NCBI GenBank assembly: GCA_903908065.1
Contig: CAIVQO010000047.1
Location: 1 to 64,000, forward strand
DNA from: an uncultured beta proteobacterium
GTDB taxonomy: Bacteria > Pseudomonadota > Gammaproteobacteria > Burkholderiales > Rhodocyclaceae
Direction: 5' to 3'
DNA: 64,000 nt
Positions 1 to 64,000 of the stretch are shown here, piece by piece. The notes beneath the pieces are model-generated. The model was not told the DNA's origin. It saw only the letters and a program-made list of their open reading frames with translations, and did not search any database. Positions within the stretch are counted from its first letter, which is position 1. Every line of letters starts with the position of its first letter. Made by a program: the position numbers and the translations under genes.

Positions 1-269
1 ATCAGTTTGCGCCGCCGCGCAAACGCACGTTTCAAGGCCGGTTTAGGACGTAGCGGCGAGAGTAGTGCTTGAGCAAAACATTCCTGATCAGCTAGCGACA
101 AACGAATGACTTCCGCCTTTTCGATGGCTTCCTGAGCCGCGAGTTGAACGGCAGATACGACAAAGTCAGTCATGGTGCGTCCCTGTATCTCCGCCGCACG
201 CTTGAGCATTGCGTGCAGATCGGTACTGATTCTGGCTTCGAGACGGGCTGTGGCAGCAGTTGCAGACAT
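1..269 (-). CDS. TacA-type (DUF1778) antitoxin, 3' end outside window
   Basis: Partial gene running off the left edge; 89 codons are visible. The N-terminus has the ribbon-helix-helix style of DUF1778 antitoxins (ARLEARISTDLHAMLKRAAE, then GRTMTDFVVSAV), followed by the helical tail that in TacA proteins neutralises a GNAT acetyltransferase toxin. In that family the toxin gene lies directly downstream, which would be just left of the window. The start is the ATG at 269 with AGGAGG eight bases upstream. The promoter has a palindrome between -35 and -10, as expected for autorepression. Family assignment comes from the visible motif style; the toxin partner is inferred. Confidence 0.75.
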   Translation of the reverse strand, partial: MSATAATARLEARISTDLHAMLKRAAEIQGRTMTDFVVSAVQLAAQEAIEKAEVIRLSLADQECFAQALLSPLRPKPALKRAFARRRKL

Positions 270-289
270 GGCATGATCCTCCTGAACTG

Positions 290-318
290 ATGATACGGCA
301 GTTAGCCGTACATATCAA
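290..318 (-). promoter_or_regulatory. Antitoxin promoter with operator palindrome in the spacer
   Basis: On the minus strand TTGATA (318-313), a 17-base spacer and TATCAT (295-290) form a near-consensus sigma-70 promoter. The spacer overlaps the inverted repeat TACGGC-AGTTA-GCCGTA (294-310), so a bound repressor would block RNA polymerase. It lies 21 bases ahead of the antitoxin start and suits toxin-antitoxin autoregulation. Confidence 0.7.
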
Positions 319-359
319 GTCAGTCAGAATCGACGATATCGATTTGCCGCCAAAGCAAT

Positions 360-584
360 CTATTTCAACTTTGCCACCGCCACGGCAATCGCTGCCGCGC
401 GACTGATCCCCCTGCCTCTTGCCCAATCATCCAGCCGCTCCAGGACGGCTGGATCAATTGAAACGGTGATTGCGCATTTCCTCCCCGCACGCTTGATCGA
501 CTTCCTGCCGTCCGGCGCCTGATCGATGAAATCATCAATGTCGGCCTGAAGTGGCGCTGCATCAGGTTTCCGTTGTTTCACCAT
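360..584 (-). CDS. Small ribbon-helix-helix partner of ParA
   Basis: A 74-residue protein beginning MVKQRKP. The C-terminal half (KCAITVSIDPAVLERLDDWA, then GISRAAAIAVAV) reads as a CopG/Arc-type ribbon-helix-helix domain: a short strand followed by two helices. It starts 10 bases after the parA stop codon, the usual place for the small DNA-binding ParB-like partner in mobile-element partition modules. I chose the ATG at 584 because the longer open frame overlaps parA and has no function-like sequence. It probably binds the centromere-like site and its own promoter; that is inference from position and fold. Confidence 0.65.
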   Translation of the reverse strand: MVKQRKPDAAPLQADIDDFIDQAPDGRKSIKRAGRKCAITVSIDPAVLERLDDWARGRGISRAAAIAVAVAKLK

Positions 585-594
585 CGGTTCACCG

Positions 595-1242
595 TCATCC
601 TTCCGTTGTTTCAACGTATGTCCAACCGAAAACGGTCGCCGCCAGGCAACGGTACTCATGGGCGGCTTTCTCGTCTCTGGCTGGGAATTCAAGGATCGAA
701 CAGCCCATCGCCGCAATGCTGGCCACGGCCTTCCGGCGCACCACGGGCGCATCGACATAGCCAACACCCGGCGGCAGCGATCCGGCCGTTGCGGCGTTGT
801 CGCTGCCGGTCGGATCAGCCATGCAGAGGAAGACGGAGGCCGAGATATCCCTCGTTGCTCTGGCCTGAGCCAGCAAGCCGGTCATGTCATTCAATGCCCA
901 GAGGTCGAAGGATCGGGGTTGCAGCGGAATGAGGACGTGATCAGCCAGGACCAGTGCCGCGCGCATGGCGGTCGAATCCCGCCCGCCGGCATCGATGACG
1001 ATATCGGTATAGCGATCCTTGGCCAATGTCACCTGCTGACGCAGCGCCTGACCATCGGGGTAATGGACGCAGGGAATCGTGGGTTCGATTTCGCGGCCGG
1101 AGAGCGCGGCCATCAGGGTGCCCTGTCGGTCACCATCCACGGCGAGAACATCACGGCCGCGTAACTTGCAGGCGATGGCCAGGTTGAGTGCGGTGGTGGT
1201 CTTGCCGACGCCGCCCTTGGTATTGAGGATTGCCAGAATCAT
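595..1242 (-). CDS. parA: ParA-family partition ATPase
   Basis: 215 residues with the deviant Walker A motif KGGVGKTTTALNLA at about residues 9-22, a Walker B-like segment (DIVIDAGGRDS, near 80) and the DHVLIPLQPR region typical of small ParA/MinD-type ATPases. It drives segregation or maintenance of plasmids and integrative elements by ATP-dependent movement on DNA. Its ATG overlaps the stop codon of the upstream gene by four bases (ATGA), showing translational coupling. It has no N-terminal helix-turn-helix, so it is the short type whose regulation is left to the small partner encoded downstream. Confidence 0.9.
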   Translation of the reverse strand: MILAILNTKGGVGKTTTALNLAIACKLRGRDVLAVDGDRQGTLMAALSGREIEPTIPCVHYPDGQALRQQVTLAKDRYTDIVIDAGGRDSTAMRAALVLADHVLIPLQPRSFDLWALNDMTGLLAQARATRDISASVFLCMADPTGSDNAATAGSLPPGVGYVDAPVVRRKAVASIAAMGCSILEFPARDEKAAHEYRCLAATVFGWTYVETTEG

Positions 1243-2135
1243 TGTGGTGTCCTTCCGTCATCTTGATGTTGGATTGCCGTCGTTTCGCCATCGATCGAGT
1301 TGTGGTGCTGTCGCCGAAAATTTCGAAGGTGCCGCCTGGCCGTTTCCGGATCGGCAACCGGCTCCACCGTGGCTGCCCGCTTGTCATTTTCGGATTGATG
1401 GCGCGCTTTGGCATCGAGATGTGATTGCCACGCCGCAAGGCAGAGAAGGTCTTCCTGACTCGTTCCAGAGGCCTGCAGGCGCTGTCGCACCCGGGTTCGC
1501 CATGCTGACGGGTTCTTGATTGGCTTGCCTGACTGCGCGGCCTGCCAGTAGGCAGCGGTGACCAGGTCATCCAGATCCGCCACCACCGGAGATTTTTTGG
1601 CTGGGGCTGTGGCTCGCTTCTGCGCGCTGGATGACGGTGGTGGTGGTGTTTTTACCTGCTCAAATCCTGGTGGTGGTAAATCCTCTTGTTTACTTCCTCC
1701 TGGTTTACCTCCTATTGGTATATCCCCGAGTTGGCCGGGCATGGCGGCGCCATGGATGGTCGAGCCATGCATGGCGGCTCCATCCATGGCTTCACCACGG
1801 ATGGTTTTCACCATCCCCGGCAAACTCGGGGATGGTGACTCGGGAACGTCGGTGACCGTCTTGATCCATGCCCATCGACCGCCATCTTTTCGGATGCGTT
1901 CCTGCCGGTAGTAGCCTGCGCGCTGCATTTCGTTGCGGATGGAGACCCATACCGTCTCGGTCATGCCGAGGGCCATCTGCATCTGGCGCACCGAGAATAT
2001 CCAGCCCTCCGGTCGACCCACCATCCAACCGAGAACAAGACGCGCTCGCAAGCTCATGCGCTTGTCGAGCAGGATGTCGTCTGGGACGACGGAGAATGAG
2101 CGCCGTCTGACGAGAGTGATTTCATCGCTGCTCAT
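1239..2135 (-). CDS. Helix-turn-helix element protein, possible replication/maintenance factor
   Basis: 298 residues. The N-terminal 90 residues (SVVPDDILLDKRMSLRARLV, then GRPEGWIFSVRQMQMALGM) look like the winged-helix domain found in plasmid and conjugative-element replication or maintenance proteins. A low-complexity middle follows, rich in Met-His-Gly and then proline, and the C-terminal third is helical and charged (WQAAQSGKPIKNPSAWRTRV). A GTG at 2144 would add three residues; I prefer the ATG at 2135 because GGGTGA lies at good spacing. It overlaps the gene before it and the parA start after it, so the genes form one operon. The exact function is not established. Confidence 0.6.
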   Translation of the reverse strand: MSSDEITLVRRRSFSVVPDDILLDKRMSLRARLVLGWMVGRPEGWIFSVRQMQMALGMTETVWVSIRNEMQRAGYYRQERIRKDGGRWAWIKTVTDVPESPSPSLPGMVKTIRGEAMDGAAMHGSTIHGAAMPGQLGDIPIGGKPGGSKQEDLPPPGFEQVKTPPPPSSSAQKRATAPAKKSPVVADLDDLVTAAYWQAAQSGKPIKNPSAWRTRVRQRLQASGTSQEDLLCLAAWQSHLDAKARHQSENDKRAATVEPVADPETARRHLRNFRRQHHNSIDGETTAIQHQDDGRTPQ

Positions 2136-2433
2136 GGCTATCACCCTGTAGTAGAGCTATCTTGCGGGGCCGACCGGGACTGCGTTTTGCTGGCGTCGGT
2201 TGTTCGATCGCTGCAGGAGCAACTGATTCATCCATGCCGGCGATACGCAGCAGGTCGCGCACAAGCACACGCTGGTGCCCGGCGACGAGCGTCAGTGGCA
2301 ATGGGAAGGCATTGCGGCAGATGAGATTACGGGCGGTCTTTTTGGCGCCTTCGAGGGTGCGGCTATAGCCAACCCGATAGAGCGCTTCCGCCGGATGGAT
2401 GGCGATGCGGCCACCAAAATCGAAAGGTTGCAT
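2122..2433 (-). CDS. Hypothetical element protein with GRPRK tail
   Basis: 103 residues beginning MQPFDFGG, with GGAG seven bases upstream of the ATG at 2433. The middle (ALYRVGYSRTLEGAKKTARN, then FPLPLTLVAGHQRVLVRDLL) resembles in outline the small PrtN-like activator or excisionase-type proteins of integrative elements, where a two-helix DNA-binding region is followed by a strand-rich wing. The tail SPGRPRKI is AT-hook-like. It heads the four-gene maintenance operon and overlaps the next gene by 14 bases. Function unknown; a small DNA-binding regulator is my best guess. Confidence 0.5.
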   Translation of the reverse strand: MQPFDFGGRIAIHPAEALYRVGYSRTLEGAKKTARNLICRNAFPLPLTLVAGHQRVLVRDLLRIAGMDESVAPAAIEQPTPAKRSPGRPRKIALLQGDSHEQR

Positions 2434-2537
2434 GTTTGTCTCCGTGAAGAACGCGGGAGACAGCGGATTGTTCAAGCCCGTCAGCCTGGACGGTCAGCGG
2501 GTAGCTCCCGCGTATGGACTGCGCTTTGCGCCCAGGC

Positions 2538-2897
2538 TTATTGCCGGGCGAATGGCGCAGGCTGTGGAAGTATCCGTGGCGCGATGCATATATGCGCCAA
2601 TCCAACGGCCCCCAAAACCGCTTGGTGGGCCTTGACGCTACAACATAGTGCTGAAATCAGAACGGCACGATCGGTCGCAGTCAGCCGTCGGATGAAGGCC
2701 TTCGTTTCTAACAAAGTTCGCGACGCAACGCCGGTAACGTAATTGCTGGCACGACCAATCTCTCGGGCTGCAGCGGCTGCTCGTGCCCGTATGCATAGCG
2801 CCAGCACAAAACCGACGAACACTGCAATCAACTCAGGTCCTGCATTGAAAAGCACTGCCCCAATAGCAACTACGGCGATATAAAACCATATCACCAT
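2538..2897 (-). CDS. Possible small membrane protein, hypothetical
   Basis: 119 residues starting MVIWFYIAVVAIGAVLFNAG. Two adjacent hydrophobic stretches at residues 2-35 look like a transmembrane hairpin and are followed by a basic, alanine-rich helical region. No family recognised. GGAG is present but about 12 bases from the ATG, which is weak support. The reading frame could also be open by chance in a stretch between the maintenance operon and the integrase. Confidence 0.35.
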   Translation of the reverse strand: MVIWFYIAVVAIGAVLFNAGPELIAVFVGFVLALCIRARAAAAAREIGRASNYVTGVASRTLLETKAFIRRLTATDRAVLISALCCSVKAHQAVLGAVGLAHICIAPRILPQPAPFARQ

Positions 2898-2975
2898 CTC
2901 GGCATGTCTCCGAGGCGTTAAATTGCAGAAGCAAAGGGAAACCACGTCCATGCACGTAACTTAAATCTTCCAGAT

Positions 2976-3000
2976 GCCCTGTGCAACTCCGATACAGGGC
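2976..3000. other. Hairpin GCCCTGT-N11-ACAGGGC
   Basis: A perfect 7-bp stem with an 11-base loop in the spacer between the possible membrane protein and the integrase gene. No T-run follows on either strand, so it is not a classical terminator. It may be a recombination or regulatory site near the element end. Confidence 0.3.
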
Positions 3001-3140
3001 CATATTGGTCGCATTTCGGCTACCGCTCCCCCACCTCGGGGTGTAGGGCTACGACATGATGCAGGCTACCATTACGCCGATGTCCTAACCTAGACTACCG
3101 GAAGCATCAAACCCTTTGTCATACCATGCATTTCCACTGG

Positions 3141-4187
3141 CTATATCTTTCGGGCCTTCTTGGCCAGCTTTGCTGCCAGTCGTTCGGCCTGCAGGTGTGT
3201 GTAGCGCTCAAGCATTTGCAACGTCTTATGGCCTGAAACAGCCGCAAGCTCAAGGACGTTGAAGTCACCTCGCTCAGCAAGGCGGCTCATGGCTTCATGC
3301 CGAAGATCATGAAAAGTGAAATCAACAATCTTGGCTCTATCGCAGGCCGCCGCAAAAACGCCGTAGAGAGTCATCCTTGCACACGGTATCACTTTTCCGC
3401 TGATAGACTTCGGCAGCCCCTCGAGAACCCTCAGGGCAGTAGGCGACAACGGAACGGCACGTGGTTTCTCATTCTTGATCTCGGACTTTTTCGTCAGGTA
3501 GATCAGCTTGCGCTTCATGTCCACCGATTTCCAGGTCAGGCCCAACAGCTCTCCCTGCCTCATCGCCGTCTCGACAGCCAATGTGACGGCAGGAACAAGC
3601 CAGGGATTCCGGCTTTTTCGACACTCCGCCTCAAATTGAGTCCACTCATCCTCACTCAGGCGGCGATCACGTCCTTCGCTCTCTTTCGGCTTGCGGATCT
3701 TCTCGACAGGATTCCCGCGCGGGAGTGTTATGCCTTTTTCATTCTCGGCGTAGCCAAGTAATTTGGACAGCATATAAAGTTCTTTTCGAACTGTGCTTTC
3801 ACCAACTTTGCGCCTATCTGTACTACCTTTGAGTCTGGAATCCCTGAAACTGGCAACAAGCTTTTGATCAACAGCGGCAATACTGTAATCGCCAAAACAA
3901 TCATTCAAGCGGTCTAACTGGAAACGCCAGGCCTCTCTCTCATCTTCCCTGACGCGATAGTGCAGGGGCGCGAAATCTGATTTGAAATCCTTGATCAAGT
4001 CACCAACGGTTGTATGCTCGGCAGCTGATGCAGAGACATACGTTCCGCGATCAATTTCAGCCTCGACTCGACGCGCCCATTCCTGAGCGAGGGTTTTATT
4101 GGGAAATGTCTTGCTCTGGACTGGGTAGCCCCGCCGTCTTACACGGGCCTGCACATACCCGCTGTCGCGCATCTGGAAGGTGGCCAT
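3141..4187 (-). CDS. Tyrosine recombinase (site-specific integrase)
   Basis: 348 residues, the usual length of phage and ICE integrases. An N-terminal arm-binding and SAM-like region (TTVGDLIKDFKSDF) precedes the catalytic domain with the expected residues: Arg in ETAMRQGELLGLTW near 208, HDLRHEAMSRLAERG near 294, SGHKTLQMLERYTH with the second His near 317 and the nucleophilic Tyr near 326. It lies 113 bases from the 3' tRNA-Ser fragment at 4300-4362, the standard arrangement for an integrase beside its own attachment site. It integrates and, with an excisionase, excises the element to its left. Confidence 0.95.
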   Translation of the reverse strand: MATFQMRDSGYVQARVRRRGYPVQSKTFPNKTLAQEWARRVEAEIDRGTYVSASAAEHTTVGDLIKDFKSDFAPLHYRVREDEREAWRFQLDRLNDCFGDYSIAAVDQKLVASFRDSRLKGSTDRRKVGESTVRKELYMLSKLLGYAENEKGITLPRGNPVEKIRKPKESEGRDRRLSEDEWTQFEAECRKSRNPWLVPAVTLAVETAMRQGELLGLTWKSVDMKRKLIYLTKKSEIKNEKPRAVPLSPTALRVLEGLPKSISGKVIPCARMTLYGVFAAACDRAKIVDFTFHDLRHEAMSRLAERGDFNVLELAAVSGHKTLQMLERYTHLQAERLAAKLAKKARKI

Positions 4188-4299
4188 TCGCTTGGCTCCG
4201 AAAAATGAAGTGGCTCCGTTTTGCCTCCGAAACTCATATCCGAATTATGCCACCACCACGTAACACCTGCCAATAGGGGCTTTATAAAGCAATAAATTC

Positions 4300-4362
4300 C
4301 ACGCCTGGAAAGCGTGTTTAGGTGAAAGCCTAACGCGGGTTCGAATCCCGCCCTCTCCGCCA
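4300..4362 (+). other. Attachment site: 3' portion of tRNA-Ser(GGA)
   Basis: 63 bases matching the second half of a tRNA-Ser(GGA): anticodon stem-loop CACGCCTGGAAAGCGTG, a long variable arm (TTAGG-TGAAAG-CCTAA), T-arm with GGTTCGAATCC, acceptor 3' strand and CCA. The 5' half is absent; AT-rich element sequence stands in its place. This is the duplicated core left when an element inserts at the 3' end of a tRNA gene. The intact tRNA-Ser should lie at the far left end of the element, outside the window. Confidence 0.85.
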
Positions 4363-4379
4363 GACCGCTAGCATTTGAG

Positions 4380-4399
4380 AGCCTTTACAAGGCTTTTTT
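4380..4399 (+). terminator. Rho-independent terminator of the tRNA locus
   Basis: AGCCTT-TAC-AAGGCT followed by TTTTT, 17 bases after the tRNA CCA end. Because it is the tRNA's natural downstream flank, it shows that sequence right of 4362 is the host side of the junction. Confidence 0.7.
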
Positions 4400-4485
4400 A
4401 TTTCTACCCACGTTCTAACCCACACGGCGCATTGAATCGCCGTCCTTACCGCTCCAATGCTGGTGCGCACCGCATGATGTGCCGC

Positions 4486-4932
4486 ATGGAAGACAACCAG
4501 CGAAATTCCGTCGTCGCGACCCCGCCCTCGCCTCCAACAGACGATCCCCGCCTGACCCCAGAAGCCATCGAACATCGCCGCGCAAATGGATTGGTCGAGC
4601 GCGACGAATTTGGGCGGCTGCTGCCGGGCAGCCAGCTACCGGGGAAGGGGCGCAAAGGCGGCCCAATGGTCACCACACTGGCTCGCCAATACACGGAAGC
4701 TGCGGTCAAGCTATTAGGCGCCATGGTCGAGGATACTAAGGCGCCCCCAGCGGCGCGAGTCGCGGCAGCACAGGCGCTGCTGGATCGCGGCTGGGGAAAG
4801 GCTCCGATTCAGGTCGACCTAAACGTCAAGGCGCGCTTCGATGACTTCCTGCGGATGTCGGCGCAGCAGCAGTGTATGAATACGACCATTCTGACGGCGA
4901 GGTGGTGCAGGACGACATAGCGGAATTGAGCC
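4486..4932 (+). pseudogene. Phage-like DUF5681-type protein, frameshifted and cut by IS256
   Basis: From ATG 4486 the frame reads about 125 residues of a small phage packaging-type protein: EFGRLLPGSQLPGKGRKGGP, then AAQALLDRGWGKAPIQVDLN, both typical of DUF5681 and small-terminase-like proteins. Near 4848-4855 protein-like sequence jumps to another frame (GAAAVYEYDHSDGEVV, then DDIAELS) and continues to the left inverted repeat of the IS. Loss of one G in the run at about 4848 would explain this. The annotated frame therefore ends in nonsense residues, and the remaining 3' end is lost at the insertion. Family name is from memory of the motif; the frameshift is visible in the bases. Confidence 0.6.
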
Positions 4933-4956
4933 TGTCAGAAATTTTGTGTGTGAGGC
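4933..4956 (+). repeat. IS256 left inverted repeat
   Basis: Left terminal repeat, 22 of 24 positions matching the reverse complement of 6320-6343. Confidence 0.85.
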
Positions 4957-4980
4957 ATAACATGTGTAAAAGGAGCATGT

Positions 4981-6237
4981 ATGCCAAGCAAGAGCAGCAA
5001 GAAGAAGGCGGCGATCGAATTGCCGTCTATTCCGAAAGAAGTGCTTGACCAGATGGTCAGCGGACCGATGACGGCGGAAGCGATCAATGCCGCCTCGATG
5101 GCCTTCAAAAAAGCCCTGATCGAACGGGCGTTGGGTGCCGAACTGAGCCATCACCTGGGCTATCCGCCCGGCAGCGACAAGCCTGTCGGTAGTGGCAACC
5201 ACCGTAGCGGCGTCAGCGGCAAGACCGTGCTGACCGACGACGGGCCGTTGCGCATCGACGTGCCGCGCGACCGTGCCGGCAGCTTCGAGCCGGTACTGAT
5301 TCCCAAACACGAGCGGCGCTTCACCGGATTCGACGACAAGATCGTCGCCATGTACGCTCGAGGCATGACCGTACGAGAGATCCAGGGCTTCCTGGTCGAG
5401 CAATACGGCACCGAGGTATCGCCCGAGTTCATCAGCTCGGTTACGGATGCCGTGATGGCGGAGGTCACCGCTTGGCAGGCGCGGCCGTTGGAACCGATGT
5501 ACCCGGTGGTGTTCTTCGACTGCCTGCGGGTCAAGATTCGCGAGGACGCAGTAGTGCGCAACAAGGCCATCTACCTTGCCCTGGGCATCCTGCCCGACGG
5601 CACACGCGACATTCTTGGCCTGTGGATCGAGAACACCGAAGGGGCGAAGTTCTGGATGAAGGTGTTCAACGACCTCAAGACCCGTGGTGTGGCCGACATC
5701 CTGATTGCCGTCACCGATGGGTTGAAAGGCATGGCTGAGGCGCTGGCAGCGGTGTTTCCGGCAACCACGCTGCAAACCTGCATCGTGCATCTGATCCGCA
5801 ACAGCCTGGACTACGCCAGTTGGAAGGAACGCAAGGCCCTGGCGGCGGCGATCAGGCCGATCTACACGGCCCCGAGCGCCGAGGCGGCACAAGCCGAGTT
5901 GGACACTTTCGAGGCAGGGCCATGGGGAACGAAATTCCCAACCGTTGTGGCCGCTTGGCGCCGGGCCTGGGATCGGGTGATCCCGTTCTTCGCTTTTCCC
6001 CCACCGATCCGCAAGGTGATTTACACCACCAACGCCATCGAGAGTGTCAATGCCCGGCTGCGCAAGATCATCAAGACGCGCGGACACTTCCCGAGCGATG
6101 ACGCGGCCACCAAGCTGATCTGGCTGGCCTTGCGCAACATCACGGCCGACTGGGAGCGGGCGGCCAGGGACTGGAAGGAAGCGATGAACCAGTTCGCGAT
6201 TCTCTATGCAGAACGATTCGAAGCCAGCCGTGGATAG
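4981..6237 (+). CDS. IS256-family transposase
   Basis: 418 residues, full length for the family, AAGGAG six bases before the ATG. The N-terminal region (ALGAELSHHLGYPPGSD) and the DDE catalytic core are intact: Asp in VFFDCLRV near 179, Asp in VTDGLKGM near 245, Glu in TTNAIESVNARLRK near 354, with the insertion helix between the last two. It should be active as far as sequence can show. The enzyme moves the element by cut-and-paste through a circular intermediate. Confidence 0.97.
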   Translation: MPSKSSKKKAAIELPSIPKEVLDQMVSGPMTAEAINAASMAFKKALIERALGAELSHHLGYPPGSDKPVGSGNHRSGVSGKTVLTDDGPLRIDVPRDRAGSFEPVLIPKHERRFTGFDDKIVAMYARGMTVREIQGFLVEQYGTEVSPEFISSVTDAVMAEVTAWQARPLEPMYPVVFFDCLRVKIREDAVVRNKAIYLALGILPDGTRDILGLWIENTEGAKFWMKVFNDLKTRGVADILIAVTDGLKGMAEALAAVFPATTLQTCIVHLIRNSLDYASWKERKALAAAIRPIYTAPSAEAAQAELDTFEAGPWGTKFPTVVAAWRRAWDRVIPFFAFPPPIRKVIYTTNAIESVNARLRKIIKTRGHFPSDDAATKLIWLALRNITADWERAARDWKEAMNQFAILYAERFEASRG

Positions 6238-6319
6238 AATCACAGCTGACTTTCCCACCGCGCCGCTCGCCCCCGGCCATAGAGGGGCCGGCGGCGGCAC
6301 CGTGGAAAAGTCCCTCTCC

Positions 6320-6343
6320 GCCTCACACACAGAAATTCTGACA
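6320..6343 (-). repeat. IS256 right inverted repeat
   Basis: Right terminal repeat, matching 4933-4956 at 22 of 24 positions. It lies 82 bases after the transposase stop. Confidence 0.85.
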
Positions 6344-6424
6344 CCCCCAGCCTGGCTTACTCGAAAGGTCGAATCGCTCCGATAAATCTAATGTAAGTTT
6401 GTAGTCATTTGTTTTCACCCCTGT

Positions 6425-6459
6425 GAAAGCCCCCTAGCCATCTCGGCCTCGGGGCTTTC
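6425..6459 (+). terminator. Stem-loop GAAAGCCCC / GGGGCTTTC
   Basis: A perfect 9-bp stem with a 17-base loop, followed by GCCTTTTC. The short T-run makes it a plausible terminator of a lost phage-type gene on the right side of the IS. Confidence 0.5.
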
Positions 6460-6783
6460 GCCTTTTCTACCTACCCACACAAAGGAGCACTGACCTGCCC
6501 CCCCCGTAAGCTGCACCAGTTGAAGGTAGCCGCCGCTACGATTGCAATGCGCCTATCACCTAACGATCATTCCATCGACCGCAGTGTGTCCGGGAAAACC
6601 GGGGCGATTCAGACAAATCGGATCTCCACACCGATAAGTCGTCCAAACCACTCGACCTCCCACGATGGAATCACCCTCGTCGCCCTGCCAATCGAAGTAC
6701 AGATACGCCAATGAAAACCGGCCTAACGACGCCGCAAACGTCTCAAGGCCAAGTCGCACCAGGAAAAGCTGCAGCAACTGTGA

Positions 6784-6969
6784 CCTGCACCCGTAAGCCC
6801 CGAGGCAGAATGGAAAGGCGCTGACGGTGAGCTGAACTGGCCTGCGATCGAAGGCTGGACTTTCGCGCTGGAGTCGAACATCTCCGAATTTGCAGCCTAT
6901 GCACGGCAAGTGCGTCAGGCGGCGCAATGGCTTGAACTCGCCAAACTGGAGCTACTAGCGGCTGCGTAA
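6784..6969 (+). pseudogene. Gene fragment of unknown origin
   Basis: An open frame without a start codon encodes a protein-like C-terminus (SPEAEWKGADGELNWPAIEG, then ALESNISEFAAYARQVRQAA) ending in TAA. Amphipathic helix spacing and the Trp content look like real protein rather than chance, but no family is recognised. The surrounding 6344-7066 has no intact gene and appears to be decayed prophage or island sequence. Confidence 0.25.
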
Positions 6970-7066
6970 ACTGCTCGTTGATGACGGGAGAGCCGGTAAC
7001 TGCCTCACCCACTTGCCGTGACGAAGCGATCGGCGCCTCGATTGGAGCAGCTATCCGCCAGCCGTT

Positions 7067-7465
7067 CTACCCGACGGGCTTTCGCGCCTCACCCTTGACT
7101 ATGAAGGGGCAGCGCTCAAGCGAACCGCTACCACCGCATTTACGATGCTCTTCGGGGTAGATGCCGCGGCAGGTAGCGCAGAAGAGTTGCTTTACCTGCG
7201 ACACCGAATCCGACGAGCAATCGTTGGAGCGAACCCGTGAATCGATCTCGGACTTCAGGCGGATGACTTTCGCCTGCTGACTACCTCCGCGTGGAAGCTC
7301 GAAGTACCAGTCGACCACCGCGCGCGCCATGGTACCCATCCATTGCCTGGAATCCGCCTTCGGCCAAGATTCGTCTCGATCAGAGGGGGGTATCAACGGT
7401 ACGAATTCCGGAAACTCAGATTTGGAAAACAGAGTGTTCTCGGTCGGAGAATGAACGATCTTCAT
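7067..7465 (-). CDS. Small protein with four-Cys motif (paralogue 0)
   Basis: 132 residues with a strong GGAGG seven bases before the ATG at 7465. A helical N-terminal region with a central Trp (MARAVVDWYFEL) precedes a C-terminal cysteine module, FCATCRGIYPEEHRKC, then ERCPFIVKG. The pattern C-x2-C-[RG]-x-[IV]-x-P-x(n)-C-x(n)-C is shared with the three small genes at 11619, 12171 and 12525, and suggests a zinc-binding knuckle. It stands alone here, surrounded by decayed mobile sequence. No described family is recognised; metal binding is inferred from the cysteines. Confidence 0.6.
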   Translation of the reverse strand: MKIVHSPTENTLFSKSEFPEFVPLIPPSDRDESWPKADSRQWMGTMARAVVDWYFELPRGGSQQAKVIRLKSEIDSRVRSNDCSSDSVSQVKQLFCATCRGIYPEEHRKCGGSGSLERCPFIVKGEARKPVG

Positions 7466-7853
7466 TTTCTGCCTCCAATCTCTCTTGATGGCAAAGGGCC
7501 TTGTCGATGACTTCTTATGCCCAGATTGTGTAACGCTCCGCGACTGCGAGTGTTAAGAATTGAAAATTGGTTGCGGCCGCACTAGATTGAAGTTCTGCTT
7601 GCGGACTTTCCCGCCAATACGACGATATCCCGGGATACCGAGTCTTCCGAGTTACGGCCACACAGGCCGCGCTATCGATCCCGCCCGTGCCTGGCTGAGG
7701 ATCCACGCAGAACGAATCGGGCTGCCCTCAGCTCGAGAGATGCAAACCGGGCTAGCGTCTCACGAAATCGATAGACAGGATTCAGCGCGCGGAATTTTCG
7801 CGGTCACGATTGGGAATCGGATCATCTCTCGCCGTGCCTGACTTTATTCCGTC

Positions 7854-8230
7854 CTAGAAGCTCTTGACCGCACCGCCAAGGTCACAGGGCAGGCAATCCC
7901 GCAGCGCGCCCTGGGATTTCACTGCCAAATGGCCGTCGTGATGGCAGTTCGCTCCGCTCCGGTAGAGGAGCTTGCCGGCCGGGCAGCGGCAGGTACCGGC
8001 CTCGGGGTCGTAGTCAACGTCCTCGGGGCGATATTGCCCGCCGGCCTTCTTCGGATGCACCTTGTCTTACAGCGGATGGGGCAACGCCTTGTACTTGCCT
8101 TGCTCCTTGAAGCGCTCGTCCCGCTTTCGCATCTGGTTGTCCGCTATCAGCGCCAGCCGCCCTTGCTCGGCCAGCGCCTGAAGGTTGTCGATTCTCGCGC
8201 CGGACGCTCGCCAGAAAAAGCAAAACCGAG
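7854..8230 (-). pseudogene. Relic of an IS1182-type transposase
   Basis: Minus-strand translation gives a middle piece of an IS1182-like transposase: DNLQALAEQGRLALIADNQM, KRDERFKEQGKYKALPHPL, an in-frame TAA, then DKVHPKKAGGQYRPEDVDYD and PEAGTCRCPAGKLLYRSGAN. Both ends are missing, so it is a decayed fragment. Either side, 7466-7853 and 8231-8477 hold no supportable gene. Confidence 0.6.
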
Positions 8231-8477
8231 ATCACCAGCATCAAGGCCAGCGTTCGAACGATCCAAGGGTAAGCAATCGTTTTTCAGCGCGGCGAACGGC
8301 AGATCCCTGAGGAATTCGAAGTTCAGAGCCTTTCAGGGCTAGACAGCCGGTTGTGACGCTAGGCTTCGTGACAATTCTTAACACACTGCACCCTCGAATC
8401 GCGGAAACTTCTGCCATCCGGCATTCCGCATTGCCGGCTTTCCTCACAAACCAAGCCGATACCATCCCATTCCCGAA

Positions 8478-9308
8478 ATGACTCAAACGCTCAAGATTCC
8501 GCGTTGGCTCAGGGCATATGGGCTGGTGGTCATGCTCGGTCTGACGAGTTTTCATTCGGCCGCACAGACGGCTGTGGTTGAAGCTGTGCGGTTAAGCGGC
8601 AGTGGAGCCGCGTACACACTGCTACCGGCATTGTTGGCGGCCTACCGGGAGGCGACCCCGGATTCTGTAGTTCAACTCACACTAGTCCCCCTCGGAAGCA
8701 ACGGCAGTATTCGCGTGATGGTAGCCGGACGCATCGAGGTGGTCATCATCGGCCGCCAACTTTGAGACACCGACTACGCGAACCTGAACGGCCGGGAACT
8801 CGGTCGATCGCCAATCGCTATTGTGGCCAATGGCCCAACCGGTCAGGACAACCTATCGCACCAGGATCTGGTCGAAATTCTCCGGGGACTGCGCACAACC
8901 TGGCCCAACGGCAAGCCAATACGCATCGCTTTGCGGCCAGAGAGCGACTCGGACAGCATGCTGATCAAGGCCATATCGCCCGAGATCTCCGCTGCCATCG
9001 CCGAGGCACGAAAGCGCCCCGGCATGGCCGTCGCAACCCACGACCTGGAAAACGCTGAAATGCTCAACCGAACGCCGGGAGCACTGGGAACCATCAGCCT
9101 TTCCCAGTTTAAGGCCCAGAAACTCGAGCTGCAGCGCCTAGCCATTGCCGGAGACACGCGCTGGAACTCTAATGCCCGGTCACGACCTTTTGTTGTCATT
9201 GCAAAAAAGAATGCTGGCCAGAATGCCCGGGGCTTTTCCAACTTTCTACTGTTGACCAAGGCCGAGCGCATCCTGCACAACCTGAATTGCCCGCTCAGTC
9301 CGGAATGA
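8478..9308 (+). pseudogene. PstS-like substrate-binding protein with in-frame TGA
   Basis: A 276-codon frame encoding an exported phosphate-type binding protein: signal peptide (GLVVMLGLTSFHSAAQ), then the family start VRLSGSGAAYTLLPALLAAY. A TGA at 8763-8765 interrupts it after IIGRQL; the same frame then continues without shift through DTDYANLNGRELGRSPIAIV and on to a normal C-terminus at 9308. A single change from a sense codon such as TCA explains the stop. The gene heads a sensory cassette with the kinase at 9319 and receiver at 10628, so the protein probably presented a ligand to the kinase. Either the gene is recently inactivated or the base is a sequencing error. Confidence 0.7.
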
Positions 9309-9318
9309 AGCCCCGCCC

Positions 9319-10650
9319 GTGGACATGCCCCCTCACGCCATTGAAACCTACATCAAGCGAGTTGCCTTGTTGTCATCCGCGCTTGTCGTGTTCCTTCCGC
9401 CGGCTTTTTTGGGGCTGCTGGAAACACGCGCGCTAGGCACGGAAATCGAAATCGAGGCGCGCGCCAAGGCATCGCTCATAGAAGGTTTCATTGTCCGCAA
9501 CCCTGATGTTTGGCGATTTCAGCACGAACACCTGAAGGATATCCTGCAGACTGAAGTGCTGCCCCACACCGCGGCGACGCTGATCGACAGCAATGAAAAC
9601 ATACTGGCCCACGTCGACAGCGGCGTTCGGGGGATCACCCTTTCGCGCAGCGCGCCGGTCCGCGAGTTCGGAGAGGTTGTCGGGCATATCCGGATTCGGG
9701 ATGATGTCAATCAGATCATCGCAGTGAGCCTGCTGCTGGCGATCGCATGCGCGCTACTGGCTGCGGCCATGTACTGGATATTGCGCACCGTGCCCCTGAC
9801 CGCTCTGCGCGACTCCCATGAACAGCAGCGGAAGGAGGTTGAGCGCCGCACTAAAGTGGAACTCGAATTGCGATCGACGCAACTGCAGTTGGCCGACGCC
9901 GACCGCCTCGAGTCCGTTGGCCGGCTAGCCGCGGGCGTGGCGCACGAGGTCAAGAATCCCCTGGCCATCATTCGGCTGGGCGTGGACTACCTGACGCACC
10001 AAGCCCCTGCAGAGGATGAAACCTACCGCGCCGTGCTCGAAGACATTCGTGACGCGGTAGGGCGTGCCGACCGAATAGTCAAGGACCTGCTAAATTTTTC
10101 GCACACACGCGCCCAGGTGCGAACACCACTGGACTTGAATGCCATTGTCGAGAATGCCCTGCGTCTGACTTCCCACGATCTGAACTTGCGCCGCATAGTG
10201 GTGCATCGATCGACTCATGAGCGCCTACCGCCATTTTCTGGCGACGGCGACCAGCTGCTACAGGTGTTCATCAACTTGATCGTCAATGCCGCCCAGGCAA
10301 TCGAACATGATGGGAAGATCACCGTTAGCACCCGATCCACCCGCATTGCCACGGCTCCGTCTTCTGCCGCGGAAGGCGGGCCCACTCAAACAGACCGTGC
10401 CATCGTCGTGGCGGTACAGGACACCGGACCCGGCCTGCCCAGCGGGGCCGGCGACCGCATATTCGAACCATTCTTCACCACCAAGCCCGTAGGTGAGGGA
10501 ACCGGGCTTGGCCTCGCAGTCGCTCGCAACATAGTTCAATGGCACGGCGGAACGCTGGTACTGCACAACAATCAGAACGGCGGCGCGATTGCACTTGTCA
10601 CCCTCAAAGCCGGTACGGAGTCAGATCATGAAGCGAATTCTCGTTGTTGA
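9319..10650 (+). CDS. Membrane sensor histidine kinase
   Basis: 443 residues. TM1 at about 15-33, a periplasmic sensor of about 100 residues, TM2 at about 132-152, a short coiled coil, then the HisKA domain with phospho-acceptor His209 in GVAHEVKNPLAIIRLG and an HATPase domain (NLIVNAAQAIEHDG, DTGPGLPSG, GEGTGLGLAVARNIV). It begins 10 bases after the binding-protein gene, and its end overlaps the response-regulator start by 23 bases, so the three form one operon. The NtrB/AtoS-like core suggests partnership with the single receiver. The ligand is unknown. Confidence 0.9.
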   Translation: MDMPPHAIETYIKRVALLSSALVVFLPPAFLGLLETRALGTEIEIEARAKASLIEGFIVRNPDVWRFQHEHLKDILQTEVLPHTAATLIDSNENILAHVDSGVRGITLSRSAPVREFGEVVGHIRIRDDVNQIIAVSLLLAIACALLAAAMYWILRTVPLTALRDSHEQQRKEVERRTKVELELRSTQLQLADADRLESVGRLAAGVAHEVKNPLAIIRLGVDYLTHQAPAEDETYRAVLEDIRDAVGRADRIVKDLLNFSHTRAQVRTPLDLNAIVENALRLTSHDLNLRRIVVHRSTHERLPPFSGDGDQLLQVFINLIVNAAQAIEHDGKITVSTRSTRIATAPSSAAEGGPTQTDRAIVVAVQDTGPGLPSGAGDRIFEPFFTTKPVGEGTGLGLAVARNIVQWHGGTLVLHNNQNGGAIALVTLKAGTESDHEANSRC

Positions 10651-10993
10651 TGACGAAGCAGCGATCACGCGCCTTATCAAGCTCAATCTTGAGGCAGCGG
10701 GTGGCTATCTGGTTTTTACCGAGAACCGGGCAGACCGGGTACTCGATGCGGCGAGAAGCTTCCAACCAGATCTCGCACTGCTCGACATCATGATGCCCGG
10801 AGCACTAGGCACCGACATCGCGGCGCAGCTCCAGGACGATCCACGGCTTCGCCACATCAAGATAATCTTCCTGACCGCGATCGTAAGAAAGGGAGAAACC
10901 GATCCCGGTCATTCGATCGGTGGCCAGGTCATCATTGCCAAGCCGGCGACCGTCAAGGAATTGATCGAAGCCATCGAGCAGGTACTCAAATGA
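10628..10993 (+). CDS. Single-domain response regulator
   Basis: 121 residues starting MKRILVVDDEAA, with GGAG seven bases upstream. The receiver has the acidic pair DDE, phospho-acceptor Asp in LALLDIMMPGALGTD, Thr in IIFLTAI and Lys in IIAKPATVKE. It has no output domain, so it must act by protein contact or phosphotransfer. It overlaps the kinase gene by 23 bases and is its likely partner. The receiver is slightly atypical after the conserved Thr (RKGETDPGHSIGGQ). Confidence 0.9.
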   Translation: MKRILVVDDEAAITRLIKLNLEAAGGYLVFTENRADRVLDAARSFQPDLALLDIMMPGALGTDIAAQLQDDPRLRHIKIIFLTAIVRKGETDPGHSIGGQVIIAKPATVKELIEAIEQVLK

Positions 10994-11015
10994 GCATCAT
11001 CTTGCGGCTCCCGCC

Positions 11016-11594
11016 CTACCGCCCGCCGATGGCGCGCTCACCGGCCGAGGTAAGCCCGCCCAGGTGAGCGCAGGCCGACGAACCATAGCGTGTATCGAAG
11101 CCATCCGGGCCTGATGGCTCGGCAGAACAGACAGCACGCATGGCATCAATCACGAAGTCCAGTATCGAAATTTGGCGCAACATATCTCCGGCATACCCAT
11201 CGGCAACGCCTTCGTGGATTGCTCCTCCAATTTGTGGCGTTCGAGAATAGGCATCCAGCTTCAGCCATGGCAGGCGCGCATGTGCTACCAGGTGCCCGAT
11301 CTCGTGTGCGATAAGCACAATCTTGCTCAAATCACCATAGCGGCATACCCGTGGAGATACGTAAATCCTGTTGCTGCGGCTGTCTGCGTAGGCGTCCAAG
11401 CCATCCGGTACCTGGCTCGACACGCTTACCCTGGTTTCTAAGTGGACACCCGCAATTCGGCCTGATGGATTCCGGAAATGGTCTGCCACGATCTGGAGTC
11501 TTGCTTCGCAATCGGCTAAACCGCCACAATGGCCGGGGTATGAAAGCACCGCCATGAAAGGTCCCAAAAGCAGGATACCGATTTTCATCGCCAA
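11016..11594 (-). CDS. Exported HExxH metalloprotease-like protein
   Basis: 192 residues with an N-terminal signal sequence (MKIGILLLGPFMAVLSYP). The zinc-binding motif HEIGHLVAH is at 97-105 and a second conserved stretch, IHEGVADGYAGDML, at about 126-139 could supply the third, glutamate-type ligand of a gluzincin. Several cysteines (C23, C29, C84 and others) suggest a periplasmic or secreted location. It is the last gene of a minus-strand operon behind three four-Cys proteins and a membrane peptide, starting 24 bases after the previous stop. The substrate is unknown; the small upstream proteins may be its partners or targets. Confidence 0.7.
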   Translation of the reverse strand: MAMKIGILLLGPFMAVLSYPGHCGGLADCEARLQIVADHFRNPSGRIAGVHLETRVSVSSQVPDGLDAYADSRSNRIYVSPRVCRYGDLSKIVLIAHEIGHLVAHARLPWLKLDAYSRTPQIGGAIHEGVADGYAGDMLRQISILDFVIDAMRAVCSAEPSGPDGFDTRYGSSACAHLGGLTSAGERAIGGR

Positions 11595-11618
11595 TCCATG
11601 ACCTATGGCGATTACCGT

Positions 11619-11987
11619 CTAGCCCAAGCTCCGGCGGAAGGAGAATGGCAGCACCTGGCAGCTATATCCCTTCAAAAGCCAGCACTCGTGCAGGAATTTC
11701 ACCGACCGACCCGCGCACAGTGACGCCAAACAGGGATGAACGGAACCGCATCGATCGCAAAACAGCCGATGGGCTCTGACAAGTGCGTTAGGCGACGCGT
11801 CGGCCGCAAGAATCAGGCCTTCGACATGTCGGCGCACCTCGCCAATCCTCCACCTTCGTGGGTCGTCCGCCTGAAGCAGCGCCTCCCATCGATCACAGAC
11901 CGTACGCACACCTTCCAGCAACTGAAAGCTACCGGGATGGATGCCATCGCTTTTCGACTCGGCTTTCACGGTAGGTGTCCAATCCAT
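11619..11987 (-). CDS. Small protein with four-Cys motif (paralogue 1)
   Basis: 122 residues. The N-terminal helical part contains RTVCDRWEALLQADDPRRW, matching the WYCELLPDDPQRV segment of the gene at 12171. The C-terminal module is LFCDRCGSVHPCLASLC, then HECWLLKG. The four aligned cysteines suggest a zinc knuckle. No clear ribosome site precedes the ATG at 11987, so a later start is possible, though most of the chain aligns with its relatives. It belongs to a tight operon (gaps of 6 to 47 bases) with two paralogues and the metalloprotease. Function unknown. Confidence 0.6.
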   Translation of the reverse strand: MDWTPTVKAESKSDGIHPGSFQLLEGVRTVCDRWEALLQADDPRRWRIGEVRRHVEGLILAADASPNALVRAHRLFCDRCGSVHPCLASLCAGRSVKFLHECWLLKGYSCQVLPFSFRRSLG

Positions 11988-12006
11988 TGGACTTAAAGCG
12001 TTGGGT

Positions 12007-12123
12007 TCAAAAGCCGGCGAACATCCAAATCAACAGATTGGTCACGCCTACCAGCACGCCGAGACCAAGCAACGCGTCTGCGAAGCGATGTTCAAGATTA
12101 CAGATCAGGTACCGGTGTCTCAT
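12007..12123 (-). CDS. 38-residue single-span membrane peptide
   Basis: A short frame from ATG 12123 to TGA 12007 encodes MRHRYLICNLEHRFADALLG and then a clear transmembrane helix (VLVGVTNLLIWMFAGF) ending at the stop. It fits exactly between two four-Cys genes, 47 bases after one and 19 before the next, on the same strand. The ribosome site is weak (GAG about nine bases upstream). A basic N-terminus followed by one hydrophobic helix is typical of small inner-membrane peptides. Function unknown. Confidence 0.4.
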   Translation of the reverse strand: MRHRYLICNLEHRFADALLGLGVLVGVTNLLIWMFAGF

Positions 12124-12170
12124 AGGGATGAACTCGATTTAATGTCGCGACCCGCGCCGGAATCGCCGTG

Positions 12171-12518
12171 CTACGAGATTCCCCTGGCCGACCCCAGCAG
12201 CCAGCAAGCTTCCAAGGTCTGCTCACAGCAGACGCTCTCCAGATCGGGATGTATATCGCGACAATTGATGCACAACAACGCGCGAACCGAGCTCATGGTC
12301 TCGATCGAATAGTCTGCAGCACGAATTCTGTCGTCGATAAAGTCAATCAGTGGCGACAGATAGACCCGCTGCGGATCATCTGGCAGAAGCTCGCAGTACC
12401 ACATTCTGCATAGGTCGGCCGCTGCCCTCAGCTGCGATGGGCGAGGATCAATCATGCTGTCCTTCACCGACATCCTTATCGGCCTTCGCTCCTGCCGTTG
12501 CTTCAGGAAGACATCCAT
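12171..12518 (-). CDS. Small protein with four-Cys motif (paralogue 2)
   Basis: 115 residues. A helical N-terminal part (AADLCRMWYCELLPDDPQRV) is followed by IDDRIRAADYSIETMSSVRA and the module LLCINCRDIHPDLESVC, then EACWLLG. The spacing C-x2-C-x10-C-x5-C and the CWLL ending match the genes at 11619 and 12525. It starts six bases after the stop of the previous paralogue, so the two are co-transcribed. A zinc-ribbon-like small protein is the best description; no known family recognised. Confidence 0.6.
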   Translation of the reverse strand: MDVFLKQRQERRPIRMSVKDSMIDPRPSQLRAAADLCRMWYCELLPDDPQRVYLSPLIDFIDDRIRAADYSIETMSSVRALLCINCRDIHPDLESVCCEQTLEACWLLGSARGIS

Positions 12519-12524
12519 GGCGGG

Positions 12525-12857
12525 TCACTTTACTACGCTCATCAGATAGCAGCCGTGCAGCACATCGTGGGTTGAATCGCCCTTCCTTGCGCACAGAGAG
12601 GACACCTGAGGCTGAATGCTGCGACAGTTGTCGCAAAACAGTCCGCTCAATGACAGCATGGACGCGTCAGAAAATTCCTGCCGTAAAATCTTGGCATCAA
12701 TAATCGCCATCATGTCAAGCACCGGTGCACGCCGGATATCGTCTTTCGCCAGCCCACGCAGCCACATGCCGCCGATTCGGGCAACAACTTCCAGCCTATT
12801 CCGATTTTTATCACCGGACTGCTGTCCAAGAATAGATTCGTAACCCATCACTTCCAC
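12525..12857 (-). CDS. Small protein with four-Cys motif (paralogue 3)
   Basis: 110 residues from the GTG at 12857, which has GGAGG five bases upstream; the frame stays open to a GTG at 12905 with no ribosome site. The N-terminal part has VVARIGGMWLRGLAKDDIRR, aligning with the Trp region of the paralogues, then SLSGLFCDNCRSIQPQVSSL, another Cys, and HGCYLM. It is the first gene of the operon 12857-11016. The same pattern in four genes, with only a handful of identical residues, points to an old and diversified family. Confidence 0.6.
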   Translation of the reverse strand: MEVMGYESILGQQSGDKNRNRLEVVARIGGMWLRGLAKDDIRRAPVLDMMAIIDAKILRQEFSDASMLSLSGLFCDNCRSIQPQVSSLCARKGDSTHDVLHGCYLMSVVK

Positions 12858-13003
12858 GTGTTCCTCCGGCTCCCATCTGCTGGTCGAATACGGAAAATTG
12901 CACACTCAAACTATCATCCGCCCGCCACGAGACACGATGATTAAGAAATGTAAAGGATAGTTCCGCCGTCTGGCCGGCAGGGATGCAGTACCAGAGGGAC
13001 TGT

Positions 13004-13750
13004 CTAGCCTTGCTCGAGGTTCAGGCAGTAGCCCACGCCGCGAATACTCGAGAGGGGATTGTCGGTTCCGCTGACGTCAACCAGTTTGGCCCGCAGGTGG
13101 GATACATGGACGTCGATGTCGCGGCTCATCTGGTCCCAGTTGCGGCCGTGTATCCGTCGAAACAAATCATTGCGCGAAACGACGGCGTTGCCGGCCTGGG
13201 CAAGAACCAGCAGGATCATCGCTTCCTTCTCCGTCAGGGCGACCCGCTGCTCGTCGGCAGCCAGCAGCTCCCGCTGGCGGACATCGAAAACCACGCTGCC
13301 CAGGGAAATGATCCTGCGCGCCACAGCCGGACGTTCCTTCCTGCGCCGCAGCACATTGCGGATGCGGGCCAGCAGCACCGCCGGCTGAAACGGCTTGGTT
13401 ACATAGTCGTCGGCGCCGATATTCAGCCCCTTGACGATCATGTCCTCGGACGAATATCCGGTGAGGAAGACGATGGGGACATCCGAAAAATAGCGCAGCC
13501 CCTTAGCAATCGAAATGCCATCGTCATCGGGTAGACCGATGTCGAGCAGGACTACATCAACATCGCCGTTGTTGACCAGCCTCGATAACTCAAGCTGACT
13601 GTCAGGAATGGCGACATGAAAATCGCCCTTGAGACACTCCTTCACCAGCCTCGTAAAATCGGGCTCGTCATCAAACACGGCGATCCTCGGCTTCGCCGAA
13701 GCAGCGGTTGCGAGATATTCGCCGGAATCGGAAGTTGCCACAGGCACCAT
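13004..13750 (-). CDS. OmpR-family response regulator, orphan
   Basis: 248 residues. Receiver with acidic residues in VFDDEPD, phospho-acceptor in DVVLLDIGLPDDDG, VFLTGYS and DDYVTKPFQP, then a winged-helix domain (RVALTEKEAMILLVLAQAGN, RDIDVHVSHLRAKL, SIRGVGYCL). The start is uncertain: ATG 13750 has no good ribosome site and the frame is open to 13801. No kinase is adjacent on this strand; it lies just downstream of the di-haem cytochrome gene and could be co-transcribed with it. It is the second candidate, after the regulator at 43689, for the shared promoter motif of this locus. Confidence 0.88.
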   Translation of the reverse strand: MVPVATSDSGEYLATAASAKPRIAVFDDEPDFTRLVKECLKGDFHVAIPDSQLELSRLVNNGDVDVVLLDIGLPDDDGISIAKGLRYFSDVPIVFLTGYSSEDMIVKGLNIGADDYVTKPFQPAVLLARIRNVLRRRKERPAVARRIISLGSVVFDVRQRELLAADEQRVALTEKEAMILLVLAQAGNAVVSRNDLFRRIHGRNWDQMSRDIDVHVSHLRAKLVDVSGTDNPLSSIRGVGYCLNLEQG

Positions 13751-13889
13751 GAGAAATAAATGCGCTGGCGGCCCGGATACGATATCCGGGCGCCGCGCCA
13801 CCGATCAGCGAATTATCTCATGCCTCGCCGTCGACCGATTCAGAAACAACGATGAAACCACACTCTCCGTGGATGGCAAATAAGGTCCT

Positions 13890-16352
13890 CTACTGTGCGA
13901 TCGCCTTTGCTCCCGACGCCGAGCGCACCGGAGTGCCATCGTCGTTGCGCAGGCACTTACCAATGGCCAACCCTTTCGCACCGACAGCGGGAAGACTGAG
14001 AAAAACATCCTTCGCCAGTTCCCGGACGCTACCGGAAAGCACCTTGGCCGCATTGCCCTCGTGCCCGTTAGTCAATTGTAGCGACGGATGGTCGAAGGGC
14101 GCCCGGTCGCAAGCCACCCGCGGGTCCGTCAGCCCATTCCTGAGGAAGGCGACCAGGTCAGCCTGCTCCTGACTGCTCAGATTGAGCGGTCGGATATTGG
14201 GATGCCTGTTCGAGCCACCGCCCCCGGGCGCCTTCGGCGACGTGTAGCCACTGGTGTCATTGCCATCCGGCCCGCGCCGGTCCCCGCCGCGGTTGTAGAA
14301 CTCGACCACCTGCTCAAGGGTCAATCGGCTTCCATTGTGAAAATACGGGCGGGTCAGGGCCACGTTGCGCAGGGTCGGAGTCTTGAAGGCTCCATCCACC
14401 CCGGTGCGGGTCCGATCCGGATCCGGCGTCGTCCAGCACTCCTTGGCGTCGGTCCGGACACTGAACAAACAGGGACGAACCTGGTAAGTGTCCGGCGCAT
14501 CCTTGCCAACCAGAAATCCGAGGAACTGCCGTGAGAACGACAAGGGATTGCCGAAGGGATCTTCCGCACCAACGCCGAGGTCTTCCATGGCGGGCCTAAC
14601 CCCGATGTTGTAATAACCGTTGTCATAAAGTCCGAGATCGCCGCCGCCGACGAACATCTGCTCGGTCAGATTGGTTTCCTCGTTCCGCTGCAGGCCGGTT
14701 GCGGCACTGGTCAGTTCGGCACCCTTATGGCACGAGACGCACATCGCCTTGCCGCGGAACAAGCGCAGACCACGGATTTCCTGTTCGCCCAGGGCTCTCA
14801 GGTCCGGGGGTGTCCCAGCCCAGCCGACGAAACGATCGATCGGCGCCTCGTCGGAAATCAGCGTCGATTCGTAAAGCATGATTGCGAGTCCCCAGAACAG
14901 GGAGAAGTTCGCTTCCATGTGGCTGTAGCCATCCTGCTTATCGGCGCCGTTCCACCAACGCGGGTGAAAGGCCTGCCTGACCATGTCGGCGTAGGTGGAT
15001 TTCAGACCCTTGCCGCCCTTCGCGATGAGCCTGCCCAGTACCGAATCCTCGGCATGAACGGTCTGCCCGGATAATGCCTTCAACGGCAGCAGTTTTCGCC
15101 CGATATCGCTAAAGGACTTGGCCGAACAGGACATTTCGAAATCGCTCAGCGCTGGCCCGACCGCCTGCGATGCCAGGCTGGCATTGGGAAGCGAAATTCG
15201 CACCGGAACCACCTTGCCGCTGGACAGCAGGTCGAATACTCGCGCATCCGGATCTCGGTCACCAAAGGGATTGACGCCATTAAACACGTTGTTGGCTCGG
15301 CCGTCCCAGAAATTGCGGTGATTGAATACCGCATTGATTACCGTCGGCGTATTGCGCGGCTCGACGCGCCGCGTCAGCACGCCGCCAACATTGAACTCGT
15401 CCAGCGCGCGCGGCGCGCATTTCTCGGTGCCGGCAGCCCCTAGCCCGGCGAACTCACCGGAGAATGTCCCCTGCGAGGAAACCACGTCGTTGCTGCTGAA
15501 CACAACGGCGGAATTGCGATCCAGGGGATCGGCCAGGCGATGGAAGGGAAAGTCACTTTCCTTGAGCGTGTAGTTGGGACCGCCACTCCCCGTGGCCGTG
15601 CGCTTCAATTCGCGCGGAGCTAGTCGGGTCTCGGCATCGATCTGCCGCGCATTGCGCTGTGCTCGGCTGGCGTTCCGATTGAAAACATGATCCCCTGCCA
15701 GCAGTCCCGGGCTGAGCTGATTTTTCATGCGATTGTCGGCCCCGGCGGCAAAATGGCAACTGGCACAGGCAAGCCCGTCGCTACCTGCCTTTGCCTCCCA
15801 GAAAAGCGCCTTGCCCAGAGCGATTGCGGCCGACTTGTCGCGGATGAAGGCCTCCAGACCGAGCACGGGCGGGACCTGAACCGTCTTCAGCGACGCCAGG
15901 GGTGGAACCAGATCAACCCTACCGTAAGTCGCCAGCACGGCCGGGACGGCCGGGCGCCCGTTGACGCTGGCATTGGAGCGAACGCCAAGCAGGGGCACGA
16001 CCATCTCGCCGCTGGCGGAATACTGGGGCGCGCCCAGGGCTATCCCGTCCGGTGCTCCGGCCACCGCATCCTGCGACACGGTGATTTCAACGCGACCGTC
16101 GACGCCGAACTCGGCGCCGGAAACAAAGGAACCGCCGGGCAGGGCCATGGTGCCCTCGGTGGCGGGCGCACGGTTGGCGGGAAGGTTCGCCCGCGCTGGC
16201 GCCAGTTCATCGGGTGCATCCACAAGCGCATCGACACCGAGGCGCCCGGGACCGCGAGCGCTCGCGGGAGTGCAGACGATGAGTGCGGACAGCACGAGGG
16301 CGGAGACCCGCCGCCAAGGATTCTCGCGCATAACCTGGATTGAATGCGTCAT
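13890..16352 (-). CDS. Di-haem cytochrome c peroxidase / MauG-family protein, exported
   Basis: 820 residues with a signal peptide (VSALVLSALIVCTPASA). Two haem c motifs, CASCH near 195 and CVSCH near 540, with the CCP/MauG framework around them (LGKALFWEAKAGSDGLACAS, YDNGYYNIGVRP, TPTLRNVALTRPYFHNGS, LVAFLRNGLTDPR). The family usually has 320-400 residues; this one has long additions at the N-terminus and between the haems, and is closer to the large MauG/RoxA-like group. Enzymes of this type reduce peroxide or carry out long-range oxidation in the periplasm or outside the cell. It starts 34 bases after the exported protein at 16387 and shares its RstA-type promoter. Confidence 0.85.
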   Translation of the reverse strand: MTHSIQVMRENPWRRVSALVLSALIVCTPASARGPGRLGVDALVDAPDELAPARANLPANRAPATEGTMALPGGSFVSGAEFGVDGRVEITVSQDAVAGAPDGIALGAPQYSASGEMVVPLLGVRSNASVNGRPAVPAVLATYGRVDLVPPLASLKTVQVPPVLGLEAFIRDKSAAIALGKALFWEAKAGSDGLACASCHFAAGADNRMKNQLSPGLLAGDHVFNRNASRAQRNARQIDAETRLAPRELKRTATGSGGPNYTLKESDFPFHRLADPLDRNSAVVFSSNDVVSSQGTFSGEFAGLGAAGTEKCAPRALDEFNVGGVLTRRVEPRNTPTVINAVFNHRNFWDGRANNVFNGVNPFGDRDPDARVFDLLSSGKVVPVRISLPNASLASQAVGPALSDFEMSCSAKSFSDIGRKLLPLKALSGQTVHAEDSVLGRLIAKGGKGLKSTYADMVRQAFHPRWWNGADKQDGYSHMEANFSLFWGLAIMLYESTLISDEAPIDRFVGWAGTPPDLRALGEQEIRGLRLFRGKAMCVSCHKGAELTSAATGLQRNEETNLTEQMFVGGGDLGLYDNGYYNIGVRPAMEDLGVGAEDPFGNPLSFSRQFLGFLVGKDAPDTYQVRPCLFSVRTDAKECWTTPDPDRTRTGVDGAFKTPTLRNVALTRPYFHNGSRLTLEQVVEFYNRGGDRRGPDGNDTSGYTSPKAPGGGGSNRHPNIRPLNLSSQEQADLVAFLRNGLTDPRVACDRAPFDHPSLQLTNGHEGNAAKVLSGSVRELAKDVFLSLPAVGAKGLAIGKCLRNDDGTPVRSASGAKAIAQ

Positions 16353-16386
16353 GGGAGTTCTCGCTCGATCCGACATCGCCTTTGCC

Positions 16387-18717
16387 TTACGGACAGATGA
16401 ACTTGGTGGTGGATTGGCATCCGACCAGGCGGATCGCGCCCTCGGCGACCGTGGCCGTGCCACCTTTGCTCGAGCGCACGACGATGCTGGTCGGGGGTAC
16501 GAGTTCAGGTAGGAAAGGCGCGACCCCGGGATCGACGATGAAGCCTGGCGCGCTCAGGGCCCAGCAGGGCGCCGCGGTCGGACACAGTCGCGGCTCGGCA
16601 AGGGAATTGGAAACCAGGCTCAATTGTGCCACTATCGGGTTTTCGCTGCCGCCGGGCGCCGTCGGCGTCATCCAGCTGTTGGATATCGTTGCCGTCATGA
16701 ACATGTCAGGCGGCGCTGGCGATACCGACGATGTGACGACAAGGTTGATCTTGCCGTTCAACCTCTGGTTATCCCAGGTCGCGGCAACAATCCTCACCGC
16801 ATCGGGCGCCCCAGTCACCACGGGGAAAACCAGCGGGGCGGCGACTGGCCTGACCTGGGGGCACAGCGTCGAACGGAATATCGGATCCTGCATCGGCGTT
16901 CCCCATGGCGCGGGATCGAGTTGGCCGATGAGCGGGGAATTCGACTCGGGCCCGTCGAGCGGCCCCGAGCCACAGTACAGGAACGGAAGATCCTGAAAAT
17001 TGTTTGGCACCAGCGCCTGACCAAAACTCAGGTTCTCCGGAAAAATAAACTCGAAGTTCGGCAGGCTGAACTGCCCGGCGACGAGACCATTGGCAAACGT
17101 GTTGGCACGCGACGTTCCGCTTCCCTCCAGGGCACAGGTGCTATACGGACCTGTTGGCCGCTCCGCGCACATGGTGCGGCTGATGGCGCGATACATGCGC
17201 GTTGGCGGCAGGAATACGCCGCCAAAGTTACCGGGGGTACGGAAGCGCCCGAGCTGTGCGGTAGCCATCGGGCTAAGCGTCGCCAGGTGTCGCTCGCCAA
17301 GTCGCCCCGTGAGCGGATCCTGATCAAGCGCATAGAGATCGACGAGGTTTGTTGGATCCGTCGTGAAGCCGACCACCCGGATGCGCTGCGTCGTTTCCTG
17401 GGCCAGGCCGGCAACCGGCAGCGCCGCCGTTCCGGCGAGAATCTCTTCCACGACAACGTAGGCGGGTTTGGTGTTGGGCTGCGTATAAATCCCCAGGTTG
17501 GCGCCAATCGTGTGAGCCGACACGTACACCCCATTGGCATCGGCCTTCAGCGTACCCTTGAAGCTGATCATGTCGCCCACCTGCAAGGGAGCTTGCCGGG
17601 TTGGATCGGTCGGGCAGCCGGGTCCGGGGCAGGTCAGGCCGGGGGGCGCCGTTCTGTTGGGCACATCCATCACGTAGCTGCTGCAATAGCCGGAGGTCTG
17701 GGGCGGAAATGGCGGAATGCCAAAGCCATCCGGATAGCTTTGACAGAACGGCGCGAGCGGACGATTGGATTGCGGGCACAGCGGATCCGTACCCGAGGTA
17801 AATGGGTTCATGCGCGGAATGCACATCGGAAACCCTGTGCTTGCGGTGATCGTCGGGTTGTCTACGTCGGGAGCGAAGCGTGGGTCGTAGCCGGGCTGCT
17901 CCACGCAATCCGCCGCGCCGCGGCACTGTCCGGTTGCTGCATGCTTCTTGCCATAGCGCCCGATCGTATCGTTGATCCGAACCCTGGCGACGCCGAGAGG
18001 GACGGGGTCGGGACAAGCACTGGTGGTCGCCGGATCGACCGGTACGCCGCCGACCTGAAGCTCGCCCGTCGCATAATTGATGCAGCTGATCACACCTTGC
18101 GCTGCGTTCAGGGACTGCTGAGAAATGAAGACCAGGCCGGCGATGTAGCGCCCCTTGACGACGTTGCCGACGACCCGGATTTCGTATGAAGGCAGGGACG
18201 CATTGAGCCTGGTCTGCCGGGTTGCGGCGGTCTCCGCGGGAATGGCCATGGTCAGCAGACCGGCAGCGGTCAGCGGAATCGTTGCCCCGGAAACCGGGCC
18301 GACGCGGTCACCGAGCGCAAGCCCCGTCTGCCCGGCGGGTGCAATGCTCGCTGGCGCCAATCCGGTCGCCGAGTTGAACAGATCCGCCCACGACAGGGTG
18401 AAGGCCGGCATCTGCAGCACAGTGTTGCACGGAATGACGATCAACTGGCCATTGAGCACCACGGTGCCGCCAGCCAGCCGAGGGTGACTTGGGTTACAGA
18501 TCGCGCCCGCCGTATCGAGCGTCGCCCGCTGGATAAAGCCCGTGATGTCGAAACCTGCCGGAACCGGAGGCACCGGGGCGATCACCGGCGCTGAATAGGT
18601 TCGGTTTTGCGCGAAAGCCGAACCAACGCTCGTGGCAACCAGCAAGGCCAAGGCGCATGCCGCAAATCGGAGCAGCCTGGAAACCGGACGGTCATCAGTG
18701 GAACGAAATCGAAACAT
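16387..18717 (-). CDS. Large exported protein with C-terminal Ig-like module
   Basis: 776 residues, GGAG seven bases before ATG 18717. Signal peptide LLRFAACALALLVATSVGSA-FAQ. The body is strand-rich, with many Cys and Pro (CPGPGCPTDP, FCQSYPDGFGIPPFPPQTSG). Residues 640-760 (RIVAATWDNQRLNGKINLVV ... VPPTSIVVRSSKGG) resemble a module of the two exported proteins at 32143 and 34968 (RITTANYNANTKVLTVTADS ... VPPAFVTVRSSAGG). First gene of the di-haem cytochrome operon, behind one of the shared promoters. Probably exported with, or binds, the cytochrome; the reaction is unknown. Confidence 0.7.
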   Translation of the reverse strand: MFRFRSTDDRPVSRLLRFAACALALLVATSVGSAFAQNRTYSAPVIAPVPPVPAGFDITGFIQRATLDTAGAICNPSHPRLAGGTVVLNGQLIVIPCNTVLQMPAFTLSWADLFNSATGLAPASIAPAGQTGLALGDRVGPVSGATIPLTAAGLLTMAIPAETAATRQTRLNASLPSYEIRVVGNVVKGRYIAGLVFISQQSLNAAQGVISCINYATGELQVGGVPVDPATTSACPDPVPLGVARVRINDTIGRYGKKHAATGQCRGAADCVEQPGYDPRFAPDVDNPTITASTGFPMCIPRMNPFTSGTDPLCPQSNRPLAPFCQSYPDGFGIPPFPPQTSGYCSSYVMDVPNRTAPPGLTCPGPGCPTDPTRQAPLQVGDMISFKGTLKADANGVYVSAHTIGANLGIYTQPNTKPAYVVVEEILAGTAALPVAGLAQETTQRIRVVGFTTDPTNLVDLYALDQDPLTGRLGERHLATLSPMATAQLGRFRTPGNFGGVFLPPTRMYRAISRTMCAERPTGPYSTCALEGSGTSRANTFANGLVAGQFSLPNFEFIFPENLSFGQALVPNNFQDLPFLYCGSGPLDGPESNSPLIGQLDPAPWGTPMQDPIFRSTLCPQVRPVAAPLVFPVVTGAPDAVRIVAATWDNQRLNGKINLVVTSSVSPAPPDMFMTATISNSWMTPTAPGGSENPIVAQLSLVSNSLAEPRLCPTAAPCWALSAPGFIVDPGVAPFLPELVPPTSIVVRSSKGGTATVAEGAIRLVGCQSTTKFICP

Positions 18718-18771
18718 GGGGTTCTCCGCATTCAGGCAGCCCGCCGCCGCAGCGTGGAGCCAATGCCCCGA

Positions 18772-18836
18772 ATGCTAGTGAATCGACCGCTCCCGGTCTG
18801 TTGTTCCTTTGTCGAGCGAATGTAACAACGCGTATC
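18772..18836 (-). promoter_or_regulatory. RstA-type promoter E, di-haem cytochrome operon
   Basis: On the minus strand: half-sites GATAC (18836-18832) and GTTAC (18826-18822), 10 bp apart start to start; a 21-bp gap; CAGACC (18800-18795); a 17-bp spacer; TAGCAT (18777-18772). Same geometry as promoters at 31971, 34767 and 38030. It precedes the gene starting at 18717 by about 55 bases. Confidence 0.75.
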
Positions 18837-18922
18837 GACTGGCCGCAGCCGCCGGTCGGCTCCGTAAGCCGCTCAGGAATCCAATGCCGGCAAGAAGAAT
18901 CCGCCGGCGGGCAGCAATCTGT

Positions 18923-19207
18923 TCAGCGCGGATTGCGGCTGCCGTAGCGCGGATGCCAATACACCTTATCGACAGCACATTCGGCACACTCGGACGAGAC
19001 CATGGCTTCGGCGACTTCCTTGACGGCCCCGATACTGTGCGGCGGATAAAGTCCGGCAACCCAGACCGGGTCGCGCGCCAGAGTGCGCACCCTGGCCTCG
19101 GGAATCCCCTTCTCGCGCAGCTCCCTGATGGCGTCGACAAGCTGATCCTGAAGCGCACCAGGGGTATCCTTGCAGACATTCCGGCACCCGCGTATTTCAT
19201 TTGTCAT
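18923..19207 (-). CDS. Small Cys-containing hypothetical protein
   Basis: 94 residues from ATG 19207, with GGGAG seven bases upstream. Contains GCRNVCKD near the start and SSECAECAVD near the end, two Cys pairs that could bind metal or form disulfides, around a helical middle (DQLVDAIRELREKGIPEARV). Lies 78 bases after the response regulator at 19286, at the tail of the secretion operon. No signal peptide and no family recognised. Confidence 0.55.
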   Translation of the reverse strand: MTNEIRGCRNVCKDTPGALQDQLVDAIRELREKGIPEARVRTLARDPVWVAGLYPPHSIGAVKEVAEAMVSSECAECAVDKVYWHPRYGSRNPR

Positions 19208-19285
19208 CGACGATCTCCCTCGAAGCCGGGATTGTAGCCTCGTGCCTCGGGTTCGAACAATTCGCAGCGCACCCTTCACCGGTAC

Positions 19286-19933
19286 TCACGGACTGCCACT
19301 CGCAATGCCACGCAGACGAATGCGGGCATGAACCACCATTGGCGAGGTTAAGCGGCGAATCTGGAGATCGCCCCCGATCGATAGCCGGACCACGGTACGC
19401 GCCCCAAGGGCGGGGCGCGGCAGGGTGAGCTGGAACGTGGTACCGGGCTCCGCGACCGGCTGGCCGTCGACGGCAAAACTCGGGCGACCGAGTACGGCAG
19501 CCGCGCGTTCCGCGTTCACCCCGGCATCATGGGTAAGCTCAAGGAGGTAGCGCCACCCGGGACTCCCCTGAAGCTCGATCGGCGACACCGGCTTGTCCAG
19601 ATATATGTCGGCTCCGCTGGCATAGCCCTTGACGCGATCCTCAACGGCGGTGCGTGCCGTGAGCATGATGATGTAGATATCCGGATGGGCATTGCGCAGG
19701 CGCTCGGAGATGCTGTAGCCGTCCTCTCCTGGGAGGTTCAGATCGAGAATCAGCACATCCACCCAGTCCTTGGCCAGGTGTTCATCAAGATCATCGGCGC
19801 AGTCGAAGCCCCTGACATCGTGCGCCTGCTTGCCGAGGAAGGCGACGATAACCTCGCGCAAGTCGGCCTGATCCTCGACCACCACAACCTTCAGCGTTAT
19901 GAGACTGGGGAAAGCCCCCATTGAACTTGCCAT
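19286..19933 (-). CDS. Response regulator with unrecognised C-terminal domain
   Basis: 215 residues. Residues 13-125 form a receiver: VVVVEDQADLREVI, phospho-acceptor in DVLILDLNLPGEDG, IIMLTARTAVEDRV and ADIYLDKPVSPIELQ. Where an OmpR regulator would have a winged helix, the last 90 residues (HDAGVNAERAAAVLGRPSFA ... FQLTLPRPALGARTVVRLSI) match no DNA-binding fold I know and look strand-rich. I checked the other frames for a shifted winged helix and saw none. It lies 81 bases after the 7TM kinase gene at 20015 and is its natural partner. The start could be a later ATG such as 19921. Confidence 0.8.
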   Translation of the reverse strand: MASSMGAFPSLITLKVVVVEDQADLREVIVAFLGKQAHDVRGFDCADDLDEHLAKDWVDVLILDLNLPGEDGYSISERLRNAHPDIYIIMLTARTAVEDRVKGYASGADIYLDKPVSPIELQGSPGWRYLLELTHDAGVNAERAAAVLGRPSFAVDGQPVAEPGTTFQLTLPRPALGARTVVRLSIGGDLQIRRLTSPMVVHARIRLRGIASGSP

Positions 19934-20014
19934 GGCGCAATGCTAAAAAATATCCGGGGGTTCTTTTAATACCTCCCGCCATGACAATTCCTGCAATAGC
20001 TTGCAAGCTCCGGT

Positions 20015-21949
20015 TCATGCTGCGGGAGGGGATCCCGGCAGCCGCAACTCGAATACCGCCCGACCCGAAGCCGGCAGGTACAACAGGTCACCACCGAGCT
20101 GCCGAGCCAGGTATCGCGCCAGGTACAGCCCCAGGCCGGAACCGGTATAGCCATGGGCGCCCTTGGCGCGGTAATACTTCTCGAACAACCGCTCAGGATC
20201 GGGCGGGCCGGCGCGACCGAGCAGGTTACCGACCCGGATCACCGGTCCGCAGGCTGCTCCCGGCGGCGGACCAAGCACCTCCATGCCAATCTCGCCTGCA
20301 CCGTATTTCAGCGCGTTCTCTACCAAATTCACGACAATAACGTGGAGCAGGCTCGCGTCCGTGGTCACGACCAGACAGCCCGGGGCCGTCAGGCAGACAC
20401 GCCCGGGAGCCTGGCAGTTGGCGATCACGGCATGCACGATCGCAACCAGATCGCAGGGCGACAATTCGAAGCGCACAGCGCCATCGGCGACCCGCTCGGC
20501 CAACAAGGTGCGCTCGATCACGTTGTCCATAGCCGTTATCGAGCGCTCGGCGCTCGCCACTACCATGGGCGACATCGGTTGCAGCCCAAACGCCATGCGC
20601 AACACGGCAAGGGCATTTCGCAATTCATGCGCCAGCATCGCCACCAGCTTGCCTTGCTGTATTCGCGCCTCGGCCAGGCGACACGCTTCGCGATCGAGCG
20701 ACCGAAGCCTTTCGGCGCCCTCGATCTGCGCCGTCTGCAACTCACGGTTGCGAGCCATGACCGCAAAATGCATGGTAGCAATCGAACCCAGTGAAGCAAT
20801 GTTGAGAACGTAAAGTGTCGGGTAATAACCCAGAGCCACTCCCAGCAGGGTCAGGCTGCTGGCAAGGTAGCCGGCAAGGCTGATCGCTAGCCCGAGGAAG
20901 ACCAACCCGCCGCCACTAATCCTGCTGAGCCTTTGCGCAGCGAACCACAGGGTTAGCGCGGTAGAAACGATTACTCCGCCGACGATCCAGGGCATGACCA
21001 CGGCGTACAAATCTGTCCAAACCAATGGAATTGCCAGCGAGGGCAAAACAACCCAGGTACGGATCCAGCGCCGCGACCAGCGATCGTCCTCCCCTAGGGC
21101 AAGCAAGTGCCTCATGAATCCGTGGATCAGGGCGATGAACAATAGAAACCCCAGCTTCGGCAGCATGTCGACCCAACCCGGCTGTTCCGGAAGAATGTAT
21201 TGCGCGGCAACTCCGCTCAGGCCGAGCAAGGTCAGGATCAGCGCGGCAATCGAACCTGAAAACCACCGCGCAAGCGGGTCGTGGCGGATACCCACAACAT
21301 TCAAACCCAGCGCGGCGAGCAGTAGGACCAAATTGGCCGCCAGCAGCGAATACTCCGCCAGCGAATGCGCATAAAACGCGTCCGGTGAGCTCAGTCGCGG
21401 CAATACTAAAAAGGTATTGCTGCTACGGACCCGCAGATACAGCACCTGCGGGCTGGAGTCGGGCTTGCGAAGCTTGAACACGAATCCACGATTGGCCACT
21501 TCACGCACGGCGAATGGAAGAAGATCGCCGGCACGGCGTTCAGAAAATCCCATCGGCGTGGAACGATCCACCTCATACAGGCGAATGTCATCGATGAAGG
21601 CCGGCAGGAGGTCGAGCCACCACTCCCCCGCCGGCGCATCGACGACGATGCGGATCCAGATCGGGTTGTTGGTGTAGCCGGCGGCAACGAAACCGTCGGG
21701 CTGCGGTCGGAAACGCTGGGCCGCATCGACGACATCGCTGATGGCGAGCGCGCCCCCGGCGTCCTCGAACCATCCGATATCGCGCAGCCTGGCGCCATTA
21801 GTACCGGGCGCGGAAAAAACCGGAAGCGCCAATATCAGCGACAGTGACAGGCATAGCAAGATTCGCCGCAGCGCGTTTTTCAGGCGTTTGTCCTGCTTTG
21901 GAATCATCTTGCAAACTCGTTCAAAAACCTCTATTCCGCACTCCTCCAT
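20015..21949 (-). CDS. 7TMR-DISM-type sensor histidine kinase
   Basis: 644 residues. After an N-terminal membrane or signal segment (ILLCLSLSLILALPVFS) comes a periplasmic DISMED2-like carbohydrate-binding-type domain (GWFEDAGGALAISDVV, NNPIWIRIVVDAPAGEWWLD), then about seven transmembrane helices (roughly 205-400), a coiled coil, HisKA with HELRNAL (the usual Pro is Ala) near 430, and HATPase (NLVENALKYGAG, GSGLGLYLARYLA). The HATPase is on the short side. The start at 21949 has GAGG close upstream. It lies 82 bases after the last pseudopilin gene, so it may be part of the secretion operon or read from its own promoter, and probably feeds the regulator at 19286. Confidence 0.88.
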   Translation of the reverse strand: MEECGIEVFERVCKMIPKQDKRLKNALRRILLCLSLSLILALPVFSAPGTNGARLRDIGWFEDAGGALAISDVVDAAQRFRPQPDGFVAAGYTNNPIWIRIVVDAPAGEWWLDLLPAFIDDIRLYEVDRSTPMGFSERRAGDLLPFAVREVANRGFVFKLRKPDSSPQVLYLRVRSSNTFLVLPRLSSPDAFYAHSLAEYSLLAANLVLLLAALGLNVVGIRHDPLARWFSGSIAALILTLLGLSGVAAQYILPEQPGWVDMLPKLGFLLFIALIHGFMRHLLALGEDDRWSRRWIRTWVVLPSLAIPLVWTDLYAVVMPWIVGGVIVSTALTLWFAAQRLSRISGGGLVFLGLAISLAGYLASSLTLLGVALGYYPTLYVLNIASLGSIATMHFAVMARNRELQTAQIEGAERLRSLDREACRLAEARIQQGKLVAMLAHELRNALAVLRMAFGLQPMSPMVVASAERSITAMDNVIERTLLAERVADGAVRFELSPCDLVAIVHAVIANCQAPGRVCLTAPGCLVVTTDASLLHVIVVNLVENALKYGAGEIGMEVLGPPPGAACGPVIRVGNLLGRAGPPDPERLFEKYYRAKGAHGYTGSGLGLYLARYLARQLGGDLLYLPASGRAVFELRLPGSPPAA

Positions 21950-22031
21950 TGCGCCTCAGGGTAAGCCCGTGGACCTGGAATCCTGCGGCCGGACAACGAT
22001 AACACGGGTATCCGGGACCAGCCAGAATTTC

Positions 22032-22550
22032 TCAACGCGGCGGCATGGCGGGAGTCCCGCCCGCCGCGACGAACTTCCAATCGGCATAGCTGCGGGCCTG
22101 GCGGAACGCCACGTAGTCGGCGGGAAACCCGTCCTTGCGCAGGGGTTCGCGAGAGGAATTGGAGCGCACGCCTACGATCTGTCCGTTGGCGTCGAGGATC
22201 AGGATCCAGGTGCCGCTCATAGGCCCGGAGTCGGTCAGTTCCGGATCATGCATCGGATCGCGATAGATCTTGCGCAGATAGCGCTGGACTCCCGGCTGGT
22301 TTGGGTCCCGGATCAGGGAGTCCAGCCGCTTCGGAAATGGCTCGGGATTTCCCTGGTTCTTGAGGTGGTACTGCTCGATGGCGCGACGAATAGCATCACC
22401 GGCAAACATCAGGTCGCGCTCCTTGTCGCGGCGGACTTCGTTGCCCAGCAGGCTGGCGCCCGCCGATACCGTAAGTGAAGCCACCGTAATTGCCAGCAGC
22501 AGCCCGAAATAGGTGTAGCCGGCCTGCGCCCGCGAACTACCAATCCTCAT
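22032..22550 (-). CDS. Minor pseudopilin, lacks Glu5
   Basis: 172 residues with a class III prepilin-type N-terminus: basic head, Gly, then YTYFGLLLAITVASLTVSAG. The residue at +5 after the cleavage Gly is Gly rather than the Glu present in most pilins, as in tip pseudopilins of the GspK kind. The rest (KERDLMFAGDAIRRAIEQYH, IYRDPMHDPE) is GspG-like. Last of three overlapping pseudopilin genes at the end of the secretion operon; overlaps the one before by 14 bases. Confidence 0.8.
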   Translation of the reverse strand: MRIGSSRAQAGYTYFGLLLAITVASLTVSAGASLLGNEVRRDKERDLMFAGDAIRRAIEQYHLKNQGNPEPFPKRLDSLIRDPNQPGVQRYLRKIYRDPMHDPELTDSGPMSGTWILILDANGQIVGVRSNSSREPLRKDGFPADYVAFRQARSYADWKFVAAGGTPAMPPR

Positions 22551-22920
22551 AGCGTGTCCCGTCGCGTGGCGTGCCTGCGGCGCCGCTGCGGATATCGCGG
22601 ATGCCGGCGACGGTCGTCCCGGTCTGCTTCACGGGTGCCCACGAGCTGGCATCGCCCGCCACCGGGTCCACCGGAATCTCGCGCAGGTACCTATTTTTCA
22701 CCAGGTCGTCCAGCGAAGCCGGCCACTTCCCGGTGTCCTGGTAGAACTGGTCGATGGCTTCGCGCATCGCCTTGAGGTTGGCACGCAAGGCCACCTCGCG
22801 CGAATTCTCCAGACTTTTGAAGTAGCGCGGCGCGGCAATCGACGCCAGGGTTGCGACAATCGCCATAACAACCAGCAGCTCGATCAGGGTAAAGCCGCGC
22901 AGCTTCTTCTTACCAATCAC
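22537..22920 (-). CDS. GspG-like pseudopilin
   Basis: 127 residues. Prepilin peptidase site K-K-L-R-G before FTLIELLVVMAIVATLAS, then the helical stalk and a C-terminal domain (FYQDTGKWPASLDDLVKNRY, EIPVDPVAGD, GTRYEDW) in GspG style. Overlaps the preceding gene by 11 bases. It builds or caps the pseudopilus of the secretion system and is processed in the inner membrane. Confidence 0.88.
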   Translation of the reverse strand: MIGKKKLRGFTLIELLVVMAIVATLASIAAPRYFKSLENSREVALRANLKAMREAIDQFYQDTGKWPASLDDLVKNRYLREIPVDPVAGDASSWAPVKQTGTTVAGIRDIRSGAAGTPRDGTRYEDW

Positions 22921-23386
22921 GATAGGGCACTCCGTTCAGGCCGCGCACGGCAGACAGCGAATACACATCGAAGACGTCACGCCCCTCGCGCGGCTCGTCG
23001 GGCCCGCTCGCATAGCTGCGCTTGCCCCAGGTCTGAGCCGCTGGCAGCGTCGGATCCGGATGCATCGGATCGCGAGGCACGCGGCGCAGGAAATAGAGCT
23101 TTTGCCGTTCCGGGCTGCTGATATCCTCGACCCCTGTGGCCAGTTCATCTATGGTCCGCGGAAAGCCGCTGTCGCCCTGGCTGTGCTTGACCTTGCCCTC
23201 GTCGACGGCGCGCTTGTAGGCATCCAGCGCACCGCGGATCTCGCGCAGCGCGTTGCGCAGGTCCCGCTCGTTGCCGCGCTTGACCACCATTTCTTTCAGG
23301 GGCATGGCCATGGCCGCCAGGATGCCAACGATCGCCACCGTGATGACCAGTTCGATCAGCGTGAACCCACGGGCCCGGCGCATCAC
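22910..23386 (-). CDS. GspG-like pseudopilin
   Basis: 158 residues. Prepilin signal RRARG before FTLIELVITVAIVGILAAMA, then RNALREIRGALDAYKRAVDE and a GspG-type C-terminal domain ending YRDW. Its ATG overlaps the secretin stop (ATGA). With three pseudopilins here and one at 31225, the system has four, fewer than the five of a classical type II system; this suits the atypical, MSHA- or Oxp-like kind. Confidence 0.88.
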   Translation of the reverse strand: MMRRARGFTLIELVITVAIVGILAAMAMPLKEMVVKRGNERDLRNALREIRGALDAYKRAVDEGKVKHSQGDSGFPRTIDELATGVEDISSPERQKLYFLRRVPRDPMHPDPTLPAAQTWGKRSYASGPDEPREGRDVFDVYSLSAVRGLNGVPYRDW

Positions 23387-25683
23387 TGCCTCCCGGCGTT
23401 CCCGATCATCAGCTGCATGGGACCGCTACCCTTGACCGGCAGCGTGCCCCCCCCCATCAGCGACGGCACCGCCGTCGCCACATGCACCTGCGTCTGGCCT
23501 TCCTTGCCCAGCGCCTTGAAGGTCACCGCCAGAATCGAGCCGGCGCCGCTCGCACCAGTGGCGGCGCTGCGCCTGATACCGGCATATACCCGCCCGGTAG
23601 AGGCATCCGCACGCTGAGTGAAGTTGGTCTGCGCGCTGTCGTTACGCAGCAGGTCACCCTCGGCGATACTGACGACCGACAGTGCCCCCGGATCGAACAG
23701 CAACTGCATTTCGGCACCGGCAAGCGCCGCGGTGCTGCTGCCCTCGACACTGACGGTGAATTCTTCGCCAGGCTTCACTTGCGTCGGCCCCTTCCAGGAA
23801 AGTTGCAGCGCCTCCGCAGGCGGCACGTCGGCGGTTCTGGCCGCTGCCGGTCCAGCCGGCGCCAGCGCTGCAACGGTCGTGGCCGCCGGTCCGCCCACCG
23901 CCACCGAAGTCCGGTTGGCGGCAAGCTTCACCGGCTCGTCGGGCAGATTCAACACCGGCCGCGCGACACGGAATGCCGCCTCGGTGCCGGACCACACCGC
24001 AGCCATGTCCAGAGGCGGCCGCGGGATGTTGCGCACGATGCGCGGCGTGATCGAAAGCACGATTTCGGTCTTCTGACCATCGGTGCGGGTATTCGAGAAC
24101 AGACGGCCGAGCACCGGGATGTCGCCGATGCCGGGCAGGCGCGATGCCTTCTCGATCTCGTCGTCCTGGATCAGGCCCATCAGGGTCTGCGTCTCGCCAT
24201 CCTTGAGTTGCAGCACGGTCGAGGCGTTGCGCGTGCCGACGCGGAAGGCCACCGTTCCGTTCTTGCTGGTCACCTGGTCACCCAGGGTGCTGACTTCGAG
24301 GTTCATCTTGATCATCACGCCGCCGTCAAGATGGATGTTCGGCTCGATTTCGAGCTTGAGGCCGACGTCGAGGTACTGGATGTTGTCGGTAATCACCGGA
24401 GTGGTGGTGTTGGGCGTCACCACCGACGAGATGACCGGGATGCGGTTGCCAATCAGGATCTTTGCCTTTTCCCGGTTGCGGACACGAATGCGCGGGTTCG
24501 ATAGCAGGTTGCTGTTACCAACCTCGCGCTTAAGATTCAGCGATCCGGGATAGGGGCCGCCGGTGATGCCGCGGGAATTCATGGTGAACTGGTCGGGAAA
24601 CTGCAGGCCGAGCTGGGAGAGCTGGGAGCGGAGGATTTCCAGCACCTCGACCTCCAGCATCACTTCGGGCTCGGCGTGATCCTGCACCGAGATCAGGTTC
24701 TCGGCCAGGCGGATCACCTCCGGCGTATCGCGAATCACAAGCAGGTTCAGTTTCTCGTCGATAAAGGTGTCCTTGGTCTTGAGCATGGTCTTGATCATGT
24801 TCTGCGTCTGCTTGACGTCGGCATTCTCAAGATAGAAGGAACGGATCACCAGGTCCTGGTACTCGCGGATCTTTGGTGCCGTAGCCGGATAGATCATCAG
24901 GGTGTTGTCGTTGAGCACCTTGCCGGCGAGCTGGTTGGGCTCCAGCAGCAGCGCGATGGCATTCTCGATCAGCACGTCGCGCACCGCGATGCTGACCCGG
25001 ATGTCCGGCCGCACTTCCTTGTCGAAGATAAAATTCAGCCCGCTGCCCTTGGCCAGCGCATCGAAGACCTGGCGCAAACTGGCTTCGCGGAAGTCCAGGC
25101 TGATCGGTTGCGTATAGCGCGACTTGAGCTGTGGCGCAGAGATGATCTGGCGAAAGCGCTTGGACTGGATCTCGCGCCGCGCCTCGCGCGCCTCCTGCTG
25201 CTCCGGGTTCTCGGCCAGCACCTTGTAGAGCAGGTCGAGGGCAAGTTCGGCCTGCCCCTTGGCGTCGGCTTCGATTGCCTTGCGTACCTCTGCCCGATGC
25301 CGCCGTGCCCGCGCCACCGACTCGAGGCCAGCAATTGCACGTGGGTTGCCTGGCTGCATGGCCAGGACGCGCTGGAAGGTCTCCTCCGCGGTGCTGATGC
25401 GCCCGCCTGCGAGGTCGGCGTCAGCGCTGGTGAGCAGCTCGAACATGGCCTTTTCGCGCAGCTCGATGAGCCCGGTGCGCAAGGAATAATCCCGCGGATC
25501 CGAGCGTGCTGCGTCGCGCATGCGGCCGATGCCGTCTTCCACGCGCCCCTCGGCCACGAGGCCGCGCCCTTCCCGCGAGAGGAACTCGGCCCCGCATCCG
25601 GGCAAGGTAAGCAGGATCAGGGCAAGGCCCGCCCAGAGCCCAATGCCCATGGCCTGGAAAGCCACTTTGGTTTCGTGATTCAT
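23383..25683 (-). CDS. gspD: Secretin with C-terminal cohesin domain
   Basis: 766 residues. Signal with lipobox LPGC (about residues 28-31), a TPR-like region (60-180), N-domains (SLDFREASLRQVFDALAKGS, FYLENADVKQTQNMIKTMLK) and the secretin core (LLSNPRIRVRNREKAKILIG ... IPVLGRLFSNTRTDGQKTEI, SITPRIV). After a Pro/Ala linker, residues about 624-762 form a cohesin-like domain (PGEEFTVSVEGSSTAALAGA, LLFDPGALSVVSIAEGDLLR, SILAVTFKALG). The outer-membrane ring through which folded proteins leave the cell. The fused cohesin would face the periplasm or the cell surface and could bind cargo. Overlaps both neighbours (ATGA at each side). Confidence 0.93.
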   Translation of the reverse strand: MNHETKVAFQAMGIGLWAGLALILLTLPGCGAEFLSREGRGLVAEGRVEDGIGRMRDAARSDPRDYSLRTGLIELREKAMFELLTSADADLAGGRISTAEETFQRVLAMQPGNPRAIAGLESVARARRHRAEVRKAIEADAKGQAELALDLLYKVLAENPEQQEAREARREIQSKRFRQIISAPQLKSRYTQPISLDFREASLRQVFDALAKGSGLNFIFDKEVRPDIRVSIAVRDVLIENAIALLLEPNQLAGKVLNDNTLMIYPATAPKIREYQDLVIRSFYLENADVKQTQNMIKTMLKTKDTFIDEKLNLLVIRDTPEVIRLAENLISVQDHAEPEVMLEVEVLEILRSQLSQLGLQFPDQFTMNSRGITGGPYPGSLNLKREVGNSNLLSNPRIRVRNREKAKILIGNRIPVISSVVTPNTTTPVITDNIQYLDVGLKLEIEPNIHLDGGVMIKMNLEVSTLGDQVTSKNGTVAFRVGTRNASTVLQLKDGETQTLMGLIQDDEIEKASRLPGIGDIPVLGRLFSNTRTDGQKTEIVLSITPRIVRNIPRPPLDMAAVWSGTEAAFRVARPVLNLPDEPVKLAANRTSVAVGGPAATTVAALAPAGPAAARTADVPPAEALQLSWKGPTQVKPGEEFTVSVEGSSTAALAGAEMQLLFDPGALSVVSIAEGDLLRNDSAQTNFTQRADASTGRVYAGIRRSAATGASGAGSILAVTFKALGKEGQTQVHVATAVPSLMGGGTLPVKGSGPMQLMIGNAGRQ

Positions 25684-26327
25684 ATTCCGGATCCGATCGA
25701 AAGGATTTGTGTTTCGCGCAGGGGCAGGTAAACGAAGCGCAGGCTGGCGCCGTCGGCTCGCTCGAGGAGGTAAGTGTTATCGATGCTTTCGCCGACGCTG
25801 GCTGAAATCACTTCCATTCCACGAAACAGGAAGTAGATGCGTTGTCCATTGCCCTCATCGACCTGCCCCATGAAGCGGAATGGCAGGGGCGGCGCCCTGG
25901 GGGGCTCGATGACGGGGGGAGGTGGTGGCGGTGGTGGCGGTGGTGCGACGACCCAGCTCTTTGCGCCGAACGCATTGCCGCTTTCGCTGACTGCGCCGAG
26001 ATCGCGCTGCCGGGCCAGCAATTCGAGCCGCACCGGCCCGCCCATGGGCAACGCCGCGACGTCCGCCGACCCGGCGCGCTCGCCCCCGGGCGCGGCCGGG
26101 GCCGTCGCCAGCACCGGCTCCAGGCGCAGCAGCAAGCCACCTTCGACGGCATCGCCATCGCCCGGCGGCAGGGCGGCACGGGCATGCTCGGCCAGCCGGA
26201 GTTCGATGCGCAGCGGACGCAGGTCCGCTCCGCCAAGGAGCTGTGTTGAATCGACACGCTCGACTTCGATTCCCACCATGCCGGCGAGCACGCCGAGCAC
26301 GAGAACCACAATAGGCTTCCGCTTCAT
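25680..26327 (-). CDS. PilP/GspC-like alignment protein, proline-rich
   Basis: 215 residues. N-terminal membrane anchor (IVVLVLGVLAGMVGIEV), an Ala-rich region, a run of ten prolines, then a small C-terminal domain (PFRFMGQVDEGNGQRIYFLF, VISASVGESIDNTYLLERA) typical of GspC HR or PilP domains that dock on the secretin N-domains. The coding strand has a GGT/GGC-type simple repeat at about 25917-25952. Overlaps the PilO-like and secretin genes by four bases each. Confidence 0.75.
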   Translation of the reverse strand: MKRKPIVVLVLGVLAGMVGIEVERVDSTQLLGGADLRPLRIELRLAEHARAALPPGDGDAVEGGLLLRLEPVLATAPAAPGGERAGSADVAALPMGGPVRLELLARQRDLGAVSESGNAFGAKSWVVAPPPPPPPPPPVIEPPRAPPLPFRFMGQVDEGNGQRIYFLFRGMEVISASVGESIDNTYLLERADGASLRFVYLPLRETQILSIGSGI

Positions 26328-26893
26328 CGCTTGCCCGCCAGGAAAATGCTCAGGCGTATCTGTGCCTCGATCGCAGCCTCGCCGACGTTCTGGCGCTGCA
26401 GGGCGATGCCATCGAGCGCTAGCGACGGAACATCACGCAGGGCTCGGCGCACGAAGTTCTTGATGTTTGCATAGGAGCCCTTGACCGGCAACGTGATCTG
26501 GTAGCGCATGACATCCAGTCCGGTCTCGTCGGCCAGGCGATAGTCACCCCGTTCCAGTACCAGGCCCTCGGCTTCCGCTGCGGCAAGCACCTCGCCGACC
26601 ACTCGATTGATGTCCGTTGCCGGCGGCAGGAATCGCTCGAAAGCCGCGATCTGCGCTGCGGGGCTGTTGTCGGAGTGGCGCTTTATTTCGCGCCCGCTGC
26701 GTGGTGACTCGCGCAGGCGCGCCGCCTGAACCTCGAGATCGGCGGCCGACTCCCGGGTCGGAAGCGTGATGCTGAAGAATTCCAGCAGGGCGAGCGCCAG
26801 CAACGCGCCGGCAACGGCGGCGGCCCATCCCAGTCTTAGATAGGTCTGGTGCAGGCGAAATCCTATTTCTGCGCGAGCTTTGCCGATGTCCAT
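26324..26893 (-). CDS. PilO/GspM-like inner-membrane protein
   Basis: 189 residues. One transmembrane helix (WAAAVAGALLALALLEFF), a coiled coil, then a ferredoxin-like domain (FERFLPPATDINRVVGEVLA, MRYQITLPVKGSYANIKNFV) as in PilO. The start at 26893 lies inside the end of the PilN-like gene (31 bases overlap). Forms the inner-membrane platform with the PilM and PilN-like proteins and links the ATPase to the secretin. Confidence 0.8.
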   Translation of the reverse strand: MDIGKARAEIGFRLHQTYLRLGWAAAVAGALLALALLEFFSITLPTRESAADLEVQAARLRESPRSGREIKRHSDNSPAAQIAAFERFLPPATDINRVVGEVLAAAEAEGLVLERGDYRLADETGLDVMRYQITLPVKGSYANIKNFVRRALRDVPSLALDGIALQRQNVGEAAIEAQIRLSIFLAGKR

Positions 26894-27531
26894 GATGCGG
26901 TGAATGTGAAGCGAACGGGACGGTTGGGGTCTTCCGTCATGATCTGGTGGGACTGAAGAATGGCTGGTGCGAGTCGGCCATCGACCCGCAGGCGATCGAG
27001 GTAGGCCAGCATCCCCTGCGCGTTGCGTGCCTCGACGGCAGCGCGCACCTGCGCACTGGCGGGATCGGAGTCCAGGCTGAGCAAGGCAATGTCGTCGTTG
27101 TTCACCGCCTCGATGCTGCCGAAGACATCCTCCCACGGCGTGCTGAGCTGACGGATAACCCGATTCGCCTTCTGAACGCGCTCATCGAGATCGGTGCCAC
27201 GCAGGCGGTTCTGTGCCGCCTGGCGCTGCTCGGCGCCGCGATCGAAACCCAGCGCCGACAATTCGGCCTCGAGCTCGCCAACCCGGGACTGGAAGCGGTC
27301 GGACTGCCAGGAGGCAAGCGAAAGCAAGACCATGCCAATGGCAATGGCGGTAATCCCCGGGACCATCGAACGACGTTGCGGTTGGGCAAAGTCGAGCAAC
27401 AGCGCCGGCGCCCGATGCAAGCCCAGCCGGGCGAAAATTGCGCCTGCGGGAAGCCGCCGACTTACACGCGCGTAGCCGTCCCGCAGCCGGCCCGCCGCAT
27501 GGTGTAACAGCCGCGCGAGATTCGCCTTCAT
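26863..27531 (-). CDS. PilN/GspL-like inner-membrane protein
   Basis: 222 residues from ATG 27531 with GGAG seven bases upstream. Cytoplasmic head, transmembrane segment (SMVPGITAIAIGMVLLSLAS), coiled coil (RVGELEAELSALGFDRGAEQ) and a ferredoxin-like domain (NAQGMLAYLDRLRVDGRL). Its start overlaps the end of the PilM-like gene. In type IV pili and atypical type II systems PilN binds PilM at the membrane. Confidence 0.8.
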   Translation of the reverse strand: MKANLARLLHHAAGRLRDGYARVSRRLPAGAIFARLGLHRAPALLLDFAQPQRRSMVPGITAIAIGMVLLSLASWQSDRFQSRVGELEAELSALGFDRGAEQRQAAQNRLRGTDLDERVQKANRVIRQLSTPWEDVFGSIEAVNNDDIALLSLDSDPASAQVRAAVEARNAQGMLAYLDRLRVDGRLAPAILQSHQIMTEDPNRPVRFTFTASWTSAKLAQK

Positions 27532-27532
27532 T

Positions 27533-28339
27533 TCAGCACTCCAGCGCAGAGCCCGCGCCCAGGGCGAAGCGGGCGTACCGCGTTGGCCGGACCTGCGACA
27601 GGTCAACCAGTTCGACATCGGATCCGGCCAGGCAATCCCTGCCATCCATGCCCGGCGCCTGAAGGTAGAGGCGGCGGGGGAAGTACCTGCCACCGGCCAT
27701 CAGCCTGGCCTCCCGCAAAAGGGCCGGAAGCGCAGTGCAGATGGGCTCGGCCAGCGGCACCGCCACGACGCTCAGCCAGCGACCTCCGGACAGGCTGGCC
27801 AGCACCAGCAGGCCGGGTTCGGCCTGGGCAAACCAGAAGTCCTTGTCACGGATCTGGTGCCGGACCTGGTTGAAGCCCTGCGTCAGCATCGGCTCGAACG
27901 AGCGCAGGCGCAGCCTGGCGCCAAGCAACAACTGCCGTACATCGGCGATCAGGCTGGCGTCGATGGCGGCGGCGAGCTGGTCCTTGCCGGACAGAGGGTT
28001 CGCCAGCCGCACCTCCAGCGCCGCCTGGGCGCCATGAACCTGCTGAAACTTGTGCAGCGCCAATGCACATTCGTCCGCCATGCCTCGCAAGTGCCGGCTG
28101 GGGGGAACGATGCAGTAGCGCACCTGGGCGTTGGATACTTGTACCCGGGCGTCCGCATCCTGCCAGCGTGGATCGGCCAGGCACTCCTGCAACCCTGCCG
28201 TCAGCGCGCCCTCGCCAGCGGCAAGCATCTGTTCGTGGCGCGCCGCGCGCCGCGGAGCAATGCCCCGGCTCCAGCGCGTAAGGACCAGGCGCTGCGGGTG
28301 CAGTTCGATGACGACCGTGTCCTTAAACAAAGGTGACAC
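27533..28339 (-). CDS. PilM-like actin-fold protein
   Basis: 268 residues from the GTG at 28339, which has AGGAG seven bases upstream inside the end of gspE. Begins MSPLFKDTVVIELHPQRLVL (GTG read as Met), where canonical PilM has its first nucleotide-binding strand. The later part (LIADVRQLLLGARLRLRSFE, QAEPGLLVLASLSGGRWLSV) follows the MshI/PilM-type layout, but the phosphate motifs are weak, so nucleotide binding is doubtful. Cytoplasmic adaptor between the ATPase and the PilN-like protein. Confidence 0.72.
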   Translation of the reverse strand: MSPLFKDTVVIELHPQRLVLTRWSRGIAPRRAARHEQMLAAGEGALTAGLQECLADPRWQDADARVQVSNAQVRYCIVPPSRHLRGMADECALALHKFQQVHGAQAALEVRLANPLSGKDQLAAAIDASLIADVRQLLLGARLRLRSFEPMLTQGFNQVRHQIRDKDFWFAQAEPGLLVLASLSGGRWLSVVAVPLAEPICTALPALLREARLMAGGRYFPRRLYLQAPGMDGRDCLAGSDVELVDLSQVRPTRYARFALGAGSALEC

Positions 28340-30017
28340 GATTGATCTCCTGCAAGGTGGTCTCGCCGGCACGCACCAGGTTGAGCGCCGCTTCGCGCAA
28401 CATGCGCGTGCCACCCTGACGGGCCCGCTCCTTGATCTGGCGAATCGGCGCGTTGGCCACGATCATTTCGCGCAATTCGTCGTCAAGCACCAGGAATTCG
28501 GCGATCGCCTTGCGGCCCTTGAATCCGGTGCCACGGCAGGTTCCGCAGCCCTGCCCGGCCATGAAGCGATACCCGGCAGGGTCGCCCTCGATACCCGAGT
28601 CGGCGAGCAGGCGCGCGTCCGGCTGCGCCGGCCGGCGGCAATCGGGACAGTTGATGCGCACGAGACGCTGCGCCACGATGCCGTTGAGCGCCGAGACGAA
28701 GCTGTAAGGGTCGACGCCCATGTGCTTGAAGCGGCCGATCACGTCGAAAGCGCTGTTGGCATGCACTGAAGTGAAGACCAGGTGACCGGTCAGCGCGGAC
28801 TGCACCGCGATCTGGGCGGTATCGGGATCGCGGATCTCGCCGACCAGGATCTTGTCCGGGTCGTGGCGCAGGATCGAGCGCAGGCCACGGGCGAAAGTCA
28901 GGCCCTTGCGTTCATTGACGGGAATCTGCAGCACGCCGGGCAGCTGGTATTCGACAGGATCCTCAATGGTGACGATCTTGTCCTTGCCCTGGTTGATCTC
29001 GGTCAGCGCCGCGTAGAGCGTGGTGGTCTTGCCGCTGCCGGTTGGTCCGGTCACCAGCACCATGCCATAGGGTTCGCTGGCCAGCTTGCGTATCCGCCGG
29101 ATTGAGTCCGGATCGAGGCCCAGCACCTCCAGGCGCAGGTCGCGCGCGCCCTCTGCCAGCGTGCGCTTGTCAAGAATCCGCAACACCGCGTCTTCGCCGA
29201 ACATGCTTGGCATGACCGAGACACGCAGATCCACCGGATGGTTGCGCACCGAGATCTTGAATCGGCCGTCCTGCGGCACGCGCGTCTCTGAAATATCGAG
29301 ATCCGACATGACCTTGATGCGCGAAATGACCTCCTGGGCCATCGCCAGGCCGGACACCCGGCCCACCGAGCTCAACACGCCGTCGATGCGGTAGCGGATG
29401 GCCATCCCCGTCGGCTCGCTCTCGAGATGGATGTCGCTGGCGCCGGACTTGAATGCATCATAAAGCGTCGAATTGACCAGCCGGACAACCGGACTGGAGT
29501 CTTCGTTGATGGCCACCAGGGAAAGCTCCTCCGCGGCCAGCGGAGACTCCTCGGTAGGCGCCGACTCGCCCAGCAGGCCAGCCATCGCGCTCATCAGCTC
29601 TTCCTGGCGAGCGAGGTAGGCGGAGAGGTCGGCACAGTGCACGAGGCTGAGCGGGGTTCCTTGCGGCAAGGCGAAACGTGCCCACTCGCGCAACCCCTGA
29701 TCGAAGGGATCAGCCAGCGCCAAGGTTGCGCTTCCATGGTCGAGACGAAGGAAGACACAGCCCCGGCGCGAAGCCTCGGCAAAGGGCAGGCATTCGAAGT
29801 CCGGTGTCGCCAGCTCCAGGGCCTCCTGCGGGAGATACGCCATGCCGAAGCTGGCGGCGAGCACGGAAGCGAATTCGCGGGGCAGCAGGCTGCTTTGCTC
29901 CTCCAGCACCTCGAGCATAGGTCGGCCGATGGAACTTGCCCGGTTACGGGCATCTGCGACCGCCTCGGGCGTCAGCAGCGCCGCGGCGACCGCCAGTTCC
30001 GAAATTCTGTCGTTCAT
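28323..30017 (-). CDS. gspE: Secretion ATPase GspE/PilB family
   Basis: 564 residues. N-terminal MshEN-like domain (1-130), then the ATPase: Walker A GPTGSGKTT near 332, Asp box ILRHDPDKILVGEIRD, Walker B-adjacent TGHLVFTSVHAN, and a tetracysteine zinc site (CPDC ... CGTC). All catalytic elements are present. Hexameric motor that powers pseudopilus assembly at the inner membrane. Overlaps gspF by four bases upstream and the PilM-like gene by 17 downstream. Confidence 0.96.
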   Translation of the reverse strand: MNDRISELAVAAALLTPEAVADARNRASSIGRPMLEVLEEQSSLLPREFASVLAASFGMAYLPQEALELATPDFECLPFAEASRRGCVFLRLDHGSATLALADPFDQGLREWARFALPQGTPLSLVHCADLSAYLARQEELMSAMAGLLGESAPTEESPLAAEELSLVAINEDSSPVVRLVNSTLYDAFKSGASDIHLESEPTGMAIRYRIDGVLSSVGRVSGLAMAQEVISRIKVMSDLDISETRVPQDGRFKISVRNHPVDLRVSVMPSMFGEDAVLRILDKRTLAEGARDLRLEVLGLDPDSIRRIRKLASEPYGMVLVTGPTGSGKTTTLYAALTEINQGKDKIVTIEDPVEYQLPGVLQIPVNERKGLTFARGLRSILRHDPDKILVGEIRDPDTAQIAVQSALTGHLVFTSVHANSAFDVIGRFKHMGVDPYSFVSALNGIVAQRLVRINCPDCRRPAQPDARLLADSGIEGDPAGYRFMAGQGCGTCRGTGFKGRKAIAEFLVLDDELREMIVANAPIRQIKERARQGGTRMLREAALNLVRAGETTLQEINRVTFV

Positions 30018-31210
30018 TGCTTGACACTCCCGGCAAGATCAAAAATCGGCATGTAGAGCAGGATCACTATGCCGCCGATCAGCAGCCCCAGCAGGGCCAT
30101 CAGCAGGGGCTCGAACAGACGGGCAACCCAGTCCATCCAGCGTATGGTTTCCTCGTCGTGGTAATCGGCTACGCGCTCGAGCATCGCGGCCATGTCGCCC
30201 CCGTGTTCGCCCACCGCCAACATGCGGTTGCCGACAGAGGTGGTCAGGCCATTGCTTTCCAGCGCGCGCGAGATCGGCGCACCCTGGGTGATCAGGCGCG
30301 AGGTCCGCTGCAATTGCGCACGCATGGTCCCGCTCAGCATGTTTGCCGAAAGGGCCAGCGCCGGAACGATCGGCGTGCCGCCGCGCAGCAGCATCGCCAG
30401 CGTGCGGTAGAGCCGCGCCAGTTCATAGACCTTGATGCGCGGCCCGAGGCCTGGAAGTTCGCGCATGCGCATGGCCAGCCAGTCGCGTACCGACTGCATC
30501 GAGATCGCGGCGGCGACTCCGAACAACAGCGCAGCCGTGGCCGCGGCTGCCTCCAGCGGATGAGCTCCGATCAGTCGACCGAGGTCGAACAGCAGAGCTG
30601 AAGCCCAGGGCATATCGGTCCCGGATTCCTTGTAGACCCCGGCGAACTTGGGAACCACGAAGCCGATCAGGAAAGCGCTGACCAGCAGGCCGACGCTGAG
30701 CAGCAGCACCGGGTAGATCAGTGCCGCAACGATTTTCTTGCGCACGTCGTCCATGCGACTTGCGTAGTCGCAGTAGCGCTGCAAGGCTTCCTCCAGGCCG
30801 CCAGTACGCTCGCTGGCGCCGATACCGGCAACCAGGATCTGGGGGAACCCGGCGCCGGACTCCACCATCGCCTCGGAAAGCCGGGCGCCGCGGCGCAGCT
30901 TGGCCAGCAGCGCCTCGATCGCGGCCCGCGCACCCGGCCGCGTCTCTTTTTCGGCAATGGCCTCGAGGGCCACTACCAGGCTCAGGCCGGCGCGCAACAG
31001 CATCAGCAGTTCCTGCACAAAACCCAGCACCACCAGGCGTGCCGCGCGCGGCGCCAGGCTGCCGGCCACGGCGCCCTGCTTCTGCCGCACCTGGAACGGG
31101 GACAGACCACGCTGCTGGGCTTCGCGCCGGGCATCGGCCTCGACCGCCGCCTCGATGCTCAGCGCCACCACGTCACCACTGGCGGAAAGAGCCTTGACCT
31201 CGAAAATCAT
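30014..31210 (-). CDS. gspF: Inner-membrane platform protein GspF/PilC
   Basis: 398 residues with the two-repeat GspF architecture: FVQELLMLLRAGLSLVVALE and YRTLAMLLRGGTPIVPALAL mark the two cytoplasmic bundles, and transmembrane segments fall near 170-190, 215-235 and 370-390. It connects the rotating ATPase to pilin subunits. Begins 14 bases after the major pseudopilin gene; its stop overlaps the gspE start. Confidence 0.95.
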   Translation of the reverse strand: MIFEVKALSASGDVVALSIEAAVEADARREAQQRGLSPFQVRQKQGAVAGSLAPRAARLVVLGFVQELLMLLRAGLSLVVALEAIAEKETRPGARAAIEALLAKLRRGARLSEAMVESGAGFPQILVAGIGASERTGGLEEALQRYCDYASRMDDVRKKIVAALIYPVLLLSVGLLVSAFLIGFVVPKFAGVYKESGTDMPWASALLFDLGRLIGAHPLEAAAATAALLFGVAAAISMQSVRDWLAMRMRELPGLGPRIKVYELARLYRTLAMLLRGGTPIVPALALSANMLSGTMRAQLQRTSRLITQGAPISRALESNGLTTSVGNRMLAVGEHGGDMAAMLERVADYHDEETIRWMDWVARLFEPLLMALLGLLIGGIVILLYMPIFDLAGSVKQ

Positions 31211-31224
31211 TGCCGTGTCCGGCC

Positions 31225-31668
31225 TCAGTTATTGCGAATGTCGGCAGCTTCGCCGGTCCCACCGGCTACGCCGTCCTTGCCCAGCGAAACCAGTTCGAAT
31301 TCGCCACGCTCGCCAGGAATCTTGTAGATGAAGGGGCGCCCCCAGGGATCCATCGGCAGATCCTTCTTGAGGTAGGGGCCATCCCAGCGCGGCTCGTTGG
31401 CCGGCTTCTTGATGATGGCCGCCAGGCCCTGGTCCTGCGACGGGTAATGGCCTGTATCGAGGCGGTACTGGTCGAGCGCCTTCTCCAGCGCGTCGATCTG
31501 GGCGCGCGCCGCTTTGACCTCGGACTTTCCGATCTGCGCAAAGTAACGTGGTCCGACGTAGCCGGCGAGCAGGCCGATGATGGCCATCACCACCAACAGT
31601 TCGAGCAGCGTAAAGCCGCGCTGGGCGGCGCGTTTAGCCCCATGAGCGAAGGATCGGCGCACGATCAT
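31225..31668 (-). CDS. gspG: Major pseudopilin GspG
   Basis: 147 residues from ATG 31668, GAGGAG seven bases upstream. Prepilin signal ending AAQRG before FTLLELLVVMAIIGLLAGYV, with Glu at +5, and the GspG hallmark C-terminal domain (DTGHYPSQDQGLAAIIKKPA, WDGPYLKKDLPMDPWGRPFI, Ca-site-like GKDG). Main subunit of the pseudopilus, processed by a prepilin peptidase that is not encoded in this window. Start codon overlaps the stop of the small gene before it. Confidence 0.95.
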   Translation of the reverse strand: MIVRRSFAHGAKRAAQRGFTLLELLVVMAIIGLLAGYVGPRYFAQIGKSEVKAARAQIDALEKALDQYRLDTGHYPSQDQGLAAIIKKPANEPRWDGPYLKKDLPMDPWGRPFIYKIPGERGEFELVSLGKDGVAGGTGEAADIRNN

Positions 31669-31904
31669 GGCTGGCTCCTCGCATCCGGCATCGCCACCGC
31701 ACATGCCAGCGCGGCGAACTCGCCCGCCGGTGAGGTCGCTGGCTGACATGCAGGCGCGCCATACACGGCGTGATAGGCCATCGCCGTGTGCGACAGGAAA
31801 ACCGTCAGCACGGCTGCCCCCAGCATGAACTGGAGGCGGGCCAACAGCCGCCTGCCGTGAAAGCCATTGGTTGCGGTTCCGGGAGCCTTGAACTTCGTTT
31901 TCAT
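31665..31904 (-). CDS. Small membrane or exported protein heading the secretion operon
   Basis: 79 residues, GGAG seven bases before the ATG. A basic N-terminus is followed by one hydrophobic segment (LQFMLGAAVLTVFLSHTAMA) that could be a signal peptide cleaved at AMA or an anchor, and a short tail with two Cys. ATGA overlap with gspG. It is the first gene behind promoter A. No family recognised. Confidence 0.6.
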   Translation of the reverse strand: MKTKFKAPGTATNGFHGRRLLARLQFMLGAAVLTVFLSHTAMAYHAVYGAPACQPATSPAGEFAALACAVAMPDARSQP

Positions 31905-31970
31905 TTACGTTCTCCGACGTGTGGGGCCTGTTGATTCCCGTTGGGGCGGGAGTGCTTCTGCTACCACTGC

Positions 31971-32035
31971 ATCATAGGGAGGCTAGGTTGCCGGGTCTGT
32001 CGCCGCCGTGTCGCCGATGCGTAACGCTCTGTAAC
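31971..32035 (-). promoter_or_regulatory. RstA-type promoter A, secretion operon
   Basis: Minus strand: perfect GTTAC half-sites at 32035-32031 and 32025-32021 (10 bp period), a 21-bp gap, CAGACC (31999-31994), a 17-bp spacer, TATGAT (31976-31971). The first gene starts about 65 bases downstream of the -10. The half-sites sit near -57 to -71, a class I activator position. Confidence 0.78.
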
Positions 32036-32060
32036 CTCCACCGAGGGAGGCGGCGGGCGG

Positions 32061-32096
32061 AAAAAGAGCGCCCCGGGTCCAATGATCCGGGGCGCT
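32061..32096 (-). terminator. Terminator after exported Ig-like protein 1
   Basis: On the minus strand a 10-bp stem AGCGCCCCGG / CCGGGGCGCT with a 10-base loop, followed by CTTTTT. It separates the gene at 32143 from promoter A of the secretion operon. Confidence 0.85.
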
Positions 32097-32142
32097 GTCA
32101 AGCCGCCTCGGCCGGGTGCTGCACCGGCCTGGGCAGGGGGGG

Positions 32143-34707
32143 TTACGGGACCGTAACCTGATTGCAACCGCCGAATTCGGGGGAATAGACATAGACCGCG
32201 ACAGGTTTGACTGCCAGCGGTATGGCGCCGAAATCGAAGGCGCCGCCGGCAAGCACGGGCACCGCCCCGATCTGGGTGCCGAGGGTGGGCGCGGTGCAGC
32301 CCGCGGCGCCCGTCGCCTCATTCGGCAGGCGCAACTGGAGCAGTTGGCCCTGGGCAATATTGACCGTGCCATTCACCGCCACCGTGCCCAAGTTCGGGGC
32401 GCGGGGCGCCGTCCAGCGCGCGCGCTGCACCGTGATCACCTCGGCGCCGAGTGCATTGACCGCCACCACCCCGGGATTGGCAGCAATGCCGACGCGATCG
32501 GTGAAGGTGTAGCCCATGTTCCAGTTGCCGGCCAGGGGCGGGGTAAACACCAGTTTGCCCGTGACAAAACTCGCCGCGCCGGGGGCACAGGTGCCGGTGG
32601 TCAGATTGCAGGGCTCGGCGGTCATGCGCAGCGTCGCGGGATCGATACCGGCGACCGCAAAATCGTTGGCCGTCACGTCGAGGATCAGCGGCTTGCCGAC
32701 GATGCCGCTATTGGCAAGGTCATCCCGCGCATCCGGCAGCCCGTTGAGCGCGCCGATGTTCACGCTGACCTGAGCCCGTTGCGTACCGCCCAGCACCGTC
32801 GCCGCCTGATAGTAGAAGCTGTCGCTGGCACCGCCGAAATTCGCCCGCGGCGTGTATGTCACGCGGTTGCCCGAGATCGACAGTTTGCCGCCCTGCGTGG
32901 TGCAGGAGGTCGAGACCGTGCCCGTGGTACAGGTCGCCGTCAGACTCGGCACCCCGCAGGTTCCGCCGGTCGCCGCGGTGCAGATCACGAGAGTCGGCGC
33001 TGGCGCCACGCCGACATCGTTGGCCAGCACGTCGACGATCACCGGCAGGTTCATCGCCGTCGACACCGAGTCAGGCTGAAATACCGCCATCCCGGCCGCC
33101 GCGCCGAGATACATCACCTGCTGCCGATCCCAGCCGCCGGCGCTGGAACGAACCGTTACGAATGCCGGCGGGGTCTGCACGTTGGGGATGCTGATCGTCG
33201 CCAGGACTTGCTTCGCCGTCGCAGTGACTTTCATCTTGTAGTCAATGGGTACGCCCTGCGCGTCCATCGCCGGCAAGCCGTAATTGTCGAGTATCAGACA
33301 GGGATCGGAACAGACCGTCGCGCCCGCTGACTGGCCGGCGGGGGATGGCGCAACCAGCAACGCACCGGAATCGGCAGTGACCGTCAGGACCCGGGTATTG
33401 GCGTTGTAGTTTGCCGCCGTGACTCGCAGTTCATCGACCAGCAGCGCATTCACCATCGATACCGGATTGTCCGTCGTGGTGCGGATTCGCGCATGCGTGT
33501 ACGCCGGCGATACCCGCCCTGCCACCACCGGTTGGACGATGCCGTTGAAGTAACGGTAATTCGGCGTGGCCGTGGTACCCGCGACGGGAACGGGCTGCCC
33601 CACCGCCAAGGCCAGCATGGCCTGTTCCGGAGTTGAATTGGCGGCGTCCGCCGGATCGCCTTTGTTCAGGCTCAAGCCCAGCACCGGCACCGGGCGGCCG
33701 ACTTCCTGGAGCGCATTGGCCCAGGCCCCGATCTGGAAGCGGTCAGCCACGCCATCGGCATTGCTGTCGAGTGCGCGGTAGGTCACCCGGTCGACCACCG
33801 TCCGGGTTGCAACCGGTACCGTATTGATGCGGCCAAACACACTGATATCGTTCAAGGCATACGCTGCCTCGGTCACGGCGCAGTTACCGGAAATGATGCC
33901 GGGCCCCACCGCCATCACGTAGTTGGTCGTTGCCATTGCGCGGATTTCCGGGGGGATATAAGCGAGCGTGCTGCCCTTGAAGGGGTTGACCTGCGTGCTG
34001 CCGGTCACCGGACCGACATCCCCCTGGGAAAGATATTTTTTCCCATCGGCCCCGCTGACGGTCGGAGCCACCACACCTCCCGGAGTCAGCGCCCGTTGTA
34101 GGAAAGGCCCGACCGAGCCGGCCAGGGCACCGTCGAAGCCGACGCCGATGCCGATATCCTCGGTATCGGCAATTCGACCGCCGGCCACGCCAACGATGGT
34201 CTTTGGCGCGCGGCTCGGGGTGTAAAAGGTGTAGCTTCCGCTGCAGGCCAGATTATCCACCCTCACCCGCCAGCGATTGAACGTGATTTGCTGCCCGACC
34301 TCGGGCGTCGGCGTGTTGAATGTTGCCTCGACCCCGTTCACGAACACGAAGCGCCCGGCACCGGACGCGGGCAGGCCGGTTTTCTTGTCCAGCCCGGCCG
34401 TGGTCGACACCGAACTCAGCAGGTAATAAAAATGTTCCAGGCTGAAATTGGCGGGGAAGGCTTCCGGCAGGGCGCTCAGGCCATCGGGTGGAGGGCCGGG
34501 CAGAATGGCGCACAGACCGGCATTCAGGTCCGCCAGGGTGGTCGGCGAACAAAACTCCAGGGTCAATCCGTTGGCATCCTGGTACCACTGGGGAAAACCA
34601 TGGGATGCATCAACCGGGCCGCTGCGTTGCAGCGCCGCCAAAGCCGGTGCGGCAAACATCGACACGGCCACGCCGGCAAGTGCAATTTTCTTGGCAATGA
34701 ATTTCAT
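32143..34707 (-). CDS. Large exported Ig/cadherin-like protein 1
   Basis: 854 residues from ATG 34707 with AAGGA six bases upstream; signal peptide IALAGVAVSMFAAPALA. Domains: N-terminal region with WYQDANGLTLEFC and INFNRW-like strands; an EF-hand-like loop ALDSNADGVADRF near 312; an Ig-like module (about 425-520) ending PPAFVTVRSSAGG; then cadherin-like repeats of the VDVLANDVG ... VTYTPRANFGG kind from about 555. About 60 percent similar by eye to the next gene along its length, so the pair is a tandem duplication. Probably a cargo or cell-surface partner of the secretion system. Enzymatic activity unknown. Confidence 0.8.
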   Translation of the reverse strand: MKFIAKKIALAGVAVSMFAAPALAALQRSGPVDASHGFPQWYQDANGLTLEFCSPTTLADLNAGLCAILPGPPPDGLSALPEAFPANFSLEHFYYLLSSVSTTAGLDKKTGLPASGAGRFVFVNGVEATFNTPTPEVGQQITFNRWRVRVDNLACSGSYTFYTPSRAPKTIVGVAGGRIADTEDIGIGVGFDGALAGSVGPFLQRALTPGGVVAPTVSGADGKKYLSQGDVGPVTGSTQVNPFKGSTLAYIPPEIRAMATTNYVMAVGPGIISGNCAVTEAAYALNDISVFGRINTVPVATRTVVDRVTYRALDSNADGVADRFQIGAWANALQEVGRPVPVLGLSLNKGDPADAANSTPEQAMLALAVGQPVPVAGTTATPNYRYFNGIVQPVVAGRVSPAYTHARIRTTTDNPVSMVNALLVDELRVTAANYNANTRVLTVTADSGALLVAPSPAGQSAGATVCSDPCLILDNYGLPAMDAQGVPIDYKMKVTATAKQVLATISIPNVQTPPAFVTVRSSAGGWDRQQVMYLGAAAGMAVFQPDSVSTAMNLPVIVDVLANDVGVAPAPTLVICTAATGGTCGVPSLTATCTTGTVSTSCTTQGGKLSISGNRVTYTPRANFGGASDSFYYQAATVLGGTQRAQVSVNIGALNGLPDARDDLANSGIVGKPLILDVTANDFAVAGIDPATLRMTAEPCNLTTGTCAPGAASFVTGKLVFTPPLAGNWNMGYTFTDRVGIAANPGVVAVNALGAEVITVQRARWTAPRAPNLGTVAVNGTVNIAQGQLLQLRLPNEATGAAGCTAPTLGTQIGAVPVLAGGAFDFGAIPLAVKPVAVYVYSPEFGGCNQVTVP

Positions 34708-34766
34708 GATCTGTCCTTGGTTGAGCCGGGCGGTCAACGCCGATCGATACAGCAACCGCCATGTGC

Positions 34767-34831
34767 ATGGTAGGCAGGCGACGATCCCGGGTCTGTTGCG
34801 GCTTGGTCGATGTTTTGTAACGAACTGTCGG
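34767..34831 (-). promoter_or_regulatory. RstA-type promoter B, exported protein 1
   Basis: Minus strand: one perfect half-site GTTAC followed by A (34821-34817), with only a poor match 10 bp upstream (CCGAC, 34831-34827); a 21-bp gap; CAGACC (34795-34790); a 17-bp spacer; TACCAT (34772-34767). The gene starts 60 bases downstream. Confidence 0.7.
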
Positions 34832-34870
34832 TGCTGGCGCACATGCCGCCTGGCCAGGGCACACGCCTGC

Positions 34871-34912
34871 AAAACGCAGCGCCCCGGAGTCCGAAGACTG
34901 CGGGGCGCTGCG
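34871..34912 (-). terminator. Terminator after exported Ig-like protein 2
   Basis: Perfect 12-bp stem CGCAGCGCCCCG / CGGGGCGCTGCG with a 14-base loop, followed on the minus strand by TTTT. Stem sequence shares GCGCCCCG with the terminator at 32061, consistent with duplication of the whole gene unit. Confidence 0.88.
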
Positions 34913-34967
34913 GGTACGTCTTGCTACGGAGTGCTACACGTAACGGCGAGAGACTTGCCGCCCCGGA

Positions 34968-37535
34968 TTACGGCACTGCAATCTGGCTGCAGCCACCGAA
35001 GCTCGGCGAGTAGACCCACACTGACAGCGGCTTGACTGCCACGGGGATCGCACCGAAGTCGAAGCCGCCGCCAACAACCACTGTGCTGCCCAGGCTCAGC
35101 GCACCCGGTGTTGCGGCGGGATTGTTGCAACCGGCCACGGCTGTGGTAGCACCATACAACTGCAGAGTCTGGCCCTGGGAGATATTCACTGTGCCATTCA
35201 CCGCAACCGTGCCCAGGGCTGGCGCCCGGGGAGCACGCCATACGGCACGCGGGGTGATCACTTCCGCACCGATCGCATTGACCGCGACCACGCCCTGATC
35301 GGCTATGTTGCCGAGCCGGTCATTGAAGGTGTAGAACATGTTCCAGTTGCCCGCATACGGCGCGGTAAATACCAGCTTGCCAGCGGTAAATACCGCCGCC
35401 CCGACTGCCTTGGCACCGGTCACTGTGTCGAACGGATCGCCATTCGCAACGATGCGTAGCGTCGCCAGATCCACACCAGCCGGGGCGAAGTCGTTGGCCA
35501 GGACATCGATGGTCAGCGGCCTGGTTGCCACACCAGTGTTGCCGAGGTCATCACGCGCATCGGGCAAGCCGTTGAGCAGGCCGATGTTTACCGTGACCTT
35601 CTGGCGCTGCGTGGTACCCAGCACCGTGGCGGCCTGATACCAGAAGGTATCGGTAATGCCACCGCGGTTGGCCGGCGGGCTGTAGGTGATGATGTTGCCA
35701 GTAATCAACAGACGGCCACCTTGCGCCGTGCAGCTGGTCGACGCCGTGCCGGGCGTACAAGTTGCGGTCGGGCTGGGCACGCCGCAGGTCCCGCCGGTGG
35801 GTCCAGTGGTGCAGCTGAGCAGGTTGGGTACTGCAGCAACACCCACGTCGTTGGCCAGTACATCGACCGGCGCCGCCACGTTCATCGGAATCGATGCCGT
35901 GTCTGGCTGGAAGGATGCCGTACCCGCCGCCGCGCCGAGGTACATGGTCTGCGCCGAGTCAATGCCACCCGCGCTGGAGCGCACGGTCACGAAGGCCGGC
36001 GGTACCTGCACGTTGGCAATGGTCACGGTGCCGACCGCGAACTTCGAGGTCGATGCCACCTTCAGCTTGAAGTCCTGGACAACGCCGGTTGCCGTGGTTG
36101 CCGGCAGGCCGTAGGAATCCAGCGTCAGGCAGGGTGTGGAGCAGCCCAGCGTCGCGGTTTGCGTTGCCGGGGTCGGCGCCGACAGGAAGGCGCCGGAATC
36201 GGCGGTAACGGTCAGCACCTTGGTATTGGCGTTGTAATTGGCGGTAGTGATGCGCAGCTCATCCACCAGCGGCACATTCACCGTCGACGGGGGCACGTCA
36301 GTCGTCGTACGTACCCGGGCATGCGTATAGGCCGGGCCTGGCTGGGCTGCCACCGTCGGCTGGATCACGCCGTTGAAGAAGTTGAACTTCGGCGTCGGAA
36401 CCTGCCCTGGAACCACGGCCGGCGTGGTCACCACGACACTCTTCAGCATCGCCACTTCGGGGGTCGAATTCACCGCATCGGCGGGATCACCCTTGTTCAG
36501 GCTCAGGCCAACGATAGGTTCGGGCCGGTTGACTTCCTGCACCGCATTGGCCCAGGCGCCGATCTGGAAGCGGTCCGGCGTGCCATCAGCGTTGGAGTCG
36601 ACCACACGGAATGTCGCGCGGTCGATATTGGTCCGGCTGGCGATGGCGGCGGTATTCACGCGGCCGATGACGGCGATGTCATTGATCGCCCAAACCGCTT
36701 CCTGAGCCGCACAGTTGCCCGAGGCAATGCCGGGACCGGAGACCATGAAGTAGTTGATCTTCGGCATGTTGCGTATTTCCGGCGGAATCGCGAAGGCAGG
36801 CAATGGGGCACCGCTGCCCACCCAGAACGGATTGTCCAGCGCACTGCCGGTGATCGGGCCGAGGTCGCCCGCAGAGAGGTACTTCTTGCCATCGGCGCCG
36901 GTGGCAAGCGGTGCCGCCACGCCGCCAGGCGTGACCGCACGGGTAACGAAGGGCCCGACGCCGCCGTTCAGGGCACCCGTGAAGTCCGTGCCGATACCGA
37001 GGTCCTCGGTGTCGAACAGACGACCGCCGGCGGTAACCGGAATCGTCTTCGGCGCGCGGCCCGGCGAATAGACGGTGAAATTGCCGGAGCAGGCCATGCC
37101 AGCCTGCGCCTGTGGCGCCTGCACGCGCCAGCGAGCGAAAGTGATCTGCTGCCCGGGTTCCGCAGTCGGCGTGTTGAAGGTGGCCTCGAGACCCTGCAAT
37201 ACTTTGATCGGAGTGGTCTGGCCGGGCGTGGCCGAGGCCATGGTCATTACCGCGGAGGTGAAGTAATAGAAATGTTCTTGCGACCAATTGGTCGGAAACA
37301 CCTCGGGGACGGTCGTCACCTCTGCTGGCGTGATAAAGCAGATGCCGGAAATAAGGTCGGCCTGCGTGGCTGGTAGACACAATTCGAGGGCCATGCCATT
37401 TGCGTCCTGGTACCAGGCCGGGTAACCATTGGCCGGATCGACCGGTCCGACGCGCTGCAACACGGCATGTGCCGGCGGCGCAAGCGTCATTGCCGCGAGG
37501 CTTGCCGCGACAATCTTATTGAATGCGATTTTCAT
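34968..37535 (-). CDS. Large exported Ig/cadherin-like protein 2
   Basis: 855 residues from ATG 37535, AAGGAG six bases upstream; signal peptide IVAASLAAMTLAPPAHA. Same domain order as the gene at 32143: WYQDANGMALELC, EF-hand-like VVDSNADGTPDRF near 311, Ig-like module RITTANYNANTKVLTVTADS to VPPAFVTVRSSAGG, then cadherin-like repeats (VDVLANDVGVA, ITYSPPANRGG, IDVLANDFAPA). Starts 68 bases after the CusF-like gene and lacks its own copy of the shared promoter, so the two are probably one transcript from promoter C. Likely secreted by the system at 22032-31904; function unknown. Confidence 0.8.
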   Translation of the reverse strand: MKIAFNKIVAASLAAMTLAPPAHAVLQRVGPVDPANGYPAWYQDANGMALELCLPATQADLISGICFITPAEVTTVPEVFPTNWSQEHFYYFTSAVMTMASATPGQTTPIKVLQGLEATFNTPTAEPGQQITFARWRVQAPQAQAGMACSGNFTVYSPGRAPKTIPVTAGGRLFDTEDLGIGTDFTGALNGGVGPFVTRAVTPGGVAAPLATGADGKKYLSAGDLGPITGSALDNPFWVGSGAPLPAFAIPPEIRNMPKINYFMVSGPGIASGNCAAQEAVWAINDIAVIGRVNTAAIASRTNIDRATFRVVDSNADGTPDRFQIGAWANAVQEVNRPEPIVGLSLNKGDPADAVNSTPEVAMLKSVVVTTPAVVPGQVPTPKFNFFNGVIQPTVAAQPGPAYTHARVRTTTDVPPSTVNVPLVDELRITTANYNANTKVLTVTADSGAFLSAPTPATQTATLGCSTPCLTLDSYGLPATTATGVVQDFKLKVASTSKFAVGTVTIANVQVPPAFVTVRSSAGGIDSAQTMYLGAAAGTASFQPDTASIPMNVAAPVDVLANDVGVAAVPNLLSCTTGPTGGTCGVPSPTATCTPGTASTSCTAQGGRLLITGNIITYSPPANRGGITDTFWYQAATVLGTTQRQKVTVNIGLLNGLPDARDDLGNTGVATRPLTIDVLANDFAPAGVDLATLRIVANGDPFDTVTGAKAVGAAVFTAGKLVFTAPYAGNWNMFYTFNDRLGNIADQGVVAVNAIGAEVITPRAVWRAPRAPALGTVAVNGTVNISQGQTLQLYGATTAVAGCNNPAATPGALSLGSTVVVGGGFDFGAIPVAVKPLSVWVYSPSFGGCSQIAVP

Positions 37536-37603
37536 GTTGACTCCTTGGGGTTGGGGGGGAACGTCGTTACTACGGAAGGAACCACCAGGCCTGGTAGGCC
37601 CGA

Positions 37604-37939
37604 TCAGTCCCTGGCCTTGTGGGCCAGCGGATCGCGCCGGGGTTCTATCTTCGTCACCAGCCATTCGCGGCCGGACTTTTCTATCGTGAAGCGCACGTTG
37701 TCGGTGGCCTTGACGCCATCGAGGATCGCGCGATCCTTGACGCCAAAGCCCATGGTCATGGCGTGCATGGACATTTCGGGCCAGTCACCGTGCTTGATCA
37801 CCACGCGGCCGGCGGCGGCGTCGACTTTCTTGATCTCGCCGTCGGTACTGGCGGTCTGGGCGAAGGCGGCGGCGGATAGCACGACAAGTGCGGCGGCTGC
37901 CGCAGCCCGGCCGAGGAATTTGTTCAAACTGGCTTTCAT
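37604..37939 (-). CDS. CusF/PcoE-like periplasmic copper-binding protein
   Basis: 111 residues with a signal peptide (AAAAALVVLSAAAFA). The OB-fold domain has the CusF copper ligands: His in VIKHGDWPEMSM, the cation-pi Trp of DWPEM, and Met residues of MSMHAMTMGFGV. Binds Cu(I) or Ag(I) and hands it on, here probably to the multicopper oxidase rather than to an efflux pump, since no CusABC genes are present. First gene behind promoter C, upstream of exported protein 2. Confidence 0.88.
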   Translation of the reverse strand: MKASLNKFLGRAAAAAALVVLSAAAFAQTASTDGEIKKVDAAAGRVVIKHGDWPEMSMHAMTMGFGVKDRAILDGVKATDNVRFTIEKSGREWLVTKIEPRRDPLAHKARD

Positions 37940-38029
37940 CGCAGGTTTTCTCCAGGTCAGCTTGCGTGTAAACGTTGGTTCGGGGAGTCAGGCAGCGATC
38001 GCTGATTGCAATCGCTTTGCCATCCTGTC

Positions 38030-38094
38030 AGCGTACGCAGCCGGCCCAGGCAGTTCAGTCGCAGTCCTGTCGCGTCTGTGTAACAGTGCGTCAC
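38030..38094 (-). promoter_or_regulatory. RstA-type promoter C, cusF-like gene
   Basis: Minus strand: half-sites GTGAC (38094-38090) and GTTAC followed by A (38084-38080), 10 bp period; a 21-bp gap; CTGAAC (38058-38053) at the -35 position; a 17-bp spacer; TACGCT (38035-38030). Weaker -35 than the other copies, but identical spacing. Confidence 0.68.
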
Positions 38095-38132
38095 TCTGCG
38101 CCGACAGATCTGTTGCACGACAGCCAGCCTGT

Positions 38133-38708
38133 TCAGGGTGCTGCCGGCCTTGCGAGCGCCAGGCTGCGTAGCGGTTCGCCCTGGGCATCGATGCTGCCGC
38201 GCAGGCGCCAGCGCGCCTGCCCGTCGGCAGAAATCACCACGGCGGCCGGCAGCGCATCGACCCGCCAGGCATTGCTCGCCAGGTCGGCGGCCGCGATGCG
38301 CAAGCTGGACAGCGACACTCCGGCACGGGACAGGGTCTTCTCAATGGCGGTCGGGGAATCACCCAGGTTCACCAGCACCAGTTCCTGCTGTTTGCCCTTC
38401 AGCTCGCGCGCCAGGCGCTCCAGCGCCGGCAATTCCTTGCGGCAGGGTTCGCACCATGTGGCCCAGAAGGCCAGCACCACTGTCTTGCCGGCAAAGCGCG
38501 CCGGCTCGACAGGCTTGCCCTCGACGGTCTCGAACTGCAATATCGGCGTGGCTGTGGGCATCCACGGCTGCAGGCTCGTCGCCTTGGCGTCCTAGATCGC
38601 AAAGACCAGCGTGCCAACGAATCCGGCGACGACCAACCAGCGCACGACGGAGGCATATCCGACGATCCCGCCAATCAGTGCGCGATCGGCATCATCGGCG
38701 GGATTCAT
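38133..38708 (-). pseudogene. Membrane-anchored TlpA-like thioredoxin, in-frame TAG
   Basis: From ATG 38708 (ATGA overlap with the gene before) the frame encodes an N-terminal anchor (VVRWLVVAGFVGTLVFAI) and then hits TAG at 38592-38594, codon 39. The same frame continues without shift: DAKATSLQPWMPTATPILQF, then a complete TlpA/ResA-type thioredoxin with active site WCEPC in LAFWATWCEPCRKELPAL. Restart at the ATG at 38561 would give a 142-residue protein without an export signal, unlikely to work in the periplasm. In this operon it would keep copper or cysteine sites reduced. Nonsense mutation or base-call error. Confidence 0.7.
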
Positions 38709-39391
38709 TTCCCGCCCCCCCAGGTTACGGTGGCAATGGCAAGCCGTCCGTCCGCCACCTTCAGCAAGATTTCCGCCGAGCCGGCCCGGCTTCCGGCATG
38801 AAACAGTGGCGCATGCAGGGACAGCGTCTGGGGATCCGGAGCGCTGGCGCCGGCATTCAGTCGGGCCGTGGTGCCCGCGGGGAGGTGCTGCGCAAGATCA
38901 TCCTGCCAGGAACGAGTATCCATTGTCTGCCAGGCACCCGCACGGTACTGAAGGTAGCGGCGCTGTGCGCCTCGCGCGCCCGGCTTGCGGCTGCCGAGCA
39001 CCATCATGTCCGCGCCGTCTTTACCAAACATCATCGGTGTTTCATAACGCGTGTCACGAGGATCGACGCTGACGATCTCGGCAACGGCATCCGGATGCTT
39101 GGCCCGGTTGCGATAGACTACCATCGCCTTGGCTCCGCATTGCTTGCGCGTATCCTGCAGGCAGTATTCGGTGTAATACATGTCGTCGATGCCGATCGTG
39201 GCGACGAATCCGTAATGCAGTACGCGGCAGGAGGCCCAGTGCTCGCCAGCGCCGAAGCGGACCTCCCCCACCTTCTGGCAGTCATGGAAGACGTCATTGA
39301 ACTTGACCACGTCTCCCTGCCCGGCGCTGGCGCCCCATGGCAGCAGGGCAAGAAGTGCGGCGCAGCACGTGGCAATGCGGGCATTTTTCAT
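38705..39391 (-). CDS. Exported hypothetical protein of the copper-oxidase operon
   Basis: 228 residues with a signal peptide (IATCCAALLALLPWGASA-GQ). Contains FHDCQKVGEVRFG, HWASCRVLHYG and EYCLQDTRKQC, four Cys in the N-terminal half likely to form disulfides or bind metal, and a strand-rich C-terminal half. Overlaps the Sel1 gene before and the TlpA gene after (ATGA at both). No family recognised. Position suggests a periplasmic accessory of the oxidase. Confidence 0.65.
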   Translation of the reverse strand: MKNARIATCCAALLALLPWGASAGQGDVVKFNDVFHDCQKVGEVRFGAGEHWASCRVLHYGFVATIGIDDMYYTEYCLQDTRKQCGAKAMVVYRNRAKHPDAVAEIVSVDPRDTRYETPMMFGKDGADMMVLGSRKPGARGAQRRYLQYRAGAWQTMDTRSWQDDLAQHLPAGTTARLNAGASAPDPQTLSLHAPLFHAGSRAGSAEILLKVADGRLAIATVTWGGGK

Positions 39392-40413
39392 AGCAGGGTT
39401 TCCTTAAGGAATCGATTGGCTTCGGATAGTCCGGTGCCGGCCGCGCGGCGGATCAGGGCGATGCCCTCCTTCGCGTCCTGCGGCAGGTTGCGGCCTTCAA
39501 GCAGCAGGCGGCCGAGTTCGAACTGGGCCAGCGGGTTGCCGGCGGTGGCGGCGCGCTGCAGCAGCTCGACCGACCGCGCCGGGTCTTTGGGGATCTCGCG
39601 GCCATTGGCCAGCAGCAGGGCCAGCTGGGCCATCGCCTGGAGGTTGCCGCGTTCGGCAGCACGCTCCAGCCAGTACGCAGCCTCGAATTCGTCGCGCTCG
39701 ACGCCAAGGCCATCGCGGTACATCAGCCCCAGGCGTGCCTGTGCCGGCATCTCGCCCTGGCGTGCTGCCTCGGTGAGCAGGATGGCAGCCATCGACGGAT
39801 GCTCCTGCACGCCACGCCCCTCCAGATAGAATATTCCAAGGGTGCGCTGGGCCGACGGGTCGCCCGCGGCGACGGCGGATTCGAGCAGGTTGATCGCCAT
39901 GGCCTCGTCACGCACCACGCCGCGCCCCTGGTGGTAAAGCATGGCCAGGGCATAGCGGGCGAAAGGAACGTCGGCGCTGGCGGCACGGCGCACCAGAGCG
40001 ATGCCGGTGCGCTGTTCGATCGCGCTATCGCCCTGTGCCAGCGCGAAGCCAAGGCGCGCCGTGCCTTCACCATCGCCCGCCGCGTCGGCCTTGCGGTACC
40101 AGACCAGGGCCTGGCGCTCGGAGGCCGGCACGCCATAACCATGTTGGTACATCTCGCCCAGGGTGGTCATGGCGGCGGCGACACCTTCCGCCGCCGCCTG
40201 GCGAAGCAGGCGCTGCGCCTCGTCGAAGGTCCCACCGAGATAGGCGGCGCGCCCCTCCTCGAGGAGTTGCGTCGGCGTGGCCCGTGTCTCCACGTTTGCG
40301 TTCGCGGCCAGGGCAATGGGCACCGCCGCGGGCAAGAGGCCGGCGCCAAGCGCCGCCAGCATGGCGCCTGCCCGCAGGCGACTCAGAACACGAAGGTGGG
40401 AAGGCCGGGACAT
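39388..40413 (-). CDS. Exported Sel1-repeat protein
   Basis: 341 residues: signal peptide (AGAMLAALGAGLLPAAVPIA), then about eight Sel1-like TPR repeats, for example AAAMTTLGEMYQHGYGVPAS, YALAMLYHQGRGVVRDEAMA and AQARLGLMYRDGLGVERDEF. Such solenoids act as scaffolds for periplasmic complexes. Starts 42 codon-free kilobase-scale features aside: it follows the SCO gene by 11 bases and overlaps the next by four. Confidence 0.88.
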   Translation of the reverse strand: MSRPSHLRVLSRLRAGAMLAALGAGLLPAAVPIALAANANVETRATPTQLLEEGRAAYLGGTFDEAQRLLRQAAAEGVAAAMTTLGEMYQHGYGVPASERQALVWYRKADAAGDGEGTARLGFALAQGDSAIEQRTGIALVRRAASADVPFARYALAMLYHQGRGVVRDEAMAINLLESAVAAGDPSAQRTLGIFYLEGRGVQEHPSMAAILLTEAARQGEMPAQARLGLMYRDGLGVERDEFEAAYWLERAAERGNLQAMAQLALLLANGREIPKDPARSVELLQRAATAGNPLAQFELGRLLLEGRNLPQDAKEGIALIRRAAGTGLSEANRFLKETLL

Positions 40414-40424
40414 GGCGCGAAGAC

Positions 40425-41045
40425 TCAGAATGACTTCATGCTGGTATAGATGTGCCGCGCGGAAACGCCGATCAGCATCGCCATCGACCAGCGGTTGGTG
40501 CTGTCGCGGCCGACGCGTGCCATGCTGCTGTGGTTATTGACGTCCGCATCACGGATGGGATCGGGGTCATAGAAGCCCTGGGCGCGGCGCAGGCGATCGA
40601 TGTCCGCCGGTGTGCCGGTAAGGAACAGCCAGCCCGGGCCGGCCTCGACGATGTCCTCGGCGTATTCCTTGAGGATGGGTTGGGTATCCTGCTCCGGCTG
40701 CAGGGTCACCGAGTAAAAGAACACGTCGCGGCCCATGCGATCGCCGAACAGCTTGTGCAGCTCTTTCAAGGTCGCATTCGCGGCCGGGCAACGCCCCTCG
40801 GGGCAGGCCACGACAAAAAAGTTGAGCAGGAAAAGCCGGTCACCGACCAGATCGTCATAGAAGTGGACCTTCTCGCCGGTGTGAGAGACCAGTGGTACGT
40901 TGGGCAAAAAGCCCTGGCGTGCGGCCATGGACTGGCGGCGGTCGGGCGCCGCAATGGCCGGGCCAGCCCCAAACGTCGAGGCCAGACCCAGCGTGGTGGC
41001 CGCGGGTGCGGTCAGTCCCGCGCGGAAGAAATTCCTTCGGTTCAT
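40425..41045 (-). CDS. SCO1/SenC-family copper chaperone, Tat-type signal
   Basis: 206 residues. Begins MNRRNFFRAGLTAPAATTLG, a twin-arginine signal like that of the oxidase. The thioredoxin-like domain has the SCO copper ligands CPEGRC (the C-x3-C site) near 90 and the distal His in NHSSMARVG near 178. Inserts copper into cuproenzymes and may act as a thiol reductase. It follows the multicopper oxidase gene by 42 bases, so it is probably its dedicated copper loader. Confidence 0.88.
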   Translation of the reverse strand: MNRRNFFRAGLTAPAATTLGLASTFGAGPAIAAPDRRQSMAARQGFLPNVPLVSHTGEKVHFYDDLVGDRLFLLNFFVVACPEGRCPAANATLKELHKLFGDRMGRDVFFYSVTLQPEQDTQPILKEYAEDIVEAGPGWLFLTGTPADIDRLRRAQGFYDPDPIRDADVNNHSSMARVGRDSTNRWSMAMLIGVSARHIYTSMKSF

Positions 41046-41087
41046 GTCGTATCTCCTTGAACTTTGATTGGCGCGGGACTGGGACGG

Positions 41088-43103
41088 TCAGACCACCTTG
41101 AACAGGACCATCATTCCGTGGTCTTCATGCACGGTGTTGTGGCAGTGCATTGGCCAATAGCCCTTCCAGTCGCGGAAACGCATCGCGGTGACGGCCTCCT
41201 CGCTCGGATCGAGACGGAGCGTGTCCTTGCGCCCGGTTTCGATCGCGCTAGTCGGGTTGGGCGTCGCCGTGCCCTTGCGGGACAGGATGCGGAACTCCTC
41301 GTTGTGCGGGTGGATGGGGTGCGACCAGGAACCGCCGCCGTTCTTGTGCGTCCACACCTCGGCCGTGCCTTCCGGGATTTCGTAAGGTGCCGCGTAGCGG
41401 TCGAAGTACACGCCGTTGGCGTTCCAGGCACCGTTGCCGCGGCCCCAAACCCAGATCTTCCGCTTGGCCGTGGCGACATTGACCGGATCGGGCAAGGGCC
41501 GCAGCGGCATGCCATTGACGATCTTGGTGCTGTTGTCGGTCAGCCCGGGGCGGGCGGCCTCGACCTGGAACTTCATGTAATTCCAGCCCTGGCCCACGGG
41601 TAGCAGCTTTCCCGAGGGGCCGCGTCCGGTAGGACTATCGGCACGATTGGTGAGGACAAACTCGGTTCCGGGTTTCATGCCGGTGAAGTCGATGATGACG
41701 TCCATGCGTTCGCCTGGTGCAGCCTTGAAAGACTGCGTCGAAACGGCGCGCGGCAGCAGGTTGCCGTCGTTGGCGATCACCGTCATCGGCACGAAGGTGG
41801 AGGTGTTCACCCCCTGGCTCAGCCACAGCCAGAGGAAGCGCGAGGGACCGCCGCTGATGATGCGGAAGCGGTAGCGGCGCGGTTGCACCTTCATCACGGG
41901 CTGGATCGTGCCATTGACCGTGGGCATGTCGCCCATGGCGCCATCGAAGCAGCCAAGCGGGAAGAAGTCAACGCCGTTGGGATCGAACTGGCGATCGTGC
42001 AGGATCATCGGCACGTCGAACTCGTAGGGGAAGGAGCCCGCATCCTGCGAATGCGTGGGGAAGCGCACACCGGTGGCGCCGAGCACGGTCTCGTCACCGG
42101 CATCAACCTCGTCATAGATCGGACAGGCACCGAACAGGCCGGCATACACGTTCTGCGAGGTGAAGTCGTGCTTGTGATCGTGGTACCAGAGCGTACCCAG
42201 CCCCTCCTTGTAGTCGCCGCGCACGCCCCACTTGGGCGAAACGAAGCCCTTGCTGCAACCGGCATAAAGGTTGGGATAGTGGTAATCCCAGAAGTGCCCC
42301 GGGTAGTTGTAGGACAACGGGCCGCCGTCACTCTCGGACGGCGTGTGGTTATTGTGCATGTGCGTGCAGATGGTCGAGGTACCGACACCAAGCTCGCCGA
42401 CCTGATCGACCGGGGTGTCGGGCAACTCGTTGTACAGGCGTACCAGGTTGGCGACGCCGTACTTCTGGCGGTACACGGGGCCAGGGACGCCGGTGATGGC
42501 GCCATCCACGCCCGTGACGCCGCCCGCCCAGTTGCGCGGCGCGAAGCCCCAGGCCAACTGGCCGCCGGCGCCGGCCGGCAAGTCGCTGTGCCAAACATGC
42601 TTGTGGCGAATGGCGCGCAGCTCGTAGAAATTCTTGGGCGGTGCCAGGCAACCGGCAGTGCTGTCGGTGCCGTCCCAGGCCTGGTGGCCGCCATCCTTGA
42701 TCGGGAAATGCCCCTTCATCTCGGGATGTTCTTCATGCAGCAGCTTGAGCTTCGAGTCCATCGGGCTGTAGGGCATTTGCATCGGTTTGCCGCCGCGCAG
42801 GAACATGGCATCGGTGAGTTCCGAGACGCTGCTCTTCACCGTGTAGGTGGGGGTCAGCTCGGGCATGCGGCGGAAGGGATCCTTAAAGGGCGTAACGCGC
42901 GGGCTGATGATTTCGCTCCCCGGGATGGGACAGGTGGCCGCCAACGCGGCGCGCAAACTGAGGCCGGAGATCGGCAGCAGCATGCCGGTACCGGCACCGA
43001 GTACGCCAAGCTTCATCAAATTGCGCCGATTAAGCCCTTCCCGGGTGAGTTCCCGTTGCACATCCATCGTGCGCTGGATCAGTTTCATCTGGCTCTTGTT
43101 CAT
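41088..43103 (-). CDS. Multicopper oxidase, Tat-exported
   Basis: 671 residues. Twin-arginine signal (LNRRNLMKLGVLGAGTGMLL). All four copper motifs are present: HMHNNHTPSESDGG near 249, WYHDHKHDF near 309, HPIHPHNEEF near 593, and HCHNTVHEDHGMM near 652 with the axial Met of the type 1 site. The layout is of the CotA/phenoxazinone-synthase kind, larger than usual (500-550) through inserts before and after the first cupredoxin domain. Oxidises a substrate (metal ion or phenol) while reducing oxygen to water. Being next to a type II-like system and a CusF and SCO set, it is a strong candidate cargo acting outside the cell, as shown for OmpB in Geobacter. The substrate is not evident. Confidence 0.93.
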   Translation of the reverse strand: MNKSQMKLIQRTMDVQRELTREGLNRRNLMKLGVLGAGTGMLLPISGLSLRAALAATCPIPGSEIISPRVTPFKDPFRRMPELTPTYTVKSSVSELTDAMFLRGGKPMQMPYSPMDSKLKLLHEEHPEMKGHFPIKDGGHQAWDGTDSTAGCLAPPKNFYELRAIRHKHVWHSDLPAGAGGQLAWGFAPRNWAGGVTGVDGAITGVPGPVYRQKYGVANLVRLYNELPDTPVDQVGELGVGTSTICTHMHNNHTPSESDGGPLSYNYPGHFWDYHYPNLYAGCSKGFVSPKWGVRGDYKEGLGTLWYHDHKHDFTSQNVYAGLFGACPIYDEVDAGDETVLGATGVRFPTHSQDAGSFPYEFDVPMILHDRQFDPNGVDFFPLGCFDGAMGDMPTVNGTIQPVMKVQPRRYRFRIISGGPSRFLWLWLSQGVNTSTFVPMTVIANDGNLLPRAVSTQSFKAAPGERMDVIIDFTGMKPGTEFVLTNRADSPTGRGPSGKLLPVGQGWNYMKFQVEAARPGLTDNSTKIVNGMPLRPLPDPVNVATAKRKIWVWGRGNGAWNANGVYFDRYAAPYEIPEGTAEVWTHKNGGGSWSHPIHPHNEEFRILSRKGTATPNPTSAIETGRKDTLRLDPSEEAVTAMRFRDWKGYWPMHCHNTVHEDHGMMVLFKVV

Positions 43104-43218
43104 TCTTTGCTTCTCCTAGGGTTGTAAGGTATGGATACGACCTTGCTTCGCCTGTCACGCGCCTTCCCCCGAAGACTGTGTCCAGATACAGCGTGTTGTA
43201 GTGGTTGCCGTAGGAGGA

Positions 43219-43304
43219 ATGCTAGGGACAAAGCCGACGCACTTCGTCGGTCATTGGTCGCGCCTGGACAGCAATTCCGTATGGGTTTTGTAACGTTGCG
43301 TAAC
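43219..43304 (-). promoter_or_regulatory. RstA-type site D and candidate promoter, oxidase operon
   Basis: Minus strand: two perfect half-sites, GTTACGCAACGTTACA (43304-43289), the best pair in the window. The usual -35 and -10 are absent at standard spacing, but TAGCAT (43224-43219), in the same CTAGCATTC context as promoter E, lies exactly 21 bp, two helical turns, further away. Leader to the oxidase ATG is about 115 bases. Confidence 0.6.
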
Positions 43305-43466
43305 GGGTCCGGGCCGTTATGGGGCAGGCTCGGAATCGGTCACTGCAACAGCCATCGCCGCCCGCGGAGCCAGGCCCGCCGGGGAGATCCCACTAGCTAC
43401 CGGCCGCAGGATCCGCTCGGCCAGGCGTCCTCGGCAATGCGCCGTGCCACCACTGCGGCAAACACC

Positions 43467-43483
43467 TGCGACAGGTTGTCGCA
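43467..43483. repeat. Palindrome TGCGACA-GGT-TGTCGCA (copy 1)
   Basis: Perfect 7-bp inverted repeat with 3-base centre in the 585-bp gap between the RstA-like gene and the oxidase. A second copy lies 151 bp away. Looks like an operator for a dimeric regulator. The rest of the gap (43305-43688) shows no gene. Confidence 0.45.
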
Positions 43484-43617
43484 AGGCTGCCCGCGCAATC
43501 ACGTGAGTCCAATCGGGTACGAGGCGGGACAGCAGACACGAAATTCACTTCAGCTTCGATTCGCTTCGGAGGCAAATCGCGCCTGTGCAATGCGATATCT
43601 CAGGGCCGCAAAGGAGT

Positions 43618-43634
43618 TGCGACAAGTTGACGCA
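43618..43634. repeat. Palindrome TGCGACA-AGT-TGACGCA (copy 2)
   Basis: Same inverted repeat with one mismatch, 55 bp from the end of the RstA-like gene. Confidence 0.4.
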
Positions 43635-43688
43635 TGCGACGTTTCGCCGCGGCTTAGCACGCGACTGGCGAACTGCGGCTTGACCGAT

Positions 43689-44396
43689 CTATTCCCAGTC
43701 GGTACGGCTGAACAGGTAGCCCTTGCCGCGCACGGTCTTGATGCGCACGGGGCTTTCCGCATCGTCGCCCAGCGCCTTGCGCAAGCGCGACACCCGCATG
43801 TCGATCGATCGGTTCAGGCCGTCGTATTCGATGCCGCGCATGGACGTGGTGATGTCGTCGCGCGACAGCACCGTGCCGGCGCGACTGGCCAGCAACCAGA
43901 GCAAATCGAACTCGACCGTGCTGAATGCCACCTCATCATTACCCAGCCGCACGCTGCGCGTGACGCGACTGATAAAGAAGCGGCCGAAGCGGTATTCCTC
44001 CGCGTCCTGTTCGGGATTGTCATTGAAGCGGCGAAGGCAGGCTTTCAGGTGCGCCAGCACCACGTGCGGCGTGGCCGGTTTCAGCAGGTAGTCATCCGCG
44101 CCCAGGCCCAGGCCGAGCACCTGGTCAAGATCGTCGTCGCGCGCGGTGAGCATGATGATGGGGCCGGCATAGCCGTTGCGAGCTTCGCGGCATATCTCGA
44201 ACCCGTCCCGTCCGGGAAGGTTGCAGTCGAGCAGCACGGCATCGGGCCGCAGGGAGAGGATTTTCTGCACGGCCCGCTCGCCCCGGGATTCAACCTGCAC
44301 CTGCAAGCCCTGCTTCTCCAGGAAGCGCATCAGCGTAGCGGCAAATATCTCATCGTCCTCCACCAGGAGAATCCGCTTGCCCCTGTTATCGGTCAT
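43689..44396 (-). CDS. RstA-like OmpR-family response regulator
   Basis: 235 residues. Receiver: ILLVEDDEIFAATL, phospho-acceptor in AVLLDCNLPGRDGFE, IIMLTARDDD, ADDYLLKPATP. The winged helix reads AFSTVEFDLLWLLASRAGTV, RGIEYDGLNRSIDMRVSRLR, RIKTVRGKGYLF-SRTDWE, closely matching E. coli RstA (LRGVSYDGLDRSVDVAISRL, RIKTVRNKGYLF, -HAWE) as I remember it. E. coli RstA binds TACATnTnGTTACA; the operon leaders here carry TACGCnnnGTTACA at the same spacing. Last gene of the signalling operon, four-base overlap with the hybrid kinase before it. Confidence 0.9.
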   Translation of the reverse strand: MTDNRGKRILLVEDDEIFAATLMRFLEKQGLQVQVESRGERAVQKILSLRPDAVLLDCNLPGRDGFEICREARNGYAGPIIMLTARDDDLDQVLGLGLGADDYLLKPATPHVVLAHLKACLRRFNDNPEQDAEEYRFGRFFISRVTRSVRLGNDEVAFSTVEFDLLWLLASRAGTVLSRDDITTSMRGIEYDGLNRSIDMRVSRLRKALGDDAESPVRIKTVRGKGYLFSRTDWE

Positions 44397-47017
44397 GTCA
44401 TGGCTTCCTTTTCATACTTGCAGATCCATTCTCGCAATTCGGCGGCGGTTTCGCGCAAGCGCGTGTCGAGTTGGGCGACAAGATCGCCGGTGGCCGCGGC
44501 ATCCTTTTGCTGCGCCGCGGCCTCCAGGCGCTCCGGCAGCGGCCCGGCACCATCAACGGCGTACACGGGCCAGTTGCTTTGCAACTTGTGCGCCTCCGCG
44601 GCGATCGTCGTGAAATCTCCTGCCCGTGCAAGCTCGGCGAGACGAGCCGCAGTATCGTCGAAAATGCGTTCAGCAAGAGGGGCAATCTCGGCGAACAGCG
44701 CGAGATCGTTCTCGACGGTATCGAGGACTCGCGCGAAGCGTGACGCGGACTTGCCGGCCGAGGACGGCGACGGACGCGTGGCCATCACCCGGCCAATTTC
44801 CTCGAGCAGCATCGCCGACTTGAAGGGCTTGGACACATAGCCCTGCATGCCGCTCGCCAGGCACTTTTCACGGTCACCACTGAGGGCATTGGCGGTCAAG
44901 GCAATGACCGGCAGATTCCTCACCGGCAAGGGCATCGAGCGCAGGCGTGCAACCGCTTCTAAGCCGCTCATGCCCGGCAGTTGCAGGTCCATCAGCACCA
45001 GATCGAGATGTTCCTGCTCGATCAGCGCCAGGGCCTCGAAGGCCGTTTCGGCCTCGAGCACATCGTGTCCGTGCTTGCTCAGCAGGCGATTGGCGATCAA
45101 CCGATTGATGTTGCTGTCCTCGACGACCAGAATGCGCAGGCTTCGCTGCAGGTTCGTCGCCGGTTGAGCGCGATTCTCGTCGATCGTGGGCTCGACCCGC
45201 CGGGTCAGCGAGTATGGCACCGTGAAGCAGAACTCGCTCCCCTTACCGGGCTCGCTTTCGAGCCAGATCAGCCCGTTCATGGCGTCGACCAGGCGTTTGC
45301 AGATTGCCAGCCCGAGACCGGTTCCGCCATAGGTCCGGGAGGTCGAGCCGTCGGCCTGAGAGAAGGGCTGGAACACGCGATCATGCTGTTCGGGGGCAAT
45401 GCCGACGCCGGTGTCGCGCACCGAGAACAGCAACACGGCGCGTTCGTCCGCGCGCTCGATCACCCGCGCCGTGATGACGATCATGCCGTTCTGGGTAAAC
45501 TTTATCGCGTTCCCGGCCAGGTTGAGAACGATCTGCCGCAACCGGCCGGGATCCCCGACAAGATCCAGGTCGAGATTCGTTTCATCGTGGTATTGGAACT
45601 CGATCTGCTTGGATTCGGCGCGCAGGCGCAGGGTCCGCAAGGTGTCGCCCAGGGCTTGTTCCAGAGTGAACGGCACCTCGATCAGATCGACGCCGACCGC
45701 CTCGATCTTGGAGATATCCAGGATGTCATTGACGATCTCTAGCAGGCTTGACGCGGCACTGCCAGCCAGCGCGGCATAACCGCGCTGCTCTTCGGTCAGG
45801 CGCGTCTGCTTAAGCAGGTCGATCATGCCGATGATCCCGGCCAGCGGCGTCCGAATCTCGTGACTCATGTTGGCAAGGAACTCGGATTTTGCTTGGTTGG
45901 CGCGTTCCGCCTTGGCCTTGGCCTCGTTGAGTTCGGTGATATCGAAACGGAAACCTACGACCCCGCCATCTGGCATCCGCCGTTCGGAAATGCGCAGGCA
46001 GCGCCCGTCGTCGAGATACTGCTCGACCACCGAATTGGCGCTGCGATGGGCCGCCAGGCGCTCGGCCACCCACGCCCCGATGCGGCCCCGCGCATCGGGA
46101 TACTGGCCGCGCCTGGCGCCTTCACGGATCAGGGTTTCGAACGAGACACCCGGCACGATCAGGTCCGCGGTGAGCCGGTAGTATTCGCGATAGCGTTGGT
46201 TGCAGATAACCAGGCGATCGTCCCGGTCGTAGATGACGAACCCCTCGTCAAGGGCCTCGATCGCCGTCATCAGCTGCTCTCTGGCCGCCCGTGCCGTCTC
46301 GCCGCGCTCCGTCAGTTCTGCTGCGGCGCGCCGCATCGCCGCGGACAGTATTTCAAATTCCCTGACGCCGCTTTCGCTGATGACGCTTCCCCCCCTACCC
46401 TCTTCGAGTGCCTGCGCATAGTCCGTGAGTTCGCGCAGGGCACGCGCCGCCGGCTTCAGCTGGAACTCGAGCACCAGCATGCCGATGCCGAGCACGATCG
46501 CAAGCACCAGCATTCCCTCGCGCCATATCCTTCCCCGACTGGCCGCAAACCGGTCCTCGGCGAGGATCAGGCGGACTTCACCTATGGGTGCCGTCCTGCC
46601 TTCCATGTCCAGGTGGCGCACGATGTCTTTGGCCTTGGTCTCGCGCCCCGGCGTGTCGTCGATCGTCAGCGACATGCCGATTCGATAGGCGCGGCGGACA
46701 GCCGTACCGTCCTTGCTGCTGACGCGGATTTCCTCGATCCCCGGCGTTCGGGCCGCCGAGGTGAGCAAGGCCTCGACGCGGTTCAGGTCCAGGTCGGCCA
46801 TCAGGTGTACGTTGGCCGCCGCAAGTGTTTCCGCCAGCACCTCGGCATCGCGCTCCAGCGCAGACTCGAAGTCGTCCGACAACGCGGGCACCAGCAGGGC
46901 GAGGAAGGCAAACAGCATCACCCCGAGAACGAGCGACAGGATGACCGCGCTTCGGGCGTAGAAGCCGCGGGGCAGGATGCGGCGCAAGTTCATCTTTGAA
47001 TCATTGCATCCACGCAT
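44393..47017 (-). CDS. Hybrid histidine kinase with receiver and Hpt-like tail
   Basis: 874 residues: TM1 near 20-40, periplasmic sensor ([20 protein letters not shown]), TM2 near 165-185, a HAMP-like helix, PAS with [20 protein letters not shown], HisKA with His in [16 protein letters not shown] near 385, HATPase ([28 protein letters not shown]), receiver ([20 protein letters not shown], Asp in [13 protein letters not shown] near 672) and a C-terminal Hpt-like helix bundle with His in [13 protein letters not shown] near 808. Starts directly on the stop of the HDOD gene (TGAATG). Its output is probably the RstA-like regulator encoded next. Confidence 0.92.
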
Positions 47018-47887
47018 TCATCGCAGGCCAATTCGCGGGAATGCCTTGCTGGCATGCCGGCTGCGTGCCTCCATGCGTCCAAACAGTGGCTGCACATCGG
47101 CATTCCATTTCAGGCCCAGGACGTCACAGGCCGGAACGGAAAACGAGCACACATGGTTGACGCATCCCTGCGAGAGGTCAAGCGCATTGGAAAGAACCTC
47201 GGCAATATGCACCACCGGCACCAGAGCTTCGTCCAGCGCCTCGTCTGGTACATGGTGAAAGCGTATTGCCCGACAGATGTTTTCCGGCAGGGCCCAGTGA
47301 TCGGCCAGCCAGCCGCCGATCACCGCGTGATCGACACCGAAGCATTCGCGCTCGGCCTCGCTGATGGAAATGCAATGCTCGCCAGCTCCAGCCTGGGCGG
47401 CAGCGAAGGCGTCGGCGCGAAAACACTGCAACCACAACTGGCCGACATCATGCAGAAGGCCGGCGATCAGTGCCGCACCGAGCGCTGGCCCGGAGCGGCT
47501 CAACAAGGCCAGTTCCTGCGCACACATGCCGGCCGCGATACTGTGGTGCCAGAAGGTCGATGGCATGGCCGCGGAGGAATGGCCAAAAAAATTTCCCAAG
47601 CTGCTCAGCAGTGCGGTTTCGCGCACGCGACCGGTGCCAATTAGGGAAGTGGCCGTAAAAAGATCCGTTATCGCACCCTGCCGACGCGACTTGAGGACTG
47701 CTGCATTTGCCAGCGAAAGCACCCGCGCGGCGGTCACCGGATCGCGGCGGATATGCTCCACCAGCATCGCCATGTTGGCCTCGTCATCGTCGATGGCCAC
47801 CAGGATCTGCAGGACGATTTCGGGAAAAGCGGGCAGCGCATCGCTGCGGGAAATGACCTCGGCGCGGCTCAGGCGGCGACTTTCCAT
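47018..47887 (-). CDS. HDOD-domain protein
   Basis: 289 residues dominated by an HDOD domain: LPAFPEIVLQILVAIDDDEA, HIRRDPVTAARVLSLANAAV, TSLIGTGRVRETALLSSLGN, and GLLHDVGQLWLQ. HDOD proteins lack phosphodiesterase activity and act in signalling scaffolds, often with two-component or c-di-GMP systems. Overlaps the preceding gene by one base (TAATG) and touches the next, so it is firmly in the operon. Confidence 0.92.
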   Translation of the reverse strand: MESRRLSRAEVISRSDALPAFPEIVLQILVAIDDDEANMAMLVEHIRRDPVTAARVLSLANAAVLKSRRQGAITDLFTATSLIGTGRVRETALLSSLGNFFGHSSAAMPSTFWHHSIAAGMCAQELALLSRSGPALGAALIAGLLHDVGQLWLQCFRADAFAAAQAGAGEHCISISEAERECFGVDHAVIGGWLADHWALPENICRAIRFHHVPDEALDEALVPVVHIAEVLSNALDLSQGCVNHVCSFSVPACDVLGLKWNADVQPLFGRMEARSRHASKAFPRIGLR

Positions 47888-48213
47888 TATTTGCTCCGGT
47901 ATATCAGAACCTGGTCGAAAAGGGCAGCCATGTTCGGATCGCCCAGGTCGGCGCCGGCAAAGATTTCCAGTGTGCGACGCGCCGCCAGGGCGGATTCGAC
48001 GGCAATCTCCTCGTCAACGCGCTCATCGGGCAGGGCGACAAAGGCGTACTCGGCATGATGCGCCGCCAGCTGGTGCAGGTTATCCACCGTCAGAATATGC
48101 ATTGCGGGCAAGCTGAAGCGCAACTGCCCGCAAACCACCACACGCACCGGCATGGCCAGGACCATCCCGGCCTGCAGCTCGGTCAAGGGCAGGTAGTGCA
48201 TGCGCCGTCTCAT
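47887..48213 (-). CDS. Small GMVLA-type accessory protein
   Basis: 108 residues: LTELQAGMVLAMPVRVVVCG, SLPAMHILTVDNLHQLAAHH, EYAFVALPDERVDEEIAVES. This is the compact strand-rich module often fused to HD-GYP or HDOD domains, here as a separate protein beside both. Starts with ATGA overlap on the preceding stop. Probably modulates the HDOD protein; inference from context. Confidence 0.6.
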   Translation of the reverse strand: MRRRMHYLPLTELQAGMVLAMPVRVVVCGQLRFSLPAMHILTVDNLHQLAAHHAEYAFVALPDERVDEEIAVESALAARRTLEIFAGADLGDPNMAALFDQVLIYRSK

Positions 48214-48680
48214 TGGCTGGTCAGATCGAGTTGCCGATTGATAAGATCGATCATGACCTCGACCTCCCCAAGCAAGGTTACGGTGAGGTCGCGACGGGTT
48301 TCATCGTCATAGCTCTGATGAATCAGGAGTTCGGCGAAGCCATAGATGCTGGCCAGCGGCTCCCGTAGTTCCTCTGCAATTCTGGTAAGCCTGGGGTTCG
48401 CTGACGATGGGTCATCTGATCGCCAAATACAGTGCATTGACCGCAGCCCGGATTGCGCCAGTTCGATACGTCGGTGACTGAGGTGCTTTGAACGCATCGT
48501 AAAGTCGGCCTCGCCGATATTGACGAGATCATCGACAGGCACCCCCAGATAACGTGCGGTTGCCGGATTTGCGGCGCTGACCCGCCCCTCGGCATCGATC
48601 AGTACGAATCCCAGCGGGCTTAGCTCCCAAGCCAGTTTAGCGGCAAGGGCATCGACCTGAATATCGGCTTCTGGATTCAC
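48210..48680 (-). CDS. PAS protein with degenerate histidine-kinase helix, no ATPase
   Basis: 156 residues from the GTG at 48680, which overlaps the preceding stop (GTGA). A PAS domain (LSPLGFVLIDAEGRVSAANP) is followed by a HisKA-like helical hairpin, RIAEELREPLASIYGFAELL, where the normal HELRTPL is EELREPL: the phospho-acceptor His is Glu. The hairpin continues to LINRQLDL and then stops; there is no ATPase domain. It cannot be a kinase. It could pair with a sister kinase or dock a regulator in the relay. The longer frame to 48896 overlaps the receiver gene and is not real. Confidence 0.75.
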   Translation of the reverse strand: MNPEADIQVDALAAKLAWELSPLGFVLIDAEGRVSAANPATARYLGVPVDDLVNIGEADFTMRSKHLSHRRIELAQSGLRSMHCIWRSDDPSSANPRLTRIAEELREPLASIYGFAELLIHQSYDDETRRDLTVTLLGEVEVMIDLINRQLDLTSQ

Positions 48681-49084
48681 GTCGCTTCCCCTTCCGGCGA
48701 ACTTGAAGGAGGCTTCAGGTCCGAATTCAAGGTGGTGGATAGATAGCGCGCCAGCGCCAATGGGCTGAAGGGCTTGACGAAATACGCGTCGGCCCCGAGC
48801 GCATAGCCAAGTTCCTGGTCCTCGACCTGGCCGCAAGCCGTCACCAGGACCACATGCAGGTGCGCCAGCGCCGCATCCTTCTTGATCCTTTCGCACAACT
48901 GGAAGCCGTTCAGGGTGCCCGGCATCATCACGTCGAGGACAATGCCGTCGGGAACGTTTTCTTCGATGCGGGAAAGCGCCTGATCCGCGTCCCCCGCCTC
49001 CTCGATGATATAGCTCTTGCCCAGCGCCAGCCGGATCATCTTTCGGATATTTGGATGGTCATCGACTATCAGCACACGCTTCAT
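48677..49084 (-). CDS. Single-domain response regulator
   Basis: 135 residues: VLIVDDHPNIRKMIRLALGK, phospho-acceptor in GIVLDVMMPGTLNG, VVLVTACGQVED, ADAYFVKPFSPLALARYL, and a short Ser/Pro tail. No output domain; CheY-like. Overlaps the HD-GYP gene before it and the PAS gene after it by four bases each. Confidence 0.92.
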   Translation of the reverse strand: MKRVLIVDDHPNIRKMIRLALGKSYIIEEAGDADQALSRIEENVPDGIVLDVMMPGTLNGFQLCERIKKDAALAHLHVVLVTACGQVEDQELGYALGADAYFVKPFSPLALARYLSTTLNSDLKPPSSSPEGEAT

Positions 49085-50216
49085 GGGGATTCTCCAGGTA
49101 TCGAGAGATTGGTGGGTTCCTTGAATCGCTCGGTTACGAGCCTGAACGCATCCTTCAGGATCAGGAAAGCATCGACGACGTCAGGATCGAAGTGGCTGCC
49201 GCGTCCGGAAACTATTACCTTGGTTGCCTGCTCCTGGGTCATCGCACGTTTATAGACACGCGGCGAGATCAGCGCGTCGTACACGTCAGGCACGGCCATC
49301 AGGCGTGCGCTGACAGGGATATGCTCTCCGGCCAGCCCACGCGGGTAGCCGCTGCCGTCCCATTTCTCGTGATGGGCCCATGCGATCTCCTTGGCCATTT
49401 GCAGAAACGGTGCGCTACGCCCAGTGTGCTGCTCTGCCCGCTCCAAGGCCTCCATGCCCAGCGTGGTGTGGCGCTTCATCTGTTCGAACTCCTCGGACGT
49501 GAGTTTTCCGGGCTTGAGCAGGATGTGGTCGGGAATGCCGACCTTGCCGATGTCGTGAAGCGGGGCGGACTTGAACATGATCTCGATGTTGCTGCGCGTG
49601 AGCGACAATGAAAATCGCGGGTGGCGCTGCAGATGTTCGGCGAGGAGGAGGAGATAATGCTGTGTGCGTAGAACGTGTTGTCCGGTTTCGTTGTCCCGGG
49701 TTTCGGCCACCGATGCCAGGGCCAGAATGGTGACGTCCTGTATGTGCTCCAGTTCCTTGGCCCGCTTGGAAACCTGATTGACGAGGAATTGGTTCTTGTC
49801 ATTGACAAAATCCCTCGCCAGCTTGAGGCTCAGGTGCATCTTGAGGCGGGCTTTCAGAATCGGCCCGCTGATGGGCTTGGTGATGTAGTCCACCGCTCCC
49901 AGTTCGAAACCGGTCTCTTCATCGGACTCATTGGTCATGGCCGTGAGGAAGATCACTGGAATGTCGCGGGTTTTCGGATCGGACTTCAGCGTGCGGCAGG
50001 CCCCATAGCCGTCCATGCCTGGCATCACGATATCCAAAAGAATCAGGTCCGGGGGATCGCTTGCCGCCAGCGCCAGGCCGACTTCGGCGCGGTTGGCTAC
50101 CTTGAGTTTATAGTCGGTCTTGAGCAGGCCGCTGATGGTCATCAGCACGTCCGGGCTGTCATCGATGATCAGGATCGATTCGCGCGAGTGGCCACCTATC
50201 TCGATGTGCTGCAGCG

Positions 50217-50220
<4 letters not shown>
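49081..50220 (-). CDS. RpfG-type response regulator with HD-GYP phosphodiesterase
   Basis: 379 residues. Receiver ([20 protein letters not shown], Asp in [15 protein letters not shown]), a linker helix, then [24 protein letters not shown] near 221, [29 protein letters not shown] near 283, with all metal ligands present. Cleaves cyclic di-GMP, so the operon couples phosphorelay to second-messenger turnover. Coupled to the hybrid kinase before it by a four-base overlap. Confidence 0.95.
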
Positions 50221-54470
<4,250 letters not shown>

Positions 54471-54479
54471 TTCAGGCTT

Positions 54480-56744
54480 TCAGCATTCCTCTTGCGCCTG
54501 CGGGAGGCTCATTGACAAATTTGCATTGGCGGGCACCCACAGCGTGATGGTGGATCCCCGGCCCGGAAGGCTGACGAATTCCATTTCACCGCCGTGCAGC
54601 TCAATGATTTCCTTGACGATGCTCATGCCCAGGCCGGTTCCCAAAATCTTTCCCGAGGTATCCGCACGGTAGAAGCGCTCGCAGACCCTCGACAGTTGCT
54701 CCTGCGACATGCCGATCCCGGTGTCCTTGATGCGAATTCCGCAGCGATGGGAGTCATCCCGGCTGGATGGTGAAGCCGGCCTGTCGATCAGCTCGATCTC
54801 GACGGGCCCGCCATTCGGCGAATATTTGTAAGCGTTTGACAGGACATTGCCGATCGCCTGCGTCAGCTTGCCGCGGTCACCCCGAAGCCACATCGCAGCG
54901 GACATCTTTCGTAGCCTGGGCTGTTCGCGACCCATCGGCACCTTGAACCCGTCGACGATCTCCTGCACCAGCGCCTCGGCGGCGAGGCGCTCTAACGTGA
55001 AGTCCTTGCCGCGCCGGGCCTCGATGCGGGCAAGGTCGAGCAACTCATTGATGATTTCAGCCATCAGGCGCGCGTTGCGCAGTACGATTTCGAGAAGATC
55101 CTGCTGCTCCGCGCGCTCGAACTCCTGGGCATGGAGCACTTCCGAATATCCCAGGACACTTGCCATTGGGGTACGCAATTCATGGGCGGCCGTGGACAGG
55201 AACTCGCTCTTCATGCGATCAACCTCGGTCTCGTGGGTGACATCGCTGAAATAGAGGATCTGGGACACGCTTTCAGTCTGTGCGTCGCGCTGGCTGACAT
55301 CGAGTACGCGCATGCACGGCTTTGCCAGCTCGATTCGTCTCGGCACCATGCCCATGTGCGCGTCGCGGTCGTCGCCCACGGAATGGCCCGTGCCCCCGGC
55401 TTGCATCGGTGTCATCTCCCAACTCCATGGTCCGGGAGTGCAAATGCCGCGAAGGATGGTGACAAACTCCGACTCGGTACGCCCCAGCAGTTCGCTCTGC
55501 TCAAGGCCTGTCATGGCGAGAAAGGCCGGGTTGACCGACCGCAGTCTTCGATCGCGATCGAAGGAGACGAAGCCATCGGGGCTAAGCGCGAAGATCGCGT
55601 TCAACTGGTCGGTTCGTTCCCGCAGGTGGCTTTCGGCCTGGTGGCGCTCGGTAATGTCGCCGTGCGATCCGGACATGCGCACTGCCCGCCCTTCGCCATC
55701 GAACATAGCCTTACCGCGGTCGAGGATCCACTTGTAGCTGCCGTCCTTGCATCGCAGGCGATATTCATGCTTGTAGAACTCGGTTTCGCCGCGCAGGTGC
55801 CGATGCAACTCCGCCTGCATATCCCGTACGTCCTCGGGGTGAACGCGGGAAAACCACTCATGTTCGTTCTCGCCAATCTCCCCCGGTCCATAGCCAAGCA
55901 TCGACTTCCAGCGGTCGGAGCATTGGACGGTAGCGTCGACCGGATTCCAGTCCCAGATGCCATCATTGGCTCCGCGCACAGCCAATTGCCAGCGTTCTTC
56001 AGTTTCCTGCAAAGCACGCCGGGTCATCTCGCGCTCACGAACCAGGCCGGAAGTACGGTTGACCATGATGACAAGGTTCTGGATTTCCGCGGGCGCGTCA
56101 GCTATGGTCAGGTGCTGAGCCGGCGCCAGGCTTGTGCCCATCAACTCTACCGCTTCGCTCAGCTTCGCCAGGCCGCCTAGCCAACGCGCAAGCGCCAGGC
56201 GAATGATGACCAGTCCGCCGAAAAGGCTGATCAGCCCGGTCCCGAACGCGATCAGACTCAGCAACCACAATCCTGCCGCGACGTTCAGCGTGTCGAATTG
56301 CAGGCGCAATACACCATAGTCCCTGCCGCCGACGGATATGGCGCGGTTGACTTCGGGAAGCGAATTGGCAACCCAGCCTTGCAAAAAGGCCGGCGCCTGA
56401 CCGGAATTGCGAGCCCGGTTCTCGGCATGAACGACGCCCGCGCCGACGGACAGGAATTGCGCCGTTGCGAACTGGGAGCCCTGCACCGCCTTGTTGAGCA
56501 GCTTCTGTACCGTATCGAAATCACCAATCACCACGCTGTCCTGGACGACCTGTGCAACCACTTCGACGAGCATGATTGACTCGACTTCGGTATCGACGAC
56601 CTGCCTTTCAAATTGGTATTTGAGGAACAGGAGCAAGCCGCCGCCTACCATCAACAGCAAGGTGACGCTGTAGAGGACGAACACCCTGTTGATCAGGGTG
56701 GAGGGCAGGTAGCGCTCCATATTACGCTCAGGCCATGGTTCCAA
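54480..56744 (-). CDS. Multi-PAS sensor histidine kinase
   Basis: 754 residues (the ATG at 56720 is an alternative start). TM1 near 18-40, periplasmic part, TM2 near 170-195, PAS 1 (IWDWNPVDATVQCSDRWKSM), PAC (MSGSHGDITERHQAE), PAS 2 (LSPDGFVSFDRDRRLRSVNP), HisKA with His in TAAHELRTPMASVLGYSEV near 522, HATPase with VLSNAYKYSPNGGPVEIELI and GTGLGMSIVKEII. The C-terminal half is very similar to the kinases at 57681 and 60770. No receiver, so phosphate passes to separate regulators. Follows the binding-protein gene by 15 bases. Confidence 0.93.
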   Translation of the reverse strand: MEPWPERNMERYLPSTLINRVFVLYSVTLLLMVGGGLLLFLKYQFERQVVDTEVESIMLVEVVAQVVQDSVVIGDFDTVQKLLNKAVQGSQFATAQFLSVGAGVVHAENRARNSGQAPAFLQGWVANSLPEVNRAISVGGRDYGVLRLQFDTLNVAAGLWLLSLIAFGTGLISLFGGLVIIRLALARWLGGLAKLSEAVELMGTSLAPAQHLTIADAPAEIQNLVIMVNRTSGLVREREMTRRALQETEERWQLAVRGANDGIWDWNPVDATVQCSDRWKSMLGYGPGEIGENEHEWFSRVHPEDVRDMQAELHRHLRGETEFYKHEYRLRCKDGSYKWILDRGKAMFDGEGRAVRMSGSHGDITERHQAESHLRERTDQLNAIFALSPDGFVSFDRDRRLRSVNPAFLAMTGLEQSELLGRTESEFVTILRGICTPGPWSWEMTPMQAGGTGHSVGDDRDAHMGMVPRRIELAKPCMRVLDVSQRDAQTESVSQILYFSDVTHETEVDRMKSEFLSTAAHELRTPMASVLGYSEVLHAQEFERAEQQDLLEIVLRNARLMAEIINELLDLARIEARRGKDFTLERLAAEALVQEIVDGFKVPMGREQPRLRKMSAAMWLRGDRGKLTQAIGNVLSNAYKYSPNGGPVEIELIDRPASPSSRDDSHRCGIRIKDTGIGMSQEQLSRVCERFYRADTSGKILGTGLGMSIVKEIIELHGGEMEFVSLPGRGSTITLWVPANANLSMSLPQAQEEC

Positions 56745-56759
56745 GGCGGCAAGGCTCGC

Positions 56760-57605
56760 CTAGCGCAGGCTAGGCGGCGCAACGAGGTAAAAATTGCGGT
56801 AGGCGGCGTAATCCGCGCCGGTTGCCGCGACGAAGCCGGTGGTGGCCGGCAGCTTGACAGATCGGGATACGCTGGCGAGAACCTTCTGTCCCTGGGGATC
56901 CCGACTCATTTCGACGAATGCCTTGCTCACCGCCGCCAGGTCCCGCTCGGGTACGCTTTTTGCGGCCATCAGGGCAAGGTCGTTGAGCGGATCGGATTGC
57001 CAGAGTATCCGCAGGGCATGCCCCTCGCGCTGTGACCATCCGCTGCTGAGCTGCGAGTGGGTTCCGACCGCCTTGACCTTGCCACTGACCAGTTGGGCGA
57101 AGGCGCCATCCATGTTGCCGCCAAACACCACGAGAACCGGGATTTTCCGATTCAGCAGATGGGCGTAGGAGTGCTTGTAGGCCACGGTCGCCTCGGGACC
57201 GGGAAATCCAACGGCCTCGCTGGCGAGATCCTCAAGCCGGGTAATCGGGGAGCTTGCCAGCACGGCGATCTGACTGTGTATCGGCGGCGCATCGCGCCGG
57301 GCGAACACGCGCCATCCCAGTTGTTCGCGATCCGGGCTGAACAAGTGGTTCGAAAAGATGAACTCCACTTCGTTGGCCAGCACAAAGGCCGTGGTATCCG
57401 CCGATGTGCGACCGATCTTGAGCTGCAACTTGACGCCGCTTTTGCCCGAGACGTATTCGATGATCGGGTTCCAGTAGCTCGCGGTCAGTTCGATCCCGTA
57501 CTGGTTCACCGGCGAAAACCGATACCCGCCCGACCCCTGGGCGTGAGCAGGGAGATGAAGGAAGAACAGGATCGCGAGGAAAAAAATGCGAAGGCGGATA
57601 TTCAT
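56760..57605 (-). CDS. PhnD-like periplasmic binding protein
   Basis: 281 residues from ATG 57605; signal peptide IRIFFLAILFFLHLPAHAQG-type. The body follows the phosphonate/phosphite-binding PhnD pattern: YRFSPVNQYGIELTASYWNP, LANEVEFIFSNHLFSPDREQ, ITRLEDLASEAVGFPGPEAT, FGGNMDGAFAQLVSGKVKAV. No transporter genes are near; it sits between two kinases, so it most likely serves as their ligand sensor. The frame is open to 57659 but has no better start. Confidence 0.85.
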   Translation of the reverse strand: MNIRLRIFFLAILFFLHLPAHAQGSGGYRFSPVNQYGIELTASYWNPIIEYVSGKSGVKLQLKIGRTSADTTAFVLANEVEFIFSNHLFSPDREQLGWRVFARRDAPPIHSQIAVLASSPITRLEDLASEAVGFPGPEATVAYKHSYAHLLNRKIPVLVVFGGNMDGAFAQLVSGKVKAVGTHSQLSSGWSQREGHALRILWQSDPLNDLALMAAKSVPERDLAAVSKAFVEMSRDPQGQKVLASVSRSVKLPATTGFVAATGADYAAYRNFYLVAPPSLR

Positions 57606-57680
57606 GTTCCGGTCCCGGTCAATGTTCATGGAGTGCGACACGCGTTTGAAGGTGATCAATGCCTTGCGTCGGGTATCGGT

Positions 57681-59858
57681 TCATGTGACAAGCTCCCTTT
57701 CGCTGGCATCCGGCGTTCCGCAGGTTCCGTCTCCGGTTTCGCCCACCGGCAGCGGGGTGAGCCAGAACGTGACCGTCGTTCCCTTTCCGGGCTGGCTCTC
57801 GATCCCCACCCGGCCGCCGTGAAGCTCGACGATTTCCTTGACGATGCTCATGCCGAGGCCCGTACCAGGAATCCTTCCCGAGGTGTCGGCCCGATAGAAG
57901 CGCTCGAATACCCGGCCCAGCTGCTCGGGCGTCATGCCCATGCCCTGGTCGCGAATGCGAATACCTATCCGCCCTGGATCGCCTCCCTGGCCAGATTCGT
58001 GAGTCAGAGCAATTTCAACGGGTGTGCCCACTGCCGAATACTTGTAGGCATTCGACAGGACATTGAGAATCGCCTGGGTGAGTTTGCTTCGGTCAGCCGT
58101 CACCCACCGCCTTTCCGCGTCGCTCAGCACGTACGGCACCGAACGATCCGCTGGAGCCTTGAAGGCGGCGACCACGCCGTTCAGCAGATCCCCAAGGTCG
58201 AGCGTCTCAATCTTGAAATCCTTGCCGCGCCGGGCCTCGATACGTGCAAGGTCGAGCAGCTCGTCGATGATGGTCGCCATCAGGTTTGCATTCCGGTGGA
58301 TGACTTCCAGGAACTCGCCTTGCTCCTCGCTCAAGCCGCCGCGCGACAGGAGAACCTCCGAAAAGCCCAGTACGCTGGCCATCGGGGTCCGCAATTCGTG
58401 GGCCGCAGTGGCCAGAAATTCGCTTTTCATGCGATCTACTTCGGATTCGCGGGTAACGTCGCGAAACCACAGGATCTGCGAAACGGTCACCCCCTTGGCG
58501 ACACGTAGGCCCAGTTCCAGGACACGAGGTGGCGGGCCGGCGATCTCGATGAAGTGGCGCCGCTCGCCGTCCGCCCCGCCCTGCAAGGAAGCCAGTGCGG
58601 TCAGCTGCGCATTCGCCGCGCAAATGCGATTGATGCGGGCAACAAATGCCGTTTCGCTCAAACCGAAGAGCGGGCCTGGATCGATTCCTGTCATCCCCGC
58701 CAAAGCAGGGCTTACATACTGAACGCGCTTGGCCCCATCAAAGGAAACGAAACCGTCGGGGCTGAGAGAAAAGATCGCCCTCAATTGCTCGCTGCGCTCG
58801 ACGAGTGATGCCTCGACCTCCTGACGGCGCGATATCTCGGTCGCCAGTTCCCTGCTGCGCTGCTCGGCAAAGGCGCGCTCTCGCTCGGCTAAAGCGATCT
58901 CGGCCTCAAGGCGCAGCGCGTCGCGGCGCATTCTGTCCAGCCTCAGCGCGCCGACGAGCAGCAGGATCGGAACCACCGCAGCAACCATGAGCGTTGCCGG
59001 CGAGGCAAGGTGACCGTAGGCTCGCTCGGTTCCAACGATGGTCACGAGGCTCAATTGCAGTCCCGGCACCGGGCTTTTCAACAGCAGCGCGGACTCCAGG
59101 TTCGGATCGCCGTGAAATGCCCGAAGATCGCCGGCGAACGTAAGAATCCCGCTATCGGCCGCGGCAATCGCCGCCAGTTGTGGCTCGGTCAGGAAGCTGC
59201 GGCCACCTTCTGCGGTTATCAATCGCCCCGATGCCGATAGCAGCAACTCCCTTTGCGAGGCATCGGTACCGGGCCCGATCAGGTTGCGGTACATCAGGGA
59301 TGCGGGGGTCTCGGTAACCACCCAGCCGTTGATGACATTCTTATGCAGCACCGGCTCAGAGGCAATCATCAGGGAACGGTCAAAATCCACCCAAATCGAA
59401 CCCTCGCCACGTGCCTCCGGGCTCAAGGCCTGGGGCGGTGCTTCCGGATTGCTGTCCGCCAGGACCTTGCCGTCGTGATCGAAGTAGATTATCCGGCTCC
59501 CCTCGCTGCCATGTCGGTTGTTGGCGTGGAACCGGAATCGATCTTCGATCGCCTGCCGGCTGGCGTCCAATCCGTAGCGCGGGGACATGCCCAGGTCGCG
59601 GTTTGCCAGGAACGCCTTGATTTCGAAAATATCAGCGTGGACCGCAGCCTCGTTGCGCAAGTCTTCGACGTAGTCGCCCAGGGCAGCGGCACGCCGCTGG
59701 CTGTCAACGACCAGAAAAGCATGCGAATCGCGCTTCATGCGCTGCCAGGAATGCAGGGAATAAGCAAAAAGCAGCATCGAATACAACGCAAAGGCGACCG
59801 CCACGATCACCGGCAGGCGAACCAGGGCGGCTTGAAAGCGGTCGCCTCGTAGAAACAT
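57681..59858 (-). CDS. dCache sensor histidine kinase
   Basis: 725 residues. TM1 near 15-37, a double-Cache-like periplasmic domain (about 50-295, with IIYFDHDGKVLADSNPEAPP), TM2 near 297-315, coiled coil, PAS (LSPDGFVSFDGAKRVQYVSP), HisKA with His in TAAHELRTPMASVLGFSEV near 484, HATPase (VLSNAYKYSAVGTPVEIALT, GTGLGMSIVKEIVELHGGRV). Paralogue of the kinases on both sides. Starts six bases after the end of the amino-acid-type binding protein. Confidence 0.94.
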   Translation of the reverse strand: MFLRGDRFQAALVRLPVIVAVAFALYSMLLFAYSLHSWQRMKRDSHAFLVVDSQRRAAALGDYVEDLRNEAAVHADIFEIKAFLANRDLGMSPRYGLDASRQAIEDRFRFHANNRHGSEGSRIIYFDHDGKVLADSNPEAPPQALSPEARGEGSIWVDFDRSLMIASEPVLHKNVINGWVVTETPASLMYRNLIGPGTDASQRELLLSASGRLITAEGGRSFLTEPQLAAIAAADSGILTFAGDLRAFHGDPNLESALLLKSPVPGLQLSLVTIVGTERAYGHLASPATLMVAAVVPILLLVGALRLDRMRRDALRLEAEIALAERERAFAEQRSRELATEISRRQEVEASLVERSEQLRAIFSLSPDGFVSFDGAKRVQYVSPALAGMTGIDPGPLFGLSETAFVARINRICAANAQLTALASLQGGADGERRHFIEIAGPPPRVLELGLRVAKGVTVSQILWFRDVTRESEVDRMKSEFLATAAHELRTPMASVLGFSEVLLSRGGLSEEQGEFLEVIHRNANLMATIIDELLDLARIEARRGKDFKIETLDLGDLLNGVVAAFKAPADRSVPYVLSDAERRWVTADRSKLTQAILNVLSNAYKYSAVGTPVEIALTHESGQGGDPGRIGIRIRDQGMGMTPEQLGRVFERFYRADTSGRIPGTGLGMSIVKEIVELHGGRVGIESQPGKGTTVTFWLTPLPVGETGDGTCGTPDASERELVT

Positions 59859-59864
59859 TGCTCG

Positions 59865-60749
59865 CTACGCTCCGCGTGAAAAGAATTCCGGGAAATAGCG
59901 CTGTATCCCGGGGTAGTATTTGCGCACCAGGGCGTCATAGCTCCCATCCTTGCGGATCTGCCGCAGGTAGGCATTGAACGCATCGCGCAACTGTGGGGAA
60001 GACTTCGGAAAGGCTGCCGCCAGTTCCTGCGTATGGGAAATCGGGCCGAGAACCTTGATGCGGCCCGCCCATTTCTGCAAATCGAGAATGGCGGACGGAA
60101 CGTCGAGCAGCGTGAATTCAACGCCGCCCTCAAGCAGGGTTGGCACCATTTCATTGATATTGCTGCTGCGGGTGTAGGGACGCAGATCGTAGCCCTTCCC
60201 TTTCAGGTCATAGTTGGCGGGATCCAGACAAGTCTTCTCCATGACCAGCAGGCTCTTCTTGCCGATGAAACGCCGGGTCTCGGCAATATCGTTGTCCAGA
60301 TTTGCACTGCCCTTGATCGGCTTGTAAATGGAGCTTGCGCGCGAAACCAGCAATACCTGCGAGGGGAAGGTTGCATCGGAAAACAGCAATATCTGCTGGC
60401 GCCAGGGCAGTACGGTGAACCCGCTCGCAATCATGTCTCCCTTGATCGGGAGGTTGCCGACCAATTCCACCTCGCTCCCATTGCGGTTCACGCTTTTGCC
60501 CAGGAGATCGGAGACGACGCTGTAGAAGTCGGAGTACACCAGCGAGTATTTGACGCCGATATGACGCGCGAATCCCTGTACCAGCTCGACGTCGAAACCG
60601 TCACCGGCACCGGTCACAAAATTGGCATAGCGAATGCCGATGTGGCGCAATTCGCCACGTTCGCGGACCTCCTTGAGATCGGCAATCGCACTGGGCGCCA
60701 GAATTGCCAATATCAGCGCGAGCATTAGCTTGTGTAGTCGAACGGTCAT
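59865..60749 (-). CDS. Family 3 (amino-acid-type) periplasmic binding protein
   Basis: 294 residues from ATG 60749 with an AGAAAAGAGA-type ribosome site; signal peptide MLALILAILAPSAIA. SBP_bac_3 pattern: VRERGELRHIGIRYANFVTG, GDGFDVELVQGFARHIGVKY, VELVGNLPIKGDMIASGFTV and AFPKSSPQLRDAFNAYLRQI. As with the PhnD-like gene there is no permease; the protein probably reports a solute to the kinase at 57681 or 60770. The ATG at 60773 would couple to the previous stop and is an alternative. Confidence 0.85.
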   Translation of the reverse strand: MTVRLHKLMLALILAILAPSAIADLKEVRERGELRHIGIRYANFVTGAGDGFDVELVQGFARHIGVKYSLVYSDFYSVVSDLLGKSVNRNGSEVELVGNLPIKGDMIASGFTVLPWRQQILLFSDATFPSQVLLVSRASSIYKPIKGSANLDNDIAETRRFIGKKSLLVMEKTCLDPANYDLKGKGYDLRPYTRSSNINEMVPTLLEGGVEFTLLDVPSAILDLQKWAGRIKVLGPISHTQELAAAFPKSSPQLRDAFNAYLRQIRKDGSYDALVRKYYPGIQRYFPEFFSRGA

Positions 60750-60769
60750 ATCTATTCTCTTTTCTTCTG

Positions 60770-63700
60770 TCATGCAGTCATGACCGGCACGTCAGCCATG
60801 GGTAGCCACAGGCTGACCCGGGTGCCCGTGCCGGGCCGGCTGTCAATGTCGAGTCGACCGCCATGCAATTCGACGATTTCCTGGACGATGCTCATGCCAA
60901 GGCCGGTGCCAGGAATCTGGCCGGAGGCGTCCGCGCGGTAGAAGCGCTCGCATACCCGCGCGGCCTGCTCCGGCGTCATGCCGATGCCCTGATCAACTAT
61001 GTGGATGCCGAACATCCATTCCTCCTCATCGCGATCACTGCCGACCGGCTTGTGCTGGTCGCTAAAATCGATCCGGACGACACCGCCGGACGGCGAGTAT
61101 TTATAGGCGTTGGACAAGACGTTATTAATAGCCTGGATCAGCTTGCCCCGGTCGCCGCGGATTTTGCAGTGGAGGTCACATGGTGCAATCATTGGGGCGA
61201 TGCGAGCCGTTGGCGGGTTGAACCCGGAAACCGTTTCACGCACCAACTCGACGGCGTCGATGGATTGCATCACGAAGTCCTTTCCCCGGCGCGACTCGAT
61301 TCTGGCCAGGTCGAGCAATTCATTGATGATCGAAATCATCAGTTGCGATTGCCGATAGATGGTTTCCAGGAACTCGGCCGTGTCATCGACGCCGATATCG
61401 CTATGCAACAGCAGCTCGGTGTAGCCGAAAATGTTCGCCATCGGTGTGCGCAGCTCATGCGCCGCGGTCGCCAGGAATTCGCTCTTGAGTTGCGCCACCT
61501 CGACTTCGTGGGTGATATCGCGCAGGTAGATCAGCGTCGTCACGCTCTCGTCAGGCGACTCACGCAAGCCGATCTGGAGCATGCGTCTTGGCGGTCCTGC
61601 GATCTCGAAGGTATGGCGGTTGATGCGGGTCGCAGCTGCGGTGCCGCGAACGGCGCCGTCCATATCCGGGGTGTGATCCCCATCGAACTGGTAGCGCCGC
61701 AGAGCCTGCATCCCCGGAAATGGACCGCCGGCAGTACATTGGTCCCCGAGCCTGGCAGAGAAGCCGGCTTCGTCGAGACCGACGACCTGCGAAGCCTCCA
61801 GTCCCGTAAGACTCACGAAGGCCGGGCTGACATAGGCCACCTGGTGATCCCGTCCGAAGGATATGAAGGCATCGGGACTCAGCGCAAAGATCGAATTGAG
61901 CTGCGCCGTTCGCTCTCGATCGCGTTCCTCGGCGGCCCGCCGCTCCGTAATGTCCGTGTGCGATCCTGCCATTCGTATTGGTTCGCCATTCGCATTCAGG
62001 ATGGCCCGACCGCGATCGAGGATCCATTTGTAATCACCGCTTTTGCACAACATCCGATATTCGCTCAGATAGAAAGTTGACTCGCCACGCAGGTGACACT
62101 GCGTTGCGGCCAAAGTCGCCTCGAGATCTCTGGGATGAATGCGCGAAATCCATTCTTCGACGGAGTCGCCAATTTCATCGGGAGAGTATCCCAGCATCTC
62201 CTTCCATCGGTCGGAGAAAAATACCTTGCCGGTCTTCGGATTCCAGTCCCAGATCCCGTCGTTGGCGCCACTGACGGCCAACTGCCAGCGCTGCTCGCTC
62301 TCCAGAAGAGCAAGCTCTATGCGCTTGCGCTCGCTGATGTCGCGGGCGAATCCGACCGTACCAAGGATCCCGCCATCGGGCCCGACGACTGCCTTCTTGT
62401 AGGTTTCTATCCAGCCGGACTCCGATCCGCCGGCCACCGGTTCCTCGACGGATTTGCCCCCCCCTTGCGACATGATTTCGGCGTCATCGCGGCGATAGCG
62501 CTCTGCGAGTTCCGCTGGCCAGACATCGAAATCGGTCTTGCCGACGACATGTTCCGGGTCGGCCTGCCCACACGCATCAGAGAACACTCTGTTTACAGCG
62601 AGAAAGCGGCCCTCCGCATCCTTGAGCCAGAAGAAGAAGGGCAGGTTGTCGAGCGTGGCGCGCAGGTACAGCTCGCGCTCGCGCAAGGCCTCTGCGGTGG
62701 CCTTGAGCTTGGTGATGTCAATTCTGTTGCCCACGATGTAGCCGCTGGGAGTGCGATATTCGACAATGAGCAGCCAACGTCCGTCGGACAAGCGTTGCTC
62801 GATGACTTCACCGTTGGCTTTCTGATGCTGCTCGACGCGGTGCGCAACCCAGGCCTCCAGGTGGCCGTCGGCGGCGGGGTACTGGCCACGCTCGGCCCCC
62901 TTGCGTACGATCTCCTCGAAACTGGCTCCGGGCACGATGAAGTCGCGACTGGCTGTATAGAAGTCGAGATAGGCCTCGTTGCAAAGCACCAGGCAATCGT
63001 TTTCGTCATAGATCGTGAAGCCCTGTTCTATGCTGCTGACGGCCTCGCGCAAGAGTTGGTTCGCCCGTTCGGCCGCAAGCCGGCTCTGGTGATACTCGCG
63101 GGTACGCTCATCGACACGGCGTTCGAGTTCGGCATACGATTCGGCCAGGCGGTCGACCATGGTATTGAACGCCGCGATCAGCCGGCCGAACGCTTCTTCG
63201 TTGCGGACCGGGATCCGTGCCGCCGGTCGACCGCTGGCGGCAATCTGCTCCGCAACAACGGAGACCTCGTCCAGAAGGCTAGTAATGAAGCGGGCACCGA
63301 TTCGGGCGAAAGCCACCACGGCAAGGACCGCAAGGATGCCAAGAATCAGAAACAGGAGCACTATGAGGTTGGCACTGCGAACGGCCTCGGTCTTGTCACG
63401 GGCGACCGTCAGCTTGAGCCCAAGTTTCCCCATCGGACCCGCCAGCCGCAATGGCCTATCCAGGGTAAAGACAGGATGGGTCGAGCGGCTGCCGGTGATC
63501 AGATCTCCGTTGGCGCTGAGCCATTGGCTGTCGGCGATGGTTGCCGGCGGTAGCAGCGAACCAACCGGTATGTGAAGAACTACGGCCCCCTCCGGTTGCC
63601 GGGTCAGCTGGTATCTAATGGGCATCACCAGCTGTATTCCAGAACGTGGCGTTCCCGCATTGCGCACCGATGCACTGGCGACATCCGAACCTATTTGCGT

Positions 63701-64000
63701 CGCTATTGCCGGGTCGTGCGAATAGTCTGGCACAGGGACGACGTTGCTGGCGACCGGGCGCCCACGGTAGTCAACCACGGTAATGCTGGTTCCGGAGATG
63801 GCCAGTTTCTGATTGCGCAAGAGCGGAACCAGATAGATCTCACGGCCACGAGAATCAGCCAATGCGTTGGCGGTAACGCTGTTGCCCGCGATGGACTCGC
63901 CGACCGAGGTGACTGCGGCCAGCAGCAGCTCGATTTCACGCCCTTCGACCTCTGCGCGCCCTTCGAGCAGGGTCTCCACCTGATCCCTGATCTGGTAGCT
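60770..64000 (-). CDS. dCache multi-PAS sensor histidine kinase, N-terminus outside window
   Basis: 1076 codons visible and open through the right edge; a GTG at 63979 is unlikely to be the start because the frame continues upstream and no first membrane helix is seen. Periplasmic Cache-type region, TM near 210-230 (VLLFLILGILAVLAVVAFAR), HAMP (RPAARIPVRNEEAFGRLIAA), four PAS domains (GFTIYDENDCLVLCNEAYLD; LPFFFWLKDAEGRFLAVNRV; IWDWNPKTGKVFFSDRWKEM; LSPDAFISFGRDHQVAYVSP), HisKA with His in TAAHELRTPMANIFGYTEL, and HATPase. First visible gene of the signalling operon. Confidence 0.92.
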   Translation of the reverse strand, partial: SYQIRDQVETLLEGRAEVEGREIELLLAAVTSVGESIAGNSVTANALADSRGREIYLVPLLRNQKLAISGTSITVVDYRGRPVASNVVPVPDYSHDPAIATQIGSDVASASVRNAGTPRSGIQLVMPIRYQLTRQPEGAVVLHIPVGSLLPPATIADSQWLSANGDLITGSRSTHPVFTLDRPLRLAGPMGKLGLKLTVARDKTEAVRSANLIVLLFLILGILAVLAVVAFARIGARFITSLLDEVSVVAEQIAASGRPAARIPVRNEEAFGRLIAAFNTMVDRLAESYAELERRVDERTREYHQSRLAAERANQLLREAVSSIEQGFTIYDENDCLVLCNEAYLDFYTASRDFIVPGASFEEIVRKGAERGQYPAADGHLEAWVAHRVEQHQKANGEVIEQRLSDGRWLLIVEYRTPSGYIVGNRIDITKLKATAEALRERELYLRATLDNLPFFFWLKDAEGRFLAVNRVFSDACGQADPEHVVGKTDFDVWPAELAERYRRDDAEIMSQGGGKSVEEPVAGGSESGWIETYKKAVVGPDGGILGTVGFARDISERKRIELALLESEQRWQLAVSGANDGIWDWNPKTGKVFFSDRWKEMLGYSPDEIGDSVEEWISRIHPRDLEATLAATQCHLRGESTFYLSEYRMLCKSGDYKWILDRGRAILNANGEPIRMAGSHTDITERRAAEERDRERTAQLNSIFALSPDAFISFGRDHQVAYVSPAFVSLTGLEASQVVGLDEAGFSARLGDQCTAGGPFPGMQALRRYQFDGDHTPDMDGAVRGTAAATRINRHTFEIAGPPRRMLQIGLRESPDESVTTLIYLRDITHEVEVAQLKSEFLATAAHELRTPMANIFGYTELLLHSDIGVDDTAEFLETIYRQSQLMISIINELLDLARIESRRGKDFVMQSIDAVELVRETVSGFNPPTARIAPMIAPCDLHCKIRGDRGKLIQAINNVLSNAYKYSPSGGVVRIDFSDQHKPVGSDRDEEEWMFGIHIVDQGIGMTPEQAARVCERFYRADASGQIPGTGLGMSIVQEIVELHGGRLDIDSRPGTGTRVSLWLPMADVPVMTA

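Follow-up and report, generated by a model that had tools for sequence, protein, structure and literature searches.

The five operons encoded on the minus strand of a 64,000-nucleotide stretch of DNA from an uncultured Rhodocyclaceae bacterium (hereafter the window) code for proteins as diverse as a multicopper oxidase (MCO), copper-binding and large exported proteins, secretion components and a di-haem cytochrome (Table 1). This raises the question of whether they share one type of promoter and, if so, which regulator reads it. The original prediction had proposed a single regulon, activated by the response regulator encoded at 43689 through boxes resembling that of E. coli RstA. RstA-type loci elsewhere indeed carry the same promoter, and the sequence comparisons below make it highly probable that the five leaders are RstA-type promoters of one local regulon, with 43689 as the likeliest regulator.

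Table 1. Features of the locus; on the minus strand, each -10-like box ends at its lower coordinate
Feature	Coordinates	Strand	Basis or remark
Second OmpR-type response regulator	13004..13801	-	rejected as box reader
776-aa exported protein (16387-18717) and MauG-type di-haem cytochrome (13890-16463)	13890..18717	-	
-10-like TAGCAT, 776-aa protein/di-haem cytochrome operon	18772..18777	-	sequence pattern, predicted
Operator array (T/G)AC-N5-GTTAC-N9-AC-N9-AC with -35 CAGACC, same operon	18795..18834	-	sequence pattern
Type II-like secretion genes (GspG, GspF, GspE, secretin, pseudopilins)	22032..31749	-	
-10-like TATGAT, GspG-led secretion operon	31971..31976	-	sequence pattern, predicted
Operator array with CAGACC, same operon	31994..32033	-	also in GspG leaders of G038, G800, G803
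Large exported protein (909-aa ORF 32143-34872, likely start ATG 34707)	32143..34707	-	
-10-like TACCAT, 909-aa ORF	34767..34772	-	sequence pattern, predicted
Operator array with CAGACC, 909-aa ORF	34790..34829	-	sequence pattern
Large exported protein (898-aa ORF 34968-37664, likely start 37535)	34968..37535	-	paralogue of 909-aa ORF
CusF-type copper-binding protein	37604..37939	-	
-10-like TACGCT, CusF/898-aa protein operon	38030..38035	-	sequence pattern, predicted
Operator array with CTGAAC, same operon	38053..38092	-	also in CusF leaders of G800-G803
228-aa protein, oxidase operon	38705..39391	-	
Sel1, oxidase operon	39388..40413	-	
Sco, oxidase operon	40425..41045	-	
MCO, first gene of its operon	41088..43103	-	
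-10-like TAGCAT, oxidase operon	43219..43224	-	sequence pattern, predicted
71-type operator array GTTACGCAACGTTAC, AC at 15, 37, 48, oxidase operon	43241..43304	-	sequence pattern
RstA-like response regulator, proposed activator	43689..44396	-	NCBIfam, PDB, recognition helix
Hybrid sensor kinase with PAS, HisKA, HATPase and receiver domains and a weakly Hpt-like end; candidate partner	44393..47017	-	domain matches

A phased, putative operator array in the five leaders

At four promoters, the predicted succession of GTTAC, 21 bp, a CAGACC-like hexamer, 17 bp and TAnnnT is exact on the minus strand of the window. GTTAC begins at 18826, 32025, 34821 and 38084, and the hexamer is CAGACC in three cases and CTGAAC at 38084. 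A second GTTAC 10 bp upstream, announced for three of the four, was found as a strict copy only once (32035); the others have GATAC, CCGAC or GTGAC, and the element common to all five leaders is (T/G)AC-N5-GTTAC. Two elements that had escaped the original prediction, CGAC at positions 13-16 and CRAC at 24-27 (numbered from GTTAC), occur in 4/4 promoters, which all read GTTAC-N7-CGAC-N7-CRACWGAMC-N17-TAnnnT. The AC steps form a direct array at 10/11/11 bp, the last of which (26-27) touches the -35 hexamer (CAGACC at 27-32). The shared promoter pattern is real, and stronger than first described. In the oxidase leader (43304/43294), the -10-like TAGCAT lies at position 71, versus 50 in the other four, and the array corresponds to the short one lengthened by two helical turns.

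Behind GTTAC, 16 columns are invariant among the four promoters. Dinucleotide shuffles (2000) yielded no more than 6 such columns, and 50,000 random subsets of four drawn from the window's other 40 GTTAC sites no more than 7; the match is not due to chance. In the 3.84-Mb genome, a 32-bp motif derived from these same four promoters matched exactly at 4 sites, all at this locus; no site was found at 1-2 mismatches, and 10 were found at 3 mismatches, versus 23 for the reversed control. A genome-wide search had been suggested to see if the pattern is confined to this locus, and this is the case for the long motif; GTTAC-N5-GTTAC alone proved too weak, with 2 sites in the genome, both at this locus, compared with 3 for the reversed control. 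This pair was also set aside as a genome-wide test in view of its matches, with a final A, in 27 of 66 genomes, some of which lack this regulator. Over all the sequence examined, derivation sites and related genomes included, GTTAC with AC at 15 and 26 has TAnnnT exactly at 50 in 54/66 cases (18/1044 for other GTTAC sites), and GTTAC with AC at 15, 37 and 48 has TAnnnT at 71 in 7/8 (7/1044 for others).

Candidate regulators and the promoter in related bacteria

The 43689 protein carries a receiver and an OmpR-type winged helix (PF00072 and PF00486, both over cut-off). As predicted, it is RstA-like: its best NCBIfam model is RstA (PRK10701.1, 252.7 bits; OmpR follows with 177.9), and the PDB structures nearest to its DNA-binding domain are those of RstA. 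Since the score is under the cut-off of 330, we filed it as RstA-like and not as RstA; RstA is also the best model for the orthologue in G038 (248.5 bits). Its helix, RSIDMRVSR, keeps Arg199 and Arg207 of RstA, with Met in place of Val203. The 13004 regulator, named originally as an alternative, had to be abandoned, being closest to CreB (147 bits) rather than RstA-like and having His instead of the essential Arg207. RR19286 was likewise rejected, as it consists of a receiver with a C-terminal part that had no Pfam match.

Genomes that bear the regulator repeat the array and the -10 spacing at their MCO, CusF/898-aa protein and GspG promoters. Ten arrays at CusF/898/909-type and GspG genes of G038 and G800-G803 have TAnnnT at 50 in eight cases, at 49 in one and nowhere in one, and the 71-type arrays of L145 and L146 fit the -10 spacing in 3/3; none of these arrays was used in deriving the rules. 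No separate site accompanies three tandem 898-type copies or the GspG gene of G801. Among 80 RstA-type loci, a strict site lies downstream of the regulator, on its strand, in 42; the controls gave 0 on the opposite strand, 1 each when the -10 was moved by -1 or +1, and 0 for shifts of 2-6. The strict 50-type site is missing in the other 38, of which L145, L146, L148 and L152 have another form of the array. L151 combines GTTAC and AC steps with a TA at 61, and no array was seen on inspection of the leader behind the L147 regulator.

In Dechloromonas, Azonexus and relatives, whose regulators are about 56-58% identical, the same promoter as in the window follows the regulator gene at a distance of 1.36-1.56 kb in 39 of the 80 loci; unlike in the window, it is, in the cases inspected, a single promoter before a short ORF and does not serve five operons. 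The kinase beside 43689 also differs from those of Dechloromonas/Azonexus-type loci, being a hybrid kinase that resembles the ones beside MCO genes in other loci. Within the genus, the 43689 regulator is unmatched at E<=1e-50 throughout the other 30 genomes and the oxidase has only weak matches (8/30, best 3.1e-16), from which we infer that the two were probably acquired together. The MCO query matched one stretch of the genome contigs, with no confirmed relatives; at order level, it matched 11/399 genomes, counting G000, with E<=1e-80 and mostly 40-45% identity, and at class level G000 alone among 369 genomes at E<=1e-110.

The sites could instead be read by the housekeeping OmpR of the genome (L137; 409.7 bits versus a cut-off of 331), leaving other targets to 43689: its helix, RAIDVQISR, is similar to that of 43689, and GTTAC-N5-GTTAC occurs upstream of another regulator gene (best model OmpR) in genus relatives without a 43689-type regulator. 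The lack of any further copy of the long motif at 0-2 mismatches would, however, be odd for a global regulator. Moreover, the sites adjoin RstA-type regulator genes in other lineages, and 43689 is otherwise missing from the genus, where the targets likewise have no high-identity counterparts elsewhere; a role for OmpR is thus improbable. The pattern could also be a relic of duplicated promoter DNA, as the 909- and 898-aa genes are paralogues, but the other operons encode unrelated proteins, similarity between the leaders is limited to the phased columns and the shuffles fall short of the observed match. Such an origin, or chance, can hardly be entertained, and 43689 acting on a common promoter is the reading that we retain.

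Phasing shared with asr and proposed mode of control

The E. coli and Klebsiella RstA box, TACATNTNGTTACA, resembles the window leaders in its TAC-N5-GTTACA spacing. The identity of spacing proposed originally holds for three of the five leaders (TAC-N5-GTTAC), while the other two have GAC-N5-GTTAC; the ATNTN middle of TACATNTNGTTACA (tandem TACA, 10-bp step) is not kept in the window leaders. According to PMC11135836, RstA binds asr through the box and activates it. In E. coli asr, AC is present at -24, -35, -45 and -55 from TATAGT, compared with -24, -35, -46 and -56 from the -10 box in the 50-type promoters; the steps thus agree within 1 bp, with the asr -10 assigned from sequence in this analysis. 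AC also occurs in asr at -80, -43, -31 and -28. The published box has two tandem half-sites (PMC4117788), versus four steps in the window arrays and an extra box in the oxidase promoter, which suggests that the published box belongs to a longer operator extending as far as the -35 region.

The sites had been placed near -64, a class I position, and this is not supported, given that the array continues to the -35 hexamer. As it does so, a tandem operator abutting -35, of class II, is more likely. Binding limited to the (T/G)AC-N5-GTTAC pair near -64, with CGAC/CRAC representing an unusual polymerase or sigma contact, would agree with the two published half-sites (PMC4117788) and with downstream steps that are CGAC/CRAC and not GTTAC. 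Nevertheless, these steps hold the 11-bp phase in both promoter types and in asr, and in the L152 oxidase promoter it is GTTAC that occupies the outermost of the steps in this phase, making such a class I arrangement unlikely. Repression of the five operons by 43689 from the same array would be compatible with the overlap with the -35 region, and sequence does not give the sign of control. Poor -35 hexamers (CAGACC, CTGAAC) at fixed spacing nonetheless suggest activator dependence, and RstA activates asr (PMC11135836); we therefore hold repression to be a distant prospect.

In the class II activation that we favor, the hybrid kinase 44393 would phosphorylate 43689, possibly via its own receiver and C-terminal Hpt-like segment. 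Dimers of 43689 would bind head to tail on AC-ended half-sites 10-11 bp apart, the last step touching the poor -35 (CAGACC) 17 bp from TAnnnT, and could recruit sigma-70 polymerase from this position. The short arrays would each accommodate two dimers, and the oxidase promoter would offer an extra dimer site two helical turns upstream. Such a regulon would link an uncharacterised oxidase/secretion package of environmental betaproteobacteria to one regulator, with promoter predictions at base-pair level, and its motif could help in searching for other members of the package and in deducing the signal that induces it. Among the titles and abstract openings of the literature searched (RstA box; RstA with multicopper oxidase), no description of a regulon of this kind was found.

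Comparison with known systems

The targets set the window apart from E. coli asr, an acid-shock promoter, since they comprise an oxidase, secretion and copper proteins. Among multicopper oxidases (bilirubin oxidase, CotA, CueO), the solved sequences nearest to the 671-aa window oxidase are bilirubin oxidases (E 3.6e-44), and no NCBIfam oxidase cut-off was reached. In RstBA systems, the partner is a simple RstB-type sensor kinase, as opposed to the hybrid kinase 44393 with its PAS and receiver domains.

At pho boxes, PhoB occupies 11-bp direct half-sites that extend into the -35 region. We tentatively suggest that a four-step array with 10/11/11-bp spacing and a fixed distance to the -10 may be a general RstA promoter code, from asr to environmental betaproteobacteria, in which RstA-type proteins would act as PhoB-like -35 substitutes with two or three dimers; one hybrid-kinase lineage might have used it to wire a mobile oxidase/copper/secretion package, perhaps for extracellular metal oxidation. 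This broader view is plausible, although we are slightly inclined to doubt it. The window resembles PhoB-type class II activation in its 11-bp direct half-sites that reach the -35 region, and differs from it in half-site sequence and regulator subfamily.

Promoter arrays in the window

On the minus strand, four leaders (see table) share GTTAC(1–5)-N7-CGAC(13–16)-N7-CRACWGAMC(24–32)-N17-TAnnnT(50–55), where position 1 is the first G of GTTAC. The 21-bp and 17-bp distances of the original prediction are exact in all four, while the second GTTAC that it placed upstream is found as a strict copy in only one of them, and also in the oxidase leader. Preceding GTTAC in all four promoters is (T/G)AC-N5, which together with GTTAC, CGAC and CRAC places AC steps at −6, 4, 15 and 26 (10, 11 and 11 bp apart), the final step contacting the −35 hexamer CAGACC. 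Beyond GTTAC, 16 columns are invariant among the four promoters. Dinucleotide shuffling, repeated 2000 times, averaged 1.8 such columns and never exceeded 6, and no more than 7 were shared by any of 50,000 random subsets of four drawn from the window's other 40 GTTAC sites.

The 32-bp pattern was scanned across the genome (3.84 Mb), allowing at most 3 mismatches, with the reversed pattern as control. In this search 14 matches were obtained, four at 0 mismatches, all within the window locus, and ten at 3; there were none at 1 or 2 in the whole genome, and the control gave 23 matches at up to 3. As the pattern was derived from these same four promoters, what counts is the lack of any match at 1–2 mismatches. 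The regulon of 50-type arrays (TAnnnT at position 50) looks confined to the window locus.

In the oxidase leader, the −10-like TAGCAT lies at position 71, counted from the GTTAC at 43294. G038, a genome of the same order, has a CusF operon and two MCO copies, with three leaders of the same spacing. All four 71-type leaders have AC at 15, 37 and 48, and they share 18 invariant columns versus a shuffle maximum of 7 (2000 shuffles); the 71-type is, as judged from sequence, a 50-type array extended by 21 bp, or two helical turns. When 27 promoters, hand-picked by us together with their −10 offsets, were aligned on the −10, AC was present at −56 in 25 promoters and at −46 in 18; the two inner steps fell at −35 (19 promoters) or −34 (8), and at −24 (17) or −23 (8). 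The second MCO copy of G038, at a contig end (L041/L033), has a 71-type leader and two in-frame stops.

Coordinates of promoter elements, regulators and neighboring features
Feature	Position	Strand	Remark
Arrays of the four leaders	18826, 32025, 34821, 38084	−	50-type
Strict second GTTAC	32035		one of the four promoters
Strict second GTTAC	43304		oxidase leader
GTTAC of oxidase leader	43294		71-type
GspG leader	31749–31971	−	>200 bases separate −10-like box from ORF
Response regulator, possibly degraded	19286–19933	−	
L126 regulator gene	9069–9856		other genome
L087 kinase match	end 7075		other genome
L087 GTTAC	start 7144		other genome
L162 promoter and ~50-aa ORF	from 7164		other genome

Conservation in related loci

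Elsewhere in the genus (30 other genomes), the RstA-like regulator 43689 had no match at E ≤ 1e-50, and the oxidase had weak matches only, in 8 of 30 (best E 3.1e-16). RstA-type loci were collected by searching genome contigs, and the best 80 of 493 were analyzed. Downstream of the regulator and on its strand, the strict site (a 50-type array with TAnnnT at the fixed distance) occurred as 43 copies in 42 of these 80 loci, 1.36–1.56 kb behind the regulator in 39, and never on the opposite strand; with the −10 shifted by −1 or +1 there was one occurrence each, and with shifts of 2–6 none. In L087 the GTTAC of the site begins at 7144, shortly past the kinase match, which ends at 7075. Many of the 80 records are titled Dechloromonas or Azonexus, and because the loci are related, the 42 do not amount to 42 independent events. 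A few titles, those of L149 and L154 among them, give pathogen names to MAG records and may be wrong labels. Among the 38 loci of this set that lack the strict site, L145, L146, L148 and L152 have an alternative array form, and the remainder includes records with the titles Accumulibacter, Propionivibrio and Vogesella. L145, L146 and L152 preserve the gene order regulator-MCO-Sco-Sel1-228-aa protein (MCO 69–71% identical). Between regulator and MCO, L145 and L146 each carry a 71-type array, and L146 has a second such array; in L152 strict 71-type and 50-type arrays are both absent, and the MCO leader has AC at −24, −35, −46 and −56 relative to TAGCAT.

Across all collected loci we compared 1117 distinct GTTAC contexts, one of which belongs to both array groups. 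With AC at 15 and 26, TAnnnT stood at 50 in 54 of 66 contexts versus 18 of 1044 others; with AC at 15, 37 and 48, it stood at 71 in 7 of 8 versus 7 of 1044.

In nine genomes behind RstA-type loci, the 898-aa protein gave 16 matches, in six genomes. Ten were at least 47% identical, and seven of these had an array upstream, directly or via CusF; the three without one are all tandem copies. The array was seen in none of the six distant matches (at most 38% identity). GspF was present in 7 of 10 genomes searched. The GspG leaders of G038, G800 and G803 carry the array with TA at 50, and in G801 GspG stands immediately behind a 909-type gene; no GspG was seen in L241, and no GspG site in L246 and L247 (GspF 44% identical). 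Ten independent arrays at CusF, 898/909-type and GspG genes were chosen by GTTAC and AC steps, although for GspG leaders the −10 could also influence the choice; AC was at 15 in all ten and at 26 in nine, and TAnnnT exactly at 50 in eight, at 49 in one (L238) and absent in one (L228).

In L162, and also in L155, L176, L180, L208 and L216, an RstA-type promoter behind the kinase gene leads to a ~50-aa ORF, which in several of these loci contains IKMNIKQFIEATRQYLF. Its ATG lies ~12 bp past the first −10 base, and the message may therefore be leaderless; one example had nothing over the Pfam cut-off.

Proposed regulator 43689 and competing candidate readers of the sites

The 43689 protein comprises a receiver and a winged helix, and among NCBIfam models it scores highest with RstA (252.7 bits, cut-off 330), followed by OmpR (177.9). 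The RstA-like winged helix originally assigned to it is supported by the nearest structures of the DNA-binding domain, RstA 2naz, 2mlk and 4nhj. In Klebsiella RstA, according to PMC4117788, Arg199, Val203 and Arg207 contact bases and binding is lost in Arg207Ala; the corresponding residues are Arg, Met and Arg in 43689, and Arg, Val and His in the second regulator, 13004, whose top model is CreB (147 bits). The window's genome has nine OmpR-type winged-helix genes, none of the remaining ones matching 43689 at E ≤ 1e-50. The response regulator at 19286–19933 has a receiver resembling that of the full OmpR-type regulator L144 on the same contig and no Pfam match in its C-terminal part.

Taken together, 43689 is the most probable activator of the five operons. 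Its dimers would occupy a direct array reaching the −35 region in a class II arrangement, which is more likely than the class I site at −64 alone that had been proposed. The adjoining hybrid kinase 44393, whose weak Hpt-like end (E 0.024) is below cut-off, would be the partner of 43689. The housekeeping OmpR, L137, remains a rival reader of the sites: it scores as a true OmpR (409.7 bits, cut-off 331), which makes this alternative somewhat firmer and slightly lowers our confidence in 43689, and its recognition helix is similar to that of 43689. GTTAC-N5-GTTAC upstream of another regulator gene with OmpR as top model, in relatives of the genus, also speaks against specificity.

In the same genus, L126–L131 and L133 carry a regulator gene ~36% identical to 43689, preceded by GTTACAGTGCGTTACA and TATAAG (top model OmpR, 259.6 bits, under cut-off; top match in the window's genome OmpR, 50%). 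A second site, GTTACGCTGCGTTACA, lies 1.6–9.7 kb from the first in six genomes, and the whole looks like a separate self-regulated system.

Gene content and comparison with E. coli asr

With its oxidase, Sco and CusF proteins, a di-haem cytochrome and secretion genes of its own, the package may serve to oxidize something outside the cytoplasm.

In E. coli, asr is reported to be bound by RstA via its box (PMC11135836). The K-12 box (TACATATCGTTACA) is placed such that AC occurs at −55, −45, −35 and −24 from TATAGT, which we assigned as the −10 and which lies 61 bp ahead of the annotated asr start codon; further AC occur at −80, −43, −31 and −28. No other observation ties the window promoters to RstA as strongly as this match of the steps to within 1 bp.
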